Source of the DNA: Pyrofollis japonicus | GTDB lineage: Archaea; Thermoproteota; Thermoprotei_A; Sulfolobales; Pyrodictiaceae | Direction: 5' to 3' | Length of the DNA: 64,000 nucleotides | Assembly: GCF_033097485.1 (NCBI RefSeq) | Contig: NZ_AP028634.1 | Span: 921,126 to 985,125 of the forward strand | Translations under genes and position numbers: made by a program | Notes under the pieces: model-generated | What the model was told of the DNA's origin: nothing | Seen by the model: the letters and a program-made list of their open reading frames with translations, nothing else | Databases searched by the model: none | In this document: positions 1-64,000 of the stretch, piece by piece | Layout: every line of letters starts with the position of its first letter | Position numbering within the stretch: position 1 is the first letter of the stretch

Positions 1-1339
1 CGTCGCTGAGACGTTCACTAGCAGCTTGTACATACTTTTGATCACTTGGTTCAACTATTCGCAGTATTATCATATTGTTTGCCTGGCTGAGTATGTCTTG
101 ATCAACGTTCTTTGGCCTTTGACTAACTATTGTCAATCCGATGCCAAACTTTCTTCCCTCTCTAGCAATCCTGGCAAGCCAGTACTTGGACAATGTATCC
201 TCGTCTCGAGGTGCTATTATGTGCGCTTCCTCAACAACAACAAGTATTGGAACCGGGATGCGGCTCTTACCTAGAAGGCGGTGCTGCTTGCGCTCCTGAA
301 GAATAACGCGTAACATATGACTAACTATAACGTCGGCTGCATCTCTGTCCAGCCTGCTAAGGTCAACAACATTCACATAGCCAAACCTTAGTCTCGACAC
401 AAGATCGACGGCGGTATCGTCTATTATTTCTCCGTATCTCTCCTTCAGATTATCAACTTTGTTTTGAAGCGCAATTGCAGCACTTGACTCCTCTCTTCGT
501 AGTCGCGTTTTTGAGGCAATCTTTTCAAGCTCTTCAACGAGCTCGTCTAGGAAGTCGCTGCGATGCTCATTCCGTTCCCTTAGTGATCTAAGAGCCTTGC
601 GCAAGACTCTTTCTTGGTTATAGAAGCGCCTTTCAACACCTAGAAGAGTCATTATTTCTTGGACACTGAGCGTCCAAGGATTAAGCTTAGGTTCAATAAT
701 GTTCAGCCTACCTCCACCTATCGTCGAATTAACGTACTCGCCGTGAAAGTCGAAGATGAGGATCGTGGCACCTATTCGGACAAGACGGTCAGCAATTATT
801 GCGACCGTGTTGCTTTTTCCAGCACCGGTTACAGCTAGTACGGCTAAGTGACGCGTAACAAGCATATTAACATTAACATAGACTGGTACATCTGTTCTTG
901 AAGCAAGCTTACCTATCCTTATCTTATACGGCTCTTGGCCTCCGAATATACGGCGCAAAAGATCGGAAGGAGCTCTGTAGACGCGTGAGCCAGGAAGCGG
1001 TGGAAGTCTAGGAAGCTCTAGTCTCTCTAAGTCCCCTAGTAGACGGGCGACGCATTCAAAGTAAATATCGTTGTTATCTCCGCCACCAGAAAACAGCCTT
1101 TCTAACACGATCGGGTCATATATACTTTGCATAGCTGAAAGTGTTAAGCTTCGGGTTCCAACAGCCTCAACGAACCCCAGGACAAAACCATTACTATGTT
1201 CTACTAACACGTAATCTGCTACGGGCGGCGGATTCCTCGAGACAAACTTTACTACGCTTGGCGTTGCATTATCTACAACTACTCCAACGATATCGTTCTC
1301 CGCACGAACACTACCAGGACCAGCATGGTCTTCATGCAT
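1..1339 (-). CDS. herA: HerA-type DNA translocase/helicase, 3' end cut by window edge
   Basis: Hexameric bipolar ATPase that works with NurA nuclease in double-strand-break end resection. The minus-strand frame is open from an ATG at 1339 to base 1. It begins MHEDHAGPGS with a HAS-barrel-like N-terminus. The Walker A motif TGAGKSNT lies near residue 171, a DFHGEY strand follows, and the Walker B VVVEEAHI and a VSQRP sensor segment lie near residues 360-410. About 446 residues are present, and the family usually has 500-570, so the C-terminus lies outside the window. The usual partners NurA, Mre11 and Rad50 are not adjacent on the visible side. A GGGGGT stretch upstream may act as a weak ribosome site. 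Confidence 0.93.
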   Translation of the reverse strand, partial: MHEDHAGPGSVRAENDIVGVVVDNATPSVVKFVSRNPPPVADYVLVEHSNGFVLGFVEAVGTRSLTLSAMQSIYDPIVLERLFSGGGDNNDIYFECVARLLGDLERLELPRLPPLPGSRVYRAPSDLLRRIFGGQEPYKIRIGKLASRTDVPVYVNVNMLVTRHLAVLAVTGAGKSNTVAIIADRLVRIGATILIFDFHGEYVNSTIGGGRLNIIEPKLNPWTLSVQEIMTLLGVERRFYNQERVLRKALRSLRERNEHRSDFLDELVEELEKIASKTRLRREESSAAIALQNKVDNLKERYGEIIDDTAVDLVSRLRFGYVNVVDLSRLDRDAADVIVSHMLRVILQERKQHRLLGKSRIPVPILVVVEEAHIIAPRDEDTLSKYWLARIAREGRKFGIGLTIVSQRPKNVDQDILSQANNMIILRIVEPSDQKYVQAASERLSD

Positions 1340-1399
1340 TATCGACAGGATTACCCCCGAATAACAATATTATTACGCTATGAGAGGTCTCAATGATAT

Positions 1400-1978
1400 T
1401 TAAAAAGGTTCGGCCGCGTCAGGATATTCTATGCAGACGTTTCCTCCCTTAGCCTTAGAATATATGGAACACGGTGGAGCAACCATTATGCCGGCATAGT
1501 AGAGTCCTTTCGATGCACGTACGATTTTTACGAGTATAAGGATGTCGGGATTATCTAGGTTAACCGGGAGCTCTATTCCTTTCGCAAGATGCCTTATCGC
1601 TTCATCCTTGTGGAGAAGCCTCCCACTCTCATTATCTACTAAGTGCCCTTCAAGTCTAATGGCAAACGTCTTACCATCCTTACTTCCATACTTTTCTTGA
1701 AGCGTTTTCTTAACAGTCTTATCAACATCGTCTAAATACGGTGAAGACACCGCATCTAAAGGTATAGCTCTCAATATGACGCTATCGTCGGTGAGTTCAC
1801 GTGCGAGCTTAGCCACGGCTTTGTAGGGGTCATCAACGCTTAAAAGCAGCAGGGATTGAGGAGCAGCAAAGAGCCTCACAGCTCCCAGTATGCTTCGGAT
1901 CGTCCTCATAGCCTCTCTTGACGCATAGTACCCTGGTTCATGAGCTACTATTAGGTTGAATAGCTTGCTGAGGCCCAA
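1400..1978 (-). CDS. THUMP-domain protein, Tan1-like RNA-binding protein
   Basis: Protein of 192 residues with a THUMP RNA-binding fold: the central region (about residues 90-170) has FAIRLEGH, then VNLDNPDILILVKIV and YYAGIMV, the typical THUMP ending. Eukaryotic Tan1 helps Kre33/NAT10 acetylate tRNA cytidines, and archaeal homologues are assumed to present tRNA in the same way, but that role is inferred here. The start is a TTG at 1978 preceded by a strong GGAGGATGA ribosome site, which decides the start. It is transcribed towards herA, from which it is separated by about 60 bp. Confidence 0.8.
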   Translation of the reverse strand: MGLSKLFNLIVAHEPGYYASREAMRTIRSILGAVRLFAAPQSLLLLSVDDPYKAVAKLARELTDDSVILRAIPLDAVSSPYLDDVDKTVKKTLQEKYGSKDGKTFAIRLEGHLVDNESGRLLHKDEAIRHLAKGIELPVNLDNPDILILVKIVRASKGLYYAGIMVAPPCSIYSKAKGGNVCIEYPDAAEPF

Positions 1979-2028
1979 TATTCATCCTCCCTATATCTCG
2001 TCGGCTAGAAGAGGAGAGCGCTAAGAGC

Positions 2029-3195
2029 CTAATATCTTGATACAACCACTTCTCTTCTTAGCAATGTCTCTAACCAAGCCGCAACTCTGCCTGCATCTTT
2101 GACATCTTTACACCTAAGCTCTACAAGCCATGGCCTTGTTCGACGAGTATGTACTCGGGGTTTTTTGCATCCGAGAGCCTCGGCAGCCTCGATTAGTTCT
2201 TCTACGCTGTACCTAATTTCTCTAGAGGATATACCGCATGGCCCCCACTTGCATCCATAGCACCACATTTTATGCGAATACACATTGGCGGAGCAGCTAC
2301 TTGGTAGCACGATAAGTCCCAGTTTTCTAGCCAATTTGGCGATTCTATCCTTAATGTCATTTTCAACAATTGTGGCTTGGTCCTTATCCGAACGCGGATT
2401 CCTTGGCAACCTCTTTAAGATTTCCCTTATGTCAACAACTCCCGATGCTTTAAGCCTTTTAATAATTCCCGGGGTCACGCGCAGGGAACCTAGTACAACA
2501 GTTCGTATACCAGCCTTCCTTGCCAAGGACAGTATATTCTCAGCTTCCCTGTCAGTTACACCGGGGATTATTGGACGCATAAAGAGCGTTACACTAATGC
2601 CTTTGCTTATTAGCTTTGAGGCAAAGTCAAGCCTTTTTTCAGGCGAGGGAGCAGCAGGCTCTAATTTCTTTGCAAAATTAATAGTAACTATTGTGATTAG
2701 CACATTAATATTGGGATCCGAGACTCTGACAAGCTTATCAATATCTTCATCACTTAAGATAGACTTTGTTGATATTTGTTGAGGATTTCTTAGATAATGA
2801 TACGTCGCCTCAATGTATTCCAGTGCACGCTCCTTTGTTTCTGGAAGAAATGGTTCAGTTACTGAACCAAAGGCTAAGAGAGTGCCATGGGGTCCTGGCA
2901 CAAAGTACTTATTCATGAGCAGTGCATAGACAAGCTGTTTTCCGTTCAAAGGATAAGGCTTGGGCTTCATGGGAAACCCCATATCGGGGACATAGCAATA
3001 GAGGCATCCGAGGTTACAACCTATACCGGTGTGTATGGTCATTCCACATGGCCTAGGCCGGCGCTTAGCATGGTGATCGTTTCTGGCTTGCTCTATTTCT
3101 CTCTGCGAAAGCTCTGATTCCAGCCTTGAAGCCAAAGAACTTTTTAGCTTAAGTAGTTCCTCAAGCCTTCTAACTAGGCTCGTTGCAGCCTCCAA
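2029..3195 (-). CDS. Radical SAM protein of unknown substrate
   Basis: Radical SAM enzyme of 388 residues. The cluster motif CNLGCLYC (CX3CX2C) is at residues 60-67 and binds the 4Fe-4S cluster that cleaves S-adenosylmethionine. The C-terminal third holds further cysteines near residues 303-322 (CSAN, MWCYGCKWGPCG), which may bind a second cluster or zinc. The N-terminal 45 residues are charged and helical. The start is a TTG at 3195 with only a modest ribosome site. It is probably co-transcribed with the THUMP gene 50 bp downstream, so an RNA-modification role is a guess and the substrate is unknown. Confidence 0.78.
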   Translation of the reverse strand: MEAATSLVRRLEELLKLKSSLASRLESELSQREIEQARNDHHAKRRPRPCGMTIHTGIGCNLGCLYCYVPDMGFPMKPKPYPLNGKQLVYALLMNKYFVPGPHGTLLAFGSVTEPFLPETKERALEYIEATYHYLRNPQQISTKSILSDEDIDKLVRVSDPNINVLITIVTINFAKKLEPAAPSPEKRLDFASKLISKGISVTLFMRPIIPGVTDREAENILSLARKAGIRTVVLGSLRVTPGIIKRLKASGVVDIREILKRLPRNPRSDKDQATIVENDIKDRIAKLARKLGLIVLPSSCSANVYSHKMWCYGCKWGPCGISSREIRYSVEELIEAAEALGCKKPRVHTRRTRPWLVELRCKDVKDAGRVAAWLETLLRREVVVSRY

Positions 3196-3263
3196 CGCCC
3201 TTTAGCCCTTTCAACTAGGTATAACCAATGTGGGTTAATTTACAAGGGGGTTGAGGAGCTATT

Positions 3264-4724
3264 GTGTTCAAAGCTCCTATAGTCGAATGGCCCGACCTAC
3301 CTGAAATCAAGGTAAGGAATACGTTTGGAAATCGTATAGAGGTGTTCAAACCGCTTAAGCCCGGCATCGTGAGAATGTACACGTGTGGGCCAACCGTCTA
3401 TGATTATTCGCATCTCGGTCATGCGAGAACATATGTTGCCTTTGACGCTATAAAGAGGTATCTTGTACTACGAGGCTATAACGTCATACATGTACAAAAC
3501 ATAACCGATATCGATGATAAGATAATAAACAAAGCCAACGAGCAAGGGGTTGATTGGAGAGAAATAGTTGACACCTATATGAAAGACTATCTAGAAATGC
3601 TCAAAAAGCTAAGGATAAAAATTGATATTCATCCGAGAGTAACAGAGCATATTAACGATATAATAGAGTTTATACAAGGCTTGATAGAGAAGGGCTATGC
3701 GTATGTGGCGCCAAGTGGTAGCGTTTACTTTGACGTAGAAAAGTACGATGACTATGGCGCTCTTAGTGGCAGATTTAGCCCAGAAGAGTGGAGACAGGAA
3801 GAGGATGTTCTTCGCGAAAAGAAGCATCCCTATGATTTTGCACTGTGGAAGGCCTGGAAACCAGGCGAGCCCTACTGGGAAGCGCCATGGGGTAAAGGAA
3901 GGCCTGGCTGGCATATAGAGTGCAGCGTAATGTCTTCAAAATACCTCGGCCCACAGTTCGACATACATGGAGGCGGCCAAGACCTCATATTCCCTCACCA
4001 TGAAAACGAGAGGGCGCAGAGTGAAGCATACTTTGGTAAAAAGCCGTGGGTGAAGTATTGGCTTCATACAGGCTACTTAATGATAAGCGGGGAAAAGATG
4101 AGCAAAAGTCTTGGAAACATTGTGGTGTTTAGAGAAGCTGAGAAAAAATGGGGTGCAAAGACGCTGCGCATGTGGCTGCTAAGCGCCCACTATAGGGCAC
4201 AAATAGACTATAATGATGATGCATTAACCCAGGCACAAACTAATCTGAAAAGAATTGAATCGGCGTACAAGAGCCTCTTACACATGCTTGAAGCTATAAC
4301 GCCCCCTGGGAGTCTCAGCGAGAAAGAAACAAGTGTGCTACAAGAAGTACTCAGACTATATAAAGAGTTTCATGAATATATGAGTGATGACTTTAATACT
4401 GCAGGCGCGCTCGCATCAATACTACAGCTTGTTAGAGTGATTAATCGCGATATTTTGACAAACGAATACTTTACTGCAGGGATAATGGCCTATAAGCTGC
4501 TTAGGGAATTCAACGCGGTTTTCGACGTCATAGAAGAAAAGCCTCTAATGCCCGCTGAAGAGGAGGTAAACAGACTAATAGAACTCATAGTGAAGGTTAG
4601 ATCAGAGCTGAGAGCACGAAAAGAATATGACCTAGCTGATTGGATTCGTGCCGAACTATCTAGACTCGGAATAAAGCTCCTCGATTATCCGGGCGGCAAA
4701 ACCGTGTGGAGGATTGAGAAATAA
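3264..4724 (+). CDS. cysS: Cysteinyl-tRNA synthetase
   Basis: Class I synthetase that charges tRNA-Cys. It has 486 residues, a normal length. The HIGH-type motif is SHLGHART (about residue 49), just after zinc ligand C41 in YTCGPTVYD. Further zinc ligands occur in WHIECSVMS and [11 protein letters not shown]. The KMSKS loop EKMSKSLGN is near residue 276 and the anticodon-binding helical domain fills the last 150 residues. The start is GTG at 3264, with GAGGAGC just upstream. It is divergent from the radical SAM gene, with a 68 bp shared promoter region, and convergent with the methyltransferase gene downstream. Confidence 0.97.
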
Positions 4725-4742
4725 TTTAAAACCGAGTTTTTC

Positions 4743-5318
4743 TTAAGGTATTTTTAACTCCTCCTTTCTGATTTTCAGCATGCTTAAGGCACTTCTTAGC
4801 ACCTTATCTTTTTCACTGCCACTCAGCTTTCTATCAGATACTCCTTTTACATATACATAGAATACTCTTTGCCAAGACCTTGGCAGCTCAATAACAGCAA
4901 CCGGATCCCAGCCCGGTATCGGAAAGTCAAGCGATATTATTACCGTACCTTCCCTTAGCTCCTCCTCAAGCTTTGGCCGAAGCTTCTGGTTGACACTCGT
5001 AAGCAAATACATATATATTATATTTGCATCCTTCAGCTCTATCTTGAAGAAATCACCCTCTATTACATCCACGTTCTCGCTTAACTTGTTTTCTTCAACA
5101 TTCTTACGTGCTTTCTCAACAAGGTCTTTGCGCGCCTCTATACATTTGACCCTTACATGGGGGAATTCTTTGGCTATAGCAATAGCTACTCTACCATCGC
5201 CGCAGCCAATGTCGTAGATAATGCTGCCCTTCGACGGATTAAGAAGGGATACTAGGGCCTTTATTACCTCATCGCGGGTAGGAACCCAAGGCACCGACGG
5301 CTGATAGTTCCAATACAT
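4743..5318 (-). CDS. aKMT-like protein-lysine methyltransferase
   Basis: Class I SAM-dependent methyltransferase of 191 residues. Motif I is YDIGCGDGR (about residues 35-43), followed by an acidic strand-2 end (CIEARKD). The segments VPWVPTRDEV at the N-terminus, YMYLLTSVNQKLRPKLE and the FPIPGWDPV segment closely resemble what I know of crenarchaeal aKMT, the broad-specificity lysine methyltransferase that modifies many chromatin and metabolic proteins in Sulfolobales. The C-terminal 30 residues (SDRKLSGSEKD onward) go beyond the usual length of about 160. It is convergent with cysS, the stops being 18 bp apart with a T-run between them. Confidence 0.82.
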   Translation of the reverse strand: MYWNYQPSVPWVPTRDEVIKALVSLLNPSKGSIIYDIGCGDGRVAIAIAKEFPHVRVKCIEARKDLVEKARKNVEENKLSENVDVIEGDFFKIELKDANIIYMYLLTSVNQKLRPKLEEELREGTVIISLDFPIPGWDPVAVIELPRSWQRVFYVYVKGVSDRKLSGSEKDKVLRSALSMLKIRKEELKIP

Positions 5319-5458
5319 TTCTTTCCCCGGTACCTTTCCCTCCTCTTCCTACATAAAGTAAGTAGATGAACGAAGGGGTGCAAAAACTTGTCTCAGAACA
5401 GTACTTGTCAAAGACTTATACTGTCGGCTTTAATATCCTAAGCCTTGAGGGGCTGTGC

Positions 5459-5743
5459 ATGGAGCAGCTTGGTATTGCGCCAAAGCTTGTGCTTATAGGG
5501 TTCATAGTGATTCTCGTCGGCATGCTTCTCATTATTGTTGGCTTCCTCTACACAGCCCTAAGGGCATCAAGCGGCGAGGTCGGAGGAGTAGTAGTAATAG
5601 GGCCCATACCCATAATATTTGGAACAAGCGAGAGAGCTGTAAAAATAGCAGTACTCGCTGCAATAATATTAATGGTCCTTGCAATAATATTGATGCTGCT
5701 TCCATACTTTTTATTTAAAGCCCCTAGAACGTCTACCCCATAA
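5459..5743 (+). CDS. Small membrane protein, DUF131/TIGR00304 family
   Basis: Protein of 94 residues with two membrane helices: residues about 8-28 (LIGFIVILVGMLLIIVG) and 62-88 (IAVLAAIILMVLAIILM). A conserved loop VVIGPIPIIFGTSERAVK lies between them, typical of the small archaeal DUF131 family of unknown function. I chose the ATG at 5459 over an open frame reaching 5366, because TTGAGGGG lies about 7 nt upstream of it and TTATACT lies about 45 bp upstream. The frame before 5459 is low-complexity and does not belong to the family. Confidence 0.75.
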   Translation: MEQLGIAPKLVLIGFIVILVGMLLIIVGFLYTALRASSGEVGGVVVIGPIPIIFGTSERAVKIAVLAAIILMVLAIILMLLPYFLFKAPRTSTP

Positions 5744-5818
5744 CATACCTTTAGACAATGACCGATTGTATCGCGGAGCATAGAGAAAAAGAGGCGAAAA
5801 ATCGTATATTATTTCTAT

Positions 5819-5886
5819 GGGCTTATGAGGAAGGCCCTGGGCTCTACCGAAACCCATGAGGAATAGGGGATGCCGGCCCGAGGCCC
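5819..5886 (+). ncRNA. Candidate box C/D guide RNA
   Basis: Symmetric C/D architecture. A 5' stem GGGCT (5819-5823) pairs with GGCCC (5882-5886, one wobble). Box C ATGAGGA is at 5825-5831, then a 15 nt guide, D' CCGA (5847-5850), a 5 nt spacer, C' ATGAGGA (5856-5862), a 15 nt guide and D CCGA (5878-5881). Both C boxes are identical and both D boxes carry the same substitution, which favours a real RNA over chance. It overlaps the first 17 bases of the JAMM-protein frame. I could not assign targets. Confidence 0.5.
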
Positions 5887-6634
5887 TCTGGAAACCGAGT
5901 TCGAGCACTTACTAAGCTTAGATAACTCAAAGAAAATACTCAATAAAATAGTGTGCAGAGGAGTGGCTTTCCACCTCCTCTCATATTATGAAGAGGATTG
6001 CTCACATAGGGCAAGGGTCGCTGTTGACGACAATAAAGACACAGTAATTATCTTTGACGAGCATAAATGCTGTACGGATAGTATTGATGCTTTTAGAAAC
6101 TACATCAGCAAAGCTATAATGGTGCCTATTAAGGAGTGCAACATAAAATGCTTAGAAAATGAGCCATGGTCTGCAAAAACCTATGATCATTTAAGCAAGG
6201 AAGCGGTATCGCTATTTATACAAGGATTTGGAAACTTGATGAGACAAGCAGCATCAACGGGCTATGAGTATTTCTTAATTATTGGGTGGAACGCCGAAGC
6301 CGCATATGGACGCGGAGGCGAAACACGAATATCACTACCGTCTATACCTGCCGTCATCATGGCACATACACATCCAAGTCCTTATTGTTATCCATCTGGC
6401 CCTGATATCGAATCAACAGCAGAGTTTCTCTCAGCAGGCGGCTTAGCAGAGCTAATATTTTCTACAAATTGCGTATCAGTTATCAGGCTAAGTAAGCCCC
6501 TACAAGAGGATGATTATTGGGCTTTAATCGAAATAGCCAAAGAAGTTAAGAAGGCAAAAGACGATTACTCCGGCTACATTAGAGCGATTAATAGGCTTAA
6601 CATGCTGCATACGATTGTGTTCGAGATAATGTGA
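5870..6634 (+). CDS. JAMM/MPN-motif protein (putative metalloprotease or deubiquitinase-like)
   Basis: Protein of 254 residues with a full JAMM signature near residues 165-180: HTHPSPYCYPSGPD fits HxHx10D, including the SxxD serine, and WNAEAA lies upstream as the likely catalytic glutamate region. In archaea JAMM proteins remove ubiquitin-like SAMP tags or act as C-terminal hydrolases. The rest is divergent, with an N-terminal 130 residues rich in Cys (CCTDS, KECNIKCLEN) that I do not recognise. The start ATG at 5870 lies inside a predicted guide RNA. GTG codons about 30 residues in are alternatives, so the start is uncertain. It stands alone and is convergent with apgM. Confidence 0.65.
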   Translation: MPARGPLETEFEHLLSLDNSKKILNKIVCRGVAFHLLSYYEEDCSHRARVAVDDNKDTVIIFDEHKCCTDSIDAFRNYISKAIMVPIKECNIKCLENEPWSAKTYDHLSKEAVSLFIQGFGNLMRQAASTGYEYFLIIGWNAEAAYGRGGETRISLPSIPAVIMAHTHPSPYCYPSGPDIESTAEFLSAGGLAELIFSTNCVSVIRLSKPLQEDDYWALIEIAKEVKKAKDDYSGYIRAINRLNMLHTIVFEIM

Positions 6635-6695
6635 CTATATCATTGGAGATAAGTAGATTAATCGCCTAGAGCGAAAAAGAATTGCTGGAAGCTAT

Positions 6696-6756
6696 GTGCT
6701 GACGTGGACCGGAGCTGACCCCTTTGCTAATGTGATGAAGCTTCGGGCGCTACTGA
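6696..6756 (+). ncRNA. Candidate box C/D guide RNA
   Basis: Box C GTGCTGA (6696-6702, one change from consensus), a 12 nt guide, D' CTGA (6715-6718), a 13 nt spacer, C' GTGATGA (6732-6738, perfect), a 14 nt guide and D CTGA (6753-6756). The D box runs 7 bases past the end of the oppositely transcribed apgM. No clear terminal stem is seen, which lowers confidence. The guides CGTGGACCGGAG and AGCTTCGGGCGCTA were not matched to an rRNA site from memory. Confidence 0.42.
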
Positions 6757-8051
6757 GAAATCCATAACCCCTTCTTGACAAGGTAGTTTTTGACCCAAGG
6801 AAGTAGTTCCCAGCCATGCTCAAGTTTTACCAATGCTTTGGAATCGCATACAATTTCATTAAATCTACCAATTTCGCCTTCTATCGCCGGGTTACTGAGC
6901 ATCCAGGGCACTGGGTCTCCGCTATGACTCTTGAGGCTCCAGGGCGTTGCATGGTCGGATGTAACGATGATAGCGGTCTCTTCGAGGTTTATGCTATCTA
7001 AGAGGGGCTGTACGAAGTATTCATCTATTAGTTCAATTGCTCTCTTCTTCTTATCAAAGCTACCATCGTGTCCAGGTTCATCGGGCCCTTTTAGATGAAT
7101 ATATGTGAAATCGTTCTCTCTTATTGCTTCTATGGCTTTTTCAAGCCGGTTAGGGAGGTCCTTCTCTAGGTTCCCGCTAGGAGGCTCAACAGTATAGATA
7201 TTCATGGCTGCTGCACGTGCAATACCTATTTCGACGGGCATTTCCGCTATGGCTGCCGCGCTTTTCACTCCTAGTATTGAAGACAGAGGCGGCATTTTAG
7301 GCATCTTATCGCCGGCATCTCGGAGGAGTAGAACGTTTGCTTTCAGTAATCCACGTTGCTCACGCATTTTGTTTACTTCATGTTTTTCTAATATTTCTAT
7401 TGTTTTTTCAATAAATTCATCAACAAGTTTACATGTATTATATGCCTCAGGTATATCACTGAGAGGCTTACATCGCGGCAATACCATATCTGGATTTTGA
7501 ACAGCGACTGAGACCTTGCCTTTTCTCACATATGCTGGATCTATGTTCTGTACCTCTGCACTGAGCCTATAGGTTTCGCTCCCCAGTATAACAACTGCTC
7601 TATGACCTATGGTAGCCCTCACAACCGCATATCCGTCAAGACTGAGCCTCATACCATCAAGGCTCGCTGCAAGCGCCTTGGCTTCCTCGCTGCTCAAGCT
7701 ACGTCCAACACGCCTATCTATTACCCTACGTGTCTTAGGGTCTATAGTTGCAAAGTTGGCCCTAAATGCGACTTCATAGCCTTCTCGAATACTTAGACCT
7801 ATACCTAATGCCTCGAGAGGGCCTCTTCCAGTATAGTATTTTTCTGGATCATATCCGAGCAGAGAAATTGTCGCAAGATCACTCTCTGGCGCTATTCCCG
7901 GTTCTACGGGATAATGAAAACCACAAACAGCATTCTTAGCCAATGTGTCAAGGCCTGGAGTCTTTGCCTCGCTCAGAGGCGTTTTGCCGTCCACAGGACG
8001 GTCGGCAGCACCATCTAGGATTAATAATACTAGCTTGTTTACGCTAGGCAA
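6750..8051 (-). CDS. apgM: 2,3-bisphosphoglycerate-independent phosphoglycerate mutase (archaeal)
   Basis: Interconverts 3- and 2-phosphoglycerate in glycolysis and gluconeogenesis. It has 433 residues of the alkaline-phosphatase superfamily. LVLLILDGAAD near the N-terminus supplies a metal-binding Asp. The catalytic serine lies in APESDLATISLLGYDP (about residue 57), followed by YYTGRGPLEALG. The C-terminal metal sites are KGPDEPGHDG and VTSDHATPW with a late His (SHSGDPVPW). The length is usual for aPGAM. It lies directly downstream of the HD-domain gene on the same strand (18 bp gap), so the two are probably co-transcribed. Confidence 0.96.
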   Translation of the reverse strand: MPSVNKLVLLILDGAADRPVDGKTPLSEAKTPGLDTLAKNAVCGFHYPVEPGIAPESDLATISLLGYDPEKYYTGRGPLEALGIGLSIREGYEVAFRANFATIDPKTRRVIDRRVGRSLSSEEAKALAASLDGMRLSLDGYAVVRATIGHRAVVILGSETYRLSAEVQNIDPAYVRKGKVSVAVQNPDMVLPRCKPLSDIPEAYNTCKLVDEFIEKTIEILEKHEVNKMREQRGLLKANVLLLRDAGDKMPKMPPLSSILGVKSAAAIAEMPVEIGIARAAAMNIYTVEPPSGNLEKDLPNRLEKAIEAIRENDFTYIHLKGPDEPGHDGSFDKKKRAIELIDEYFVQPLLDSINLEETAIIVTSDHATPWSLKSHSGDPVPWMLSNPAIEGEIGRFNEIVCDSKALVKLEHGWELLPWVKNYLVKKGLWISQ

Positions 8052-8069
8052 AAGGACTACACCGTTTGA

Positions 8070-8771
8070 CTAGCTATGTGTAAGCCTTTTTCGTTCTTTC
8101 TCCAAGAAGTCAAACGCAATAGTAAACGACTTGGCAATTGCATCCTCATATGGGAGGATCTCACTTCTAAGCATGTCTATGAATTCTTTCAATACTTTTA
8201 GTCTTCTATGAGCCTCTTGGCGAGAAACATCTAGACACATAAGGTCTGGGAGCTTGACTAATTTTTCCCATACATGTGCTAACGTGTCTGCAACCACTCG
8301 GCTCCTCATAGCGGACGTCTCTATAAGCCTATAGACACCGATGGCTCCTAAGGCGTCGAGCTTGTCAGCATCACTAACTATGCACGACTCCATACTTGAA
8401 GGTTTACCTCCTATACTAAAGCTATGTTCAAGAATAGCATCAATAACGTGTTTCTGCTTATCCCTACTTATTCCTACTTCTTCGAGAATAGGCTTTGCTA
8501 GTATAGCGCTTATCTCTGCATGATGGAGATTAAGATAGTCCTCAAACCCCCTACCAATATCATGCAATAATGATGCTAATATAACGACTTCTTCATCCAT
8601 ATTAACGTCTTGAAGCCTTTTAACCAAGTAGAGCGAGTTACATAAGACTCTTATCGTGTGTGGGAGGCCGTGAGATTCATCCATGCCCTGCATCATTAGT
8701 ACATATGCAACTATTTTTTTACACCAGCTGTAACGTATACATATATCCTCAAACATACTGCTACAATCCAT
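8070..8771 (-). CDS. HD-domain metal-dependent phosphohydrolase
   Basis: Protein of 233 residues. HD-family metal ligands are visible: H in DESHGLPHTIRV (about residues 31-38), HDIGRG (about 70) and a late Asp in SDADKLDALGAIG (about 127-139). The LHHAEIS and LEHSF histidines between them also fit the fold. Relatives hydrolyse nucleotides or phosphomonoesters, and the exact substrate cannot be told. The start is ATG at 8771. It overlaps neither neighbour and sits upstream of apgM in the same direction. Confidence 0.82.
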   Translation of the reverse strand: MDCSSMFEDICIRYSWCKKIVAYVLMMQGMDESHGLPHTIRVLCNSLYLVKRLQDVNMDEEVVILASLLHDIGRGFEDYLNLHHAEISAILAKPILEEVGISRDKQKHVIDAILEHSFSIGGKPSSMESCIVSDADKLDALGAIGVYRLIETSAMRSRVVADTLAHVWEKLVKLPDLMCLDVSRQEAHRRLKVLKEFIDMLRSEILPYEDAIAKSFTIAFDFLEKERKRLTHS

Positions 8772-8778
8772 ACGGGTA

Positions 8779-8854
8779 TCCCGATGAATGCTTCCGGCGG
8801 AGCTGATACCTACATAAGTGTATGGCGTGATGAACTCTTCGCTGTACTGAGGGG
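8779..8854 (+). ncRNA. Candidate box C/D guide RNA
   Basis: The gap between the HD gene and the VIT1-like gene holds a plus-strand C/D layout. The stem TCCC (8779-8782) pairs with GGGG (8851-8854). Box C is GATGA (8783-8787), D' CTGA (8803-8806), C' GTGATGA (8827-8833, perfect), then a 13 nt guide ACTCTTCGCTGTA and D CTGA (8847-8850). GTATACATATATCC near 8735-8748 is a plausible TATA element. The D'-C' spacer is 20 nt, longer than usual. The target is not identified. Confidence 0.6.
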
Positions 8855-8866
8855 CATTGAACCAGG

Positions 8867-9535
8867 CTAGACTACTGCTCCTATAAAGGCAAAGAATATT
8901 ACTGCACCGAGTCCTATTAAGGCAAGTCGCAGTCCGCTAATGATCGGATTCTCTCCGCTTATATGCCCGAGATATGCTCCAAGGGCAAACAATTCTCCAA
9001 TAATTATCGCTGCAGACGCATAGACAAGTAATGATATTCGCGCGCCGAACCCTAGAACTGCTGATATGATGAACGGCAATATTCCTATAAGGGGGAGGAT
9101 TATTGCTCCAAAGCCACTCCAGATAGCAACGTAGAGTGGGACAACACGCGCTGCACGTTCATATATGCTTCCCTTAAGTGAGTGAAGTACAGCTTTCTCA
9201 GTTTCACGTAGCTCTCTCAGTCTCTCGGCTCTTTCAGACATGTATGTTGCTATGAATCCACTGAAGAATCCCATAGCAAATGAAGCTCCTGCAACGCCTC
9301 CTATGTAGTTAGCAGGGTTGGTTGCTCCGCTGAGATAACTTCCGAGAATGACACCAAGGCTTGAGAGGAGCCCATCAAAACTATTAGTAATGAACATTCT
9401 ACGAGCAATGCTTCTTGCTTCAAGTATACGTGCGTATGTACTCATGCTTCTAAGTTGTGAGAGTAAGTCTATTACAGACCTAATGATTCTCTTGAACACG
9501 TCCTTGTTTGTCAAGGCTCCGCGTAGCACCTGCAA
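8867..9535 (-). CDS. VIT1/CCC1-family membrane transporter (Fe/Mn)
   Basis: Protein of 222 residues in the vacuolar iron transporter family, which exports or sequesters Fe2+ or Mn2+. The first helix carries the family signature RRMFITNSFDGLLSSLGVILG (about residues 47-67), and three or four further helices end with IGLGAVIFFAFIGAVV. The cytoplasmic segment after helix 2 is charged (YMSERAERLRELRETEKAVLHS) and corresponds to the shortened metal-binding domain of the family. The start is TTG at 9535 and is not well supported by a ribosome site, so a few residues may differ. Confidence 0.78.
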   Translation of the reverse strand: MQVLRGALTNKDVFKRIIRSVIDLLSQLRSMSTYARILEARSIARRMFITNSFDGLLSSLGVILGSYLSGATNPANYIGGVAGASFAMGFFSGFIATYMSERAERLRELRETEKAVLHSLKGSIYERAARVVPLYVAIWSGFGAIILPLIGILPFIISAVLGFGARISLLVYASAAIIIGELFALGAYLGHISGENPIISGLRLALIGLGAVIFFAFIGAVV

Positions 9536-9704
9536 CCTGATTCCTACTATCTGGTATAAAGCAGAGCACGTGCTTCTAGTTGAAGCGTAAAGGGCAAAGA
9601 ACCCAATTAGGGAAATTCACGAAGACCTTCAATAAAAACATTGTTGTATTTTAGATAATGTAGTGCTGGGTGTATTAAACCAACATGATCTCGTTTTCGT
9701 ACAA

Positions 9705-9929
9705 TCATCGCCCTTTTACACGCTTTATGTATTCTTCTTTCTCTATGACTATTTTTCCTGCACCGTCGCGGCGAACTATTATTAGTAAGTCGCTTTCTCG
9801 ATAGCCGCAACGGGGGCATCGATAATAATAGCGTATCTTCTTGGAACCATTCTCGCCAAACTCTATTTCGACTCTGTACTCCATTTTAACTCCACATCTT
9901 GGGCAAACCACTTCGCCATTACTTTTCAT
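9705..9929 (-). CDS. Small zinc-ribbon protein
   Basis: Protein of 74 residues with two CPRCG knuckles (about residues 9-13 and 38-42) separated by a beta-rich segment, VEIEFGENGSKKIRYYY. This is the four-cysteine zinc ribbon seen in TFIIS/RPB9-like and ribosomal proteins. The knuckle spacing of about 25 residues fits a C-terminal TFIIS-type ribbon. Its role is unknown. It reads away from moaA, with about 240 bp between the two start regions. Confidence 0.75.
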   Translation of the reverse strand: MKSNGEVVCPRCGVKMEYRVEIEFGENGSKKIRYYYRCPRCGYRESDLLIIVRRDGAGKIVIEKEEYIKRVKGR

Positions 9930-10172
9930 AGCTACTCACCACAGTTCACGTCCTGCTGGCCTTTCATTTACTCGTATCTCTTTGATTGAGTGACACCACG
10001 CTTTCCATTAAATACTAGTCTTCGAGTACGGCCAATATCTGTTTAACCCTTCATATGAACTAGGTGTAGAATGTGTAAGCGGAATATTTCAGCGCTGTTG
10101 ATATAGGGTTCTGGTGCCACTAGTCAGACACATGGTGGCTCTGCTCTGCTCTTTGACGCTTACGGCAGGCCT

Positions 10173-11231
10173 TTGACCAACTTACGAATAATGGTTACCG
10201 GTAGATGTAACTTTTCGTGTATTTTCTGCCACATGGAGGGCTACAAGGAATCTCATCTCCGAGAGATAGAGCTAAGTCTTGAAGAAATAGAGCTGTTAAA
10301 GGAAGCAGCTGATAGGCTAGATATCAAGGCGTTTAAAATTACAGGGGGTGAACCCACACTTCGTGAGGATCTTGTTGACATAGTACGTATACTAAAACGC
10401 AATAACGCATACGTATCTCTTACGACTAATGCATCACTACTTCATAAGCATTTACCTGGCATAGCTGATGCAGGTATTGACCACATAAATGTAAGTCTTC
10501 ACGCACTAGATGAGGAGAGATTTAGAAAGATAACCAGATCGTCTCTCTTTCGGAGAGTAATTGAAAACTTGAAACTTCTTAAGGATTATAATATACCTAT
10601 TAAGATCAATTTCGTCATACTGAGGGGGCTCAACGAGCAAGATATACCTAAGGTCATTGATCTCGCAGCAGATCTCAATGCAATGGTACAATTTATAGAG
10701 CTACACCCCGTAGGAAAGGCAATCAAAACCTTCAAAAACCACTACCTTCCCCGATGGCGCATTGTAGAAATGCTCGAGAATAGAATAATATCAATAGAGT
10801 ATAGGCTAGGGCTACACAACCGCCCCATAATTACACTAGATAATGGGGTCAGAGTAGAGCTTGTAGGACCTGTAGGAAATTACCTATTTTGTGCAGGCTG
10901 TACCAGAATAAGGGTTACTTATGATTTTAAGCTTTTACCGTGCTTAAATTGGAGGGGCGAACCCGTAGAGGTAAGGCCTCGCATCGCGAATGCCTCAACA
11001 CGTGAGGAAAAAGTGGAAAAAATAATTGAGGCAATACGTGAGGCAAATAGCCTTCGGAAACCATTTGTAATGTATCCGCTGGATGCAAAACTCTGGAAAC
11101 CAGGAAGGAAATGGAAAACAATGCGTCTTGGCCTCCCAAAAAGAGATGGAAGAATGATGTTTACAGGAAAAGATGGCATAAAACACTTAACAAAATACCT
11201 TGAAGAATGGGGGAAATACGCTCTTAGCTAA
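10173..11231 (+). CDS. moaA: MoaA-like radical SAM enzyme (GTP 3',8-cyclase)
   Basis: First enzyme of molybdopterin (tungstopterin) synthesis, converting GTP to a cyclic precursor. The N-terminal cluster CNFSCIFC begins at residue 13, and GGEPTLRED and INFVILRGLNEQD are typical MoaA blocks. The second cluster motif CAGCTRIRVTYDFKLLPC lies near residues 238-256. The first canonical start is TTG at 10173, but the family motif DxxGRPxTNLR is encoded just upstream (DAYGRPLTNLR, from 10155). The natural start may therefore be a CTG at 10146 with GGTGG about 7 nt before it. The family's C-terminal Gly-Gly is not present (it ends KYALS). No other moa genes are near. Confidence 0.85.
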   Translation: MTNLRIMVTGRCNFSCIFCHMEGYKESHLREIELSLEEIELLKEAADRLDIKAFKITGGEPTLREDLVDIVRILKRNNAYVSLTTNASLLHKHLPGIADAGIDHINVSLHALDEERFRKITRSSLFRRVIENLKLLKDYNIPIKINFVILRGLNEQDIPKVIDLAADLNAMVQFIELHPVGKAIKTFKNHYLPRWRIVEMLENRIISIEYRLGLHNRPIITLDNGVRVELVGPVGNYLFCAGCTRIRVTYDFKLLPCLNWRGEPVEVRPRIANASTREEKVEKIIEAIREANSLRKPFVMYPLDAKLWKPGRKWKTMRLGLPKRDGRMMFTGKDGIKHLTKYLEEWGKYALS

Positions 11232-11266
11232 CGCTTCTTGGCCCGGTACCTTCCTCTTGGAATAGC

Positions 11267-12193
11267 TTAGGAAAGTGCCATGAGGGCCTTCTCTAGTATT
11301 ATTACGAGGAACAGCATACCGAGATGCATATTTACCATCTTAAACGCTTTGAACGAAGTCTCCTTATCGCCTTTTTTATCAACATACTCTACTGCGAGAC
11401 TAAAGATGTGGGAAGACGCTAAGAGCCCATAAGCCAGTGATGCAACCCCCACTGCACCTAGAAGCCAAAGGGCTATAATCACGTGTGCTAATACGAGCGC
11501 ACCGAGTCCTATACCTGTGCCGACAGCTGTGGCATCAGCTACTACTGGCAACATTGGAACATTTGCAGCGGCGTAATCTTCTCGATAATATGAGGCTAGG
11601 AACCAGATATGGCTAGGAACCCATGCTGCAACGAGTAATGAAAACAGCACTGCAGGTGCAGTTATGGAGCTTGTTGCAGCGGCCCACCCACCTAGCGCGG
11701 GTGCTCCTCCTGCTACAGCACCCATGATTATGCTAAGCGGTGTTCGTCGTTTAAGAAGCAGGGTATATGCAATAATGTCGAAGAAGAATCCAACAAATAT
11801 GGCGAGACTATAGTAGACATTTACCAATAAAGCTCCCAGCACTAGCGAGATAATGAATAAGCTTATTGAGAGGTATAGAACAGATCTTGGTTTAACGAGG
11901 CCGCTTGGCAAGGGCCGCTTATTAGTACGTGCCATTAAAGCATCTATATCTCTGTCAAAATACATGTTAACAGCTGTAGTTGAGCCTATTGCCATATACC
12001 CTATTATCCATAACCATAGATGGGTTTCTATGGGTTTATGAAGGCCTCCACCCGCTATAAATGCAGTATACATTGAAAAGAGTAACAACATTGTTTGCTT
12101 AAACTTAGTCAATTCACCGATTACGTGCATCAGACTGGTCGACGCTGCTCTCCCTATTTTGTTCATTTGCACCGATCCTCCCGCACCATTCAT
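11267..12193 (-). CDS. ctaB: Protoheme IX farnesyltransferase (heme O synthase)
   Basis: UbiA-superfamily prenyltransferase of 308 residues that attaches a prenyl chain to heme B, making heme O for haem-copper oxidases. The polyprenyl-diphosphate site NMYFDRDIDALMARTNKRPLPSG spans about residues 78-100, and the second Asp-rich loop is YREDYAAANVPMLP (about 200-213). About eight hydrophobic helices fill the rest. Such a gene points to an oxygen- or nitrogen-oxide-respiring organism, but no oxidase genes are in the window. It stands alone on the minus strand. Confidence 0.93.
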   Translation of the reverse strand: MNGAGGSVQMNKIGRAASTSLMHVIGELTKFKQTMLLLFSMYTAFIAGGGLHKPIETHLWLWIIGYMAIGSTTAVNMYFDRDIDALMARTNKRPLPSGLVKPRSVLYLSISLFIISLVLGALLVNVYYSLAIFVGFFFDIIAYTLLLKRRTPLSIIMGAVAGGAPALGGWAAATSSITAPAVLFSLLVAAWVPSHIWFLASYYREDYAAANVPMLPVVADATAVGTGIGLGALVLAHVIIALWLLGAVGVASLAYGLLASSHIFSLAVEYVDKKGDKETSFKAFKMVNMHLGMLFLVIILEKALMALS

Positions 12194-12276
12194 TTTAGTA
12201 GTGCACCCCAGATTTCAAAAACAGTGATGCATGCAGCCTAAAATACCTTAAACATATGTTAATATTGGTGAGGATT

Positions 12277-12633
12277 ATGATTGATTGCTACTCTGTTGAG
12301 CTCGGGGCCAACTCGCATAATCTAACCAGTATCTACGAGTGCATGGATGCGCTGTTTAACTTTATTTGTAAGAAACATGCAGAGCAAGCTAGAGTAAAAT
12401 GCACAACCACTAAGACGAAATCATGGATAATAATAGGGACAAGCAACTGTTTAATAAAGGTTACAACACCACACCCTGTTCAAAAAATTGAAGGCACTGG
12501 GTTCTTCCCGTCAATGTTTTCGTCGAGCATAAGGATAATATGCGATAGTCCGTTCTCCGTTGCAGAGACAAGCGATATTATACTTAAGGTCTTAGGTAGC
12601 TGTAGTAATATTGGAGTCACGTTGACTAGGTGA
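12277..12633 (+). CDS. Hypothetical protein, Cys-containing
   Basis: Protein of 118 residues that I do not recognise, alpha/beta in appearance, with six or more cysteines (CYSVE, YECMDALFNFIC, RVKCTT, SNCLIKV, IICDSP, LGSCSN). I chose the ATG at 12277 because GGTGAGG lies 4 nt upstream. An earlier ATG at 12256 has no ribosome site. It stands between divergent ctaB and a candidate guide RNA. Confidence 0.6.
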   Translation: MIDCYSVELGANSHNLTSIYECMDALFNFICKKHAEQARVKCTTTKTKSWIIIGTSNCLIKVTTPHPVQKIEGTGFFPSMFSSSIRIICDSPFSVAETSDIILKVLGSCSNIGVTLTR

Positions 12634-12645
12634 GGAGGCCGAAAC

Positions 12646-12709
12646 TACGCGATGATGTGGGTAAGCGGTCACAGAGAATAGATGAAGACACTCCCATGGA
12701 CTGAGCATA
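12646..12709 (+). ncRNA. Candidate box C/D guide RNA
   Basis: Box C GCGATGA (12649-12655), D' CAGA (12672-12675), a 3 nt spacer, C' TAGATGA (12679-12685), a 15 nt guide and D CTGA (12701-12704). The flanks TACGC and GCATA can pair with one mismatch. Internal boxes are degenerate, so this is a weaker member of the set. It would be transcribed with, or processed from, the upstream hypothetical gene, since I see no separate TATA box. Confidence 0.4.
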
Positions 12710-12796
12710 TCTCATGTTACTGTTTTAAACGACAAAATCCTTCTATACATTCACCTAGATATTTTAACCATACTCCTGGAGTAAGGGTGGTAATAC

Positions 12797-13741
12797 GTGC
12801 CAGGCCCACTTAGAGGCAGAGACTTATTATCAATAAAGGATCTTTCAAGAGAAGAAATAGAATTAGTACTTGATACTGCAAGGATAATGAAGACTAGATA
12901 CTACTCCGGCGAAAGAATAATACCTGTCCTAAAGGGAAAGACTGTCGCGCTAATCTTTGAGAAGCCGAGCACACGTACAAGAGTTAGCATGGAAGTAGCA
13001 GTAGCTCAGCTAGGAGGTTATCCACTATATCTTCGACGCGACGAACTCCAGCTAGCCAGGGGCGAGCCTATTAAGGACACGGCCCGCGTGCTCTCGCGCT
13101 ACGTTGATGCAATCGCAGCAAGAGTATATAGCCATAAGAGCCTGGAGGAGCTGGCCGCATATTCCTCTGTACCGGTAATAAACATGCTAAGCGATCTTGA
13201 GCACCCCTTACAAGCGCTTGCTGACGTATTAACGATTAAGGAGAAGAAGGGCTCCGTAAAAGGGGTAAAAATAGTATATGTCGGCGATGCACGAAACAAC
13301 GTAGCTCATAGCCTTATGCTTGCCGTGGCAAAGCTTGGTGGCCACATAGTTCTTGCATCACCAAAGGAGCTAAGACCTCGTGAAGACATCTTGCAAGCAG
13401 CCATACAAGCTGCCAACGAAAGCGGCGGACTAGTGGAACTAATCGAGGACCCCTTTGAAGCCGTCAAGGGGGCTGACGTTGTATACACAGATGTATGGGT
13501 TAGCATGGGTGAAGAAGCCCAAGCAGAGGAGAAGAGAAGGCTTCTAAAGAATTACCAAGTTAATGAAAAACTGATGTCGCTTGCAAATAATAATGCAATC
13601 TTCATGCACTGCTTACCAGCACACCGTGGTGAAGAAGTCACAGAAGAGGTTATTGAAGGGCCATGGAGCGTCGTATGGGATCAAGCAGAGAATAGACTGC
13701 ACGCACAAAAAGCTGTATTAGCTCTAATTCTTAGCGACTAA
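12797..13741 (+). CDS. argF: Ornithine carbamoyltransferase
   Basis: Makes citrulline from ornithine and carbamoyl phosphate (arginine synthesis). It has 314 residues. The carbamoyl-phosphate site is [12 protein letters not shown] (about residues 53-64), with HPLQALAD near 134, where the usual motif is HPxQ. The ornithine site is DVWVSMGEE near 231, and the catalytic cysteine loop [11 protein letters not shown] is near 271. SMG and [10 protein letters not shown] distinguish it from aspartate carbamoyltransferase. The GTG start at 12797 follows GGGTGGT. No other arg genes are adjacent. Confidence 0.95.
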
Positions 13742-13766
13742 ACTAATTGTAAAAACCAAGTAGGTG

Positions 13767-14120
13767 TTAATCCCTAATTCTTTTTACAACAACGCCACTT
13801 TCCTTAACAGTTGCCAAGGCTTCCTCGCTTAGCTTAGGCCCTGCACCATAGAGTACAAGTACTGGGCGCGCGCCAAGACTCTTAGCCTTTGACAGAAGGG
13901 TTTCAACATCGGCTTTGTTAACAGTTCTTTTTTCAACTATAACATCTACTGCATATTTTTCCGAACCCTTTATGGCTACGAAAGACACCTTGCCATGCCT
14001 GGTCTGTACATGCATTCTTACGTGGAATCCTGCCTCAACATATTTTCCTGCAACTCTGCCCTCAACACCATAGCGCTGTTCTAGCTTCTTTTGCTGGAAC
14101 ACGATCTCGGCCAAGGTCAC
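13767..14120 (-). CDS. Mrr-like / restriction-endonuclease-fold protein, function unknown
   Basis: Protein of 117 residues. The C-terminal half (VNKADVETLLSKAKSLG, PVLVLYGAGPKLSEEALA, VKESGVVVKRI) has the helix-strand-helix pattern that ends Mrr/RecB-like PD-(D/E)XK nuclease folds, and AVDVIVEK is a possible remnant of the D...ExK site. Whether it is active cannot be told. GTG start at 14120. It is convergent with argF (25 bp between stops) and divergent from the small membrane protein gene. Confidence 0.5.
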   Translation of the reverse strand: MTLAEIVFQQKKLEQRYGVEGRVAGKYVEAGFHVRMHVQTRHGKVSFVAIKGSEKYAVDVIVEKRTVNKADVETLLSKAKSLGARPVLVLYGAGPKLSEEALATVKESGVVVKRIRD

Positions 14121-14201
14121 GTCCAGTACTCACCCCAATGACCTCCCCTAGCGCTAGCCCTTTTAATCTTCAAGCATCGTTAGGGATGAGGGATGTAGGT
14201 C

Positions 14202-14441
14202 ATGGACCCTGTCCTGGCACTTGGCGTTGCCGGAATGATTTTCATAGTAATAGGGTGGGCTGTATCTATAACGGCTCTTCCTCCTTTAAGGCTAAGCGTC
14301 TTGTATTTTATGGGAAGCCTTCTCCTAACCCTCTATGCTATCATGATAAGGGACCCTATCTTTACAGTACTCAATGCTGCCGCTGCTCTACTTGCCTTGG
14401 CAAACATACTGAGAACGCTTAAAGTCCGCAGGAAAGATTGA
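14202..14441 (+). CDS. Small membrane protein, LAB_N-like
   Basis: Protein of 79 residues with three predicted membrane helices (about residues 4-24, 30-48 and 52-70) and a basic tail (LKVRRKD). The arrangement LYFMGSLLLTLYAIMIRDPIFTVLN resembles the N-terminal lipid-A-biosynthesis/SemiSWEET-like LAB_N domain. It lies 28 bp upstream of aglB on the same strand and is likely co-transcribed, so a role in the surface-glycan pathway is possible but inferred only from position. Confidence 0.6.
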   Translation: MDPVLALGVAGMIFIVIGWAVSITALPPLRLSVLYFMGSLLLTLYAIMIRDPIFTVLNAAAALLALANILRTLKVRRKD

Positions 14442-14469
14442 AGCTAAATGACCGATACGGGGATGAGTA

Positions 14470-16755
14470 ATGGTGAAGAAAGACGTGACAAAACGGGGCA
14501 GACATAAAGACTCTTCCAGTGCTTCAATGCTTAAGCAATTGTCTCACATCTTTCACCGGTATGGTTTCTTATTTACAATAACTGTCGTACTTATAGCGAT
14601 AGTTACTGGTTATTACGTACGTTACATGCCATATAACAATTACAAGGAGATAGTTGATAATTCAGTAGAAATGGGGCTAGGAGATGTTTCAACCGTAGCA
14701 TATTTCGGCGCAATGGATCCATTGATAGAATATTGGCTCGCAAACTACCTCCACACACATGGCCTCAGTTCATGGGACACACTTAAGCCCCCCAATCCTG
14801 CTGTAATGAAGTTCTGGTACCCATGGGGTAGAGACTTTACTCGGTCAGAGAAACCGTTCATACCATTCATAGGGGCATTACCACCAAGCGGGCTCAGTGT
14901 TGCCCAGTGGGTTACACTAATACCTCCAATCTTCGGAGCACTCCTAGTCCTTATAGCAGCAGCATACATGTACAGACTCTATGGAGAAGGTGCCGCAATA
15001 GCTGCAGCACTTCTAGCTGCTGTGCTTCCATCCTCTATAATTAGAACATATGCAGGATTCGTAGAGAAAGTCGGCGTAGCAATGCCCTTCCTCGTTGCAG
15101 CTATATGGATATTTGCTGAAAGCCTACGCCGCAAAGACTTCATACTCGCAGCGCTCTCAGGCATAATTGGTGGCTTCATAGCATTAGTCTGGGGAGGTTA
15201 CCTCTTAGCCGGACTCGTAATAGCTGCTACAGCAATACTTTCACCATTAGCTTCGAGCACGCGAGAAGAGGTGCGAACAAACTTCTTATTAGGCATCACG
15301 GGCACTACTGCATACTTTATCACATTACTAGTGGTAAGAGCAACCTCGTTGTCTATACCGCCGAGATTTATGCTTCTCCCGCTCATAGCAACAATCGTGT
15401 TCTTTGCAATATATGAAGCAATTATGAGCATTTTCAAGGGCAAGAAAGGTTACATAACAGTTGAGAAGCTAAAGCCGATATATGCCGGTATACTGATACT
15501 CTCCTGGATAGCTGTACTGTTTACTGCCCCCTCCATCGGTATATCCGGAAAATACTACTATGCAATGCTCGGACCCCTAAGGGGGCTCGCATCAAAAGGC
15601 CTAGGAGTAATAGAATTCACTGTAGCAGAGAACAATCCACCAAGCTTCCCGCTCCTGCTCCATAGAATGAACATAGTGCTCTTCGTAGCACCCATTGCCG
15701 GCCTCTACCTGCTCTATAGAGCCCTGAGAAACAACAAATCAGAACACTTGCCGCTCTCAATAGCCTCGCTAGCCTTCTACTATGCTGTTCTAGGCATGGC
15801 TTACTTTGAACAAGTTGCCTCAGTTTTCGGAGTACTCGCTACGGCTGCAATGCTGGGAGACATGGTAAGAGGGCTATCGCCGACAGATAAAGCCAGGAGG
15901 GCAAAAGCTTTGAGACCACGCGAGGAAATCTATGAGGTAAAAGTTGTAGGTGCAGCACTCCTAGCGATATTAGTATTTGTAGGCATCGCAGCAGGTGCAG
16001 CAGAGTCGCTAAGCATGGTGAGAACCACAGCTCCTATCCAGCTAGACATGCCTAGTATGAATGCACAACAATATGGTTGGCTATATTTGCTACACTTATT
16101 GCGCACGAAGACAAGCAACGATACAGTTGTAGTTGCATGGTGGGATTACGGTTATCTGATAACCGTTGGCTCAGACAGAGCCACGGTAGCAGACGGCTCA
16201 ACATCTAATGGTACACAGATTAAGCTGCTGGCAAAGTTCTTTACAACGACAAGCGAAGAAGAAGCTTCAAATATCCTTAAGTCCTTAAGACTTAAACCAA
16301 ATAAAACACTGGTACTGATTCATGAGGCTGTGCTCTATAATCCTTCAACAGGCGCTATAATCTATAGCCCAAGCCTCGGGGACATCGCTAAATCGTCTGC
16401 AATGCTTCTAATAGCTGGAGTAATGAAGCTAAATGAGGGACTAACCCAGAGAGTACTGCAGCACTACTTAAACTCAACCATATACAAAATGTTCGTAGAC
16501 GCTCCGTATCATCTGAACACGAGCGGGATACTGTTCATACCTTTCAAGGGAGTGAGCAAAGGATTTAACGTAACATCGGTCTACGTGGCTGGGCTAAACC
16601 AGCAGGGCAAACCAGTAAAGTTTAAACACTTCAAGCCATACTTAGTACTCTTATCGCCCTTCGTCGATAGGCAAGGCAACGTTATAATTCAAAAAGTTGG
16701 CAATGACACCTACATTCTCGGAATAGCCTATATCGTCTATCAATGGATAGGCTAG
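14470..16755 (+). CDS. aglB: Oligosaccharyltransferase AglB (STT3 family)
   Basis: Membrane enzyme of 761 residues that transfers lipid-linked glycan to Asn-X-Ser/Thr of surface proteins. The N-terminal 440 residues hold about a dozen membrane helices. The first external loop carries DPLIEYWLANYLHTHG, with the catalytic acidic residue before it (YFGAMDP). The WWDYG acceptor-recognition motif is at about residues 557-561, in the C-terminal soluble domain. A short basic N-terminus (KKDVTKRGRHKD) precedes helix 1. No flippase or glycosyltransferase genes are visible next to it. Confidence 0.95.
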   Translation: MVKKDVTKRGRHKDSSSASMLKQLSHIFHRYGFLFTITVVLIAIVTGYYVRYMPYNNYKEIVDNSVEMGLGDVSTVAYFGAMDPLIEYWLANYLHTHGLSSWDTLKPPNPAVMKFWYPWGRDFTRSEKPFIPFIGALPPSGLSVAQWVTLIPPIFGALLVLIAAAYMYRLYGEGAAIAAALLAAVLPSSIIRTYAGFVEKVGVAMPFLVAAIWIFAESLRRKDFILAALSGIIGGFIALVWGGYLLAGLVIAATAILSPLASSTREEVRTNFLLGITGTTAYFITLLVVRATSLSIPPRFMLLPLIATIVFFAIYEAIMSIFKGKKGYITVEKLKPIYAGILILSWIAVLFTAPSIGISGKYYYAMLGPLRGLASKGLGVIEFTVAENNPPSFPLLLHRMNIVLFVAPIAGLYLLYRALRNNKSEHLPLSIASLAFYYAVLGMAYFEQVASVFGVLATAAMLGDMVRGLSPTDKARRAKALRPREEIYEVKVVGAALLAILVFVGIAAGAAESLSMVRTTAPIQLDMPSMNAQQYGWLYLLHLLRTKTSNDTVVVAWWDYGYLITVGSDRATVADGSTSNGTQIKLLAKFFTTTSEEEASNILKSLRLKPNKTLVLIHEAVLYNPSTGAIIYSPSLGDIAKSSAMLLIAGVMKLNEGLTQRVLQHYLNSTIYKMFVDAPYHLNTSGILFIPFKGVSKGFNVTSVYVAGLNQQGKPVKFKHFKPYLVLLSPFVDRQGNVIIQKVGNDTYILGIAYIVYQWIG

Positions 16756-16885
16756 AGTCGGACAATGCAACTAGGTAAGTCCTATGTGTCCTTTCCCTTT
16801 TTAGGGCATCTCTAAGAAACACACCTAACTCTATGGTGATATAGGCGCGGCGACGACCTAGTTCTAGCTAAGAAAGGGGTTAAGC

Positions 16886-17368
16886 ATGCTGTTCCGCGCA
16901 AAGAGGAGGAGACAGGCTAGTCCTAGGATACGGCTTCTAGAGCTAGCCGTTGCTACACGCTATGCCGTATCGAGACTAAGCTTGCTTGCATCGAGGCTCC
17001 GTAATACCTATGAAAGGACGAAAGATGAAGCACTAAAACCTATGTTACAGAAGATTCTCTACTTACAAGCCGTTCTCGAAATAGCATCAATAAGGCTCGA
17101 GACACTTGCTGATATAGGACTCATCGCATCAGAGGACTTATCGGTACTTAAGCGGGTTGTGACCGATCTCCGAAATACAGAAGGACTTGTCATGCCGGCC
17201 ATATCAAGCATGTTAACAGATCTTGATAACATGATATCCCAAATAGCATCCGCAAGCGGCATAGAGCTTACTCCAAGCAGTCCAGTAGTCGAAGAGCATG
17301 CAAGAAAAATTCTCCAAGAAGCACAAATAGTTGCTGAAGAGCGATTAAAGGAATATTTCCCCTCCTAG
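16886..17368 (+). CDS. ESCRT-III-like cell-division protein (CdvB paralogue)
   Basis: Protein of 160 residues, almost wholly helical, basic at the start (FRAKRRRQASPR) and carrying a Snf7/ESCRT-III core (about residues 18-130: YAVSRLSLLASRLRNTYERT, ILYLQAVLEIASIRLETLADIG, LTDLDNMISQIASASG). Crenarchaeal CdvB-type proteins form the constricting filaments at division and vesicle budding. It lacks a visible C-terminal MIM2/winged-helix extension, so it looks like a short CdvB1/B2/B3-type paralogue rather than CdvB itself. cdvA and cdvC are not adjacent. The ATG at 16886 follows AAGGGGT. Confidence 0.85.
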   Translation: MLFRAKRRRQASPRIRLLELAVATRYAVSRLSLLASRLRNTYERTKDEALKPMLQKILYLQAVLEIASIRLETLADIGLIASEDLSVLKRVVTDLRNTEGLVMPAISSMLTDLDNMISQIASASGIELTPSSPVVEEHARKILQEAQIVAEERLKEYFPS

Positions 17369-17509
17369 TACCTAATCCATATGTCATATATAAGCCGAGT
17401 TTAGATATCCTCAACCTTGTATTATAGTTGTAGGGAAGCATACCCCTGCTCTTCGTTTAAAACTCAAAGCGTGTTAGAGTAAATAAAACACTGGGTGCAA
17501 ATAGTCATA

Positions 17510-17833
17510 ATGAGCCTAGAAGAAACCGTTAGAGAGAAAATACTTAGACTACTCATAGAGGCCAAGCGCCCCCTTACTGCAAGAGAAATCGCTGAAATGG
17601 TTGGACTTGACCCTTATAGGGGGGAAGCTGAGGTTTACGAGCACCTAAAGCATATTGCAAAGACTCTTCGCAGAAGATATGGTGGACGGGCTGTTCTCTA
17701 CATGATTCCCCCACGGTGTAAAGACTGCGGGTATGTCTTCAAAGACCTAAAGGAGCCTCGCAAGCCGAGTCGTTGTCCTCGCTGCAAGAGCCAAAGAATA
17801 GAGCCGCCAAAATTCTATATAGAGACCGAGTAG
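17510..17833 (+). CDS. Winged-helix plus zinc-ribbon DNA-binding protein (COG3357 type)
   Basis: Protein of 107 residues. The N-terminal winged helix (ILRLLIEAKRPLTAREIAEMVG, about residues 9-30) is followed by a C-terminal zinc ribbon with CKDCG and CPRCK knuckles. This is a small archaeal regulator architecture of unknown targets. I use the ATG at 17510, since AAATAAAA at 17481-17488 lies about 25 bp upstream, so the mRNA may be leaderless. A GTG at 17495 is an alternative. It begins a run of small same-strand genes to 19605. Confidence 0.72.
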   Translation: MSLEETVREKILRLLIEAKRPLTAREIAEMVGLDPYRGEAEVYEHLKHIAKTLRRRYGGRAVLYMIPPRCKDCGYVFKDLKEPRKPSRCPRCKSQRIEPPKFYIETE

Positions 17834-17855
17834 CCGCAAAAGTATGGTGAAGTAG

Positions 17856-18080
17856 TTGAAGACAATAATAGTGTTGTTTAAAGACAGCAACACGGTAAGG
17901 ATCAAGTACTACGACGATGATGGGCGCCTTGCCGAGGAAAAGGAGCTTAACAATATCAAGCTCGTATCATTACAGAGGCCTGCCCTAGCACCAACTGGAC
18001 TCATTAAGGGGGTCAACGTGTATGTAATTGACGGTAAACCGGAGATTGAGGTTAGAGGCGCCGCGCTCCTCGTAAAGTAG
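17856..18080 (+). CDS. Hypothetical protein
   Basis: Protein of 74 residues that I do not recognise, rich in beta strands (IIVLFKDSNTVRIKYYDDDG, GVNVYVIDGKPEIEVRGAALL). TTG start at 17856, 22 bp after the regulator, and probably in the same operon. Confidence 0.55.
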   Translation: MKTIIVLFKDSNTVRIKYYDDDGRLAEEKELNNIKLVSLQRPALAPTGLIKGVNVYVIDGKPEIEVRGAALLVK

Positions 18081-18097
18081 TTCTACAGATTCCCCGA

Positions 18098-18118
18098 CCA
18101 TTGTTATTCCGACAATGG
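18098..18118. repeat. Inverted repeat between two operon genes
   Basis: Perfect 7 bp inverted repeat CCATTGT / ACAATGG separated by 7 nt, in the short gap between two same-strand genes. It could be a hairpin in the mRNA or a protein-binding site. Confidence 0.5.
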
Positions 18119-18136
18119 CGTGGAGGACGACATAAA

Positions 18137-18571
18137 ATGTTAGAGGCACGGATTGAGAAGAGCAAGAGCCGGAGAGGAAAGCACGCCGTACGCGATATAG
18201 TCCTCCTAGTCTCAGCTGAAGGTGATGTAAAAGAGGCGAGGCCTAGAATAGCTCATCCAGTAAAGCCGGTTTATAGTAAAGGTGAAGCCTACAGAGTTTA
18301 CCTTGATGTTCCTGAGGGATGGTACATGGTTCAAGTACACCTTGTACGTAATTTGCGTGGACACGTGAAGGGATACATAGAGGTTTATTCTCCCGCAGGC
18401 GAGCTCTTATTGCGTGCAAACTACGAGAAGCTTAAGCTCCGCTACAGTAAGGGCAATCCACAATATAGCTGGATTATACAGAGGGTCGCAGACTACCTCA
18501 AATTACCGGTAAAGAACATAAACTTGGAACCAGCCTTTCTTGCAAAACGGAGTAACGATAGTAGGCGCTAG
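18137..18571 (+). CDS. Hypothetical protein, basic
   Basis: Protein of 144 residues that I do not recognise. A basic, possibly nucleic-acid-binding start (IEKSKSRRGKHAVRD) is followed by a beta-rich middle (YRVYLDVPEGWYMVQVHLVRN, GYIEVYSPAGELLL) and a basic C-terminus. ATG at 18137 chosen: GTGGAGG lies 12 nt upstream. The frame is open further up to 18101, but that part lies within an inverted repeat. Confidence 0.6.
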   Translation: MLEARIEKSKSRRGKHAVRDIVLLVSAEGDVKEARPRIAHPVKPVYSKGEAYRVYLDVPEGWYMVQVHLVRNLRGHVKGYIEVYSPAGELLLRANYEKLKLRYSKGNPQYSWIIQRVADYLKLPVKNINLEPAFLAKRSNDSRR

Positions 18572-18594
18572 TTCGTATCAAGCCATTTTTGCAC

Positions 18595-18675
18595 CATGAC
18601 TACGTAGTGCCGATGACCGGGGCCTCTTTACTAAGCCCGTGAGGGCTATGACGTATTCACGGACCGGGGGAGGCT
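18595..18675 (+). other. GC-rich structured leader or RNA, class unknown
   Basis: The gap before the next gene is GC-rich with nested pairing: GCCTC with GAGGC, GCCC-GTGA-GGGC (tetraloop) and CCGTGA with TCACGG. It contains GACGTATTCAC, 11 nt shared with the antisense 16S stretch at 44494-44504. No proper C/D boxes are present. It may be a structured 5' leader of the gene at 18683. Confidence 0.35.
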
Positions 18676-18682
18676 TTTCAAG

Positions 18683-19006
18683 ATGAGCAAGAGATTTTTA
18701 CGCACACTTGCCGAAAAAGAAGTCAAGAAAATATTACTCGTACATGCCAAGCAATCAAATGTACCATTGGAAGAGATAGTGGAATGGCTATACTACGAGG
18801 CCGGGGTAAAGGCAAAGCCTTCCTGGAAGGACGTTGAAGAAAAAATCCTTAGAAACGAGATTGACGCACAAGCGTTTGCCGCTTTCCTACTAGACTACGG
18901 GGTCGAGATTAACGAGGACAAGTGGATCGAGATTATTAACAAGTATTCAGGGCTAGAAGAGCCACGCTTTCTAAGACCAAGGCAAAAAGAGGAGCGAAAG
19001 CAGTGA
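18683..19006 (+). CDS. Hypothetical helical protein
   Basis: Protein of 107 residues that I do not recognise, mainly helical and charged (LRTLAEKEVKKILLVHAKQ, WKDVEEKILRNEIDAQAFAA) with a highly charged tail (RPRQKEERKQ). ATG start. Its stop overlaps the next gene's GTG by 4 nt, so the pair is translationally coupled. Confidence 0.6.
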   Translation: MSKRFLRTLAEKEVKKILLVHAKQSNVPLEEIVEWLYYEAGVKAKPSWKDVEEKILRNEIDAQAFAAFLLDYGVEINEDKWIEIINKYSGLEEPRFLRPRQKEERKQ

Positions 19007-19605
19007 AGTGTAGTAAGAACCTAGAAAAGCTAGTAAGAAAAGTTCCGAAAAATGATCCATTATTACTCGAGGCACTTCTTGTCATAAAATATCTTGAACC
19101 AATCGGTAGGATTCTCTTATCAAGGATGCTTGATGTGGGCGAAAAGAGGTCAAGAAACATTCTCTTAACGCTTAGGAGGCATGGATTCGTAGAACACACA
19201 AGAGGAGGTGCCGTTCTCACCGAGGAAGCCAAACAACTGCTTGACATCATCGTATGCGAGTCCGTAGACAACTACACTGCAGCTATTGTACCGTGTGCGA
19301 TTGACTCAGAAAGTATTCTTGAAGTAAGGGATCTTCTCGTACTAAGCCTTGGCTCGCCAAAACCCTTAGAAGCTATTGGAGTCATCGCCGATGGTGATGC
19401 TGTGTTTCCAGGCGTACCTGAGGTTTATGCAAGAAGCTATGTTAGTGCTGCAAGGAAATTGATTGCTAAGAAATTGTTCCTGTTAAACATTGACGCGTCT
19501 ATCGCATTATTTCAGCGATCTTGTCTCTATAAGTGTTGTTCACGTTTCTTACATGTTTTCACTAGTTCATTAATGCGATCTGCCACTATGTCGCGGACGC
19601 GTTGA
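19003..19605 (+). CDS. Helix-turn-helix protein with unusual 3' extension
   Basis: Protein of 200 residues. Residues about 15-75 form a winged helix (LIVIKYLEPIGRILLSRMLD, RNILLTLRRHGFVEHTRGGA, LTEEAKQLLD), followed by an alpha/beta region (AIGVIADGDAVFPGVPE) of DUF4443-like appearance. The last 28 residues (SCLYKCCSRFLHVF onward) are Cys-rich, unlike the rest, and overlap the 3' end of convergent nadM by 79 bp. That tail may come from a lost stop codon or a frameshift near 19500. Start GTG at 19003, coupled to the upstream gene. Confidence 0.6.
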   Translation: MKCSKNLEKLVRKVPKNDPLLLEALLVIKYLEPIGRILLSRMLDVGEKRSRNILLTLRRHGFVEHTRGGAVLTEEAKQLLDIIVCESVDNYTAAIVPCAIDSESILEVRDLLVLSLGSPKPLEAIGVIADGDAVFPGVPEVYARSYVSAARKLIAKKLFLLNIDASIALFQRSCLYKCCSRFLHVFTSSLMRSATMSRTR

Positions 19606-20108
19606 ACACCGTCCACTAAGTCTATTACCTCTTCTACAGGCCTGGGTACAGCGTTGCGCCAAGATTCGTCGCCTAAGATCATCTTGCAGCGTATAGCTTC
19701 TCCTCTCCACTCGTCTCTGCGCCGAAGAGGAGGTGTTACTACATTTATACCGGCGTCTCTAAATCCTCGAGCTACTGCTGGATTTGCCGTAGCAACCGCA
19801 TCCACTGGAGGCACATATGCGAGTATATATGAAGCATATCCTTGGAATATTCTTAGGGTATGTATTGTAGCTGTTAAGAATCTTCTACCGTCAATTCCGC
19901 TCTCAATTAGCGAATTGTGTATCATTAATAAGCGCTCGCCAGCTGTAAATGGATTAAGCCAGGTATGGCTCTCATCCGCCATTCCTATGAGAATTACTAC
20001 CTCGTCAAAATACTCGAGCAGCCACTTGACGGCCTCCAAATGCCCTTTATGGAATGGTTGAAAACGGCCAAAGAACAATACTCGTCTCTTTCTACTGCTG
20101 GCCTTCAC
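19527..20108 (-). CDS. nadM: Nicotinamide-nucleotide adenylyltransferase (archaeal NadM)
   Basis: Makes NAD+ from NMN and ATP. It has 193 residues of the HIGH-type nucleotidyltransferase fold: GRFQPFHKGHLEAVKWL near residues 14-30, the ADESHTWLNPFTAGER block near 45-60, and the C-terminal site DEWRGEAIRCKMI. The usual motif there is SGTxIR, so WRGEAIR is a divergent form. The start gives a basic leader, MKASSRKRR. It is convergent with the helix-turn-helix gene and divergent from the NAD-kinase-like gene, which fits NAD metabolism. Confidence 0.92.
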   Translation of the reverse strand: MKASSRKRRVLFFGRFQPFHKGHLEAVKWLLEYFDEVVILIGMADESHTWLNPFTAGERLLMIHNSLIESGIDGRRFLTATIHTLRIFQGYASYILAYVPPVDAVATANPAVARGFRDAGINVVTPPLRRRDEWRGEAIRCKMILGDESWRNAVPRPVEEVIDLVDGVQRVRDIVADRINELVKTCKKREQHL

Positions 20109-20196
20109 GGCCCTACTTCCCGGGGAACTAACCAGCAGCAGGGAGTAGAAGAAGATAGAGCTAGCAGCTACCTAGGAACTAAAGCGGGCGACTCAT

Positions 20197-21339
20197 TTGA
20201 AGCGACGCGTCTGCTTCGTCGTGAATCCCCTTGCCGGAATAGGCGGACCTTTAGCGCTTAAAGGAAGCGATGGCGAAGCAGCATTAATCGCACTTAGAAA
20301 AGGTGCAAAACTAGTGGCTCCCAGCCGAGCTTTAACTTTTCTTAGAAAGGTCAAAGAGCTTGGCCTCGATAAGGATATTGAGTTTCTGACAGCGAGTGAT
20401 CTTATGGGCGAGGAGCTTCTAAAGGAAGTAAGCATACAAGATTTTCAAAAGGTCTATACCTATTCAGTGTTCCCGACCTCGCCTAAGGATACTATAAACA
20501 CTGTTAGGAACTGTATAATCAATAATGCGGACTTGGTTGTTTTTGTAGGCGGTGACGGCACTGCACGCGACATAGTAGATGCTCTTAGATCGGCCAACAG
20601 AGAGGAAATACCCCTCCTCGGAGTACCCGGCGGGGTAAAGATGTATAGCTCCGTATTCGCAGAAAACCCTGAAGCAGCCGCCAATGCATTACTGGACTGG
20701 GTTAGAAATCCAAGCACTTGCGACGCCGAGATATTGGACATAGACGAGGATGCTTTTAGAAGAGGTGAACTCCGCGTCAAACTTTATGGATACGTGAAAA
20801 CACCGTGCAGCCGGTACCTTGTTGGCTCTTCAAAACAACCATCTCTTTCAACACTCGATGAAGAGGAAAATAAGGAAGCTATTGCAAGATACGTTGTAGA
20901 GAACATGGAAGAATGTACCCTCTATATCGTAGGACCGGGTACGACGACAAAGAAGATCGCAGACATTCTCGGTCTTCCAAAAACAGTGCTCGGCGTAGAT
21001 GTTTATCACGATAAGGAGGTTGTTGCGCTCGATGTTGACGAAGAGACCCTATACAATATAGTAAAAAAGCATATAGAAAAAGGCGGAAAGGCTAAGATTA
21101 TTGTCACGCCTATTGGGGGCCAAGGCTACATACTAGGTCGAGGTAACCAGCAAATTTCGCCAAGGATAGTGAAGCTTGCAAGGCCAAAGAACATAATTGT
21201 TATTGCAACAAGGAGCAAGTTATCAAGACTTAGAAAGCTCAGAGTAGACACCGGCGATCCTGAGCTAGATCAGTTGCTGCGCGGATATGTAAGGGTCATA
21301 GTTGACTATGGAGAAGAACATGTTATGCCGGTGGACTAG
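20197..21339 (+). CDS. ATP-NAD kinase / AcoX-like protein (COG3199)
   Basis: Protein of 380 residues. It has NPLAGIGGPLALKGSDG near the N-terminus, then the diacylglycerol/NAD-kinase motif VVFVGGDGTARDIVDAL (about residues 113-129) and the late IVTPIGGQGYILGRGNQQIS. This long archaeal branch is predicted to phosphorylate NAD or a related small molecule, but its substrate is not proven. The TTG start at 20197 is supported by GGGCGA about 6 nt upstream. Its position beside nadM suggests a shared pyridine-nucleotide role. Confidence 0.8.
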   Translation: MKRRVCFVVNPLAGIGGPLALKGSDGEAALIALRKGAKLVAPSRALTFLRKVKELGLDKDIEFLTASDLMGEELLKEVSIQDFQKVYTYSVFPTSPKDTINTVRNCIINNADLVVFVGGDGTARDIVDALRSANREEIPLLGVPGGVKMYSSVFAENPEAAANALLDWVRNPSTCDAEILDIDEDAFRRGELRVKLYGYVKTPCSRYLVGSSKQPSLSTLDEEENKEAIARYVVENMEECTLYIVGPGTTTKKIADILGLPKTVLGVDVYHDKEVVALDVDEETLYNIVKKHIEKGGKAKIIVTPIGGQGYILGRGNQQISPRIVKLARPKNIIVIATRSKLSRLRKLRVDTGDPELDQLLRGYVRVIVDYGEEHVMPVD

Positions 21340-21360
21340 GGACATGGAAAGGTGGAAGCT

Positions 21361-21963
21361 ATGTACGTGTTTCACGGGAGAGACGAAATCGAGCTTCCTG
21401 AACCATTATCGGTAGTTGCTGCGTCACTAGCTATAGCCTTCGGCTTTGACGGTATACGATTATTGAACATTATTGCTAGGCCCCTAGGTTACTCTGCTGG
21501 CGTACTTGTTGGAGCTCTTATAGGGTTTCTTGTGCACGAATATGCGCACAAATATGCTGCAGTAAGGGAATCATGTATGGCAAGGTTTACGTTATCGAAG
21601 CGCGGTATGCTGATTACACTGTTGTCCGGCATATTGGTTAGTGTCGGCATACCTTTCGCAATACTAGCACCCGGTTATGTTAGAATAGCCTTCTGCTGGG
21701 GGGCTCCGCGTGAGGAAAATATCGCAATAGCGGGCCCGTTGTCAAACATCGTTCTAAGCTTTGTGGCAATTATTGGTGCGAGGAGTATGACAAACTATCG
21801 TCTCGTGTACTTGCTTACAGGGTTCGCCGATATCAATGCGTGGTTCGCGTTATTTAATCTCTTACCGCTATACCCCCTTGACGGCTCAAAAATATTCTCC
21901 AAAAACATAGCTGCATGGTTGCTCCTCTTCATACTTGCAGTATACTTAGCACTAGCAGCCTAA
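21361..21963 (+). CDS. M50-family intramembrane metalloprotease
   Basis: Protein of about 200 residues with five or six membrane helices. The zinc site HEYAHKYAA fits HExxH (about residue 60), and the third ligand lies in NLLPLYPLDGSKIF near the C-terminus, the M50 NxxPxxxLDG motif. Site-2 proteases of this type cut membrane-bound regulators or signal remnants. I prefer the ATG at 21361, with GGTGG 6 nt upstream, over the GTG at 21352, which lies inside that ribosome site. Its 3' end overlaps alaX by 4 nt. Confidence 0.85.
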   Translation: MYVFHGRDEIELPEPLSVVAASLAIAFGFDGIRLLNIIARPLGYSAGVLVGALIGFLVHEYAHKYAAVRESCMARFTLSKRGMLITLLSGILVSVGIPFAILAPGYVRIAFCWGAPREENIAIAGPLSNIVLSFVAIIGARSMTNYRLVYLLTGFADINAWFALFNLLPLYPLDGSKIFSKNIAAWLLLFILAVYLALAA

Positions 21964-22688
21964 TCAGAGACCAATCTGTAATAAACTCTTTTTCTTCGTC
22001 TTCCACGACTCTCTAGCCTAACCACTTCTATGCCTGGAATTTCACACGTGTTCTTTACGTGAGGCCCACCGTCAGCTTGTATATCTATACCGGGTATCTC
22101 CACGATGCGCAGCCTATCTACCTCTGGAGGAAGCCTATCCGCTAGCTTCACTATGCCTGGAATCCGGAGTGCCTCTTCTCTAGGCAACCAGTAGACTTTA
22201 ACCTCTATACATCTCTTAATAATACTGTTCGTCTCGTCTACGGCCTCCATTATTGCCTTCTTCCAGTCCTCAACCTGGATTTCAAAATCATCCCGCGCCA
22301 TATCGGGAGAAATATGGCCACCAGTCACGCGCGCACCATACTTATTATAAAGCACTGCTGCAAGAATATGGCTAGCCGTGTGTAGCTGCATCATCCTATA
22401 GCGCCGCTCCCAGTCAATAATCCCACGAACCTTCATACCCGGCTTCACATTTGACAAGTCTCCCTCAACTATGTGCGCGACATCACCATTATCTAGAACT
22501 GTGTCAACAACCTCTAAGGCTACTCCATTCTCAACGATAAGCTTACCCTTATCAGCATCTAGGCCACCCGCGGGTCTCGGATGGAAAGCCGTAGCTTGGA
22601 GAAACACCTTGTTGCCATCTATCCTTGTCACTACGCTTTCAAATTCCCTTAAATAACTATCTTCTTGGAATAAAAGCTTAGCAGGCAT
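21960..22688 (-). CDS. alaX: Alanyl-tRNA editing protein AlaX
   Basis: Stand-alone editing domain of 242 residues that removes Ser or Gly from mischarged tRNA-Ala. An N-terminal beta-barrel domain of about 95 residues makes it the AlaX-M type. The zinc site is HTASHILAAVL (about residue 110), with the partner IQADGGPHVKNTCEI near 210, where the usual C(G)GxHV is replaced by ADGGPHV but the later Cys is kept. ATG at 22688 with GAGGGGTTC upstream. It is convergent with the M50 gene. Confidence 0.92.
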   Translation of the reverse strand: MPAKLLFQEDSYLREFESVVTRIDGNKVFLQATAFHPRPAGGLDADKGKLIVENGVALEVVDTVLDNGDVAHIVEGDLSNVKPGMKVRGIIDWERRYRMMQLHTASHILAAVLYNKYGARVTGGHISPDMARDDFEIQVEDWKKAIMEAVDETNSIIKRCIEVKVYWLPREEALRIPGIVKLADRLPPEVDRLRIVEIPGIDIQADGGPHVKNTCEIPGIEVVRLESRGRRRKRVYYRLVSD

Positions 22689-22739
22689 ACCGAACCCCTC
22701 GATAAATGCATCAATACGAGAGTTAAGAACTACAGGGGG

Positions 22740-23591
22740 TTAAGCAACTAACTCCACGAGCCGAGTCAACCTTAAGAGCCCGGATAGCTCAGCGGGATCC
22801 CTAGCTGGTGGAAGTTCCTCTACCAGCAAAGTGCTTGACCGAGCAACGGCGAGGAAACTACTAGCTTTTGGCGCACTAATACCAAGAATTTCAAGAGCTT
22901 GCCTCAGCTTCTCTCCTGTAAAGACCATGGCCTTCCCTGGTGCAACAAGAATAAACAAGTCAACACTCTTCTCAACACCTACATAAGGTATCACTGAGTC
23001 CGAAAAAGACTCTATTAGAAGAATGTCGGCGCCTCTCCCTAGTTCTTCGCGGCATTCCTCAAGCAAGTTGCTCGCGTTTGGTGAGGCTAAGTAGTTCAGT
23101 ATTACTTCTGGCTCTGCTGGTTCCGAGTCAAGTTTCTCGGCGAGGACACGCATTTTTTCACGTACATACATAGGCATAATCAAGAGGTTTCTTTCAAATA
23201 AGTAATGCTTTGTTTTCCTTTCTTTACAGGACGTAATCCGTGCCATCAAAACCATGTTCTTGATATTAGAGATTGCCGCATAGTACTCGCTTGGACCTCT
23301 CATTGCTAACGGATCGGGATAGGAGAGCAATATATCAATAGGGTTAACCATATGCGGGTTCTCTAGCCCAAGGTATTTCTCGTATATGAGTATGTCATTG
23401 CCTACAAGAATGCCTTTTCTAAGCGACTCGTGCACAGCGTTATAGCTTTGCCAGAAATTATGGCCCGCTACAGGTTTGAACACTCTTACGCTATATCCCA
23501 TCTCTTTGAGAAGCTTGGCAAGACCCACCACAAGCCACGTTTTTCCAGAATCATACTCCAAGAGGCCACTTACAAGTATTGTATAAACCAT
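22740..23591 (-). CDS. P-loop NTPase, dethiobiotin-synthetase-like
   Basis: Protein of 283 residues. The N-terminal strand and P-loop TILVSGLLEYDSGKTWLVVGLA (residues about 3-24, DSGKT as Walker A) and RVFKPVAGHNFWQ resemble the BioD/CobB fold. ILLIESFSDSVIPYV is the Walker-B-like strand and DLFILVAPGKA follows. The substrate is unknown. I start at the ATG at 23591, where GGGTG lies 8 nt upstream. The frame stays open to 23852, but that part overlaps the divergent winged-helix gene and looks like its complement. Confidence 0.68.
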   Translation of the reverse strand: MVYTILVSGLLEYDSGKTWLVVGLAKLLKEMGYSVRVFKPVAGHNFWQSYNAVHESLRKGILVGNDILIYEKYLGLENPHMVNPIDILLSYPDPLAMRGPSEYYAAISNIKNMVLMARITSCKERKTKHYLFERNLLIMPMYVREKMRVLAEKLDSEPAEPEVILNYLASPNASNLLEECREELGRGADILLIESFSDSVIPYVGVEKSVDLFILVAPGKAMVFTGEKLRQALEILGISAPKASSFLAVARSSTLLVEELPPARDPAELSGLLRLTRLVELVA

Positions 23592-23673
23592 TTCAAAACA
23601 CCCTAGCCAGGTATTATTTCGTCTCCACCGCTGAAATCCCGCACATTCCAGGAATACTACTCTATGGGGTTGT

Positions 23674-24453
23674 ATGAGGAAGCGAATAAGTATTACTAGC
23701 GACGATGACTTCGCAATACTGGCTGCGAGTTCCGAGACCCTAGATGAAACCCAGCAGCGTAATAAGCCGAGAAGCAAGCTTGTAGAGGCTATAGCAGTAC
23801 TGCTGCTTGCTAGACCTATGCGGGCATCCGAAATAGCGCAAGTTGTGGGCAAGCCAACACGCTATGTGAGTAGCTATCTAAGTTACTGGAAGACGAGAGG
23901 CTTGTTTGACTACGAGAACGGATTCTGGGTCTTGACACCACTAGGCGAGGAATTCGCTCGCAATATACTTGAGCGCGAGATGAACTCGAGAGTGGCACAG
24001 TACGCTGCACTTGCAAGACAAATACTTTCTGAGAGTCTAAGTGAAACAGTAAAAGCGACAATGAATAACAAAAAAGTTTTCGCAGAGCCCGATGTCTCAG
24101 GCCAAATTCAGCCATTTATTGCCGAGTTAACTAGTAATAGAAGCAATAAACGACAAAAGAAAAAGCCAAAGAAGCTCTGCATACGATCAATACTTGATGA
24201 TCTAGAACTCGACGAAGATGAAAGACTTGTTCTTGAGGCTTTAATGGAGCACTACATTAAGTGGAACATGACATATACTTACATAGATCAACTTGAGAAA
24301 ACGCTTGAAGCTGATAGAGCATGGCTACTTACTGTCCTAAGGAGCCTTCAGTCAAAGGGCTTGATATATATTTACAACGATAAGAGACTCGGGACACGCA
24401 TTGGCCTCTCAAAGAATACAAAACGCCTCTTAGCACTATGTTCAAGCATCTAG
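23674..24453 (+). CDS. Double winged-helix DNA-binding protein, possibly WhiP/Cdt1-like
   Basis: Protein of 259 residues with two winged-helix domains: residues about 30-95 (ARPMRASEIAQVVGKPTRY, YLSYWKTRGLFDY) and 170-250 (DERLVLEALMEHYIKW, DRAWLLTVLRSLQSKGLIY, RIGLSKNTKRLL), joined by a linker rich in Lys (NKRQKKKPKK). This layout recalls crenarchaeal WhiP, a Cdt1-like initiator encoded beside some origins, but it could equally be an ordinary regulator. An AT-rich gap with short repeats follows it. Confidence 0.6.
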   Translation: MRKRISITSDDDFAILAASSETLDETQQRNKPRSKLVEAIAVLLLARPMRASEIAQVVGKPTRYVSSYLSYWKTRGLFDYENGFWVLTPLGEEFARNILEREMNSRVAQYAALARQILSESLSETVKATMNNKKVFAEPDVSGQIQPFIAELTSNRSNKRQKKKPKKLCIRSILDDLELDEDERLVLEALMEHYIKWNMTYTYIDQLEKTLEADRAWLLTVLRSLQSKGLIYIYNDKRLGTRIGLSKNTKRLLALCSSI

Positions 24454-24526
24454 AAATCTAGAAACAGCGAGGTAGCTGTTATTTCTTCTATTTCAACATA
24501 TGGGCTAGTAACGCAGTATTATTGTC

Positions 24527-24540
24527 AGGGGAATACCTCT
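24527..24540. repeat. Short near-palindromic repeat, copy 1
   Basis: AGGGGAATACCTCT, paired with a 12/14 identical copy at 24712-24725. Confidence 0.45.
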
Positions 24541-24711
24541 GCTTTACTATACTCTGGAAGGGCTTAGCTTAATTATCTTAAATTATAACATTGAAGCAAA
24601 AGCTCAGTTTATACAAACTGGCAAGGGTACATTAATATAAAGAGTCAGAACAATGACCACCATGAGTATTGGCATTTAACCATTATTGTAACTACATAGG
24701 AATAAACAAAG

Positions 24712-24725
24712 AGGGCAATACCCCT
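24712..24725. repeat. Short near-palindromic repeat, copy 2
   Basis: AGGGCAATACCCCT, in the same orientation as copy 1. Confidence 0.45.
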
Positions 24726-24829
24726 ATTCCTTAGTTCTCCTAGAGTACATCGATTCTAGTCAGTTGTAGAAGTAGTAGGATAATAGCTATAGAAAAGAAA
24801 TGCTGCATGATATGAAGAGTCTTCTAACT

Positions 24830-25063
24830 CTATATTCCAAAGGCTTTACGACGGTTTCTTATCTTAATTTGCCAATAGAGCTCTCTTGTTTGTGGAGTTA
24901 TGTTTATTCGTATTATTTTTCCTGAGACCGTGACCAGGTATATGGCGTCATCGTGCAGTTCCGCATCAATAATGTCGTTAAGGTTTATTGTCATGTTAGT
25001 CAATTTATGATTCTTTTGTTTGAGAAGGGAGTCAGCAAAGCGGCTAAAGCCGAGTTTATCCAA
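24830..25063 (-). CDS. Hypothetical small protein
   Basis: Protein of 77 residues that I do not recognise. The C-terminal half looks like an antiparallel beta sheet (AIYLVTVSGKIIRINITPQ), followed by a basic end (KIRNRRKAFGI). TTG start at 25063. No strong ribosome site is visible, so the start and even the gene are moderately supported. Confidence 0.45.
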   Translation of the reverse strand: MDKLGFSRFADSLLKQKNHKLTNMTINLNDIIDAELHDDAIYLVTVSGKIIRINITPQTRELYWQIKIRNRRKAFGI

Positions 25064-25111
25064 GGGTATTCTCTGCCCTCGCAGTTATAGAATATATTGT
25101 TGTGCAGAGTA

Positions 25112-25117
25112 TTTAAA
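25112..25117 (+). promoter_or_regulatory. TATA box of guide RNA at 25141
   Basis: TTTAAA located about 25-28 bp before the first G of the predicted guide RNA, the normal archaeal TATA-to-start distance. Confidence 0.6.
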
Positions 25118-25140
25118 CCTAGTGGGCATGGAGAGTACTG

Positions 25141-25200
25141 GGGATGTAGAGGCCGATTTATTCTGACCCTTTGAGTGATGATTGGAGACCTCGCTGAACC
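25141..25200 (+). ncRNA. Box C/D guide RNA
   Basis: Near-ideal spacing. A degenerate box C lies within GATGTAGA (25143-25150), followed by a 12 nt guide GGCCGATTTATT, D' CTGA (25163-25166), an 8 nt spacer, C' GTGATGA (25175-25181, perfect), a 12 nt guide TTGGAGACCTCG and D CTGA (25194-25197). A TATA box at the right distance supports independent transcription. The terminal stem is weak (TGG with CCG). Predicted 2'-O-methylation targets could not be placed from memory. Confidence 0.72.
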
Positions 25201-25232
25201 GACATTTAATGCATTGTTTGAAAAATGTCGTG

Positions 25233-26015
25233 CTAGTAAAGTTCTTCTAGCTTTTGTTTTATTACTTTCTCTGCGTCTTGTTTACCTATTTTCTTATAAC
25301 TGATATTATTTGTTATTTCTACTATTTTCTCCGTATTTGATGTTATTTGTTCAATGTCTTCTTCAAGAATGGTTTCTGCGCTGTACGCCTCCTTTCCATG
25401 GACAACGATAATTTTAGCCTTTGTTTTCCCATCTATTGGTGATAGTATTACGAGGCCTACATTTCCGCCTTTCTCGTCTTTGAGAATAAGGAGTTCTTCT
25501 CCACTGCGTGTCTTCCCGACAGATAGCGCATCAGCTATCCTTGTTGGAGGCTTATACTCTTCTTCAACCTTGGCTGCGACGATTTCTTCCCGGCGTGCTG
25601 CTACTTCCCTCTCTACTTCGCGCTCCTTGGCCTCTGTCCATGCTCTTTCTTCCTCTGATACAGGTCGCTCAAGTACCTCCTTTGCTGCCGAGATTACCTC
25701 TTTTACGGCCTTGTCTACTTCCTCGTCAGGTATTCTCCTAAACGCCTCTACTCTGAGGGTGTCAAGCTTCCACTCAATGTCGCCGTCTTTTAGCTCGTAC
25801 TCAATCCTTATCCGAACAACATCACCCTTGTCTATCTTTAGCTTGTTGACGAGTATCTCGAATAGAAGCCTGTTGAGCTCACCCGCCCTATAGGCTACTT
25901 GTTTCGACTCAATAGCTCCTTTCTTTATCTCGTCCCTGAGCTGTGCAAATAAGACTCTGCGTAGCTTATCAGCATATGCCCCAGCTATTACAAAACCTGT
26001 AGAGAGCTGTGGCAC
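25233..26015 (-). CDS. DUF2258 family crenarchaeal protein
   Basis: Protein of 260 residues matching the crenarchaeal DUF2258 family. The N-terminal domain (LSTGFVIAGAYADKLRRVLFAQ, about residues 4-25) is followed by VAYRAGELNRLLFEILVNK, a charged helical linker (about 95-150, ERAWTEAKEREVEREVAARR) and a C-terminal beta domain with GEELLILKDEKGGNVGLV. The function is unknown; conservation in Crenarchaeota is what I recall. GTG start at 26015. Confidence 0.7.
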   Translation of the reverse strand: MPQLSTGFVIAGAYADKLRRVLFAQLRDEIKKGAIESKQVAYRAGELNRLLFEILVNKLKIDKGDVVRIRIEYELKDGDIEWKLDTLRVEAFRRIPDEEVDKAVKEVISAAKEVLERPVSEEERAWTEAKEREVEREVAARREEIVAAKVEEEYKPPTRIADALSVGKTRSGEELLILKDEKGGNVGLVILSPIDGKTKAKIIVVHGKEAYSAETILEEDIEQITSNTEKIVEITNNISYKKIGKQDAEKVIKQKLEELY

Positions 26016-26066
26016 AATACATCGCCATTTATGAGAGAACTGTATTGAGGGAGGGTTAAATGTAGT

Positions 26067-27317
26067 CTAGCTGTGCCTTATGTACTCGTCTAAGCGCTTA
26101 GTCTTAGCATACTTTGTGAGCAGTTTTGACGAATTAAGGGCTTCGACAGCCTTCTTGGATCTTAGTATTTTTGATGCTTCTGTGATCGCCTCCCTTAGGC
26201 TATTAGTCTTAAAGGGTGTGAGTGAAAGTGCCCTCCGAACACTCTCTCTAATGTGCCAATTGCCTACTGGTGCGTAGTAGTCGCGTGTTATTTCCCGAAT
26301 TATTATTGCCTTCGCTTGTCTTCGTTCTCTGAATAAGTATTCTGCTATTGCAAGCCTTATTGCAATATACCCGCCATCGATTATATTCATTCTTAGCGAG
26401 GGACGTTCACTGATACGGTAAGCTATCGGTTCTCTTGCTCCTTGCGTCCAAGGGGTAAAGGGATGCCAGACCTCGTATAGCTCAGCTTCGTAGCTTCCTG
26501 GCAATAGAATAATTGTGAATATGTTGCCTAGATAGGAGTAGTTAAATACACGGATCTCGTTAATTGGCCTAAAGGTTCGGACGCTTCGAAGCAAATTGGT
26601 TGAAATAATTTGGTCAACCGCGGTTATAGCCCATCGTGTTGGTACAAGTCGCCTGTTTCTCTTTTTCCCGAAGAGGCCTAGGGAGAACGCCTTTATTATC
26701 GTGTAAATGTCTGTATTGTTGCGGTAGAGATCCATTACGGCTTCGACAGCACTGACGTCATCCCATATCATTTTTTTAAGTCTTTTCGGAAGGACTGGAT
26801 TGCTTGTAATCTTGAGAAGTGTAGCAGGCGCTGAGGGGCCTTGAGGGGCCAGTAGGCCGTCGAAGCGAAGGGTTGGTATAGGAGGCTTTTCTAGGCTGGC
26901 TTCGCTGTCTACGGGCTTTACTGAGGCAGCTGCAATTGAGACTTCCTTCTCGTATAGGCGCCAAGGGTCTGTGGCTTTGGCCCTTGTTAGTGCTCCTACA
27001 AGCTGTGATCTAAGCTGGAGAATCTCTCCAAGGCTTGCACCGGAGCTGTGCCACCCGATGGGGTCATCGTATCGTCGTGCAGTTTCGCCCCATACACCTG
27101 GAGGGATTTGGTAGAAAATTGGTACGAGGGGGTAATTCTTCTCACCAACAATTATGCTTGGAGGAGAAGAGCCTTCAACGTCCCTTGGATTTGCGGCCCT
27201 TGATAGAGCTTGTACTTGGGCTCTAAACCTTGCAAGTATTGGGCAATAGGGGAGGCCGCAGAGCCGCTTGTAGCCCTTGCACTTGGCACAGAGTTCTGGA
27301 GGTATTCTTCTTGGCAC
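26067..27317 (-). CDS. NreA-family DNA repair protein
   Basis: Protein of 416 residues. The family-defining N-terminal zinc site CAKCKGYKRLCGLPYCP (about residues 10-26) is present, with the long conserved PLVPIFYQIPPGVWGETARRYDD region. Haloarchaeal NreA interacts with PCNA through a C-terminal PIP box and protects against mitomycin damage. Here the C-terminus ends KRLDEYIRHS, which only loosely resembles a PIP box. GTG start at 27317. It is the same strand as the DUF2258 gene (51 bp gap) and as prf1 upstream. Confidence 0.83.
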   Translation of the reverse strand: MPRRIPPELCAKCKGYKRLCGLPYCPILARFRAQVQALSRAANPRDVEGSSPPSIIVGEKNYPLVPIFYQIPPGVWGETARRYDDPIGWHSSGASLGEILQLRSQLVGALTRAKATDPWRLYEKEVSIAAASVKPVDSEASLEKPPIPTLRFDGLLAPQGPSAPATLLKITSNPVLPKRLKKMIWDDVSAVEAVMDLYRNNTDIYTIIKAFSLGLFGKKRNRRLVPTRWAITAVDQIISTNLLRSVRTFRPINEIRVFNYSYLGNIFTIILLPGSYEAELYEVWHPFTPWTQGAREPIAYRISERPSLRMNIIDGGYIAIRLAIAEYLFRERRQAKAIIIREITRDYYAPVGNWHIRESVRRALSLTPFKTNSLREAITEASKILRSKKAVEALNSSKLLTKYAKTKRLDEYIRHS

Positions 27318-27427
27318 AGTGGCCTTACCCTCTATTCTAAGTTTAGGAGATTATTCTTGGTGTAAAAGGCTTCACTAGGCCCCTGAGGCTCTTGGAGGAT
27401 GGGTAAGGTGTGTTGTAACGCTATTCG

Positions 27428-28537
27428 CTAGTAGAGTTTGAAGCGTAGAACGCCTACGAGACCTTTGAATGTCTTTCTTATCCACTCGGCTTCAGGGAAA
27501 TCGCCTGTAAGAATGTATACCTCGGTTCCATATTTCTTCGCTTCTTCAGCGAGTTGTTCTGCGTCGTGCCTTTCCTCGTCAACGACTATAAACTTTAATG
27601 CTCCCATCTCTAGTGCTGTCTTGATGTCGCGGTCACCGTATATCGCTAGCCCATCGTCTTTTGCTAGGTGGAGTTTGAACTCTTCTATAGCCTTGTGTAG
27701 TTCGGCATACTTGTTCTTTTCTATGATGTCTGCGGCCCTTATTACGAGTTCGCGGAGCCCTGCCTCGCCCTGGTATGCGACGTCAACGGTCTGCGAGGCG
27801 ATCTTCTGCCTTACGCGGTAGTCGAGAAAGTCCTTTGCTTCTTTGAGGAAGTCTTGCTTAGCGTATGCTGGGCCGCCTATTATTATTGCTTTAAGCTTGC
27901 CTTTCTCAATGAATGGTAAGAAGTGTTTATTCATTGCCTGTGCTACTTCCTGGTAGAAGCCTTTCACGAATTGCTCAATTTGTCTATCGAAACGCCTCTG
28001 GCTCTGGCCTCCTCGGTGGTGCTTGCCTGGTACATAGCCCTCTAGCTCCTCGAGTACCTGTATCCTGCTTCCTTTGAGAATACCTATTGTTGCTTCATCT
28101 CTTTCTACGATAACGAGTCCGTATACTTCGTCGCTTTCAACCATTTCTTCAAGAAACTCGGTGTGGAACCATTTATCGGTTCTATAGAAGAACACAGGTA
28201 CAGGTTCTGGCGGTGAGAACATTAAGCATATGAATTCGTTAGTATCCATGTCTTGGCCGCAGAACAGTACTAGGCCGTTCTCTGGAACCTTTTGGACCTT
28301 CGATAGCCTATCAATAGCGGCTGCTAATGCTCGTTGAACAGCGTCACGGGTTCGTTTCAGCTTAATGTTATCAGTTATGGAGTATTCTGTTCGGAGCAGG
28401 TTTACTACATCGCTTATCGGCCTCCCCGGCGGAATATATAGGCTTAGCAGAACGGTTGCTGGCGCCTTCCATTTCTTTAGCTCTCTTATAATCTTTTTCA
28501 GCGTGGTCTTATCTATCTCAAGCCTTGCCGCACTCAT
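27428..28537 (-). CDS. prf1: Archaeal peptide chain release factor 1
   Basis: Recognises all three stop codons and triggers peptide release. It has 369 residues in three domains. The peptidyl-transferase motif GGQ is in KHHRGGQSQRRFDRQ (about residues 177-191). The stop-decoding loop reads ITDNIKLKRTRDAV (about 53-66), i.e. NIKL where eukaryotes and many archaea have NIKS. The C-terminal domain ends VGVLRFKLY. The ATG at 28537 follows a GGGGACG stretch. It is divergent from the thioredoxin-like gene, with a palindrome between them. Confidence 0.95.
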   Translation of the reverse strand: MSAARLEIDKTTLKKIIRELKKWKAPATVLLSLYIPPGRPISDVVNLLRTEYSITDNIKLKRTRDAVQRALAAAIDRLSKVQKVPENGLVLFCGQDMDTNEFICLMFSPPEPVPVFFYRTDKWFHTEFLEEMVESDEVYGLVIVERDEATIGILKGSRIQVLEELEGYVPGKHHRGGQSQRRFDRQIEQFVKGFYQEVAQAMNKHFLPFIEKGKLKAIIIGGPAYAKQDFLKEAKDFLDYRVRQKIASQTVDVAYQGEAGLRELVIRAADIIEKNKYAELHKAIEEFKLHLAKDDGLAIYGDRDIKTALEMGALKFIVVDEERHDAEQLAEEAKKYGTEVYILTGDFPEAEWIRKTFKGLVGVLRFKLY

Positions 28538-28588
28538 AAGCGTCCCCTATTCCGGAAGAAATATGCTAACATACATTTATATTAGATA

Positions 28589-28602
28589 CTAGCCTAGGCT
28601 AG
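28589..28602. promoter_or_regulatory. 14 bp perfect palindrome in divergent promoter region
   Basis: CTAGCCTAGGCTAG is a perfect dyad lying just downstream of an AT-rich CATTTATATTAG element between prf1 and the thioredoxin-like gene. It is a candidate operator. Confidence 0.5.
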
Positions 28603-28682
28603 ACAATGCCTTATTGGTATTACTACGTCTCTTCCAGTATATCCTCGAGCTCTTAGAGGATATAGTTAATGGGTACTGTGGC

Positions 28683-28994
28683 ATGGTTATCGAAATAACG
28701 GTGTTTAGAGGCTATGGCCCATTAAGCCATAGTTTAGCAAGAAACATTGAGAAGGCTGCTAATGCTCTGCGGGAAAAAGGGTATATTGTATCTGTGCACG
28801 AGGTAACGGTTCCTGTGATAGACCTAGAAGAGGGGTTTACTCCCTTTGTTTTCGTCAATGGAGTAGAAATACCTGTACCAGCTGTCGATGTCTCAGAAGA
28901 AGTCCTAGCCGAGTATCTAGTAGGCTCCAATATGATCCTTGAATCATTGATAGGATTACCTTCCCCGCCATCAATAGTTTGTAATAGTCAATAA
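28683..28994 (+). CDS. Thioredoxin-fold protein without redox cysteines
   Basis: Protein of 103 residues. Strand-helix pattern VIEITVFRGYGPLSHSL, NIEKAANALREKGYIVS, then TPFVFVNGVEIPVP and a final helix match a small thioredoxin-like fold. The usual CXXC is replaced by RGYGPLS, so it is not a classic redox enzyme. It is a relative of the gene at 56781, which has the same layout. ATG at 28683 chosen. The frame before it, open to 28614, lacks family features. Confidence 0.55.
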   Translation: MVIEITVFRGYGPLSHSLARNIEKAANALREKGYIVSVHEVTVPVIDLEEGFTPFVFVNGVEIPVPAVDVSEEVLAEYLVGSNMILESLIGLPSPPSIVCNSQ

Positions 28995-29031
28995 AGCTTG
29001 TGAGAATTTACTCGTAATTATTTTCTCGTCC

Positions 29032-29430
29032 CTACGTTCTCGCTTTTATTCCCATCTTGTAGAAGGGGCATGTAGACCAGTATCTCTCGCACTTCGTTAC
29101 CTCGCTTCGCGTTAGTAATCTATTAAGTACCTCGCAGAACGCCAGGTAGCCTCCTCCATAATTATATACCCTCATAAAGGGACACTCCGAGCGGGGCCGA
29201 GTTGATAACAAGTGAATAGCGGTATAAGGGCGAAGCTGCTTCTCCAAAGCAGGCTTCATTGCAGCCTCTAGCGGTGACTGCTTCTTAGAAGCCTCCGGGT
29301 CAACATAGAATCTACACGACTTATACTCGGCCTCCGAGCCAAGGCATCTTTCTTTTGATACGACGGCTGAAGAAGGCTTACCAAGCTTAGGCGAAGTACA
29401 GACACCGTTCTGGTACCATGGGCATGGCAC
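29032..29430 (-). CDS. Cys-rich protein with a duplicated four-cysteine motif
   Basis: Protein of 132 residues with eight cysteines in two sets of four: CPWYQNGVC...C...CRFY (about residues 3-40) and CPFM...FC...CERYWSTCPFY (about 83-122). The pattern CPx(Y/F)...C...C...C(P)xF recurs once in the gene at 31828-32142. It suggests a small metal or Fe-S binding unit in tandem. I do not know the family. GTG start at 29430. Confidence 0.6.
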   Translation of the reverse strand: MPCPWYQNGVCTSPKLGKPSSAVVSKERCLGSEAEYKSCRFYVDPEASKKQSPLEAAMKPALEKQLRPYTAIHLLSTRPRSECPFMRVYNYGGGYLAFCEVLNRLLTRSEVTKCERYWSTCPFYKMGIKART

Positions 29431-29521
29431 TACGTAGTCTCCTCCGAGGAAAGTATGTAATAATACAATAGTAGCCGCTTTTCTGTATACAGGCCGAAGA
29501 AGTGCAAGGCACTAATTTGGT

Positions 29522-29767
29522 TTAACCAGTTGATGTGGTGTTTTCGCCTCTACATGCTCTGAGTTCTTTTCTCAGTTTTTCGTTCTCCCTCTCTAGCGCT
29601 TCAAGTCGTTCTTCGAGTTTACGTATAATGGCCAATAAGTCTTTAATCTGTTCGAAGACCTTGTTCTCGCTAATGATATTTGCAATCTCGTTTCTTATTC
29701 GCTTATTCTCCTCTATTAGAATGCTTAGCTTTTCCTCGCAAGTGCTCTTAGCCGCCAAGGTCCTCAC
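29522..29767 (-). CDS. Small coiled-coil protein
   Basis: Protein of 81 residues, almost entirely a predicted coiled coil (EEKLSILIEENKRIRNEIAN, IRKLEERLEALERENEKLRK) with two cysteines near the ends (STCEE, ACRGEN). GTG start at 29767, 7 bp after the gene upstream, so it is probably co-transcribed with it. No function can be assigned. Confidence 0.6.
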   Translation of the reverse strand: MRTLAAKSTCEEKLSILIEENKRIRNEIANIISENKVFEQIKDLLAIIRKLEERLEALERENEKLRKELRACRGENTTSTG

Positions 29768-29774
29768 GTCATTG

Positions 29775-30134
29775 TTATGCTATATTGCAGCAAGGTGGAT
29801 TCTTGCAGCAAGGGTCTATACCCGCCTTGCACCGGGTCTTGACCCACTCTCTTATCATCGAGGCAGCCCTCTCGTCAAGCGTTATTAGAGCCCCGATAAC
29901 ATATGCGTTTGCATGGCAGAATCCTTCCTTCTTCAGTGTCTTTGTCAGCGTTGACAGCAATGACTTTATTAAAACGAGCCAAAGATTCCAGTCAGGTAGG
30001 CCAAAGAGTTCTCTATCATCGGATATCTTATAGCGTGCTAGGACATCTTCTGCAAGAGCTATAATTTTCGCTGCGACTTGTCCGGGAACCTTGGCAGCCC
30101 TTAAGCTAGTTTGTAGAGCCTCCAAGAGCTTCAC
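29775..30134 (-). CDS. Helical protein with Cys-rich tail
   Basis: Protein of 119 residues that I do not recognise. It is helical (VAAKIIALAEDVLARYKI, WNLWLVLIKSLLSTLTKTLKK) with the tail CKAGIDPCCKNPPCCNIA holding six cysteines in 18 residues, possibly a metal-binding end. GTG start at 30134. First of a likely three-gene operon running to 29032. Confidence 0.6.
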   Translation of the reverse strand: MKLLEALQTSLRAAKVPGQVAAKIIALAEDVLARYKISDDRELFGLPDWNLWLVLIKSLLSTLTKTLKKEGFCHANAYVIGALITLDERAASMIREWVKTRCKAGIDPCCKNPPCCNIA

Positions 30135-30218
30135 GGCTCTCCTACCTTTTATTGCTACCAGGTTAGAGCCCTACCACTGTAATATTAAAAGAATGAGCTT
30201 TCTTAGCCGCAATAGGCT

Positions 30219-30235
30219 ATAGGCTATAAGCCTAT
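30219..30235. promoter_or_regulatory. Palindrome containing a TATA box, upstream of guide RNA
   Basis: ATAGGCTATAAGCCTAT is a perfect 7 bp dyad with a 3 nt centre, and its core CTATAAG is a TATA-like element 30 bp before the guide RNA at 30260. An overlapping ATAGGCTAT repeat lies immediately upstream. Confidence 0.5.
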
Positions 30236-30259
30236 TAACTAGTTAGGATAGAGATCCTC

Positions 30260-30329
30260 GGGGGATGATAGTAAATGGCCTCTACTGAAAAACAATAATA
30301 TTTGATGAAGCTTTAGGCCGTTGACCCCC
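30260..30329 (+). ncRNA. Box C/D guide RNA, likely 16S helix-20 guide
   Basis: The 5' stem GGGGG (30260-30264) pairs with CCCCC (30325-30329). Box C is GGGATGA (30262-30268, sharing the stem G's), D' CTGA (30285-30288), C' TTGATGA (30302-30308), then a 12 nt guide and D TTGA (30321-30324). The D guide contains GCTTTAGGCC, complementary to GGCCTAAAGC, which is the conserved archaeal 16S sequence near E. coli position 570. By the box D+5 rule the methylated base would be C570. The target match is from memory. Confidence 0.75.
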
Positions 30330-30378
30330 TATATGTATAAAAAGTTAGCAAAGGAAAGACAGCGGATATGGCGCTATT

Positions 30379-30714
30379 TTACAAGAGTTTCTTTATTTCG
30401 TAGCGAATTTCATATACCATTGCACGTATCTCTGAGGGCATGAAGTCTAAGCCTATTATGCGTGTATACAATTTATCGGCTTCACTAAACGCATTATATG
30501 GGCTAATTGTATCAGTGTCACATAGCATTATGCTTATACGGTTGAAGGTATTAATTACGTATTCAAGTTCATCTACAAGCCTCTTAATAAGGAAAGTGTT
30601 TGGACTCGCCCTCATTTTCCTTGAATAGTTCTCGTAGTATTTTTTGGCCAGTCTTTCGCCATATTTGATATGCTCACATATTGTGAGCAACTCTAGTCTA
30701 TTTGCCGTAAACAC
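30379..30714 (-). CDS. Hypothetical helical protein
   Basis: Protein of 111 residues that I do not recognise. It is mostly helical (ICEHIKYGERLAKKYYENYS, LVDELEYVINTFNRISIML, SEADKLYTRIIGLDF) and could be a PaREP- or HEPN-like helical bundle, but no catalytic motif is visible. GTG start at 30714. Confidence 0.5.
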   Translation of the reverse strand: MFTANRLELLTICEHIKYGERLAKKYYENYSRKMRASPNTFLIKRLVDELEYVINTFNRISIMLCDTDTISPYNAFSEADKLYTRIIGLDFMPSEIRAMVYEIRYEIKKLL

Positions 30715-30836
30715 TGCTGCGGCCCCCTAGCAAGTTGTATGAATAAGTATTTACGAGCAGTCCAAAACGATTTGGCCTAATAATACCCTGCAAAGCCTCA
30801 TTAACGATAAGATTTATGGGGTTTAAAATGTAAGGG

Positions 30837-30845
30837 CTATAAAAG
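30837..30845 (+). promoter_or_regulatory. TATA box
   Basis: CTATAAAAG, 35-50 bp upstream of the start region of the winged-helix gene at 30880; the expected RNA start is about 30868-30872. Confidence 0.6.
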
Positions 30846-30879
30846 GGTGTGGCCCCTACAGGAGAAGCATGGGGAGTGA

Positions 30880-31185
30880 GTGGGCTTGGCAGCTGATCCA
30901 AGGCGCAGAAATAACGAGGAGGTATATGTTTACGATCAAGGAATAGTTCTCGATAAGCTATATGAAGACGATGATGTAGTAGTTGTTGTTGCGCCTAATG
31001 AGGATCAATTGCGTGATATAATTCTTGAGCTTTTACAGGAGAGGCCTATGACGGTTCGAGAGCTGCATAGTAAGCTTTCCGGTCTTGCAAGTGAAGACAA
31101 AATTAGGTATGCCCTCAATAAGCTAATTGAAGAAGGTATAGTCGAAGGAGATGAAGAAGGAAGATACTATGCTCTATATACATAG
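30880..31185 (+). CDS. Small winged-helix protein
   Basis: Protein of 101 residues. After an acidic N-terminal strand region (LYEDDDVVVVVAPNEDQ) comes a winged helix at about residues 45-100 (DIILELLQERPMTVRELHSK, KIRYALNKLIEEGIVEGDEE). It is a likely DNA-binding regulator. GTG at 30880 is listed, but TTG at 30886 has the better-spaced GGGGAGTGA ribosome site and may be the true start. Confidence 0.62.
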   Translation: MGLAADPRRRNNEEVYVYDQGIVLDKLYEDDDVVVVVAPNEDQLRDIILELLQERPMTVRELHSKLSGLASEDKIRYALNKLIEEGIVEGDEEGRYYALYT

Positions 31186-31439
31186 ACATATCGGATGATG
31201 CAGGAGAGAGCTTTATGATATGTAGTTATGCCGTATTTTCTTCTTAACATTAATTTTATATAAAATTTTGCATGACTATTTTTATTGTATAGTCTTGGGT
31301 GAAAGTTTCGAATAGGTATTCAATAATTACCTTGTATATGTTCCTCTAGGAGTTATTATGCAGTTCTTTTAGCTAAATGTAAGTTTTTTGCAAATTTTTT
31401 TGTACTAATACTGTCCATTAGTTTCAGCTAGGGGTCTCT
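31186..31439. other. AT-rich gap before the zincin-like gene
   Basis: About 250 bp, very AT-rich, with several candidate TATA stretches (TTAATTTTATATAAAATTTTG near 31250). No RNA or small gene is seen. Confidence 0.4.
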
Positions 31440-31826
31440 ATGTATGATGTTATAGTAAAGATACTCATTCCACCAGTGTTTATAGTTCTTCATGAAATGT
31501 TACATTACGCTGCTGCACGCCTTCTGGGCCTAAAGGCGTATTTTACCATTGGAACAGACGGATTATTGAGATCCCCCAGTGTTTTTGTAGATGATTATAA
31601 TGTTGATTTGTTTAAAAGAAGTTTTATACTTTATTTTCCATATATACTTAATATTCTTATGTTGTTTAGCAATGATTGTTTTATAAAAATATTTGCTATA
31701 TTAACTATGCCTAATGCGTTCTTAGAATATGAACAGAATAGAAAGCATGGACTTGTTGTTGCAGCGCTTGTGCTTGTAGTGCTGATCAGTATTGTTGAAA
31801 AACATGTTGCAAACATTTGTTCATAG
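31440..31826 (+). CDS. AT-rich membrane zincin-like protein (HExxH)
   Basis: Protein of 128 residues with an N-terminal membrane segment and HEMLHYAAARLLG (about residues 17-29), a HExxH zinc-protease signature of the DUF3267/M50-like kind. Further hydrophobic segments lie at about 62-75 and 105-120. It is short for a protease. The gene and its upstream region are clearly more AT-rich than neighbours, a possible sign of recent arrival. ATG start at 31440; the ribosome site GGGGTC is weak. Confidence 0.55.
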   Translation: MYDVIVKILIPPVFIVLHEMLHYAAARLLGLKAYFTIGTDGLLRSPSVFVDDYNVDLFKRSFILYFPYILNILMLFSNDCFIKIFAILTMPNAFLEYEQNRKHGLVVAALVLVVLISIVEKHVANICS

Positions 31827-31827
31827 C

Positions 31828-32142
31828 TTAGACAGCCAATGTTAAGTCAAGGAAGTCCATCGGTAGAGGCCTGCCTTTGGCCTTTAGCTCATCGTATTTC
31901 TGTGAAAGCCATTCTATGAATACAGGACACCCATCGAATTTGCCGTCTCGTTCGCAGCGCTCACCTAGCTTGAGGAAGCATTTCCCGGTTCGCTTGTCAT
32001 AATATGGGCACATTTTGTGGTACTGTTTTGCGCTTCTAAGCATTCTCATTATCCAGCGCTTCTTTGGATCTTTTCTTTCCCTCTCCTCTGCTTGACTTAA
32101 AATACGTTCCAGTTCTTCGTTCGAGATATGCTTCGCGGTCAT
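31828..32142 (-). CDS. Protein with C-terminal four-cysteine motif
   Basis: Protein of 104 residues. The helical, charged N-terminus (ELERILSQAEERERKDPKK) is followed by HKMCPYYDKRTGKCFLKLGERCERDGKF and DGCPVFIEWL: four cysteines in the CPxY...C...C...CPxF pattern also found twice in the gene at 29032. Probable small metal- or cluster-binding unit. I start at the ATG at 32142, preceded by GGGGTGA 4 nt upstream, rather than the earlier frame to 32181. Confidence 0.62.
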   Translation of the reverse strand: MTAKHISNEELERILSQAEERERKDPKKRWIMRMLRSAKQYHKMCPYYDKRTGKCFLKLGERCERDGKFDGCPVFIEWLSQKYDELKAKGRPLPMDFLDLTLAV

Positions 32143-32329
32143 GTTTTCACCCCGTATCATATGTATTAGCCTAGTTATCATACGGCCAAGGCTTGAAAGA
32201 CGTTGTTTAGACCTTGTATAGGAGGGGCTTATGCCAGGCTTTTCTTTTACTATAAATAACTACCTATATTTTTGCCGGTTTAGACAACGGTAATGTATTG
32301 GCTGTGCGCTTATGCTAGGAGGTCTAAAT

Positions 32330-33397
32330 ATGATGACAAGCAATAGTCGCAACAACAGCCAGTTGAGGATTATAGGCGCTGGCGTTGCTGGATCCATTAT
32401 GGCGTATTTGGCCACCATGAATGGTTTCGTCGTAGAAACGTATGATATCTCACCCAGCTATACCAAGCCATGCGGAGAGGCATTCCCTTTATGGCTTCTC
32501 GGCGTTCTTGATAAGTGGAATGTTCCAAGGCCGCCTATATATGATCGAATACATGTATTCAAAATATATGATGAAAATCTTAACATGATTCGCGTAATCG
32601 AGTCAAAGGAGCCCGTTTGGGCTATCATAGATAAGGCGGTATGGATAAACAATATTAGAAATAAGGTTGGAATCAAAACAATAAGAGAACAAATAAAATG
32701 TTCAAGTGATATCGATGATAACGTGCTTTTCTTCGATGCACGCGGCCCCTTCGCATCCAAGGGGCAGAAAGTGCTGGTATGGCAAGCACTAGCTAAGAAC
32801 CGTATTGGTATCTCGGGAGAGGCTATACAAGTCATTGATTTTGGGGGAGCACCTGGCCTTGTGTGGGTATTTAGTAAAGGCGATACCATTAACATTGGTG
32901 GAGGATTTCTAGGTAACAATACACCCCGAGCAAGATCTTTGAAAATAATTTCGCGCTTATTAGGAGAACAAGTAGAAAACAGCATACTAGAGGAAAAGCA
33001 CTCAATAGTCACGATATTGCCAGAAATAAGCCTAGGAAGCGGCAATTGTATAAGGGTAGGTGAAGCAGCTGGTCTCGTAATGAGTCTTGGAGGAGAAGGT
33101 ATTAGGCCTGCAGTTCTCTCCGCTATTGCTGCCTTCGAGTCACTAAAATATAGCGGGGATGGTGAATTGTCTTTTGGCTGGAACTCTTATCGGGAAAAAC
33201 TTAGACCGCTAATATATCAGGTAAGGATTAACAAGCTAATATTTGGTATGAGTGCATCACTGGGCAGTGCTTTTGCAAAAAAGGTTCTTGCCTCCTTGGA
33301 TGACGATATCCTCATAGAGTGGTTTAAGGGTCAGCTTGGGCTAAAAACATCGTTGCCAAAACTGACTGGCTTTATCTTAAAATCGCTCCTAGAGTAA
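32330..33397 (+). CDS. FAD-dependent geranylgeranyl-reductase-family oxidoreductase
   Basis: Protein of 355 residues. The N-terminal FAD fold RIIGAGVAGSIMAYLATMNG (about residues 14-33) is followed by TKPCGEAFPLW, the Cys-Gly motif of the geranylgeranyl reductase family. The second FAD motif is CIRVGEAAGLVMSLGGEGIRPA near 240-262, where the usual G-D-A-A-G is G-E-A-A-G. It may reduce isoprenoid chains of archaeal lipids, or another product. ATG at 32330 chosen, with GGAGGT 6 nt upstream. A better-conserved paralogue lies at 58350. Confidence 0.72.
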   Translation: MMTSNSRNNSQLRIIGAGVAGSIMAYLATMNGFVVETYDISPSYTKPCGEAFPLWLLGVLDKWNVPRPPIYDRIHVFKIYDENLNMIRVIESKEPVWAIIDKAVWINNIRNKVGIKTIREQIKCSSDIDDNVLFFDARGPFASKGQKVLVWQALAKNRIGISGEAIQVIDFGGAPGLVWVFSKGDTINIGGGFLGNNTPRARSLKIISRLLGEQVENSILEEKHSIVTILPEISLGSGNCIRVGEAAGLVMSLGGEGIRPAVLSAIAAFESLKYSGDGELSFGWNSYREKLRPLIYQVRINKLIFGMSASLGSAFAKKVLASLDDDILIEWFKGQLGLKTSLPKLTGFILKSLLE

Positions 33398-33420
33398 GCG
33401 CTTGTAACTGCTGACAACAA

Positions 33421-34023
33421 CTAGCTACTTAGTTTTGAAATCTTCTCGGCGACGTCGTCAGCTGATTTGAATTGCAGGTTTCTAACCTCGATAGTATCTA
33501 CTATTAAGACTCCATCCTTTCTCTTTATGTCGGTAAGGACGACCTTTATATCGTCCTTCTCGGCTTCTATTATCTTATTTTTCTCATCCAGCTTAGATAT
33601 CTTGAAACCCTTTGAGGAGAGCGCGCTTGCGACTTCTCTTACAACGGCTGTATCATCAGTTCTAGTCTCTGTCTCCTTAGTTTCAGCGCCAAGAGTTTTC
33701 AGGCGCTCATCTATCGCCTCAACTATTTCTGGTATGTCGCTATATGCTTTCTTTGCTTCTTCAAGTATCTTTTTGAGTATTTCTAGGCCTTTATCGTTCG
33801 ACTTCAAGAGAGTTACAAGGTCATCGAAGTCGCGGCTTCTAATATAATCGGCTAGCTTGCGTATGTCGCCGCTAAATGCGTCAAATTTGTATTTGTCCTC
33901 AGCTTTCCCCACAAGTTTCTTAACGTCATCAATAAATTGTTGAGGCACGTCAGAGCTTGCAAGCACGCGGTTAACTATGTGGCGTAGGAAGTCTATTTTT
34001 CGTCGAGAGACTGTTGTACTCAT
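33421..34023 (-). CDS. Hypothetical two-domain protein
   Basis: Protein of 200 residues that I do not recognise. The N-terminal 105 residues are helical (KIDFLRHIVNRVLASSDVP, LEILKKILEEAKKAYSDIP). A short Thr/Glu-rich linker (KETETRTDD) leads to a C-terminal alpha/beta domain (VREVASALSSKGFKISKLDE, IKVVLTDIKRKDGVLIVDTI). ATG at 34023 chosen because an upstream in-frame GTG at 34032 is part of its GGTG ribosome site. Confidence 0.6.
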   Translation of the reverse strand: MSTTVSRRKIDFLRHIVNRVLASSDVPQQFIDDVKKLVGKAEDKYKFDAFSGDIRKLADYIRSRDFDDLVTLLKSNDKGLEILKKILEEAKKAYSDIPEIVEAIDERLKTLGAETKETETRTDDTAVVREVASALSSKGFKISKLDEKNKIIEAEKDDIKVVLTDIKRKDGVLIVDTIEVRNLQFKSADDVAEKISKLSS

Positions 34024-34173
34024 CGTAAACACCTTTATTATGTTATAGTAGCTTGGTGCGTTAAGTTTGGAGTCCCCTGTGTGGTTCCATTTTCCGCTAC
34101 CTCTTGTTTGAAACTTATTTGTTTTTCAGAATACTGTGCAATGATGTATGGAGACTAAAAGGGATGATAGATT

Positions 34174-34539
34174 ATGGGGAATCTCTTGCATCTTTCACGT
34201 ATTATACACGAGAATGTAGCCGAGATCGATATTTCCGAAACCAATGGACGAGTCGAGGTAGTTGTTAAGGCCTTACATGATGAGGGAATTGCAGTAAACA
34301 AGCACCGAATCAAAGGATATCTAGAAAAAGTTAACATTTCTTCAAAATTACTAAATAAAATATCCTTCAACAATAACAATATAATAAAGTTTGTGTCGCC
34401 TATAAAGTGTGTGGTAGTAAGTATAGAGGTCAAGATAAATAATGGAGAAAATTCCGTAAGTATAGGAATAGATTATTGTGATGGGCCTCCATACAATGAA
34501 GAATTAGATGAGATTTTCTCTGCAAGAACATCATGGTAG
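34174..34539 (+). CDS. Hypothetical protein
   Basis: Protein of 121 residues that I do not recognise, with alternating strands and helices (GRVEVVVKALHDEGIAVNK, CVVVSIEVKINNGENSVSIG). ATG at 34174; GGGATGATAG lies just upstream. It may form a unit with the adenosine-specific kinase gene that follows. Confidence 0.5.
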   Translation: MGNLLHLSRIIHENVAEIDISETNGRVEVVVKALHDEGIAVNKHRIKGYLEKVNISSKLLNKISFNNNNIIKFVSPIKCVVVSIEVKINNGENSVSIGIDYCDGPPYNEELDEIFSARTSW

Positions 34540-34625
34540 GCGATTGTTTTGCACGTTTTCATCCTCAAGAGTAATATAGAGTAACGTATTAGTTTTGAGT
34601 TACTAAACAATAGAATGGGGGATAA

Positions 34626-35132
34626 TTGTTGGAGTTTAGTCCTAAACTAAAGAAAATTGATGTCGTTGATATACCGATACCGGAAGGCGCTAATGTGATT
34701 ATCGGGCAATCTCATTTCATAAAAACGCTTGAGGATCTCTATGAGGCTCTTGTAACTAGTGTGCCCAATATACGGTTTGGCATAGCTTTTTGCGAGGCTA
34801 GCCAGAAGCGACTAATTAGATATGAGGGTAATGATGAAGAACTCAAAAACTACGCTATAGAGGCGGCTAAGCGTATTGCAGCAGGCCATGTGTTCGTAAT
34901 CTATATTCGTAATGCGTGGCCTATAAATGTGCTTAATGCCATCAAGCACGTACAAGAAGTTGTAAGGATATACGCGGCTACAGCTAATCCGCTACAAGTG
35001 CTTGTTGCCGAGACGGACCAGGGTAGAGGAGTCATAGGTGTTGTTGACGGCTATACACCTTTAGGCGTTGAGACCGAGGATGATATTGCCGAGAGACGGG
35101 CATTTCTGAGAAAAATAGGGTATAAGAAGTAA
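34626..35132 (+). CDS. Adenosine-specific kinase (DUF355)
   Basis: Protein of 168 residues strongly matching the archaeal DUF355/adenosine-specific-kinase family: [20 protein letters not shown] (about residues 24-43), [19 protein letters not shown] and NALNAIKHV-like [12 protein letters not shown], then [18 protein letters not shown] and [12 protein letters not shown]. The name comes from structural work on a Pyrobaculum homologue; the metabolic role is still unclear. TTG start at 34626 after GGGGGAT. Confidence 0.88.
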
Positions 35133-35138
35133 TAGGTC

Positions 35139-35205
35139 ATGGCCTCGGGGCCCGGCTGACTCCCATCATTATTTCAGTTCCGCCATAGGTTGTCCTCACC
35201 GGCAT
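35139..35205 (-). ncRNA. Candidate box C/D guide RNA
   Basis: Minus strand. Box C GTGAGGA (35193-35199), a 15 nt guide, D' CTGA (35174-35177), a 4 nt spacer, C' ATGATGG (35163-35169), a 14 nt guide and D CCGA (35145-35148). The flanks ATGCC and GGCCAT can pair with a one-base bulge. It is antisense to no gene and lies between two plus-strand genes. No clear TATA box is seen. Confidence 0.48.
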
Positions 35206-35320
35206 ACCGTACAGTGTATCTACACAATACCCCTTCTATGTGTTTATCTTGGCTATATTTTGAAGTCAAGTATTTCTTTGAACAATTGTAAGTGGTGTCT
35301 GTGGTAGAGGTGCACAGTTA

Positions 35321-35773
35321 TTGAGCAAGTCCAATGTCGTAATCCGTGTATTCGGAGCGGATAGGTTAGACATTGATGGAGTATTGCTAACAGTACTTAG
35401 GCCGGAAAAGGAGGAACAGCGTGTTGGCGACATCTACGATATAGTAGCAGAGTATAAGGAGAGATATAAAGCTACACCAGGAAAGGTCATAGTGTTTTCT
35501 GAGAGAGGTAAGGAAGAAGATACGTATAGAACTACTATAACGACTATTGACAATTGTACTCTTCTATTCCCTGAACCTGTACGTCTTCGCGCTGTTCGGA
35601 TATTAAAAGGGCTTAAACACGGTCAAAAGGTTGGACTAGATGCGTTCAAACGGATATCGTTTGATGAAGATATCTACATATATTGTGGAGAGGTTGTTCT
35701 CGCAGATGATGTTGACGCCGTGATTCTTGAGACTGAGAAAGGCTTTCGCACGATCACTAAAAGGGAGACATAA
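35321..35773 (+). CDS. Hypothetical alpha/beta protein
   Basis: Protein of 150 residues that I do not recognise. It is beta-rich (VVIRVFGADRLDIDGVLLTV, KVIVFSERGKEEDTYRTTIT) and ends with DIYIYCGEVVLADDVDAVIL. TTG start at 35321 with GAGGTG about 10 nt upstream. Confidence 0.55.
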   Translation: MSKSNVVIRVFGADRLDIDGVLLTVLRPEKEEQRVGDIYDIVAEYKERYKATPGKVIVFSERGKEEDTYRTTITTIDNCTLLFPEPVRLRAVRILKGLKHGQKVGLDAFKRISFDEDIYIYCGEVVLADDVDAVILETEKGFRTITKRET

Positions 35774-35796
35774 TTTACAAAACATACTGCGTAACT

Positions 35797-35865
35797 AGGG
35801 GATGAAGGAAGACTCCAATTATGAGCCTGGAGAGGCTATGAGTAAGCTCCGCCCCTCCTGACCCT
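35797..35865 (+). ncRNA. Candidate box C/D guide RNA
   Basis: The stem AGGG (35797-35800) pairs with CCCT (35862-35865). Box C is GATGA (35801-35805) and D CTGA (35858-35861). Inner boxes are degenerate (D' near ATGA, C' near CTATGAG). The D guide is GCTCCGCCCCTC. TAATTTACA at 35771-35779 is a TATA-like element at the right distance. It ends 2 bp before the zinc-finger gene that is transcribed the other way. Confidence 0.52.
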
Positions 35866-35867
35866 TC

Positions 35868-36185
35868 TCAAAGGTTTCTAAGACGCCAGATGTAGTCTTC
35901 CAGCTCCCTTCTAGTGATTTCGTAGACTTGGTCTAAGTGGACACGCCTTATATGCAGATAAAGCCCTTTTCGGGTAAAAGGGCCTCTGCCACACAATTTG
36001 CATCTAAGCGTATCGCCGTCGTGAACTACAAGTTGTGATGCAACTCGCTCAATTATCTCAAGAGCAGCGCTCCTAAGGCTTGGTGGAAGAGCAGAGACGT
36101 CGTAGGAGAGGTTGCAAGCCCTCCGGATTGCCAAGTCAGCTATTTTTGCGACGATCTCTACCAGTTGAACGCCTCGTGAATCCAA
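35868..36185 (-). CDS. C2H2 zinc-finger protein
   Basis: Protein of 105 residues with a helical N-terminus and one C2H2 finger, CKLCGRGPFTRKGLYLHIRRVH (C-x2-C-x12-H-x4-H, about residues 62-84). Single-finger proteins of this size are common in Crenarchaeota. Likely nucleic-acid binding. TTG start at 36185; its GGAGGATGA ribosome site overlaps the stop of the upstream gene, so the two are coupled. Confidence 0.72.
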   Translation of the reverse strand: MDSRGVQLVEIVAKIADLAIRRACNLSYDVSALPPSLRSAALEIIERVASQLVVHDGDTLRCKLCGRGPFTRKGLYLHIRRVHLDQVYEITRRELEDYIWRLRNL

Positions 36186-36192
36186 CTCTTTC

Positions 36193-36675
36193 TCATCCTC
36201 CTGGTTTTGTCGCTAATAGTGCTATAGCTGCTGTACGCAATCCCTTACACCCTTGTTCTAGCGCTTTGTTTGTTATTACTTCTTTAGCCTTCTCGTTGAC
36301 ACCAAGATATTCCATTAACTCTCTTAGGAGCTCGATCTCGTCCTCCTCTCTGCACTTTCCTATGCTCAGAACTGTAAGTAGGGCTTCTAAGCCATCCTCT
36401 CCAAGAAGCTCTATGAGGTCATCTATTTCTTTCTCCTTCATGCTGCAGTATGGTAACAAGTCCTCTATGTAAGTGTAATATGTGTTTGACCTAATCCATT
36501 CCGATAATAAGTCGTAGAGATGCTCTCTTGCTTCATCCGCGGGGACGCCAAGCTTCTTGAGAACTGAAGTAATTGAGGCAACAATAGATATTTCTTTTTC
36601 AATACTTGTTTCTTGTATGACGTCTTGGCTTAAAGATATTGTAGCCGAGGAATCGCTAATTGCCTCCACGGGCAA
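36193..36675 (-). CDS. Hypothetical helical protein
   Basis: Protein of 160 residues that I do not recognise. It is acidic and helical (SVLKKLGVPADEAREHLYD, DDLIELLGEDGLEALLTVLS, ELLRELMEYLGVNEKAKEV). TTG start at 36675 with GGGTG 5 nt upstream. Translationally coupled to the C2H2 gene downstream, which may point to a shared regulatory role. Confidence 0.58.
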   Translation of the reverse strand: MPVEAISDSSATISLSQDVIQETSIEKEISIVASITSVLKKLGVPADEAREHLYDLLSEWIRSNTYYTYIEDLLPYCSMKEKEIDDLIELLGEDGLEALLTVLSIGKCREEDEIELLRELMEYLGVNEKAKEVITNKALEQGCKGLRTAAIALLATKPGG

Positions 36676-36692
36676 GGTTGCACCCAGCGCTT

Positions 36693-36729
36693 ATCCTAAT
36701 ATTTACTTTATTTCGAAAAGCATTAGGAT
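36693..36729. repeat. 8 bp inverted repeat
   Basis: ATCCTAAT (36693-36700) and ATTAGGAT (36722-36729), perfect, 21 nt apart, both flanked by AATATT, just upstream of the minus-strand gene at 36675. Possible operator. Confidence 0.45.
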
Positions 36730-36783
36730 TAATATTACCAGGCCGTAACTCCGTTAAGAAGTATCCTGCCGCTCCAAATTATA

Positions 36784-36845
36784 TCAGCTGGACTAGGATA
36801 CCTCATTGCACTAGCTTGTTGCTCGGTCCGGGTACATGTCATCAT
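36784..36845 (-). ncRNA. Candidate box C/D guide RNA
   Basis: Minus strand. Box C ATGATGA (36839-36845, perfect), a 12 nt guide CATGTACCCGGA, D' CCGA (36823-36826), a 16 nt spacer, C' ATGAGGT (36800-36806), a 12 nt guide ATCCTAGTCCAG and D CTGA (36784-36787). Both guides are exactly 12 nt. No terminal stem is evident, so confidence is moderate. Confidence 0.48.
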
Positions 36846-36906
36846 TTGACATAAAACATAAACTAATACCCGGTTCTGGCACTAGTATAGCTATAGGGAT
36901 TTATAG

Positions 36907-37650
36907 TTGGCTAGATTAGTTTGTGCAAGATGCGGTAAGGAATTAAAGCCAGGTGCTCACGTCGGTGCATTGTGTCTGGACTGCTTTCTTGAAACAACAC
37001 AATTGCTGTGTATTCCTAAGCGCATAGAATTTGATTATTGTAAATACTGTGGGAGTATACGTATAGGATACAAGTGGGTTGAAGGAGGAGAGCTTGGAGA
37101 TGCTGCACGTCGCTATCTAGAATGGTATGTTGCGAATCAAGTAAAGCCGTGTACACCATTAGTCATCTCCTATAAACTTGAAGAAATAACTCCACATACA
37201 ATTCCATCCTGGAGAACAGTATATGAACTAACATTCAGCTTTGTCATAAAGGACGTTGATGATGTAGTGAGACAAACCTACAATGTTGAAATATATGCTA
37301 AGCCAACAGTGTGCCCTCTCTGTAAGGAGAGCCGAAGCGGCGACTATGACGTTGTAGTACAGCTAAGAGGGATGCCGCCAAGAAAGCTTGCTGAGGCTCT
37401 TTCTAGCCTCTTCGAGACAAGTAGGCAAGTGGTTTCATCTATAATTGATATAGTCGAACTAAAAAATGGAGCCGATATCTATCTGTCTGACCGAGGTAGT
37501 GCATCAAAGATAATAAAAGAGCTTAGGAAAAAATTTGAAGTAAATATACTAAGAACGTCAGAGGATGTTGGTGTATCGTCAACCGGGCTACGGCGTCGAA
37601 GAATGATCTATTCTGTAAGGCTTTCGATGAAAAGGAGGCGTACAGGTTGA
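36907..37650 (+). CDS. NMD3-family ribosome-associated protein
   Basis: Protein of 247 residues. The zinc-binding N-terminus has CARCGKELKPG, LCLDCFLE and FDYCKYCGSIRIG, plus a later pair CPLCK (about residue 137), as in NMD3. The eukaryotic protein is the 60S export adaptor, and the archaeal form is thought to act in large-subunit maturation. TTG start at 36907. The stop overlaps the next TTG start by 4 nt. Confidence 0.85.
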   Translation: MARLVCARCGKELKPGAHVGALCLDCFLETTQLLCIPKRIEFDYCKYCGSIRIGYKWVEGGELGDAARRYLEWYVANQVKPCTPLVISYKLEEITPHTIPSWRTVYELTFSFVIKDVDDVVRQTYNVEIYAKPTVCPLCKESRSGDYDVVVQLRGMPPRKLAEALSSLFETSRQVVSSIIDIVELKNGADIYLSDRGSASKIIKELRKKFEVNILRTSEDVGVSSTGLRRRRMIYSVRLSMKRRRTG

Positions 37651-37976
37651 AGGAGAGTATTGACTATGACTACATACCAGAAGAATATCTAAAAGAAATT
37701 GAAGAAGCTGAGGCAGAACTTAGGCAAAAACGACGCAAGAAAAATCCCTATCCTTCTTCACGGGACGTGGTTGAAGCAGTCATTGAAGCGGTAGGAAGTT
37801 TTGCTGGCCATCCAGACGATTTTCCGGAGTATGTGCTAGAGATTCTCAAAGAAAAGGGATTCGACGTTAGGCATGTAACAATTAAGCGTATATGGAGAAC
37901 ATACGAGAACTTGGTAAGAAAGGGTGTTATCTCTGACCGTTTAGGTGTTTTAGCGCGTTACGATTACGAGGAGTAG
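37647..37976 (+). CDS. Hypothetical protein coupled to NMD3
   Basis: Protein of 109 residues that I do not recognise. The acidic, helical start (YDYIPEEYLKEIEEAEAELR) is followed by a basic patch (QKRRKKNPYPSSRD) and a winged-helix-like part (VEYVLEILKEKGFDV-like EYVLEILKEKGFDVRHVTI, TYENLVRKGVIS). TTG start overlaps the NMD3 stop, so translation is coupled. Confidence 0.6.
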   Translation: MKESIDYDYIPEEYLKEIEEAEAELRQKRRKKNPYPSSRDVVEAVIEAVGSFAGHPDDFPEYVLEILKEKGFDVRHVTIKRIWRTYENLVRKGVISDRLGVLARYDYEE

Positions 37977-38031
37977 AGTGTTTCACCGATATCATCTTGC
38001 TAAGAGCGACCTTATAGCCCAGTAGTATACA

Positions 38032-38484
38032 ATGTATTGCCTGGGGGAACAGTTGAGAGTACTAATTAAGCATGGGGACACTTGGCTACAGTTAAAGGAG
38101 GTCTATGTGCTTCAGCGACGTCCCCGTAAGCGTGGGCGCCGGTCGGCCCAGCCGCGCTCCTCTCCATATGGAATGGTTGCAGAAAGTGTTGATGATGTAA
38201 AGATAAATGGTTATAAATACAGCGATACTTTGATCATACCGGCGAGCAAGGTTAGCCGGTTTGCTGCAAGAGCACACATGGCCCCCGTTGATGCAGTGGT
38301 TCTCATAGAGCCAGAGGGGATCGATAAGTACAAGGCGAGAATATATGCAAAATCGCAAAAGGAGCTTACGGAGGCACGCGAGACTGCTTTAAAAATACTC
38401 TCAACGCTATACTCGAGAAAGAGCTTTGAAGAAGAGGAAGAGGAAACCGAGGAGGAAGCAAGTGAAGAGGGCGAAGAAGAATAG
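38032..38484 (+). CDS. Hypothetical protein with acidic tail
   Basis: Protein of 150 residues that I do not recognise. A basic segment near residue 30 (QRRPRKRGRRSAQPR) contrasts with a Glu-only tail (FEEEEEETEEEASEEGEEE). ATG at 38032 listed. TTG at 38053 has the better-spaced GGGGGAA ribosome site and could be the start. Its 3' end overlaps the zinc-finger gene by 23 nt. Confidence 0.6.
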   Translation: MYCLGEQLRVLIKHGDTWLQLKEVYVLQRRPRKRGRRSAQPRSSPYGMVAESVDDVKINGYKYSDTLIIPASKVSRFAARAHMAPVDAVVLIEPEGIDKYKARIYAKSQKELTEARETALKILSTLYSRKSFEEEEEETEEEASEEGEEE

Positions 38485-38839
38485 ATGTGATATATGTGGA
38501 AGGCCGGCTACCCATGTCTGTCCTCTGTGTGGGAGAAGCGTCTGTGACCAGCATTGGGCTGGCGATAAGTGTGTAATTTGCTCCCAAGCACTCTGTGCTG
38601 TATGTAAATCAAATCTGTCTATAGCGACATGCCCTATTTGTGGTCGGCCCGTTTGCGAAAAATGTTCTATCCAGGTGACCCCGGTTATTAGGGTCTGTGT
38701 AGAGTGTGCAAGAAGGTATCTAAAAAACGGTGAATGGCCTCCTCAAGAACTCTTGCGCCAAGACTTACTGAGGCTATCAAGGAGTGTTGCTGAGTTTCTC
38801 AAAAAGTGGGCTGCTTCACCTAAGTTCAGAGAACGCTGA
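38462..38839 (+). CDS. Multi-zinc-finger protein (HIT/B-box-like)
   Basis: Protein of 125 residues with a dense array of zinc ligands in the first 80: CDICG, CPLCGRSVC, QHW, CVICSQALC, CKSN, CPICGRPVCEKC, CVECARR. The spacing recalls treble-clef HIT-type or B-box fingers. The C-terminal 35 residues are helical. GTG at 38462 chosen, since GAGGAGG lies 6 nt upstream. An open frame reaching 38426 only reads the Glu-tail repeat of the preceding gene in another phase. Confidence 0.66.
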   Translation: MKRAKKNRCDICGRPATHVCPLCGRSVCDQHWAGDKCVICSQALCAVCKSNLSIATCPICGRPVCEKCSIQVTPVIRVCVECARRYLKNGEWPPQELLRQDLLRLSRSVAEFLKKWAASPKFRER

Positions 38840-38851
38840 ATCATTACACAC

Positions 38852-39832
38852 TTACTCTTTGTTGATGAATTCGTTAAGTGTTCTTGAACTCTTCCTGGTA
38901 ATTCGCGCTCTTATTCTTAAAGGTATCAAGTGTGATCCATCGCATGTTGGAGCTGTATGTAGGTTCGGAAACCCCTCTCTACACGTAGCATACTCCATGC
39001 CTAGTCGCAACGCTATTTTCCTAACTCTTAGAAGAATCTCTTTTCGTATCTCTAGTGGAAGATAGCGGTATCCGTATAGTCGTTCTCCCCTGATTTTGTA
39101 GAGTTCGTCATACTTTTGTCTAAGCTCGGGAAAAGCCTCTAGCATTCTCTTGTAGTTGTCTGGTTTAGCTTTGTATGTTGAGGTAACAACAAATCTTGCG
39201 CCCGCAGCCCTGGCAGCCTCCAAGACCTCTGAGATATTTTCTTCAGAATCCGTTAGAAGAGGAAAAACAGGGTCTAATCGAATACCAACTGGTACTCCTT
39301 CTTCGTTAAGTCTCTTTAAGGCAAGTATGCGGTCTCGAGGACTAGGTGCACCAGGTTCAAGTCTCCTTGCCAGAGTCTCATCAAGCGTTGTAATCGTCAT
39401 TGTTACGGCTGCGTTGCCGCTGGCAAGCAGTTTTGCGTCGCGTGCCACAAGCGAGCCCTTTGTTATAATTAATACTTTGAAGCCGAGTGGCAAGAGCTGC
39501 TCTAGGCTCCACCTGGTTAGTTTGTACTTCGCCTCTTCGGGAGGGTACGGATCACTACTCGTCGACATATCTATGTGAAATCGTGGGTCAATTACATGTG
39601 CTATATCATATAGAAGTCTTTCCTTGTAGTTCTTCTTAGGTGTGCTAGGCTTCCTACCGATATATGATGTAGCGTAACAATATAGGCAAAAATGACTGCA
39701 GCCGGTATAGGGGTTAAGGGAGTATTTTGGAGGGCATGTGCAAAGAGGGTTGCCCCATGGGTCAAATGCGTTTACGACCTTGCCGCTGCGCAGTATCTGC
39801 CTTCTCTTCATGACGTCTAGTCCTTGATACAT
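38852..39832 (-). CDS. SplB-like radical SAM protein (COG1533)
   Basis: Protein of 326 residues. The N-terminal CTCPPKYSLNPYTGCSHFCLYCYATSY region holds the cluster motif CSHFCLYC (about residues 38-45), as in spore-photoproduct-lyase-like COG1533 proteins. HIDMSTSSDPYPPEEA, the typical block after it, is present, as is VLIITKGSLVARD. Whether it repairs DNA is not known. ATG at 39832, with a second ATG 7 codons in. It is 10 bp downstream of the hexuloisomerase gene on the same strand. Confidence 0.85.
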   Translation of the reverse strand: MYQGLDVMKRRQILRSGKVVNAFDPWGNPLCTCPPKYSLNPYTGCSHFCLYCYATSYIGRKPSTPKKNYKERLLYDIAHVIDPRFHIDMSTSSDPYPPEEAKYKLTRWSLEQLLPLGFKVLIITKGSLVARDAKLLASGNAAVTMTITTLDETLARRLEPGAPSPRDRILALKRLNEEGVPVGIRLDPVFPLLTDSEENISEVLEAARAAGARFVVTSTYKAKPDNYKRMLEAFPELRQKYDELYKIRGERLYGYRYLPLEIRKEILLRVRKIALRLGMEYATCREGFPNLHTAPTCDGSHLIPLRIRARITRKSSRTLNEFINKE

Positions 39833-39842
39833 TATTCTTGGT

Positions 39843-40445
39843 TTAGAGTTCTATATTTGCATGCTTTGCTTTCAAATCTTTCTCGCTCTTTCCGAGCCTA
39901 TGCATGAGCTCAACAACTACTCCATCAAGGAAAGCAAGTGCAGTATCCTCGAAGAGTGTGCCAAGGGGTGCTAGTGGTTCATGTATGCCCAGTATCTGTC
40001 TTGCGAAGTAGTCTATATCCGGTGCAAGCTTTGTACGGCCAGGTATCTCTACAACGATATCGGCTAGTTTGCCTAAGGGGCTCTCAGGATAGCTTGTGAT
40101 GGCAATTATTTTTGCCTTGACCTTCTTCGCCGCTTCAGCTGCTGTGACAATGAGTTGCGTCCTGCCAGAACCCGATATTGCAACCACGACATCGTTTTCC
40201 CCTATGCTCGGCGTTATCGTTTCACCTAGCACGTAGACATTGAACCCTAGATGCATAAGGCGCATCGCAAAAGCCCGTCCCACGAGCCCGCTGCGGCCAG
40301 CGCCCATAACCAGGACCTTCCTACCTTCCTGGTATGCGTCTACGAGCGCATCTATCATTCTTTTCACTTCTTGTTCGTGGAGCTTGTCAGCGACCTTCTC
40401 TATAAATACCGCTATTTCCTTCATGGTCTTCCTTACATAATCCAT
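39843..40445 (-). CDS. hxlB: 6-phospho-3-hexuloisomerase
   Basis: SIS-domain isomerase of 200 residues that interconverts 3-hexulose-6-phosphate and fructose-6-phosphate. In archaea it runs the ribulose-monophosphate pathway backwards to make pentoses. Sugar-phosphate-binding blocks [20 protein letters not shown] (about residues 44-63) and [19 protein letters not shown] (about 86-104) are clear. The partner hexulose-phosphate synthase is not in the window. ATG with AAGGAGGGG upstream. Confidence 0.92.
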
Positions 40446-40670
40446 TAGAGTAGCCCCTCCTTACCGCTTACTCGTGTCAATGTTAGAACGGTTTAAATTG
40501 TTAAAGAAGCAGCTTGTACCCAGCGTTAAGCTTTTATTCAAAATAGATTTCTCAGTGTGTAATGGCCCTTATCTTGGTACCGTGCCCAAAAGTTCGACAA
40601 AGTAAGGTGGTCAGTTATTGCTTCGCCAGCTGCGCTTAGAAGGAAACCGATTAGTGAATACGCAAAGCGC

Positions 40671-43592
40671 TTGTTCGAGATAGCGCAGAAATGGCAAAAA
40701 GCTTGGAGAGAATCTAGGATATTTGAAGCAGATCCCCGTGAAGACAAACCAAAGTTCTTCCTTACTGCAGCATTCCCGTATCCAAACAGCCCGCTACACC
40801 TGGGACACGGAAGGACCTATACTATTACCGACGCGTATGCACGCTACCTTAGAATGAAAGGATACAACGTATTATTCCCGATGGGATTTCACTATACTGG
40901 AACACCGATACTGACAATGGCAGAGCAGATAGCAAGTGGCGACAAGGAGTTAATAGATCTAATGATAAACGTCTATGATGTGCCTCCGGAAGATATTGAG
41001 AAGCTGAAAGACCCCCTGTCGCTAGCTCGCTACTTTCACACAGACGCAAAAAACGCAATGATGGAAATGGGTTACAGTATTGACTGGAGAAGAGAATTTA
41101 CTAGCATAGATCCCGAATTCAAGAAATTCATTACATGGCAGTTTATAAAGCTACGAGAGAAAGGCCTCGTAACTAAGGGAACGCATCCTGTCGGCTGGTG
41201 CCCGAAGCATGGCATGCCAGTAGGAATGCATGATACCAAAGGTGACGTTGAACCGGAAATCGGCGAGTTTACTCTAATACTGTTCAAGCTAAGTGATTTC
41301 GACTACTATCTTCCGGCAGCTACACTGAGGCCGGAAACGGTCTTCGGCGTTACAAATATCTGGGTTAACCCGGATGCCGAGTACAGCCTAGTAATAATTG
41401 ATGGCAAGAAATATATTGTTAGCAAGAGGGCGGCATTTAAGCTAAGATTCCAGCGAGACAACGTTGCTGAAACAAAGACGCTCAAAGGAAGCGAACTCGT
41501 AGGCAAATGGGTAATCAATCCAGCAACAGGTGAAAAGGTTCCAATACTACCTGCCAGCTTCGTTGACCCTGACACTGCGACTGGTGTGGTAATGAGTGTT
41601 CCAGCTCATGCTCCATACGACTATGTGGCTCTACGTGACTTGATTGATAATAACAGCGAGCTTCTATCAAAGCTTGGAATAGATCCGGAAAGGCTCAAGC
41701 CTATACCGCTTATAAGAGTTCCAGGATATGGTGAGATACCGGCAAAAGATATCGTTGAAAAAATGGGCATAAAGAGCCAGCTAGAAAAAGATAAGCTCGA
41801 TGAAGCAACAAAAACTCTCTATAGTGATGAGTTTAATAAAGGTATAATGAGGACTGATATTATCAATAGAGTTTACCAAGAAGTTCCGGAGGAGTATAGG
41901 AAATTCATAGTCGCTGCCCTAAAAGCCTGGATACTTGGTCGTCCGGTGCGCGAAGCCCGCGATGCAGTAGCTAAGTGGTTGACCGAACTAGGTTACGGGG
42001 ACAAAATGTATGAGATAATGAACCGCCCCGTCTATTGTCGTTGTGGCACAGAAATAGTTGTGAAAGTGCTGAAGGATCAATGGTTTATAAACTATGGCGA
42101 TCCAGCCTGGAAGCAAAGAGTGCTTGAACTGCTTAAAGAGATGCGGATTGTTCCTGAAATAATGCGGGATGAATTCATAAAAGTGGTTGACTGGCTCCGC
42201 GAAAGGGCAGCTGCAAGAACGCGTGGGCTTGGAACCGAGCTGCCCTGGGCTCCTGGATGGATCATTGAAAGTCTCAGTGACTCAACAATATACATGGCGT
42301 TCTACACGGTTATCCATAAAATAAGAAGCTACGGATTAAAAGCCGATCAACTAGCACCGAGCTTCTGGGACTATGTATTACTTGGAAAAGGCAATGTAAC
42401 AGCTGTTTCAAGGGAAACAAGCATACCCGTTGGTGTGCTTGAAGACTTGCGTCGTGAATTCGAGTACTGGTACCCGTTGGACTCAAGGCATAGTGGCAGA
42501 GACCTAGTGCCAAATCACTTGACATTCTTCCTGTTTAATCACGTAGCCATATTTCCCAGAGACAAATGGCCGCGCCAAATAGTGGTTAATGGCTTCGTGC
42601 TACTTGAAGGAAAGAAAATGAGTAAGAGCCTGCGAAACATCGTTCCACTTAGAAGAGCTCTACGCGTCTACGGTGTTGACACAGTACGTGCGACACTACT
42701 AGCAGCAGCGGAAATACTACAAGATGCAAACTTCACCGAGGAGCTTGCTCGTAGCGTTATGTCGCAACTACGCAAAATAGAGCAAATAGTTAGCGAGCTA
42801 AGAAACATAGATAGTGAAACCACGATAGCTGATAGATGGCTTGTCAGTAGATTACAAAAACACATAGAACAAGTCACCAATGCTTTCGATGGCTTAAGGA
42901 TCCGCGCAGCCACAGTAAGGGTCCTCTATGAGATGGAAAACGATGCAAAGAAGTACCTTGAGATTAGGGGCAGACCTGGCCCCGCGCTCAGAGAGTATGT
43001 TGATGCCTGGATACGGATGTTAGCACCCATAGCTCCTCATCTAGCTGAGGAACTCTGGCATAGTATTGGGAAGCAAGGCTTCGTCTCGGTAGAGTCATGG
43101 CCTCTACCCGATAGCTCTAAGATCGATGATGAGGCTGAACTCGCAGTGTCCTATGTTGACAAGGTCGTGGAGGATATAAAAGCCATATTAAGAATCTATA
43201 GAGGTGAACCGCATAAGGTAGTGTTAATCGTTGAGAAACCTGAGGCCTGGAAGTATGCCTCACTAGTGGCGTCTGTGATAATCAATAAGGGCCAGATGAG
43301 GGATGCAATAAAGGCATTAATGAATGAAGGTCTTGGAGGCAAACAGGCAGCAGCTCTAGCAAAGAAACTGTTCGAGTACATGCGGGGGCTTGATGAAGAA
43401 ACAATTAGAAGGATAGCAAGCATAAGAAGCTTCAATGAGCGGGAAGTACTGAAAACGTTTAGCGGCTACATTGCGTCAAGAATTGGAATAGAAAATGTAG
43501 AGGTAATAAGTGTTGACGAAGCAGGAGATAATGTGCCGAAACAGAAACTTGCCGCCGTAATACCGGGGAGACCAGCTATAGTAATAAGCTAG
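40671..43592 (+). CDS. leuS: Leucyl-tRNA synthetase
   Basis: Class I synthetase with 973 residues from the TTG at 40671. HIGH-type motif PNSPLHLGHGRT (about residues 38-49), the CP1 editing domain (TLRPETVFGVTNIWV, about 220-234; VVMSVPAHAPYDYVALRD) and KKMSKSLRNI (about 649) are all present. The open frame continues about 18 codons upstream without a stop and encodes a plausible IASPAALRRKPISEYAKR. AAGGTGG at 40604-40610 lies 6 nt before an in-frame ATT, so the true start may be a non-standard codon near 40617. The 3' end touches the minus-strand gene at 43589. Confidence 0.95.
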   Translation: MFEIAQKWQKAWRESRIFEADPREDKPKFFLTAAFPYPNSPLHLGHGRTYTITDAYARYLRMKGYNVLFPMGFHYTGTPILTMAEQIASGDKELIDLMINVYDVPPEDIEKLKDPLSLARYFHTDAKNAMMEMGYSIDWRREFTSIDPEFKKFITWQFIKLREKGLVTKGTHPVGWCPKHGMPVGMHDTKGDVEPEIGEFTLILFKLSDFDYYLPAATLRPETVFGVTNIWVNPDAEYSLVIIDGKKYIVSKRAAFKLRFQRDNVAETKTLKGSELVGKWVINPATGEKVPILPASFVDPDTATGVVMSVPAHAPYDYVALRDLIDNNSELLSKLGIDPERLKPIPLIRVPGYGEIPAKDIVEKMGIKSQLEKDKLDEATKTLYSDEFNKGIMRTDIINRVYQEVPEEYRKFIVAALKAWILGRPVREARDAVAKWLTELGYGDKMYEIMNRPVYCRCGTEIVVKVLKDQWFINYGDPAWKQRVLELLKEMRIVPEIMRDEFIKVVDWLRERAAARTRGLGTELPWAPGWIIESLSDSTIYMAFYTVIHKIRSYGLKADQLAPSFWDYVLLGKGNVTAVSRETSIPVGVLEDLRREFEYWYPLDSRHSGRDLVPNHLTFFLFNHVAIFPRDKWPRQIVVNGFVLLEGKKMSKSLRNIVPLRRALRVYGVDTVRATLLAAAEILQDANFTEELARSVMSQLRKIEQIVSELRNIDSETTIADRWLVSRLQKHIEQVTNAFDGLRIRAATVRVLYEMENDAKKYLEIRGRPGPALREYVDAWIRMLAPIAPHLAEELWHSIGKQGFVSVESWPLPDSSKIDDEAELAVSYVDKVVEDIKAILRIYRGEPHKVVLIVEKPEAWKYASLVASVIINKGQMRDAIKALMNEGLGGKQAAALAKKLFEYMRGLDEETIRRIASIRSFNEREVLKTFSGYIASRIGIENVEVISVDEAGDNVPKQKLAAVIPGRPAIVIS

Positions 43593-44224
43593 TATATTTC
43601 AACATATCTTCCTTTCATCTTAATGCAGCCTTTTTCGGCTAATTCGATGAGCTTGCTTCTGGCAATGGTCTTAGGTATTTTAAGATTAAGAGATACAATT
43701 TCTACGGCTTCGCGTAGCTCGATGTCGCCCGAGCCGTAATATTCATGCAGTAAATTCATAATTTCATTGCTACACGGCTCCTCTATAGGGTGAAGCAATT
43801 CAAGTCCTCTTATCTCTACATACTCTCTTCGTGGTAAAGCGTCGTGCCTGTCAACGAATTCTATAAGATAAAGATTCGCGTCAATACTGCGTGCATTTAG
43901 TCTCAATAAGCCAAGTTTACGCCAATTGCGCAGTATGGTGCCTGCAACTATAAGGATGTTTTTTGGCCTATTGTCACACCAGAGAATTATTCCTTTCTTC
44001 TCGCTATTCAGTGGACATTCGTTGCACGAATACACCCTATCTTTTTCAGCTCTATCAAGTGTTTTTTCGATAATTGTCTTAATTACTGGGCTTGCGCAGA
44101 TATAGGAGTCTTTATGAATAATGTATGCATAAAGTGATAAAGCTAAGGCAAGTCGCTGAGGAGCCTTAGGCATATATAGAGGTACTCCTTCTTCAACAAG
44201 CTTTAATACATATAGCTTATCCAA
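43589..44224 (-). CDS. Hypothetical protein with C-terminal helix-turn-helix
   Basis: Protein of 211 residues that I do not recognise. The middle carries CNECPLNSEKKGIILWC, a possible metal site. The last 65 residues (IMNLLHEYYGSGDIELREAV, LKIPKTIARSKLIELAEKG) look like a winged helix. TTG start at 44224. It is convergent with leuS, with a 4 nt overlap. Confidence 0.58.
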   Translation of the reverse strand: MDKLYVLKLVEEGVPLYMPKAPQRLALALSLYAYIIHKDSYICASPVIKTIIEKTLDRAEKDRVYSCNECPLNSEKKGIILWCDNRPKNILIVAGTILRNWRKLGLLRLNARSIDANLYLIEFVDRHDALPRREYVEIRGLELLHPIEEPCSNEIMNLLHEYYGSGDIELREAVEIVSLNLKIPKTIARSKLIELAEKGCIKMKGRYVEIY

Positions 44225-44278
44225 GAGATCTCAGTCCCCCATACCACCAGTAAACTGTCAAAGAAAATACCAAGGAGG

Positions 44279-44337
44279 CTGGATCAGCGTAGCTCAGCCT
44301 CTTCACTATTCTGCCTCCGTTTATTCATCACATCCAG
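44279..44337 (-). ncRNA. Box C/D guide RNA, tRNA D-arm guide
   Basis: Minus strand, 59 nt. The stem CTGGA (44333-44337) pairs with TCCAG (44279-44283). Box C GTGATGA is at 44325-44331, then an 11 nt guide, D' CAGA (44310-44313), C' GTGAAGA (44300-44306), a 12 nt guide GGCTGAGCTACG and D CTGA (44284-44287). The D guide is the exact complement of CGTAGCTCAGCC, the archaeal tRNA 5'-D-arm consensus. By the D+5 rule it would direct 2'-O-methylation of G10. All elements are present, which makes this the best-supported RNA of the window. Confidence 0.8.
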
Positions 44338-44416
44338 TCTCTCTCTTAAGGACTATACTTGAGATTCATAACTTTTACCACTATTCTAGTCACAATGCTG
44401 AGGTAGTAGGGTATCC

Positions 44417-44424
44417 AATAAAAG
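44417..44424 (+). promoter_or_regulatory. TATA box of hairpin RNA at 44450
   Basis: AATAAAAG, placing the expected RNA start at about 44443-44450, exactly where the hairpin RNA begins. Confidence 0.55.
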
Positions 44425-44449
44425 GGAACGTGATACAGTATCAAGAATT

Positions 44450-44509
44450 GGCCCCGTGACAGCTCCGTAGCGGAGCAGAGTGATCGGGGCCGGGACGTAT
44501 TCACCGCGC
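44450..44509 (+). ncRNA. Hairpin RNA with kink-turn and 16S-antisense tail (possible H/ACA-type guide)
   Basis: An outer stem GGCCCCG (44450-44456) pairs with CGGGGCC (44485-44491), and an inner hairpin is GCTCCG-TAG-CGGAGC (44462-44476). Between them TGACA and AGAGTGAT place U-U and tandem G-A pairs as in an L7Ae kink-turn. Directly after the stem GGGACGTATTCACCGCGC (44492-44509) is the exact complement of the archaeal 16S sequence just before its universal 1392-1406 site. Kink-turn plus rRNA complement suggests an H/ACA-like guide, but no ACA box and only a partial 5' guide (CAAGAA) are seen. A TATA box fits. Confidence 0.6.
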
Positions 44510-44573
44510 TCTCTTCCTCTACGATTTTAAGTCCGGGCTTCCAGTTATTGCATGACATACTGGGACAAAGCCT

Positions 44574-45278
44574 TTGAGCTTACTCGTGATGTCTACATCT
44601 GATGTTCACAGTCCGCGTTATCTAATGCACTATATGTCGGCGCTCTCAAAGCATCGCGCTGACTGCGAGAAAGTAGAGCTAGTCCTATGGGCTGGTGATA
44701 TGGTTGAGAAAGGAAATGTTGCTGCACTGAAACCGGTTATTGAAGTTACAAAGAAGTTTTGCGGTAAAGCAAGGATAATCGCGGTTTTTGGCAACGAAGA
44801 ATACATGGATAGAGAAAGAGAGTTCATCACTAGATACCCGGAAATTGTGTGGCTAAATGACAACCATTATGTGTATGTATCAAGCGGTGGCGAGGAGATA
44901 GCAATCTATGGTACAAGGGGTTCCCTGGATAGACCTACAAGGTGGCAACGGCGCCATATTCCAGGCATTGAGAAAGTTTATCGTGAACGTGCTATACGTC
45001 TAAAAGAAGAAGTTCTTCGTCTTAAAAAAGAGTATGAGAAGGTAGTAGTGCTAATGCATTATGCGCCAACATACCTGACACTTGAAGGAGAAGATAAGAG
45101 TATATGGCCGGAAATGGGCAGTATTTTTATGGAAAAAGCTATAAGAGAGTCAAAACCAAATATAGTGATACATGGTCATGCCCATAACTCTAAACGGCTA
45201 GAGGTAACAATAGACAATATACTCATAGTGAATGTTGCATTTCCTGCAAGAAAAGACGTGACGATCTTGACCATATAG
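44574..45278 (+). CDS. Calcineurin-like metallophosphoesterase
   Basis: Protein of 234 residues with the five metallophosphoesterase motifs: STSDVHSP (about residue 8), LWAGDMVEKG (about 38-47), VFGNEEY (about 71-77, Glu in place of the usual His), VVLMHYAPTY (about 159-168) and VIHGHAHNSKR (about 201-211). Substrate unknown. TTG at 44574 listed; an ATG at 44589 is possible, but the protein then begins close to the first metal ligand. Confidence 0.85.
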   Translation: MSLLVMSTSDVHSPRYLMHYMSALSKHRADCEKVELVLWAGDMVEKGNVAALKPVIEVTKKFCGKARIIAVFGNEEYMDREREFITRYPEIVWLNDNHYVYVSSGGEEIAIYGTRGSLDRPTRWQRRHIPGIEKVYRERAIRLKEEVLRLKKEYEKVVVLMHYAPTYLTLEGEDKSIWPEMGSIFMEKAIRESKPNIVIHGHAHNSKRLEVTIDNILIVNVAFPARKDVTILTI

Positions 45279-45291
45279 TATTGCGCAGAAG

Positions 45292-45354
45292 AGCCGATGA
45301 TTCGTGGCCGCCTAAGCTGATCGAAATGATGAGTCTTTTACGGGTTGAGGCTCA
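45292..45354 (+). ncRNA. Box C/D guide RNA
   Basis: The stem GAGCC (45292-45296) pairs perfectly with GGCTC (45350-45354). Box C is GATGA (45297-45301), then a 16 nt guide, D' CTGA (45318-45321), a 5 nt spacer, C' ATGATGA (45327-45333, perfect), a 12 nt guide GTCTTTTACGGG and D TTGA (45346-45349). It starts 14 bp after the phosphoesterase stop, so it may be processed from that mRNA. Its 3' stem overlaps the convergent guide RNA at 45348. Confidence 0.72.
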
Positions 45355-45415
45355 GTCAGCCGCCACAACTTCATCGTATTTTACTCGCCTATGTCGGGAT
45401 GGTCATCACAGCCTC
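45348..45415 (-). ncRNA. Box C/D guide RNA, convergent with the previous one
   Basis: Minus strand. The stem GAGGC (45411-45415) pairs with GCCTC (45348-45352). Box C GTGATGA is at 45403-45409 (perfect). A degenerate D' lies near 45384-45388. C' ACGATGA is at 45371-45377 and D CTGA at 45353-45356, with a second CTGA at 45357-45360. AAATATAG at 45441-45448 (TATATTT on this strand) lies about 26 bp before the RNA start. The layout stem-T-GTGATGA is the same as in the tRNA guide at 44279. Confidence 0.7.
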
Positions 45416-45492
45416 TCTTACCAGTTCCAGAGCGCTAGTAAAATATAGCTATCTAAGCCAATAAAAATGAATTACCTATGAGGGGGCAGAGC

Positions 45493-46263
45493 ATGGGTTC
45501 AAGGCTTATCGATATGCATGCTCATCTCCACGAGTTTAGTGAAGAGCAGCTTAAAAGTATACTCTCCGGCCTAGGAGAGGAAGCTATCTTAGTTGGTGTA
45601 AGTGATGACCTAGAGTCCTCCTATAGGACTATAGAACTAGCAAGACAATACTCCATGATCATTCCATGCATAGGTCTCCATCCATGGAGTATTAAGAACG
45701 AAAAGGAAGCCATAGATGAGGCAAAGAGAATCGTAGAACTAGCTCTTGATAAAGGCATACGTTGCATAGGCGAAGTTGGTCTTGACACTAAATTTGTTGG
45801 AGAAACTATAGAGAAGCAAAGAAAGGTCTTCGCTATATTTTTAGAGGCTGCGAGGGAGCACAACCTCGTACTAAACTTGCATACCGCAGGTACTTGGAGT
45901 GAAGTATTTGACTTGCTTGTCAAGTATGATATCAAGTATGCGAACTTTCACTGGTATACTGGCCCCCTCGCTTTATTGGGCCAAATAGAACAGCATGGGT
46001 ATACCATTTCCATAAATCCTGCTATAAAGATACAAAAGAAGCATAGAGAAGTAGTCAAGAAGGCAAGCATTAGCATTATGCTAACAGAGTCAGACTCGCC
46101 ATACGAGTACCGTGGAATGAAACTGACACCGCTTATGATCATCGACGTTCTCAAGGAAATCGCGTTAATTAAGAACATGGATTTTGTTGAGGTTAAAAAC
46201 CAGGTATGGAACAACTTTAGAGAAAAATACCACGTGCTTCTAACGGCTAAACTAAGTATGTGA
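45493..46263 (+). CDS. TatD-family metal-dependent hydrolase
   Basis: Protein of 256 residues with TatD-like metal ligands: DMHAHLH (about residue 7), CIGLHPW (about 58), GEVGLD (about 92), NLHTAG (about 128), ANFHWYTGP (about 149) and TESDSP (about 197). Such proteins are 3'-5' nucleases or related hydrolases. ATG at 45493 chosen, because GAGGGGG lies 6 nt before it and makes up part of an upstream ATG frame. Confidence 0.85.
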   Translation: MGSRLIDMHAHLHEFSEEQLKSILSGLGEEAILVGVSDDLESSYRTIELARQYSMIIPCIGLHPWSIKNEKEAIDEAKRIVELALDKGIRCIGEVGLDTKFVGETIEKQRKVFAIFLEAAREHNLVLNLHTAGTWSEVFDLLVKYDIKYANFHWYTGPLALLGQIEQHGYTISINPAIKIQKKHREVVKKASISIMLTESDSPYEYRGMKLTPLMIIDVLKEIALIKNMDFVEVKNQVWNNFREKYHVLLTAKLSM

Positions 46264-46273
46264 GATATTGTTC

Positions 46274-48106
46274 TTATTTTGCTTCATCTTTCTTGCCAAA
46301 CAGTATTTCGTCGGGAACGATGCCTCTATATGCCTCGTAGTATATTGGTGTACTCTTTAGTAGCTTAATGTTGCGCACATACTTCACATCAGGCCCTATG
46401 CCTTTGCCTCCATACTTTTTCTTGTATTCCTCTAGAGGTATACCGTACTTCTTTATCACGTAGTCTCTATAGAGGTCGTTCAATACGTTGTAGGCACAGA
46501 ATGGCACGATTCTTCCATCAGGCATTAGGTAGTGTATATTACACCTCATTACTCTCTCAACGTCATAGTTGTATTGATCCATGAAGTGCATGTTTCCTAG
46601 GAAGAGCAGTCTATAGTGAAGCTCGCCTAACGCTTCGTAGTTCCTCTTAATGAATACATTGACTAGCAGCTTTGTTATATTGAGGTCTTTTGGTATTTTC
46701 TCTTTTATAGTGAACTTGGGCAAGTCCTTTACTATTGTTGCGAGTCTTATCGTCTTCCTAAACTTGGAGCCGAAGCTTTCCGAGTCCTTGCGTAGCTCAG
46801 CAGTCTTCTGGTCCATATATTCTATGAAGCCCTCTACGTCGAAGAACTCTGTAATGGGTATGAATTTCTTGGGTAGGCCGTCGGCGCCGCGTTCGACGAA
46901 TACATATGTCGCGGAGCCGCAAGCAGGGTGGTTGCCCATGCATACTTTTAGTTCGCCACTTACAGCTTCAAGGAAGTAAGCAAATTTTGCTGCAACCGGT
47001 ATAGGGAACCAGGCATCCATAGGTATTTGTCCATCGGTTTGTTCTTCGACCCAGCGTAGGACGTCGGGTATGGTTACTCTGTACTTTCTTCTCTCATCTT
47101 TCTTCATTCTTCCTGTAAGGCTTACAGGCTGGAAGTTAACGCCGCGTACAACATCTATGTGCTTTGCGGCAAACTTTACTATAGCTCCAAGCTCTTGGTC
47201 ATTTATACCCTTAATGACTGTTGGAACTAGTACGACGCTGGTCATTCCAGCCTTGCGGAAAACTTCAAGCGTGTATGGGACCTCCCAATGGTTCTTTGGA
47301 TTCGCTCTTGGTGTTACACCGTCAAAGCTCATATAGACAGTATTTACTCCTGCTTCTCTAAGAGTACGCGCATATCTAACTGCCTCTTCAGGGCTCTTCT
47401 CAAACCATAGCCTTGCAAAAGTTATTCCATGCGTGTTTAGCTGGATGTGAGTTACGCCCTCCTCCTTAAGGAGCTTTATTATCTCTGGTAAGTCTTCTCG
47501 AAGTGTTGGCTCACCGCCCGTTATCTGTACAGCCATAGACACGCCCTGCTTCTTGTACTGGCGAATCATTGCCCTTATCTGGTCAAGCGTGGGTTCATAA
47601 ACGTAGCCCATCTTTTCTGCATAGAAGAAGCAGTACCAGCATGAGAGATCACAGCGATTAGTTACGACAAGGTTTGCTAGCGCCGTGTGATTCTTATGTA
47701 GTGGGCATAGGCCGCAGTTAAATGGGCATGGTGCTTTTAGCTGTACGTATGGCTTTACCCCGACACCTTCTTCTTCATACTTGAAGAACCTATAATAGGT
47801 CCTTGCATCGCCAAAGTAAAGTTCTTCTATCTCTCCGTGTTCTGGGCATACTTTTCTGATGTATATCTTGTTGTCTTTCTCAAATATTATTGCTGGAAGG
47901 AGTCTCAAACAATACGGACAAATGCTGGTTGTATATGCTACGAATTTTTCGCCGTCTTTAAGCTTTGGTATTGGTCCGCCTATCTTTATCCTCTTCTCGG
48001 CTATTACTATGGTCTTTGTTTTTGGATCATATTCTCCAGGAGCCTCCATAACGGTATCGTCGGCTAATGGATTGCTTGCTCTCTCTTTCTGGTATGGGAC
48101 TGTCAT
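46274..48106 (-). CDS. Radical SAM protein, tetraether lipid synthase (Tes) candidate
   Basis: Protein of 610 residues. An N-terminal Cys region (SICPYCLRLLPA, about residues 55-66; CPEHGE; CPFNCGLCPLHKNH) precedes the SAM cluster CDLSCWYC (about 152-160), then ITGGEPTLREDLPE. Later cysteines occur in LKVCMGNHPACGS and VMRCNIHYL...IVPFCAYNV. This pattern fits the Tes/MJ0619 family, which joins two archaeol tails into membrane-spanning tetraethers. The assignment is by pattern, so a related radical SAM enzyme is possible. ATG at 48106 chosen, with GAGGG 8 nt upstream; the frame is open to 48220. Confidence 0.8.
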   Translation of the reverse strand: MTVPYQKERASNPLADDTVMEAPGEYDPKTKTIVIAEKRIKIGGPIPKLKDGEKFVAYTTSICPYCLRLLPAIIFEKDNKIYIRKVCPEHGEIEELYFGDARTYYRFFKYEEEGVGVKPYVQLKAPCPFNCGLCPLHKNHTALANLVVTNRCDLSCWYCFFYAEKMGYVYEPTLDQIRAMIRQYKKQGVSMAVQITGGEPTLREDLPEIIKLLKEEGVTHIQLNTHGITFARLWFEKSPEEAVRYARTLREAGVNTVYMSFDGVTPRANPKNHWEVPYTLEVFRKAGMTSVVLVPTVIKGINDQELGAIVKFAAKHIDVVRGVNFQPVSLTGRMKKDERRKYRVTIPDVLRWVEEQTDGQIPMDAWFPIPVAAKFAYFLEAVSGELKVCMGNHPACGSATYVFVERGADGLPKKFIPITEFFDVEGFIEYMDQKTAELRKDSESFGSKFRKTIRLATIVKDLPKFTIKEKIPKDLNITKLLVNVFIKRNYEALGELHYRLLFLGNMHFMDQYNYDVERVMRCNIHYLMPDGRIVPFCAYNVLNDLYRDYVIKKYGIPLEEYKKKYGGKGIGPDVKYVRNIKLLKSTPIYYEAYRGIVPDEILFGKKDEAK

Positions 48107-48206
48107 CTTTATTCCCTCTAAGCACCTACTCCATACCCAGTGTATCTCTTTTTTACACACATTTAAATGGTATAGCTCATTGTATAGGTTACGCTCATTA
48201 ACGCGT

Positions 48207-49940
48207 TTAAGAAAACACACATGTATGTCCTTTTATGCTTAGAAGTCCTTTGTGGCCAGTAGTGCCAATTATCTTTCTGAGCTCAATGTCGGACTTGAAG
48301 GGCCTCTGCGATATTATCTTCCTAGCTACTTCGGGGCCGACTATCCTAGTGAGAATAGATAGTGGTGTATTGTTTGGATTAAGTGGTATGGGTAGTCCCC
48401 TCACACTTCTAGATGAATGGGCGTAAATATAGACATCTATAACGGCCTTTACCTCGATTTTGCATGGTATTTCTACGACTAATGGATAGCTCCCAGCTTG
48501 TCTAGCAAAGGTAACCTTTAGCTGGGGATCATATTTTTCAACGTAGAGGTATCTTAGTATCGTGCCCCGTGGAACCAAACGTTCAAGAAAGAGCCGCGAA
48601 TAATTGAGCGCTTGTCGCTCAAACCTTTTTGCCGACTTTAGATGTTTTTCGATAATTTTTGTACCATATTTTGCAAGAACAGTATTGGGTAGAATGAGTA
48701 CTTTTCTCACGTTTATGCGGCGTACATTGAGGCCTTTCTCGTAGATCCTCCTGAGGAATTCCTCATTAAGTCGATAAGTTTCCTTCGTCTCCCCTATAAG
48801 GCCTAGTACAAAGTTTATTCCCGGAAGGAGCTCAGGTAGGCCGTTATAGCCAGGCCTATTGCCATATTTGTTTATTATTTCTATTGCTCTAAGCGATTCT
48901 TCCGGGTAAGTTTTCAGATTATTCGCCTTAACAACTCGTGGATCAGCTGTTTCAATGCCTAGTGCAGCCACGTCGCCAGGCGTATGGTACTGAATGATTA
49001 TCTTTAAGATTTCGATGCTTTCCTCCTCGTATCTAACAATTGTGCCAGGATTCACGTTATCTATGTGGAGCGTTTGAAGACCTGGCGCAACAACTCTTAT
49101 TCCATAAAACAGCCTTCTAATGGCCTCCGGATTGGGGCGGGGCCACTCCTTTTCCGCGAGTTCATTGCTACCATAAGTCATTATGTCTGCTTGTCTGCCT
49201 ATACGGAAATGTCGTACGCCAGCCTTATAGAGCGCCTCAACCTCCTTAACTACGTCCTCTACTTTCCGTTGGCGTGGTCTTCCGTATAGCTTGGTTGCGC
49301 AGAAGCTGCATCCTCCACTTATCCAACGCGGGCATCCCCGATAGGTTTCTATTTCCGCTATAAGGTTATAGCCGTAATTGGGGTGTTGGGTCACTATTCT
49401 GGCGCCTAGTCGCGAAAATTCTGCAAGAGGGGCAAGGTTCTCGTCATCGATTATGCTCCAGGGGTGTGCTTTTTCTTCACCGAATCTGAATAATTCGTAA
49501 ATGTACGCCTCTGGCTCACCAGCAACTATTACGTCGAAATTCTCCTTGACAGTCCTTGGTAATGCAGCTACCGTTCCTCCGATGTTGCCTATCCCCCATC
49601 TAGCGGCGGCGCCAGCAAGTACCTTGAACGGCCTATCTATAAGGCGAAACCACGTCTGGAGTTCCTGAAGAGTTATGGGTTCTCCTCCGAGGTATTTTCC
49701 GGGGACAATTGCGCCTGCTATTACGACTAGAAGATCATATGTGTTTGCTTGTTTGAGGAAGTTGTGTATATTTCTTCTCGCCTGGTCTACGGTCATGTAG
49801 CGAATACTGACAGTCTTATCCACGCTCCATATAGCCCCAGCTATGTACCTTGGATACACGTCTAGGTAAGGAGGTACCCCAAAACCAGCAGGTTCGTCAG
49901 TATAGCCATCAAGTATTAGAACTCTCTTGAAACGTGCCAA
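48207..49940 (-). CDS. B12-type radical SAM protein with C-terminal helix-hairpin-helix (COG1031)
   Basis: Protein of 577 residues. An N-terminal cobalamin-binding-like domain comes first, then the cluster motif CPRWISGGCSFC (about residues 202-213), an unusual CX7CX2C spacing known from COG1031, and the conserved GRQADIMTYG block. The last 45 residues (LTRIVGPEVARKIISQRPFK, ELRKIIGTTGHKGLL) form a helix-hairpin-helix, implying nucleic-acid contact. Probable RNA or DNA substrate; the reaction is unknown. TTG start at 49940. Confidence 0.82.
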   Translation of the reverse strand: MARFKRVLILDGYTDEPAGFGVPPYLDVYPRYIAGAIWSVDKTVSIRYMTVDQARRNIHNFLKQANTYDLLVVIAGAIVPGKYLGGEPITLQELQTWFRLIDRPFKVLAGAAARWGIGNIGGTVAALPRTVKENFDVIVAGEPEAYIYELFRFGEEKAHPWSIIDDENLAPLAEFSRLGARIVTQHPNYGYNLIAEIETYRGCPRWISGGCSFCATKLYGRPRQRKVEDVVKEVEALYKAGVRHFRIGRQADIMTYGSNELAEKEWPRPNPEAIRRLFYGIRVVAPGLQTLHIDNVNPGTIVRYEEESIEILKIIIQYHTPGDVAALGIETADPRVVKANNLKTYPEESLRAIEIINKYGNRPGYNGLPELLPGINFVLGLIGETKETYRLNEEFLRRIYEKGLNVRRINVRKVLILPNTVLAKYGTKIIEKHLKSAKRFERQALNYSRLFLERLVPRGTILRYLYVEKYDPQLKVTFARQAGSYPLVVEIPCKIEVKAVIDVYIYAHSSRSVRGLPIPLNPNNTPLSILTRIVGPEVARKIISQRPFKSDIELRKIIGTTGHKGLLSIKGHTCVFS

Positions 49941-49951
49941 GACCGCTACAC

Positions 49952-51121
49952 CTATCTGCTCACCGGCTCATATACTATGCCTAGTTTGTCTGCAAGTGCC
50001 ATTACCTCTTCTACCTCTTCTCTGTAAACAGGCCTCGAGAGTTCCGGCCAGCGCCTAGGATATTGGGCTACCAGGTTCTCTGGCCTATATTGATCCATTA
50101 TGTTTACAAGCACCTTGTCCTTAGGAAGGTTCTCTGCTATCCATCTTATTATCCTTTTGCTACAGCACTCTACGTGGCCTGGGAGCACAAGATGACGTAT
50201 AATCATGTCTCCATCCCTTGATGCTATGATGTGATTCCTAGACACGACTTCAAAATAGCGTGGTACGGCCGACAAACGCAAAGCACACTTATTGTTACCA
50301 TATTTGAAATCAGGCAGCCAAAGATCGATTACGTCTGTTAATACCTCTGTTACCTCTAAGGTCATATACATGTTGCTGTTCCATATTTGCGGCACATTTA
50401 TATCTAAGAATTTGAATGACTCTATTATTGTGTGAAGGCTAGGTGTGGGCTCGCCGCCTACATGGTTAATGTTTCTGGCTCCCATAATTCGTAACTGGTA
50501 TTGTATTTCTGCCAGCCTTCTGGGCGTAACTACTTCACCGCTTCTAGGGTATTTTTGACTAATATCATAGTTCTGACAATATACACATGTAAAGTTGCAG
50601 CCCCCATAAAATATTGTTCCGCTAGGAACGAGCGGCGCCTCCTCACCCAAGTGATGGAACCAGCTATGCACATATGTGCGGTGATCTAGCCGGCAGGCTC
50701 CAATACGTTTGCTCCTATCAATTAAGCACCGTCGTTCACATAGCCTACAAGGATTGAAGAGCTTTTTAACAATCTGTATATCAACGTCAAGGAGAGAAAC
50801 AACGCCCTTCCAGCCCTTATAGTCTTTCTCAAAATCCTCAAGTAGGTACTTTTCACGACTAGCTGCATTAACTAGCAACCTATGTTCCTTTACCATCCTC
50901 CGGCGTAAGTCAAGTAATTGTTCTAGGTCAAAGGAATCTATTTTCCTCTCTGGGCTCTCAGCAATCTTTGCCAAGAGAAACTTTGCCGGGACTCTATCAA
51001 TCATGACAAGATAGTACCATTTAAGCCTTTTGCGTACTTCATCGTTATCCCAAATGTAGATAGCGTCAGGCCTTAGACGGCGCCAAATCTTCTCCGGCAC
51101 AAATCTTTCAAAAAGAAACAT
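49952..51121 (-). CDS. PflX-like radical SAM protein (COG1313)
   Basis: Protein of 389 residues. It starts with an extra N-terminal domain of about 120 residues, then CRLCERRCLIDRSKRIGAC, a ferredoxin-like Cys block, and the SAM cluster CNFTCVYCQN (about residues 174-182). NHVGGEPTPSLHTI and PDFKYGNNKCALRLS are typical of the COG1313 PflX-type activase relatives. Substrate unknown. ATG at 51121. Same strand as the next two radical SAM genes (11 bp, then about 100 bp gaps). Confidence 0.82.
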   Translation of the reverse strand: MFLFERFVPEKIWRRLRPDAIYIWDNDEVRKRLKWYYLVMIDRVPAKFLLAKIAESPERKIDSFDLEQLLDLRRRMVKEHRLLVNAASREKYLLEDFEKDYKGWKGVVSLLDVDIQIVKKLFNPCRLCERRCLIDRSKRIGACRLDHRTYVHSWFHHLGEEAPLVPSGTIFYGGCNFTCVYCQNYDISQKYPRSGEVVTPRRLAEIQYQLRIMGARNINHVGGEPTPSLHTIIESFKFLDINVPQIWNSNMYMTLEVTEVLTDVIDLWLPDFKYGNNKCALRLSAVPRYFEVVSRNHIIASRDGDMIIRHLVLPGHVECCSKRIIRWIAENLPKDKVLVNIMDQYRPENLVAQYPRRWPELSRPVYREEVEEVMALADKLGIVYEPVSR

Positions 51122-51200
51122 CCCCTAGGCACCCATAGCCTAGGAAAAAGGAGTCAGCTACGATTAAGAAGTCAAAACACACTGTCATAACCTATGGGTC

Positions 51201-51476
51201 TTAATCGCTCTTCGCGCTTCCCTTCTCAGTCCTCTCCTTAACTATCTTATATGCCTTCCAGAAAGGCAGCCGTACATAATATTCTGCAAGCTCGAGTAAC
51301 CTGTTAAGCTCGTCAGGAGTTGCATAGTCTATAGGCTCTCCCTCATAATTAGCTTGCTCCCATCGGCGATGCAGCTCTTCTACCGTTTTCTCAACATATG
51401 GGTCGCTGTAAAATGCCGCCTTATTCAACTGCGGCGCATTCTCAATAAGTGATAATATCCTCTCTTTTATCTCCAC
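51201..51476 (-). CDS. Hypothetical small protein downstream of serS
   Basis: Protein of 91 residues, helical and charged (VEKTVEELHRRWEQANYEGE, DELNRLLELAEYYVRLPFW), ending in a basic tail. ATG start, 21 bp after the serS stop on the same strand, so very probably co-transcribed. Function unknown. Confidence 0.58.
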   Translation of the reverse strand: MEIKERILSLIENAPQLNKAAFYSDPYVEKTVEELHRRWEQANYEGEPIDYATPDELNRLLELAEYYVRLPFWKAYKIVKERTEKGSAKSD

Positions 51477-51497
51477 TTCTACCTTCCTCCCTACGCT

Positions 51498-52877
51498 CTA
51501 CTTTCTACGTTCAGCAGGGTATATGGCTTCCTTCGGAGCCTTCTCAAACGGTTCAAGATATTTCCTAAGAACTTTCGGTATCGTAACTGCACCGTCTGGT
51601 TCCTGGAAGTTCTCCAGAATTGCAGTAATAGTTCTAGTAGATGCTATTGCTGTAGAATTAAGTGTATGGACATACTCTCTCTCCATCCCTTTTCTGCGAA
51701 CAAGCCTTATGTTCAGTCTGTAGCTTTGCCAGTCAGTTGTATTGCTTGCACTGACCATTTCCCTATACTTGCCCTGGGCAGGCATCCATGCTTCAAGATC
51801 ATATTTCTTTGCCGCTGGAGCGCCTAGTTCTCCGGATACAACGTTTACGACCCGGTAAGGCAGACCTAGGCCCTGGAAGAGCTCCTCAGCGTTGCGTATC
51901 AGTTCTTCGTGAATATCCCAGCTCTCCTCCGGTTTTGCAAAGACGTATTGCTCAACCTTATGGAACTGGTGGACGCGGAAGATTCCCTTAAGGTCGCGGT
52001 TACCGGCTCCTGCCTCCTTCCTAAAGCATGGGCTTATACCGACCAGCTTTATTGGAAGCTCGTCTTCCATTATCTCCTCATTGTAGTATAGTGCTGCTAA
52101 CGGGTGCTCGGCTGTAGCTATAAGGTATAGATCTTCGTCTTCGATCTTGTAGATAGCGTCCTTAAAGGTTTCTAGGTCAACTACCCCCATCATTATCCTG
52201 TGACGAAGCATGTATGGAGGCAGTACGAGCTTATACCCCTTTGCAGTTAGCCTATCAATAGCATATAGTAGTAGCGCGAAGTCTAGCCAAACGATGTCGT
52301 CAAATAGGTAGTAGAAACGAGATCCTGCAACTTCGGCTGCCTTCTGGGTATCGCCGAGTCTAAGAACGTACTCTAGCATGTCGGCATGGCCAACTGGCTT
52401 CCAGTCTATGAGTTCGTAGTCTACCTTGAATCCCCACTTCTCGGTTTGTTCTTTAAACTTGTCCAAGTACTCTCTATATACACGTGGTTTGCCCCAGAAT
52501 CGTATTGGAACATTCTCGTCGTCTGAGAAACCGACGGGAACTGATTCGTGAACTATGTTAGGCAATGAGAGCAGTATGCGCTGCCTTTCTTCCTCAATAA
52601 TCTTAAGCTTCTGTTCAAGCTCTTCTCGGGTACGTAGGAGCTTCTTAGCTTCCTCTATTAGCTTCCTCCTTTCCTTATCGTCTTTCGCCTTGGCTATGCT
52701 CCTTGTGATTAAGTTGTGCTGGTGCCTAATTTCGTCAACCATTCTTTTAAGCTTTCTCCACTCTTCGTCAAGCTGGCGTGCCTTATCAACTAAGCTCTCA
52801 TCCATTCCACGCTTTCTAAGGCTTTCCTTTAAAATCTCTGGATTATTGCGAAGATAGGTCAAGATGCTCCATGGCAA
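51498..52877 (-). CDS. serS: Seryl-tRNA synthetase
   Basis: Class II synthetase of 459 residues. The N-terminal long coiled-coil arm (about residues 25-105: [34 protein letters not shown]) binds the tRNA-Ser long arm. Motif 2 is [22 protein letters not shown] (about 280) and motif 3 lies near [19 protein letters not shown]. It is the common type, not the methanogen-specific one. TTG start at 52877. Confidence 0.96.
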
Positions 52878-52949
52878 GGAAGTGCTACCCCACAGAAAAC
52901 CCTCTAACTAGGAGCGTTATTGTGTATATCGTTACGAGCCCTTGTACAG

Positions 52950-52958
52950 TTTATATAA
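52950..52958 (+). promoter_or_regulatory. TATA box
   Basis: TTTATATAA, with expected RNA start near 52978-52982. The RNA start region holds the inverted repeat TAGGCA / TGCCTA (52978-52983 and 53016-53021), and a second AT-rich element (TAAAATATA) sits nearer the small gene at 53040. Confidence 0.6.
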
Positions 52959-53039
52959 TGCAGCAGAGTTCGAAGTGTAGGCAACCGCGGCATGACCACT
53001 AATTAACGCTGAGGCTGCCTAAAATATACGGGTGTAAAA

Positions 53040-53192
53040 ATGCCTCTCATGTTCTGCGAGGATAAGTGTATCGAAAAGTGCAGCAATTTAGAGCACCAAG
53101 GCTTTGAGACATATAACGAGTGTGTCGAAGAATGCATATATCATTGCGCGGTCGTGAAGGATCTCAAGATAATTAATAATAGGGATAGGTAG
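53040..53192 (+). CDS. 50-residue twin-CX3CX3C protein
   Basis: Small gene with an ATG at 53040 and GGGTG 5 nt upstream. The 50 residues carry CEDKCIEKC (about residues 6-14) and CVEECIYHC (about 28-36), two CX3CX3C units separated by 13 residues, followed by a basic end (KIINNRDR). CX3C twins occur in helical hairpin proteins held by disulfides or metals, as in the Tim9/10 fold. No homologue is known to me. It has its own upstream TATA boxes, supporting a real gene. Confidence 0.65.
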   Translation: MPLMFCEDKCIEKCSNLEHQGFETYNECVEECIYHCAVVKDLKIINNRDR

Positions 53193-53244
53193 TCGAAACG
53201 TTGTTGTCTCTCTTTGAAAAATGTCGCCTGGTTTTATGCACAAA

Positions 53245-53649
53245 CTATGCTTCCTGTGAGCCGTACATTTCTTCATAGCGTTTTATCCATTCTTCCACGA
53301 CGTCGTAGCCAAATAGTTCTTTAAGCTGCTGCCTTCCCTCGGGAGTAACTCTTCTAGGATCCCAGGGGGTTTCGAGATCCAGCTCAATTTCAACATCTTC
53401 GGCTTCCGGAACCGCTTGGCGGATAGCTTCTTCAGCCATAAATGCTATTTGGCCTGATACTGGGCATCCTGGTGCAGTTAATCCAAGCCTAACCTTTATC
53501 TTGCCATCTTCTATCTTTATGTCGTAGACAAGGCCTAAATCGTATATGTTCACGGGAATTTCTGGGTCATACACATTTCTTAGCGCTTCTATGACCTTCT
53601 TTTTTACTTCCTCGGGGTCGAGCTTCTTCTTAGCAACTTCTTTGCTCAT
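53245..53649 (-). CDS. MIP18/DUF59-family protein (Fe-S assembly)
   Basis: Protein of 134 residues. The DUF59 core VKKKVIEALRNVYDPEIPVNIYDLGLVYDI (from about residue 14) is clear, followed by GLTAPGCPVSGQIAFMAE with the conserved Cys (about 79). MIP18/SufT proteins help deliver Fe-S clusters. The window is rich in cluster enzymes, which fits but does not prove a link. ATG at 53649 after GGAGGG. Confidence 0.88.
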   Translation of the reverse strand: MSKEVAKKKLDPEEVKKKVIEALRNVYDPEIPVNIYDLGLVYDIKIEDGKIKVRLGLTAPGCPVSGQIAFMAEEAIRQAVPEAEDVEIELDLETPWDPRRVTPEGRQQLKELFGYDVVEEWIKRYEEMYGSQEA

Positions 53650-53690
53650 ATGTCTACCCTCCTTTAACTAGAGTAGAAATAAACCGCCTA

Positions 53691-53909
53691 TTAATACTCT
53701 TTTTCGCCAACACCTTTCAGTGTCTTTTTTGAAAATATAGAAATAGTTAAAAAGTATGCTATAATAGGTGCAAATATTATTAATGCTATTGTTAAAAATA
53801 GTAGGATTTTACTATTTATTCTTATAGCAGCATAGAGTAAGGCGAATAATAAGGCAGTCATCGGCAACAATATGGTGTTATATTGTTTTGCAAGCCTTGA
53901 AAAACTCAT
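53691..53909 (-). CDS. Two-helix membrane protein
   Basis: Protein of 72 residues with two membrane helices (about residues 12-32 and 36-58) and a basic C-terminus (FSKKTLKGVGEKEY). Its ATG overlaps the stop of the CinA-like gene (ATGA), so the two are translationally coupled. Function unknown. Confidence 0.65.
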   Translation of the reverse strand: MSFSRLAKQYNTILLPMTALLFALLYAAIRINSKILLFLTIALIIFAPIIAYFLTISIFSKKTLKGVGEKEY

Positions 53910-54688
53910 TGTGACCTCCCGTGTTCTCCTATAAGCTTGCTAAGCTCAGCCAAAACAGTATTAGCTTTCTTTTCTGCTTCCTCACATGTATTGCCAAAGG
54001 CTAGCACCTTTACATCAATAATGGGTTCTCTCAGTTCGTGGCCCTTCGGATGGCTCTTGACATAGCAGTCTAGGCATTTCTTTGAAGCTCTTCGTAGAAG
54101 AGGAGCAAGCGTTGATTCGGGTATACCTTTGATCTCGGTTCCCTTTTCTATGACGCAGATTTTTGGAAAAATGAATCGTATTTTATCCAGGGCTAAGGGC
54201 AGCATTTCTTCCATTTCTCTTGGAACTCCCGGCAATGCTATTATGAATGTAGTATCGTGGTGGAGTAACATACCCGGTGCAGCTCCAACTTTATTCGGTA
54301 TAGGGGTTGAGCCAGCAGGCAGATAAGCCATCTTTAGACGTTCGGGAGTAAGTGGTAAGCCTCGTTGCGAGTAAAACTTATTGATCATTTCTAGGGCCTC
54401 GCTATTGAGTACTAAAGGCCTATTTGTTGCAGCAGCTATTGCTTCGAGAGTCTTATCGTCGTCGGTTGGGCCTAACCCTCCTGTTGTTACTATTATGTCT
54501 GCTCGTTGCAGCGCCTCTCTTATGGTAGATACTATGTCGTCTATAGAGTCGCCGATAGTGACTATTCTATCAACTATTGCGCCCCTAAGGGTGAGCTCCT
54601 TGGCTATGTGTGCCGCATTAGTATTAACTATTCTGCCAATAAGTAGCTCATAGCCGATCGTAACTATCCATGCACGAGGCCTGTACAT
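53906..54688 (-). CDS. CinA-like molybdopterin-binding domain protein
   Basis: Protein of 260 residues of the COG1058/CinA N-terminal family: AWIVTIGYELLIGRIVNTNA (about residues 7-26), DIIVTTGGLGPTDDDKTLEA (about 63-82) and PAGSTPIPNKVGAAPGML (about 124-141). The family has a MoaB/MoeA-like pterin-binding fold, and CinA relatives hydrolyse ADP-ribose or pyridine nucleotides. Its exact substrate here is not known. ATG at 54688. Confidence 0.82.
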   Translation of the reverse strand: MYRPRAWIVTIGYELLIGRIVNTNAAHIAKELTLRGAIVDRIVTIGDSIDDIVSTIREALQRADIIVTTGGLGPTDDDKTLEAIAAATNRPLVLNSEALEMINKFYSQRGLPLTPERLKMAYLPAGSTPIPNKVGAAPGMLLHHDTTFIIALPGVPREMEEMLPLALDKIRFIFPKICVIEKGTEIKGIPESTLAPLLRRASKKCLDCYVKSHPKGHELREPIIDVKVLAFGNTCEEAEKKANTVLAELSKLIGEHGRSQ

Positions 54689-54736
54689 CTCGAACGATAC
54701 CTAGAAAACCCTACTATGAATACACCTATTCAAAAT

Positions 54737-54803
54737 GCGCGCCGCCCCCCGGACAGCCCCGCGGCACGGGGCATGGATGAGGGTAAGGGGACTTGCCTCC
54801 CGC
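54737..54803 (-). other. GC-rich island, possible structured RNA
   Basis: A very GC-rich stretch of about 67 bp within an AT-rich gap between glyA and the CinA-like gene. It includes a 6 bp hairpin GCCCCG-CGGCA-CGGGGC (54756-54772). On the minus strand TATAAAAT (54846-54853) lies about 45 bp before it. In a hyperthermophile such islands usually mark structured RNA. No C/D or H/ACA boxes are seen. Confidence 0.4.
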
Positions 54804-54880
54804 AATTCTTTGCTTAGATACGAATAAACAATTAGATGAAATATTATTTTATACATGTTTTTAGATAGCTAGATGGTTTG

Positions 54881-56212
54881 TTACCAGAGCAAGTATAATT
54901 TACCATCGCTTATCGGGTTGATATCAAAGCAGTACTTTACCTCAAGGAACTCCTTCCTATACTCGGTAACCTCCTTTGCTATTTTCGCAGGATCCTCTTT
55001 ATCTATCAGTACCCTCTTCATGAAGCGTGCTATATCCTTCATATTGTCCTCCTTCATTCCGTACCTTGTCATTTCTTGTACACCGAGGCGGAGGCCACTC
55101 GGATCCTTTATAGCGTCTGGCGGATCGTATGGCAGTAGATTCTTGTTTACAATGATGTTTGCTTGTTCAAGCAAAACTGCAGCCTTTGCGCCTCCACCCT
55201 GTGCTCGGACATCGAGTACTACCTGGTGGCTTCTTGTATAGCCAAGGTGCTCGCCGAGAACCTTGAACCCCTCAGCAGCCAGTGCCTCTGCTAATGCTCT
55301 TGCATTACGTACTACCTGGTCCGCATATGCTTCTCCAAAGTATTTCATCTCTATAGCTGTTATAGCTAAGGCGGGTAGACGGTGAAGGTGATGATTACTT
55401 ACAAAGTAGGGGAAGACAGCCCTTGATATCCTCTTATAGAGCTGTTCATCTCTCGTAGCAATTATGCCGCCCTGAGGCCCAGGAAATGTTTTGTGAGTTG
55501 AAGCTGTTAGAACATCTGCACCGTGGTCGAGAGGATTTCGCCATCGTTTTCCAACTATTAGTCCTAGGACATGAGCAGCATCATATACGAGCTTGCCACC
55601 TACAGAGTGGATAGCTTCTGCAATTTCTTTAACCGGGTGCGGGAAAAGATAGACACTCCCTCCTAGCACCGCGAATGATGGCTTGACACTCTCTATTAGC
55701 TTAACCGCCTTATCCACGTCAACATTGAGGTTCTCAGCATCATATGGCATCTCTATATGCTCTATACACAGGGCTCCAAGTGTGCCGAACTTTGTATGGC
55801 TCACATGCGCGCCTGCTTGCACGGGCGCGATGACTGCCTTTGACCCACATTCGCCTAGCACTCTAAACACTGAGGCATTAGCAATGGTTCCGCTCACTGG
55901 TCTCGGATCTACGAAGGCTCCTCCGAGAATGTCGCCCATGAGCTTCATTACGCGTGTTTCAACTTCGTCAACATACTTTGTTCCTTGGTAGTATCTTTTG
56001 AAGGGTTTTCCTTCAGCATATCTGTGCATCATGTCGCTGATGTATGCTGCAAGGGCTAGAGGGCTCATGGCGTTCTCGCTGGCAATCAGGTTAATAGTTT
56101 CCTTCTTGCGCCATATATTATGGCGTTGTGTTAGCTCTAGTACCTCTCTTGCCTCGGGAGGAATTAGGGAGAAAGCCTTGTCCCAAAAAGGAGTAGTCAA
56201 TTTGTATGGCAC
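54881..56212 (-). CDS. glyA: Serine hydroxymethyltransferase
   Basis: PLP enzyme of 443 residues that interconverts serine and glycine with a one-carbon carrier (a modified folate in archaea). The PLP lysine is in [15 protein letters not shown] (about residue 235), and [12 protein letters not shown] near the N-terminus and [12 protein letters not shown] are typical. The length suits the archaeal form. GTG start at 56212. It heads a minus-strand group, with the gap at 54689-54880 downstream. Confidence 0.96.
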
Positions 56213-56255
56213 CGAGTAGTCTACTCGGAGAGTGGTTGGTCTAGTAAGCTTAACG

Positions 56256-56585
56256 CTACGAATTACTGGATTCTATGCTTGATAAGTCCTTTGCATTACT
56301 CATGCGTAAATGTGTGATGCTTTTAACCGGTTTATCGGTTGCGAGGACCCGCAAAGCACCCATGTATGCCTTTTCAACTATGTCATAGGTTACGGGTATG
56401 CCTATATCATCCTCCATTCTCCGCAGAAGCCAGTATGCATCTACTATGCTATGCCACTCACCAGCCTTTCGAATAAGTATATCCCTAGCTTTTTCCTCTG
56501 CAATAGAGAATCGTGGGTCTACATAATCTTTAGACCTCTTAGCCTCGTCTGTATGCTTAAACGAACTCACTTCGCTGAGCCCCAA
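56256..56585 (-). CDS. Hypothetical helical protein upstream of glyA
   Basis: Protein of 109 residues that I do not recognise, helical ([39 protein letters not shown]). TTG start at 56585. It is 43 bp upstream of glyA on the same strand and could be co-transcribed. Confidence 0.5.
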
Positions 56586-56780
56586 GTAATACCTTTAATT
56601 ATACCTCTGCGGTTAATTTGGTGTTCCACTCGGCTAAAGGTACTACCGGAAACGAACGTAAGAATTCCCCGTGGATGCCCACTCTCCCTATTTTCATTTC
56701 TAATGATTGCCTTGGCTGGGTTATTGGGGGCTCAGCATCTTAAGAGCTAATTCGCTCAGTACTTACACCGGGGTCTCACT

Positions 56781-57203
56781 GTGTCGGCAAGCCTAGGGTC
56801 AATTAACGTCTCAACACATGATGTCGGGACACACATTGAAATCGAAATCGGCGCAGCCGTAGATGTCGAGATAATTGTATATGGTGGTTTAGATCCTTTA
56901 ACAGATGAACTCGTTGAAAATGCGAAGAAGGCCTCTGAGAAACTCTTCAAGGAATACGGGATAGATGCCATAGTTATTCCTAGAACAGTTTACTGGGACA
57001 TATTTACACAATACATACCAGCATCTGATACACTGCCTCTGCTCGTAATTAACGGTAGAGAAGTTGCAAGGGGCAGAAGCCTAGCCGTAGAGGAGATAGT
57101 CGATATAGCGCTGGAAATGCTCGGTATTAAGGAGCGCGAAAAAGCACTACCTTTTATTGGAAAGAGAAGCAGCGACATTCTCCAAGCAGCAATTACTGAA
57201 TAG
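56781..57203 (+). CDS. Thioredoxin-fold protein without redox cysteines
   Basis: Protein of 140 residues. DVEIIVYGGLDPLTDELVEN (about residues 28-47), a long helix, then LPLLVINGREVARGRSLAVE (about 96-115) and a final helix give a thioredoxin-like fold with GGLDPLT where CXXC would be. It is a paralogue of the gene at 28683. GTG start at 56781. The first 25 residues are an extra N-terminal segment. The 3' end overlaps the convergent PfkB gene by 57 bp. Confidence 0.56.
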   Translation: MSASLGSINVSTHDVGTHIEIEIGAAVDVEIIVYGGLDPLTDELVENAKKASEKLFKEYGIDAIVIPRTVYWDIFTQYIPASDTLPLLVINGREVARGRSLAVEEIVDIALEMLGIKEREKALPFIGKRSSDILQAAITE

Positions 57204-58103
57204 GAAGCGTTTACTCGCAGCAATATGCTCCTTAAAGTGTTTGGCGCACGAGGCTCTGGCCACAACTCCGTGTTTTTCAAGCAGTGTTAATATGCACGAA
57301 GTCGCCGAGGTAGCAGCTAATAGTGCCTCAGTAAAGTCCATTCCGCTATAAATAGCATAAAGTATGAGTGTAGCAAGAATATCTCCTGCACCTACAGAGT
57401 AACCCGATTTTAGCAAAGGCTCAATACTTAAACATACTCCGTTATCCGCGGCAACAAGCCCAGCAGAACCCATGGTTAGTACTACTCTAATGCCTCTCCT
57501 TACGAGAATTCTCGTTGCGGTGGTAGCGGCTTCAATGTTGTTTGCGAAGTCTTCTAGGCTGAACTTAGCTATTACACAATTAGACGAACTCAGCACGATG
57601 GAAGACAGTACGGAAAGAGCAGCCTCGAACGTGTTAATGACTTCACTGTCTTCTAGCTTTAGTCTCGAAAACCCTTGAATATCAACTAGCGTGCAGCCAT
57701 GGGAGTTTATTACTTTGAGCATGTCAGAAGTCGTGTACTCCCATAATAAGGGCGAGAACAGCGCAAAACTCGATTCCTGTGAAACAACGATGCTTTTGTA
57801 CTCCTTTCCGAGAAGTTTTATTTTTCGTTCATCATTTTGAACGTCTATTTTAAAAATTAATGTATGGTTGTCTATTTTGACGGGTTTTTTGCTAGTTGGA
57901 TTAAGATATTCTATTAGTGCTAAACTGCTTTCAGCATTATCTGGGATATTTAAGATTATTCTATAAGTTGCTCCTATAGCATGCAGTGCAAGTGATGCAT
58001 AAAATGGTGGGCCGCCCTTAGTGAACTTCGCTCCCACCACATCGATTGTTGGAGTTGAATAAATGTCTAGTAAAAAGGTTTTATTCTTCTTCATCCTCTT
58101 CAT
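57147..58103 (-). CDS. PfkB-family sugar/nucleoside kinase
   Basis: Protein of 318 residues with the ribokinase fold. LLDIYSTPTIDVVGAKFTKGG opens it, then GGPPFYASLALHAIGA (about residues 30-45) and the catalytic GYSVGAGDILATLILYAI (about 235-252), whose GAGD holds the base. The substrate is uncertain (sugar or nucleoside). ATG at 58103, inside the 3' end of the zinc-finger gene; GAGGAAGAAT supplies its ribosome site. Confidence 0.82.
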   Translation of the reverse strand: MKRMKKNKTFLLDIYSTPTIDVVGAKFTKGGPPFYASLALHAIGATYRIILNIPDNAESSLALIEYLNPTSKKPVKIDNHTLIFKIDVQNDERKIKLLGKEYKSIVVSQESSFALFSPLLWEYTTSDMLKVINSHGCTLVDIQGFSRLKLEDSEVINTFEAALSVLSSIVLSSSNCVIAKFSLEDFANNIEAATTATRILVRRGIRVVLTMGSAGLVAADNGVCLSIEPLLKSGYSVGAGDILATLILYAIYSGMDFTEALLAATSATSCILTLLEKHGVVARASCAKHFKEHIAASKRFLFSNCCLENVAASLSNKR

Positions 58104-58353
58104 ATTCCTCTTCTTGCTCTTCTACTCTAGTCCGAGGCATGATTGTTTGTTTCTCAAGCCTCTTGGTATGTGCTAATAAATGAAATATAAGGTCTTCAGC
58201 TGTGAAGAAATATGCTGCCTTTTTCTCCTCGCCGCATATAGGGCATAGAAGTAGCCCTGTCTCCTTATCCCTTTTGACTTTAAGTCTCACGCCATGACTC
58301 TCTATTATTATATCCTCCCAGCTAGGGGTCCATTGAAGCGCCATTGGCATCAC
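58081..58353 (-). CDS. C2H2-like zinc-finger protein with acidic tail
   Basis: Protein of 90 residues. A single finger CPICGEEKKAAYFFTAEDLI followed by FHLLAHTKR gives C-x2-C...H-x3-H (about residues 37-63). The tail is almost all acidic (VEEQEEEYEEDEEE). GTG start at 58353 overlaps the stop of the reductase gene, and its own 3' end overlaps the PfkB start, so all three form a tightly coupled unit. Confidence 0.66.
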   Translation of the reverse strand: MMPMALQWTPSWEDIIIESHGVRLKVKRDKETGLLLCPICGEEKKAAYFFTAEDLIFHLLAHTKRLEKQTIMPRTRVEEQEEEYEEDEEE

Positions 58354-59714
58354 ATCTTCTCTGCAAGTTTTTGCTCAAACTCGTTGAATATTCTCTCTGT
58401 CTCCTTTATCCATTCACTTAGCTGCGCTGGGCTCTCCGGATAGTTCATGTAGTGATCCCTAGCCTTTTTCATGTAGTCGCCGACGAGTTTGAGCTTTGCG
58501 AGAAGGCTTGGTCTCCCAAGACCCCTAATTATTATCTTTGCTTTCTCAAGCGTACTTATGCGGAGTTCGCCAACATTGCTTGTATATAGCACGTCCTCCT
58601 CTGGAAGAAGCTTCTTCTCCATACCGTATCGTATATCGTCGTTGGGTAAACGCTGCAAGAACCTCCTGAAGACGTCTAGGGCTGCTTGCTTGGCTCCTAC
58701 ATTTTGCATATAGTTTATGTTTAGGCTCCATAAGCCTTCTTCGCTGAAATCGTTCCTGTTATATGCTTCTTCGATTGCTTGTGCAGCGTAGTATGCTGCT
58801 CGGAACGCGTAGCCCATACCGCCTCCGTGTACAGGGTTGACAGTGTATCCTGCATCGCCTATGGCAACTATGCCTGGTCCAACAAGTGTATTAGACGGCC
58901 TACGCGTTGGGAGAGGTGCACCGGCGGCATTGTGCACATGATACTTCTTTTGGAGAAGTGGATGTTTAGTTAGCTTCTCTTTGTATATAGTCATTGGGTT
59001 CGGATAGCCCATGCCACCTTGTACGCCGAGGCCTACGTTAACACTCTTCGCTGATTCCGGGAAGTACCACCAGTATCCTCCTGGTGCGATTTCTTGGTCA
59101 AGATATATCCGTATCACATCCGGCTCATCTATCTTGTAATCTTCGTATTCTATAACCTCGCGGTACGCTATATTCGTATCTCTTGGGTCTATGGGCTCAT
59201 AGATGGGCCATTCGTGTGGAAGCTTGTTTCTCAGCACTCTTGAGAAGCCCGTTGCCTCGATAACAATGCTGGATCTGAGTTCGGCAACCTTATCTGCTAT
59301 CTTGGCACGTACTCCCACAACCTTGTTATCTTTTATTATCGGCTCTAGAACCTTCGAGTTGAAGAATACATCGACGTTATCTTTGTCAATGACGCTTTCA
59401 ACAAGCCATTTTCCAAACGCATTACGGTTAATGATGTAGCCTTCTCCGTGAACCCTATACCTTGTAGTCTCACCTGGCGAGTATATGTCAATAGCCTTGA
59501 CATGGTTCTTTATTACTGTGCTTGGAGGCTCGGGGAGACCTGCTTCACGTGGATGATGTGCTCCCAGTGCATCGCCGCATGGTTTTCCCCAAAGGGTGTT
59601 AAGGTTGCGCCAATCAATTGCTGCGACATTAAAGCCTTTACGTGCCAAGTGCCAGAGTGCAACTGTGCCGGCTGGCCCGAGACCCGCTATAATCACGTCG
59701 TACTTTTCGCGCAC
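58350..59714 (-). CDS. Geranylgeranyl reductase (archaeal lipid saturation)
   Basis: FAD enzyme of 454 residues that saturates the isoprenoid chains of archaeal lipids. N-terminal FAD fold DVIIAGLGPAGTVALWHLAR (about residues 6-25), KPCGDALGAHH (about 44-54) and the second FAD motif GIVAIGDAGYTVNPVHGGGM (about 278-297) are all present. The central IAPGGYWWYFPES block is typical of this family. GTG start at 59714. A divergent paralogue lies at 32330. Confidence 0.88.
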   Translation of the reverse strand: MREKYDVIIAGLGPAGTVALWHLARKGFNVAAIDWRNLNTLWGKPCGDALGAHHPREAGLPEPPSTVIKNHVKAIDIYSPGETTRYRVHGEGYIINRNAFGKWLVESVIDKDNVDVFFNSKVLEPIIKDNKVVGVRAKIADKVAELRSSIVIEATGFSRVLRNKLPHEWPIYEPIDPRDTNIAYREVIEYEDYKIDEPDVIRIYLDQEIAPGGYWWYFPESAKSVNVGLGVQGGMGYPNPMTIYKEKLTKHPLLQKKYHVHNAAGAPLPTRRPSNTLVGPGIVAIGDAGYTVNPVHGGGMGYAFRAAYYAAQAIEEAYNRNDFSEEGLWSLNINYMQNVGAKQAALDVFRRFLQRLPNDDIRYGMEKKLLPEEDVLYTSNVGELRISTLEKAKIIIRGLGRPSLLAKLKLVGDYMKKARDHYMNYPESPAQLSEWIKETERIFNEFEQKLAEKM

Positions 59715-59856
59715 ACGACCACCTCTAAGCGGTTAAGGCGCTAAGGGTTTCCGAGCTTTTCACACTCTGTTATCGGGTGTTTATTAGTGCTAGGTCTCAT
59801 ACTCTATGCAATGTAGCATTCTTTCAACACGTTAATATGTTAGTGATTACGCCGTC

Positions 59857-59896
59857 TCGGGAAAAGTAGTCTGAATATTAGGGGCTGTTCTCCCGA
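59857..59896. promoter_or_regulatory. Inverted repeat around the Hsp20 TATA region
   Basis: TCGGGA (59857-59862) and TCCCGA (59891-59896) flank the AT-rich GAATATTA element in front of the small heat-shock gene. Possible operator for a heat-shock regulator. Confidence 0.45.
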
Positions 59897-59919
59897 AATA
59901 CCTCTGGAGAGTGGTAGAG

Positions 59920-60480
59920 ATGAGTTCTCCTTGGAGACGCAGATTTGGGTTCGGGCTTGGCGACGTATTTGATGAGATAGAGAGAACAATAAGGGAAATG
60001 GAACGCTTTGTTGCAAGGATGATGGAAGAGTTCGAGGCACGGGCACTATCACCGTCACTAGAATCCAAGGGTGAAGTACGCGGCCCCATAGTGTATGGCG
60101 TAAGAATAACCATAGGTCCCGACGGACAGCCGATAATAGAGGAGTTCGGCAACGTTAAGCGCATTGGTAGGAAAGCCGTTGTAGAAGAAGTCGTTGAGCC
60201 ACTAGTAGATGTTATAGAGGAGAAGGACAAAGTTACGGTTATCGCGGAAGTACCAGGTGTAGATAAGGATAAGATTAAGATAAAGGTCAAAGATAACAAG
60301 CTCATAATAAGAGCGGAGGACAAGGATAGGAAGTACTACAAGGAAATAGAGTTACCTGCAGAGGTAAAACCGGAAACTGCTAAGGCGAAGTATAGGAATG
60401 GTATACTTGAAATAACTTTTGAGAAGAAAAAACCCGAAAAAGAGGAAGAGGAAGAAGGCTTAGAAATAAAAGTCGAGTAA
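59920..60480 (+). CDS. Small heat-shock protein (Hsp20/alpha-crystallin)
   Basis: Chaperone of 186 residues. The N-terminal region is aromatic and charged (RRFGFGLGDVFDEIERTIRE). The alpha-crystallin domain spans about residues 85-165 (VIEEKDKVTVIAEVPGVDKD, IRAEDKDRKYYKEIELPAEV, YRNGILEITFEKK). The C-terminal tail ends in an I-x-V motif (EIKVE) used for oligomer contacts. ATG at 59920 chosen, with GGAGAG 9 nt upstream. A GTG at 59911 is less likely. Confidence 0.92.
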   Translation: MSSPWRRRFGFGLGDVFDEIERTIREMERFVARMMEEFEARALSPSLESKGEVRGPIVYGVRITIGPDGQPIIEEFGNVKRIGRKAVVEEVVEPLVDVIEEKDKVTVIAEVPGVDKDKIKIKVKDNKLIIRAEDKDRKYYKEIELPAEVKPETAKAKYRNGILEITFEKKKPEKEEEEEGLEIKVE

Positions 60481-60490
60481 GCATTATGAG

Positions 60491-61072
60491 TTAGTCCCGT
60501 CTTTTTTCATTAAGTGGCTCGGTTCTAGCTTTCGGAGATACTATTGTGCTAACTCCTTCGGGATCCTCTATTATGACGGTAAAGTCTTCTTGTCCCTCTT
60601 TTGCCCGCTTTATCCATTCAAGGAGTTCATTGCATTTCTCCTTACTTGCTTCGGGGTCTTTACAAGCAAGTTCTATTGCTTCGCGGAATCTTTCAAGAAG
60701 CCCCTCCACGGTAGTTATGAAGCCTTGCGAGGCAGGCCCTGGGTGCATCTCAAGGCCTTTTTCTGGAATAATTATGGATGCTGATGAAGCCCTCACAACT
60801 AACGCGTTGAGGTCGTCCTCGTCTTCTACTTTGAGTATTATTCTTTGAGGTGGCTTGGCCTCGGCAAGTCTTACATCATTATACTTATATCCGCATTTCT
60901 CGCACTTGCCAGTCGTGAGTATTATCTTTCCAACAAGCGGTAGATCGTATAAGTAATCAGTTATTCGGAGAGACTTTGATCCACAAATTGGGCATGTTAC
61001 TACTGCTTCTCCTAGCTTTACTAATTTTGTGCTGTTATTTTTCAATAATTCGTCTTGCTGCTTGGTACTCAT
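60491..61072 (-). CDS. ZPR1-type zinc-finger protein
   Basis: Protein of 193 residues with the ZPR1 zinc finger CPICGSKSLRITDYLYD...CEKCGYKYNDVRLAE (about residues 27-70) and the A-domain that follows (VEDEDDLNALVVRASSASII, LEMHPGPASQGFITTVEGLL). Eukaryotic ZPR1 binds eEF1A. The archaeal single-copy form is probably a translation-related chaperone. ATG at 61072, with GGTG 6 nt upstream; an in-frame GTG at 61081 is part of that site. Confidence 0.88.
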   Translation of the reverse strand: MSTKQQDELLKNNSTKLVKLGEAVVTCPICGSKSLRITDYLYDLPLVGKIILTTGKCEKCGYKYNDVRLAEAKPPQRIILKVEDEDDLNALVVRASSASIIIPEKGLEMHPGPASQGFITTVEGLLERFREAIELACKDPEASKEKCNELLEWIKRAKEGQEDFTVIIEDPEGVSTIVSPKARTEPLNEKRRD

Positions 61073-61274
61073 TTCTTGCACCTATGTTTTTCACTATTAG
61101 AGCTTGAACTAATACGTATTTGTAATATCTGAAAGTATTACCCTTACCTCTTTCATCCTGTTTGATTTAAAAATTCTCACATGTTATTGAGCGTTTTTAT
61201 GACAATTATTTAAAAACTTCCCTATATTTTAGGCTCAACGTAATATCATATGCTAGGAGGTACGTGGTGAAAGC

Positions 61275-61601
61275 ATGGCAAGAATTAATAGAGTGCAGCG
61301 CCCTGTCTTTGACATAGTGATTCCTTCACCTAAGAAAGTGGTTAGCATAAAGCTTGAAGTCGACCTCCTTGAGGAGATAGACCGGTTGTGGCGGAGCCTA
61401 GGCTATACGTCGCGTAGCGAGTTCATACGCGAGGCATTGATTTATTACATGCAAGTGGTTAGCAGTATATCCTTTGAATCTACTCAGGAAGTAAGTGTTA
61501 TCGAGAATAATCCTGCAATGAAAATAGACGATAATGATGAAGATAAAAAGGTTAAGGACGGAGCATTGGTAGTTCTTGATACTGCTACCGATATAGCCTA
61601 G
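61275..61601 (+). CDS. Ribbon-helix-helix (CopG-like) regulator
   Basis: Protein of 108 residues with an RHH fold at about residues 22-57: VVSIKLEVDLLEEIDRLWRS, YTSRSEFIREALIYYM. The C-terminal half is acidic (KIDDNDEDKKVKDGA) and probably flexible. ATG at 61275, preceded by GGAGGT and GGTGA. A strong TATA element (ATTTAAAAA near 61209) lies upstream. Confidence 0.85.
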   Translation: MARINRVQRPVFDIVIPSPKKVVSIKLEVDLLEEIDRLWRSLGYTSRSEFIREALIYYMQVVSSISFESTQEVSVIENNPAMKIDDNDEDKKVKDGALVVLDTATDIA

Positions 61602-61611
61602 GCGGTTTCCG

Positions 61612-62007
61612 TTATTTTCGCGTTCCTATCTTAGAGAGGAGTTCCTGTAGGACTTCTCTATATGTGCGTGCACATTGCTCGAAGTCCGATATTATTTTCT
61701 GAATAACTTTTTCCGGGTCTTGTACGTAGTATTTGTATTTTGGTCTTCCTGCGCCTCCCTTCTTTTCGCGTGTTCTTGAAACGAATCCGATCTCAACGAG
61801 CTTTGTTAGGCTTCTATTAACGGTGGCCTTGCTTAGCTTAAGTTTTTCTGCAAGTTCGTCTACTGTGTATTCTTTGCCTTTGAGTAGTTCCACTAATATT
61901 GCTGTATCTGTTTCGCTTAGATCGTAGCAGAAGCGTAGTCCCTCTACTATGCTTGCCTCTCTCCCTGTAGGAAGTCTGAGCCTTATTTCTTCGAGGCTTG
62001 CCGACAT
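61612..62007 (-). CDS. Winged-helix transcription regulator (TrmB/MarR-like)
   Basis: Protein of 131 residues. The winged helix lies at about residues 25-95 (YDLSETDTAILVELLKGKEY, VDELAEKLKLSKATVNRSLT, GFVSRTREKKGGAGRPKYKY) with a C-terminal helix that probably pairs dimers. Convergent with the RHH gene (10 bp between stops). ATG at 62007 after AAGGGGA. Confidence 0.78.
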   Translation of the reverse strand: MSASLEEIRLRLPTGREASIVEGLRFCYDLSETDTAILVELLKGKEYTVDELAEKLKLSKATVNRSLTKLVEIGFVSRTREKKGGAGRPKYKYYVQDPEKVIQKIISDFEQCARTYREVLQELLSKIGTRK

Positions 62008-62077
62008 GTTAGTTCCCCTTTAAGCTAGTTTATTCGCCATTTTTGATAATATGGTTAGACTATTTATTATCTTTTTC

Positions 62078-62632
62078 TCAACTAGTTACTAACGCAGCGA
62101 TTATTGGCGTAATAAAAGCTTCAACAAAGGCCGCGATGAAAAGTAACACGGAAACTGTAAGGAGACCTTTTAACGTCTTGGCTAAAAGCGTTTTTCCGGC
62201 CCTATTTTTCTTATTAATAGAGAAAGGTAATTGAATTCCGAGAAAGGCGGCATAGAGCATTGCTGGTATCTCTATTACTCCGTGCGGTAGGAGGAGAGAT
62301 AGTACTGTAAGGATAGGTATATTATTCTTAAGTGCAAGCGCTATTACCGTGCCAACTGCGTAGCCGTTTATCCAGACCTGGTAGAATCCAAGCAGTATAG
62401 TTAAAGAAAATATAAAGATAATTAACGATACTACTATATTATTTAAATATATTGATATAAATTCCCAAAATGCGGGTAAGGTGTTAACTATGTTTAGGTA
62501 TTTGTTTTCTTTAATAAGCTCAGCATAGGGATGCGAAAGCCCCATTATTGCTCCGATTATGTAGGCTAACGTTATAGAAGCCGCCAATAGTACTTTAAAA
62601 ATGGCGCTACTTGGCTTCATGTGTTTTGGCAC
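62078..62632 (-). CDS. SpoIIM-family membrane protein
   Basis: Protein of 184 residues with four or five membrane helices. The family motif LPHGVIEIPAMLYAAFLG (about residues 118-135) is clear, and FYQVWINGYAVG lies in the preceding loop. Function in archaea unknown; bacterial SpoIIM works with peptidoglycan hydrolases, which does not apply here. ATG at 62632. Confidence 0.78.
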   Translation of the reverse strand: MPKHMKPSSAIFKVLLAASITLAYIIGAIMGLSHPYAELIKENKYLNIVNTLPAFWEFISIYLNNIVVSLIIFIFSLTILLGFYQVWINGYAVGTVIALALKNNIPILTVLSLLLPHGVIEIPAMLYAAFLGIQLPFSINKKNRAGKTLLAKTLKGLLTVSVLLFIAAFVEAFITPIIAALVTS

Positions 62633-62717
62633 CGCAAGAATACAGAATAAACTCGCAACATAATATAGTATTTACCAGGACCTATCATAAGAAGAGAATA
62701 TGAGAAGCTAAGCAGCC

Positions 62718-62776
62718 GTGATGAACGATTCCGGGCCGAGGATCAACATTCCTATGAAGAACCGTGTGAGGACTGA
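62718..62776 (+). ncRNA. Candidate box C/D guide RNA
   Basis: Box C GTGATGA (62718-62724, perfect), an 11 nt guide, D' CCGA (62736-62739), a 14 nt spacer, C' ATGAAGA (62754-62760), a 12 nt guide ACCGTGTGAGGA and D CTGA (62773-62776). No terminal stem is visible, but both guides have good length. It lies in the gap between the SpoIIM gene and the TatD-like gene. Confidence 0.5.
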
Positions 62777-62873
62777 TTCATATCTTCATTACTTCCATGC
62801 ATATCTTCGGAACTCTATAGCCAAAAAAGTAGTCTAAAATGACGCGCTGGCATGGAAATGGAATAATGCTTGT

Positions 62874-62945
62874 CTTGTGATGATGCCCCTACACTTATTG
62901 ACCCTGGGTGCTCCAGGGTATGATGAAGTGGTCCTTCGCTGAAAG
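62874..62945 (+). ncRNA. Box C/D guide RNA with an internal hairpin
   Basis: Box C GTGATGA (62877-62883) and C' ATGATGA (62920-62926) are perfect. D' is TTGA (62898-62901) and D CTGA (62939-62942), with a 14 nt and a 12 nt guide. Between D' and C' lies a perfect 7 bp hairpin ACCCTGG-GTGCT-CCAGGGT (62901-62919) in place of the usual loop. The terminal stem is only CTT/AAG. TCTAAAATG at 62833-62841 is a plausible TATA element. Confidence 0.62.
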
Positions 62946-63000
62946 CATGAAGCGGGGGTAGCCGTACCATAGTCTTGAAGGTGTTGGAAGGGTGACAGTC

Positions 63001-63873
63001 ATGTCTGGACTCATGTTTGCTGATGCACATGCACATTTCTCTCCAAAGGGGTTAGGTGCATTTAATATAGCTAAGAAGTTTAAGGAGAAAAACGGCTGGT
63101 TCATTGCATTTATTGCGCTCTCGCCATGGCACTATGGAATAAATATTACGCCAAGAACAGCCTTTGACGCGTATATTAGGTCCATAGAGATTTTCTTAAA
63201 GGGATGTGCCGAGGCACGGCAAGCAGGAATACGCGTATCATGTCTTGCAGGCTTTCATCCAGCTGATGTTGATAAGCTTATAAGCATTGGTATGGCGCCA
63301 GAGGAGGTTCTGGATGTAGGCATTAAGGTTGTAGAGTACGAGGTAGAGCTTTGCGAAAAGGGAATTATTAACGGAATCGGCGAAGTTGGCCGTCAACATT
63401 ATAAGACGATGCCGGAGCGCTTAGCTATAGCGTCAACAATAATGCTAAGAGCATTCGAACTCGTAAGCGGCGGGTGTCGCATACATCTTCATCTTGAGAA
63501 CTCCGGCGCAGCAACAGTAAAGACTGTTGAGAAGCTCGTAGAGCTAGCTAAAGCGCCCCGACACCTCATATTATTTCATCATGCGTCGACACGCGTAGCA
63601 GACATTGCGACACAAAGCGGTTTCTGGGCAACTCTGCCTGGTAAGAAAGAGCTCTTACGAAAAGCGCTTCAGCAGATAAGGAGAATTGATAGAGTGCTTA
63701 TTGAGTCGGACTACATAGATGACCCTAAAAGGCCTTGCGTCTCTTCATGCCCGTGGGAAATCGTGGATAATCAATTAGCTCTACTACAGGAAGGCATAAT
63801 AGACGAGGAAGTCGTTGCTAAAATAAATATTGATAACATTATAGCTTTCTATGATGTTGAGGCGCCTAGCTAA
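63001..63873 (+). CDS. TatD-like metal-dependent hydrolase
   Basis: Protein of 290 residues with metal ligands in FADAHAHFSPKG (about residues 6-17), CLAGFHPADVD (about 80), GEVGRQHYK (about 120), IHLHLENSG (about 155), LFHHAS (about 187) and LIESDYIDDP (about 230). Related to TatD but more divergent than the gene at 45493. ATG at 63001 chosen, with GGGTGA 5 nt upstream. Its 3' end overlaps the next minus-strand gene by 8 nt. Confidence 0.8.
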   Translation: MSGLMFADAHAHFSPKGLGAFNIAKKFKEKNGWFIAFIALSPWHYGINITPRTAFDAYIRSIEIFLKGCAEARQAGIRVSCLAGFHPADVDKLISIGMAPEEVLDVGIKVVEYEVELCEKGIINGIGEVGRQHYKTMPERLAIASTIMLRAFELVSGGCRIHLHLENSGAATVKTVEKLVELAKAPRHLILFHHASTRVADIATQSGFWATLPGKKELLRKALQQIRRIDRVLIESDYIDDPKRPCVSSCPWEIVDNQLALLQEGIIDEEVVAKINIDNIIAFYDVEAPS

Positions 63874-64000
63874 TAGAAATGACTTTCAGTGCCTCATATT
63901 TGTCAAGTTTTGTTGCAACCATGTAGCTATCAGAGATAGCTCTTAGGTCCGGATTGTTGCCGTGGATCATAACTGTGTGCAACCTTGCGTTTGCGCGCGC
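63866..64000 (-). CDS. C-terminal fragment of an unrecognised gene, cut by window edge
   Basis: The minus-strand frame is open from base 64000 to a TAG at 63866-63868, encoding 44 residues that end KYEALKVISIS, with HTVMIHGNNPDLRAISD before it. The 5' part lies outside the window. It has the look of a C-terminal alpha/beta domain but cannot be identified. Confidence 0.5.
   Translation of the reverse strand, partial: ARANARLHTVMIHGNNPDLRAISDSYMVATKLDKYEALKVISIS

Follow-up and report, generated by a model that had tools for sequence, protein, structure and literature searches.

Clustered box C/D sRNA genes and a putative K-turn RNA with an anti-16S tail in Pyrofollis japonicus

Sets of box C/D sRNAs are known from Pyrobaculum, Sulfolobus, Ignicoccus, and Methanopyrus, and Rfam holds archaeal families such as sR2 and sR43. 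Ignicoccus hospitalis has 128 of these RNAs and Methanopyrus 127 (PMC4644070), and the groupings of C/D genes that have been reviewed have two or three members (PMC7994747). The window analyzed here, a stretch of 64,000 nt at positions 921126-985125 of the 2,005,174-base chromosome of Pyrofollis japonicus, holds 14 loci that resemble the described sets in box order, spacing, and length. They likewise include double guides to nearby rRNA sites and guides to tRNA, among them wobble C34 and the conserved D-stem, and they lie near or overlap ORF ends. They differ from the archaeal C/D families of Rfam in that none reaches the gathering score, all C/D matches of an Rfam scan of the window falling below it, and their clustering goes beyond the groups of two or three that were reviewed. 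We regard it as nearly certain that the 14 loci are Pyrodictiaceae box C/D sRNA genes, with guides for rRNA and tRNA, standing in a conserved cluster. Taken one by one they are ordinary, of a kind already known.

From what is known of the family, the 14 sRNAs would be expected to be transcribed, to assemble into RNPs, and to direct methylation. Each would form two K-turns, C/D and C'/D', which would bind L7Ae first and then Nop5 and fibrillarin. The stretch before D or D' would pair with rRNA or tRNA, and fibrillarin would methylate the target nucleotide that faces the fifth guide position upstream of the box. The genes for fibrillarin and Nop5 adjoin each other at 1470.5-1472.1 kb, and the genome has two genes of the L7Ae family.

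The initial annotation had listed 14 candidates under a title that spoke of about twelve; all 14 coordinates hold a C-D'-C'-D array on the strand given, in the box order that it had described. The loci conform to the anatomy of archaeal box C/D sRNAs, in which C (RUGAUGA), D'/D (CUGA), and C' boxes follow one another in order with guides of 10-16 nt between them; the boxes are degenerate in some loci (TGAGGA/CCGA), yet kept across species. The span from box to box is 48-70 nt. The guides, read earlier as about 11-16 nt, are mostly so and reach 17 nt by the box model. A G/C terminal stem, which had been claimed for several loci, is a weaker point; it would close the C/D K-turn clearly in some RNAs (5825, 44284, and 45294) and is weak in others; at least 4 contiguous terminal pairs were found in 32% of the copies versus 15% in shuffles.

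A strict two-gap C/D pattern applied across the family was too stringent for use. A covariance model built from MAFFT-aligned sRNAs was too specific to the training guides and gave way to a box-weight model with spacing limits, trained on the 14 loci and their relatives. At 24 bits or more it returned exactly the 14 listed loci and nothing else, against 1.2 matches in dinucleotide-shuffled windows (0.3 at 27 bits or more); at 29 bits or more there were 9 matches in the window versus 0.17 when shuffled. The comparison with shuffled sequence that the initial annotation had proposed thus left its reading standing. Since the model had been trained on the loci under test, it was rerun with leave-one-family-out training. 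Thirteen of the 14 loci then scored where shuffles give 0-0.7 matches per 64 kb, and 35797 where shuffles give 2.8 per 64 kb, which is weak by boxes alone; that this locus is real rests on its conservation in four congeners. With the threshold lowered to 18 bits the window gave no further conserved C/D-like locus, and nothing obvious has therefore been missed there.

Orthologous regions were drawn from four congeners, and all 14 loci recur there, each in at least two of the four. Compared with the copy in the window, the counterparts are 91% identical in C, 81% in the D' guide, 87% in D', 89% in C', 91% in the D guide, and 94% in D; outside boxes and guides the identity is 33% in the linker, 36% in the 5' flank, and 49% in the 3' flank. 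This alternation of high identity in boxes and guides with low identity in linkers and flanks is a pattern that C/D guide RNAs should show and other elements should not, and it is the strongest of the checks made on the loci. In Pyrodictium abyssi AV2, 12 of the 14 loci lie at syntenic places (11 by blastn, 62877 by the box model), and the synteny spans from about 5.9 kb to the end of the window.

Targets were sought in the organism's own 16S, 23S, and 21 tRNAs, a Watson-Crick pair being required 5 nt upstream of the box (N+5). With p<0.025 against shuffled guides, 10 of 28 guides have a significant target where 1.4 would be expected; in the reversed-guide control two guides reach p<0.05. The sRNA at 5825..5881 (+; listed as 5819), with boxes ATGAGGA/CCGA/ATGAGGA/CCGA, is matched by its D guide to 23S G2229 (12 bp, p=0.002) and has counterparts in two congeners (G003 and G004) and in P. 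abyssi. At 6696..6756 (+) the D guide possibly pairs at 16S G534 (p=0.08); the locus is supported by congeners, the box model, and a P. abyssi orthologue. The sRNA at 8781..8850 (+; listed as 8779), found in congeners, is a double guide for 23S G1483 (D', p=0.04) and G1458 (D, p=0.002), two sites 25 nt apart. That at 12649..12704 (+; listed as 12646), also kept in congeners, has a D guide to 16S U52 (p=0.04) and gives weak Rfam sR43/sR17 matches. The one at 25141..25197 (+) has no significant target and is found in congeners, Pyrolobus fumarii, and P. abyssi. At 30262..30324 (+; listed as 30260; congeners, P. abyssi) the D guide matches 16S C527 (p=0.03), and at 35145..35199 (-; listed as 35139; congeners) it matches the anticodon-stem region of tRNA-Ile/Phe (10-11 bp, p=0.027). 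The locus listed as 35797 lies at 35799..35861 (+; congeners); its D' guide matches 16S G924 (p=0.005) and its D guide 23S G672 (p=0.01), or 16S 903 near the D' target.

Further along, the D guide at 36784..36845 (-; congeners, P. abyssi) matches A21 (gene numbering) in the D-loop of tRNA-Gly over 11 bp (p=0.005). At 44284..44331 (-; listed as 44279; congeners) a perfect 12 bp D guide match falls on G10 of tRNA-Ile/Met/Arg (p=0.002), and Rfam sR2 is matched with E=0.0028, below the gathering score. Two convergent genes follow, both shared with congeners and P. abyssi: 45294..45348 (+; listed as 45292), whose 3' stem overlaps the next gene and whose D guide matches 23S U3014 (p=0.002), and 45352..45409 (-; listed as 45348), whose D guide matches 16S C479 (p=0.037), the equivalent of E. 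coli C522 in the 530 loop. The last two genes stand in tandem and are again shared with congeners and P. abyssi; at 62718..62776 (+) the D guide matches the wobble C34 (gene position 36) of tRNA-Val(CAC) (p=0.007), and at 62877..62942 (+; listed as 62874) it possibly matches 23S G1666 (p=0.07). In the set searched, no guide of 6696, 25141, or 62874 reached p<0.05, and the guides for which no significant target was found include the D' guides of 12646, 44279, and 62874 and both guides of 25141.

The boxes are short and degenerate, and an untrained consensus gives no excess over shuffles at thresholds 14-18, as would be seen if box-like words had arisen by chance in intergenic DNA. At higher thresholds the excess appears (10 matches at 24 bits or more in the window versus 0.5 shuffled with the same untrained consensus), and the complementarity to targets and the syntenic orthologues in another genus also speak against chance, which is already refuted by the congeners, where conservation is limited to boxes and guides; we give it a negligible probability. 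The loci might also be C/D-type RNAs of which several have no role in methylation and serve as orphan guides, RNA chaperones, or regulators. Complementarity to rRNA or tRNA is present for about half of the guides, the other half having no significant match in the searched set, and about one-third of the sRNAs of seven species have no rRNA match (PMC4644070). The unmatched guides are conserved too, however, the target set comprised 16S and 23S but not 5S, together with about half of the tRNA complement, and an sRNA often has one active and one orphan guide (PMC7994747), so that such roles for several of the loci are possible but on the whole unlikely. The reading as box C/D guide RNAs made in the initial annotation is upheld by anatomy, conservation, complementarity at N+5, and the presence of L7Ae, Nop5, and fibrillarin genes.

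The window had been described as dense, and it had been picked for looking so; a genome total of 110-130 genes would mean about 4 per 64 kb, and the high density might then be an ascertainment effect of the choice of window. Density was measured with a GC-tolerant box model, which may miss odd C/D variants, on a sample of stretches that together make up 1.04 Mb, or 52% of the chromosome. Per 100 kb, matches above shuffle number 19.5 within the window versus about 5 elsewhere (8.3 where GC is low, 4.9 where it is intermediate, and 2.6 where it is high), so that in this sample the density of C/D genes is some 3-4 times higher in the window than on the remaining chromosome; the gradient persists under the GC-tolerant model. 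The flanks (880-921 and 985-1060 kb), unseen in the initial annotation, are nearly as dense, with 16.1 per 100 kb, and clumping outside the window is significant (p=0.0009; p=0.003 when weighted by non-ORF length). The syntenic block of P. abyssi, which is low-GC too, has 14 matches in 80 kb versus 16 in 300 kb elsewhere. These observations make ascertainment a very improbable account of the density. Extrapolated from the sampled stretches, we estimate about 110-130 C/D genes genome-wide, which is ordinary for such an organism; given the uneven local density, it is the placement and not the number that is out of the ordinary.

The genes of the cluster occur on either strand, interspersed with housekeeping genes (CysRS, LeuRS, SerRS, NMD3, and a Pelota-like gene), and TATA matches upstream of them show weak enrichment at most, both of which argue rather against a single operon; own promoters for the C/D genes were considered and none was convincing. 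Most likely, we infer, the cluster is there because guide genes have been retained over long times in a block of core genes that is stable and low in GC, and each sRNA is presumably processed out of neighbouring transcripts. In the sampled stretches of P. fumarii 1A the guide genes of the window are scattered, and the conservation of the cluster therefore rests on Pyrodictium. We found no description of a comparable guide-rich chromosomal domain in the literature searched, most subscription papers lying outside it, and consider the regional clustering to be of moderate novelty.

A further, putative RNA, at 44450-44509 (+), came to light in a search of the window for rRNA-like pieces. It is separate from the C/D set and has no match in Rfam. 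Its K-turn hairpin (44450..44491, +) reads GGCCCCG-UGAC-GCUCC..GGAGC-GUGAU-CGGGGCC (fold z=-2.5), with UGAC on the 5' side and GUGA on the 3' side, where most relatives have GAUGA. Directly 3' of it stands a tail (44492..44509, +; GGGACGUAUUCACCGCGC), an 18-nt perfect complement of the organism's own 16S at 1329-1346. With 16S itself excluded, the pattern is matched in 35 of 229 Thermoproteia genomes, against one match in all for the control, and relatives occur in six Sulfolobales GTDB families (f1, f3, f4, f6, f9, and f10). Of thirty relative loci that were read, one is truncated by the end of its contig, and the majority of the others have the K-turn hairpin right before the tail. The stems covary: at least 7 of 8 pairs are kept in 17 of 25 distinct relatives, every stem layer has two or more Watson-Crick pair types among the 25 distinct stems, with compensated pairs, and in 16 of the 25 GAUGA precedes the tail by exactly 8 nt. 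The strict 8-pair form is a poor fit for the loci L216, L219, L222-L224, and L241. Across relatives the antisense is 14-18 nt long and complementary to the universal 16S segment GCGGUGAAUACGUCCC.

In some genomes of family f9 the tail reads CACCCACAC; the 16S reading expected under co-evolution is GUGUGGGUGAAUACG.

A coding sequence is ruled out by 1-nt indels and the covarying stems, and a box C/D sRNA by the fact that in the relatives read no CUGA D box follows the antisense. Beyond Pyrodictiaceae the adjacent genes are different ones, and since outside close relatives no neighbour matches the genes of the window, a gene-specific leader is rejected for the wider family. If transcribed, the RNA at 44450-44509 may bind L7Ae and base-pair with pre-16S in its 3' domain, as a chaperone or a one-armed guide. 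To the reading as a whole, that is, an undescribed Sulfolobales sRNA family with an L7Ae-type K-turn hairpin and an anti-16S tail acting as an rRNA-folding chaperone or one-armed guide and, separately, C/D genes held in a conserved domain, we give about an even chance.

For P. japonicus, which we take to be a deep-sea hyperthermophile, the C/D genes extend the methylation-guide repertoire to the genus Pyrofollis and, via the orthologues, to Pyrodictium, and the sites predicted for them are concrete (23S G2229 and G1458/G1483; 16S G924 and C527; tRNA G10; tRNA-Val C34). The conserved, low-GC, guide-rich domain raises the question of how archaeal chromosomes keep guide genes together. The RNA with the anti-16S tail is the part of the window most worth an experiment; if confirmed, it would be an archaeal binder of pre-rRNA outside the standard C/D or H/ACA guides.

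Its closest comparison is with H/ACA RNAs, of which a 10-layer stem is a feature (PMC4652768). The hairpin at 44450 is alike, with 10 layers (8 pairs, or 7 plus U.U, and two G.A), and most relatives have the K-turn 10 layers above the pocket (an 8-nt stem plus [GA]A..GAUGA). As in the H/ACA-like RNAs (PMC4652768), the rRNA complement comes right after the K-turn hairpin. The RNA differs from them in having no lower stem, no 5' guide complementary to 16S downstream of the target uridine (mean longest duplex 3.82 versus 3.81 shuffled), and no conserved ANA box, by eye neither an ANA at 14-15 nt from the closing pair nor an upstream complement being seen, and in an unusually long antisense (14-18 nt). 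The missing 5' guide and ANA box do not fit a canonical H/ACA RNA; some known H/ACA-like RNAs likewise have no ANA/ACA box and no lower stem. The proposed role as chaperone or guide would be comparable in principle to that of the eukaryotic U3, U14, and snR30 snoRNAs.

A strong box C/D methylation-guide RNA (C/D sRNA) with the guides taagagggtct and gcgccggataatg was found in three congeners (extracted loci, each with its own numbering: L014, 13755-13820; L021, 6085-6150; L026, 8154-8219) and in Pyrodictium abyssi (854090, minus strand), at the place that matches window ~44335-44449. The P. japonicus genome appears to have lost this sRNA. The two C/D genes at window 45294-45409 are convergent and their 3' terminal stems overlap (GGCTCAGTCAGCC); both have matches in P. 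abyssi and in the related loci L112 and L114. The annotated ATG of the RadC/JAB-like ORF 5870-6634, at window 5870, falls inside the 5825-5881 sRNA, within its D guide, and probably either the actual start of the ORF lies further downstream or the two genes overlap.

Among sampled 20-kb stretches of the chromosome carrying the window (G000:C1), GC content is a mosaic of 41-57%, and the low-GC stretches are denser in C/D genes (Spearman -0.55, GC versus density). Another C/D cluster lies at chromosomal 1452-1468 kb (L081), directly upstream of the nop5-fibrillarin pair and close to rRNA genes, with 7 matches in 20 kb scoring at least 27 bits in the box model. C/D genes are paired head-to-head at chromosomal 1029380-1029489 and 1459204-1459317, with C boxes only ~5 nt apart.

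Window 44450-44509 (plus strand) holds a K-turn hairpin and, after it, 18 nt that are perfectly complementary to 16S rRNA. Comparison with relatives, present in 35 of 229 Thermoproteia genomes, showed that its stems covary. Rfam holds no entry matching this RNA, which fits neither the standard C/D nor the standard H/ACA architecture.

What the first reader, a model, noticed from the sequence alone, without database searches (positions are those of the whole stretch)
44279..44337. Guide RNA aimed at the tRNA D-arm
The D guide GGCTGAGCTACG is the exact complement of CGTAGCTCAGCC, the archaeal tRNA start of the D-arm. All boxes and a 5 bp stem are present. The expected target is G10, itself a known methylation spot by other enzymes.
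Basis: partly seen in the sequence, partly recalled or inferred. Interest (0 to 1): 0.75.

Follow-up and report, generated by a model that had tools for sequence, protein, structure and literature searches.

The report
Guide RNA targeting tRNA position G10
A small RNA gene in a heat-loving archaeon carries a 12-letter guide that matches the start of the D-arm of many of its tRNAs and should direct a methyl group onto the ribose of position 10; the same guide is kept in dozens of related species, so it is real, but it belongs to a known kind of guide RNA.

Summary
On the minus strand at 44337-44279 lies a compact archaeal C/D box sRNA (C GTGATGA, D' CAGA, C' GTGAAGA, D CTGA, 5-bp terminal stem). 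Its 12-nt D guide pairs perfectly with positions 6-17 of 9 of the genome's 45 tRNAs and by at least 11 Watson-Crick pairs with 18. The register is always the same, and by the N+5 rule the target is G10. The locus is conserved, and mostly syntenic, across the family (Pyrodictiaceae). The bare guide-plus-D-box motif occurs once each in 58 of 214 genomes of the order (about 2.6 expected by chance, 0 reversed controls), nearly always inside C/D-like boxes. A scan of 84,980 species hit only archaea of this phylum. Some relatives carry a different guide for the second tRNA D-arm class, which also lands on G10. The genome also encodes fibrillarin and a probable Trm11, which methylates the base of G10, so the likely product is base- and ribose-methylated G10 (m2Gm/m22Gm). 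Expression and methylation are not shown. It works like, and is, a tRNA-directed C/D box sRNA: a new member of a known kind. I found no report of a G10 guide, but the key Pyrobaculum catalogue was not readable here.

The parts
44279..44337 (-). whole C/D box sRNA including the terminal stem
   Evidence: sequence; conserved in all five genomes of the genus at the same genomic place
44333..44337 (-). 5' arm of terminal stem, CTGGA
   Evidence: pairs with TCCAG; in G002-G004 the stem is GGCTGGGA/TCCCGGCC, so one pair changes on both sides
44325..44331 (-). C box GTGATGA
   Evidence: consensus RTGATGA
44314..44324 (-). D' guide ATAAACGGAGG, probably without target
   Evidence: best rRNA/tRNA match no better than shuffled guides (8-17% of shuffles reach it); not conserved in the genus
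44310..44313 (-). D' box CAGA (degenerate)
   Evidence: sequence; CGGA, CTGA or CCGA in genus members
44300..44306 (-). C' box GTGAAGA
   Evidence: sequence; followed by the usual 12-nt guide spacer
44288..44299 (-). D guide GGCTGAGCTACG, complement of tRNA positions 6-17; fifth nucleotide from the D box faces G10
   Evidence: 9 tRNAs pair 12/12, 18 with at least 11 Watson-Crick pairs; core GCTGAGCTAC kept across the order
44284..44287 (-). D box CTGA
   Evidence: sequence
44279..44283 (-). 3' arm of terminal stem, TCCAG
   Evidence: pairs with CTGGA

Best explanation
This is a C/D box methylation-guide sRNA gene. The RNA should assemble with L7Ae, Nop5 and fibrillarin. Its D guide then pairs with positions 6-17 of unfolded or nascent tRNAs of the GTAGCTCAG D-arm class (Trp, Thr, Pro-CGG, elongator Met, Lys, Ile, His, some Arg, Tyr, Phe, Asn, Ala), and fibrillarin 2'-O-methylates G10. 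The genome also encodes a probable Trm11 (N2-methylation of G10), so the expected mature nucleotide is m2Gm or m22Gm at position 10, which should stiffen the D-arm junction in a hyperthermophile. Shown: boxes, pairing register, conservation, synteny, presence of fibrillarin and a Trm11 homologue. Inferred: expression, sRNP assembly, the methylation itself, the combined nucleotide and its role.
For: Complete C/D architecture. The guide pairs with 18 of 45 tRNAs in one register, with G10 opposite the fifth guide nucleotide from the D box; the best rRNA matches are much weaker. It is conserved in all five genus genomes, found by BLAST rather than by a guide pattern: the D guide is 11/12 identical while the D' guide and flanks differ, and the downstream ORF is only about 37% identical. 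In the family, 18 of 20 genomes have the motif and 13 loci keep both LeuRS and the metallophosphatase nearby. In the order, 58 of 214 genomes have exactly one copy with 0 controls; the 13 newly read loci have C/D-like boxes, 11 of them clearly. In one search the pattern left the two bases after GTAGCTCA free, yet all 33 matches read GC, extending the tRNA complement. The scan of 84,980 species returned 30 records, all Thermoproteota-type archaea. Terminal stems exceed shuffled partners (mean 2.92 vs 2.11, sd 0.19). Relatives carry other-class guides that also hit position 10. Fibrillarin present.
Against: No expression or modification data. D' and C' boxes are degenerate. The guide would have to invade the D-stem, so it needs unfolded or pre-tRNA. 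Most conserved matches outside the genus were found with patterns that contain the guide, so guide conservation there is partly by selection. Sulfolobaceae-like genomes (f9, 31 genomes) lack it, so it is not essential across the order.
Confidence: 0.85

Rival explanations
1. The RNA is a C/D sRNP whose main job is chaperoning: pairing with the D-arm of nascent tRNAs to prevent misfolding or to time Trm11 and other enzymes, with ribose methylation minor or absent.
For: The guide covers the whole 5' strand of the D-stem (positions 10-13) and its neighbours. Trm11 is present, so G10 is already modified by a protein. The other guide appears idle.
Against: Guides for two unrelated D-arm sequences keep the same register, with position 10 exactly five nucleotides from a D/D' box. 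A chaperone would not need that register.
Confidence: 0.08
2. The match is chance, or a tRNA-gene remnant on the plus strand; there is no guide RNA.
For: The GTAGCTCAG motif is common in tRNAs, and ten window 12-mers are antisense to some tRNA.
Against: Full box set, synteny and conservation in the genus and family, one copy per genome in 58 of 214 genomes with 0 reversed controls, and no bacterial hits in a whole-collection scan.
Confidence: 0.02
3. It is a C/D sRNA whose important target is something else (rRNA or an mRNA), and the tRNA match is incidental.
For: Many archaeal sRNAs target rRNA. The D' guide of genus members (GGGAACGAACG) has a 9-bp match to 23S rRNA.
Against: The D guide has no comparable rRNA match (best scores 19 against 32 for tRNA). 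The D' guide varies freely while the D guide does not.
Confidence: 0.05

Closest known systems
Archaeal tRNA-directed C/D box sRNAs that act on many tRNAs through a conserved sequence (Pyrobaculum set of Lui et al. 2018, as described in PMC7994747; Cm56 guide of P. aerophilum, PMC7912444)
   Same: C/D box sRNA, one guide on a sequence shared by many tRNAs, the other guide without target
   Different: Target is G10 in the D-stem, not C56 or the anticodon; widespread in a different set of families. The Lui list itself was not readable here, so a G10 guide there cannot be excluded.
Pre-tRNA-Trp intron C/D guide (sR50; Cm34 and Um39)
   Same: fibrillarin-based 2'-O-methylation of tRNA
   Different: acts on one tRNA and lies in its own intron; here a free-standing gene acts on many tRNAs
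Archaeal Trm11 (Trm-G10), tRNA m2G10/m22G10 methyltransferase
   Same: modifies the same nucleotide, G10
   Different: protein enzyme acting on the base N2, not RNA-guided ribose methylation; present alongside the sRNA
Rfam sR2 (RF01139), Sulfolobus C/D sRNA
   Same: box layout and spacing, 32.2 bits
   Different: below the gathering score of 42 and a different guide; not a member

Membership tests
Archaeal C/D box sRNA | C box RTGATGA and D box CTGA near the ends | tested here: met
   GTGATGA 44331-44325 and CTGA 44287-44284
Archaeal C/D box sRNA | internal D' and C' boxes with 10-12 nt guides | tested here: met
   D' CAGA and C' GTGAAGA, both one or two changes from consensus; guides of 11 and 12 nt
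Archaeal C/D box sRNA | short terminal stem for the C/D k-turn | tested here: met
   CTGGA/TCCAG; changes on both sides of one pair in relatives
Archaeal C/D box sRNA | assembly with L7Ae, Nop5 and fibrillarin | not testable with these tools
   fibrillarin gene found at 355 bits; Nop5 and L7Ae not searched; binding needs experiment
Archaeal C/D box sRNA | expressed as a small RNA of about 50-60 nt | not testable with these tools
   no RNA data available
tRNA-directed C/D guide (G10) | at least 9-10 bp complementarity with the target nucleotide opposite position 5 from the D box | tested here: met
   12/12 in 9 tRNAs, at least 11 Watson-Crick in 18, always G10
tRNA-directed C/D guide (G10) | 2'-O-methyl present at the target in vivo | not testable with these tools
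   requires RiboMethSeq or LC-MS
Rfam sR2 | score at or above the curated gathering threshold | tested here: not met
   32.2 bits against 42

The most novel reading that the evidence does not exclude
In Pyrodictiaceae, Aeropyrum-like, Ignisphaera-like and related archaea, an RNA-guided ribose methylation and a protein base methylation are both made on G10, giving m2Gm/m22Gm at position 10 across most standard tRNAs. The ribose methyl may come first and promote Trm11, as snoRNA-guided 2'-O-methyls promote the THUMP enzyme THUMPD2 on human U6.
Probability: 0.35. Interest if true: 0.7.

Novelty: new member of a known kind. Interest (0 to 1): 0.5.

Why it matters
The positions and makers of the doubly methylated guanosines (m2Gm, m22Gm) typical of hyperthermophile tRNA are largely unknown. 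A review states that the 2'-O-methyltransferase for m22Gm26 is unknown, that Pyrodictium occultum tRNA contains m22Gm, and that its native tRNA-Met melts above 100 C against 80 C for the bare transcript (PMC6313347). A conserved G10 guide beside Trm11 gives a directly testable source for one such nucleotide. It also predicts which species have it (carriers) and which do not (the Sulfolobaceae-like group, which would include S. acidocaldarius, the best-mapped crenarchaeal tRNA set).

Tried and rejected
Rfam at gathering score found nothing here or in eight relatives. The D' guide of the window and of several relatives, tested against this genome's rRNA and tRNA, was not convincingly better than shuffles. 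The idea that the sRNA replaces a missing Trm11 was rejected: a TIGR01177/Trm11-like gene is in 213 of 214 genomes including this one, though below the strict cut-off in nearly all; the genus homologue best matches solved tRNA G10-N2 methyltransferases. Three look-alike matches (L153-L155) were rejected: their surroundings are conserved between distant genomes and read as coding, MTIKLGYAD, probably aIF2-gamma by my own recollection. A Leu/Ser-class candidate (L156) and L157 have unclear C' boxes or mismatches and were left open. Literature: no held paper reports a G10 guide; Lui 2018, Renalier 2005 and Hirata 2019 are not held.

Full report
WHAT IS THERE. Read on the minus strand, window 44337-44279 is CTGGA-T-GTGATGA-ATAAACGGAGG-CAGA-ATA-GTGAAGA-GGCTGAGCTACG-CTGA-TCCAG: stem, C box, D' guide, D' box, C' box, D guide, D box, stem. 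It lies in an intergenic stretch with no ORF of 60 aa or more over it. It starts between a divergent metallophosphatase-like gene (44574-45278, +) and a 211-aa ORF (43589-44224, -) that begins about 55 nt downstream of it in the same direction.

TARGET. I collected the 45 tRNA genes of the genome and aligned the guide to each. Nine tRNAs (Trp, Thr-GGT, Pro-CGG, Met-e, Lys-CTT, Ile, His, Arg-CCT, Arg-CCG) pair over all 12 positions and 18 have at least 11 Watson-Crick pairs. The register is always tRNA positions 6-17, so the fifth guide nucleotide from the D box faces G10. The best rRNA scores are 19 against 32 for tRNA, and shuffled guides average 23.7 with a maximum of 28. Of all window 12-mers that happen to be antisense to a tRNA (ten), only this one is followed by a D box. 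In this genome 38 of 45 tRNAs have G at position 10; the guided class GTAGCTCAG is the largest (18), followed by GTCGTCTAG (10) and GTGCCCGAG (7).

CONSERVATION. A BLAST-type search with the 111-bp region found the locus in all five genomes held of the genus. There the D guide is RGCTGAGCTACG, while the D' guide, D' box and outer flanks differ, and the stem changes on both sides of a pair. The neighbouring 211-aa ORF is only 32-38% identical, and LeuRS and the metallophosphatase are conserved on the two sides. In the family (20 genomes, 8 genera) the motif is in 18; most have clear C and C' boxes, and 13 loci keep both LeuRS and the metallophosphatase nearby. The two g5 genomes (one of Pyrolobus fumarii size) have altered D boxes, and one genome (L159) has unclear boxes. 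In the order, the bare 15-nt motif occurs exactly once in each of 58 of 214 genomes, with 0 reversed controls; random expectation is about 2.6 in total (my estimate). By family: f1 14 of 20 with the strict CTGA form, f3 17 of 48, f7 13 of 18, f8 7 of 31, f10 3 of 4, f11 2 of 3, f4 1 of 40, f6 1 of 5, f9 0 of 31, f2 and f5 0. The 13 newly read loci have C/D-like boxes, 11 of them clearly. A phylum sample found two more in one distant family. A scan of 84,980 species with a stricter pattern returned 30 records, all Thermoproteota-type archaea (Ignisphaera, Pyrodictiaceae, Acidilobaceae, Thermodiscus, Desulfurococcales and unnamed MAGs), and no bacteria, although bacterial tRNAs share the D-arm motif.

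A SECOND GUIDE FOR THE SAME POSITION. With the tRNA letters left free, I found complete C/D sRNAs in other families whose guide is for the GTCGTCTAG class: the D' guide GGCTAGACGACG in G207-G209 and the D guide TGCTAGACGACA in G129. Aligned to this genome's tRNAs as stand-ins, they again place position 10 opposite guide nucleotide five. Two different sequences converging on one nucleotide argue that the methyl group at 10, not the pairing as such, is selected.

MECHANISM. By established C/D sRNP biochemistry, the RNA binds L7Ae, Nop5 and fibrillarin and directs 2'-O-methylation five nucleotides from the D box. Fibrillarin is present. Trm11, which N2-methylates G10, is probably also present: in this genome a C-terminal part is held at one contig end (2004480-2005130), and the full-length homologue of genome G004 best matches solved tRNA (guanine(10)-N2) methyltransferases. 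The scores are below the strict NCBIfam cut-off, as in nearly all of the order. The combined product m2Gm/m22Gm10 is inference. It fits reports that m22Gm occurs in Pyrodictium occultum tRNA and that modification raises tRNA-Met melting by more than 20 C (PMC6313347). For a possible order of events, snoRNA-guided 2'-O-methyls raise N2-methylation of human U6 by THUMPD2 more than tenfold in vitro (PMC13109388); that is a parallel, not evidence here.

KNOWN OR NEW. tRNA-directed archaeal C/D sRNAs are known, including guides that act on many tRNAs through conserved sequence with the partner guide idle (PMC7994747) and the Cm56 guide of Pyrobaculum (PMC7912444). Dennis et al. noted many tRNA-complementary guides without compiling them (PMC4644070). 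Predicted tRNA targets listed for S. acidocaldarius and P. furiosus do not include 10, and m2G/m22G is what is usually found at 10 there; a tentative ribose-methylated form at 10 of one P. furiosus tRNA-Glu is reported (PMC7668247). I therefore call this a new member of a known kind, with a target position I could not find reported.

IDENTITY. The genome (2,005,174 bp, one contig) resembles Pyrofollis japonicus in size (1.99 Mb), but the name is not established. G016 (1,669,696 bp) and G015 (1,595,994 bp) match Aeropyrum pernix and A. camini sizes from my own memory. Calling f9 Sulfolobaceae is likewise inference.

Noticed in passing
window 45352-45409, minus strand: A second C/D sRNA candidate (GTGATGA ... 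CTGA, 5-bp stem). Its D guide TGTGGCGGCTGA complements 16S rRNA positions 475-486 of this genome (the conserved 530-loop sequence), an ordinary rRNA guide.
   Followed up: partly
window 43589-44224, minus strand: A 211-aa ORF just downstream of the sRNA, 32-38% identical in genus members and without a Pfam match; the sRNA may share its transcript.
   Followed up: partly
L148, L149, L150 (G207-G209): Dual-guide C/D sRNA whose D' guide GGCTAGACGACG targets G10 of the GTCGTCTAG tRNA class; its D guide ATAGTGGAAGGT has no known target.
   Followed up: partly
L077-L088 (family f7, one named member Ignisphaera): The D' guide TGGTAAAGGC next to the G10 guide is conserved across this family, but no match was found in the window genome's rRNA or tRNA; it should be tested against their own RNAs.
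   Followed up: no
L068 (G000:C1:1060840-1061000): ARAGORN labels an intron-containing tRNA as a TTA (stop) suppressor; its body is nearly identical to tRNA-Gln, so it is probably tRNA-Gln(TTG) with a misplaced intron.
   Followed up: no
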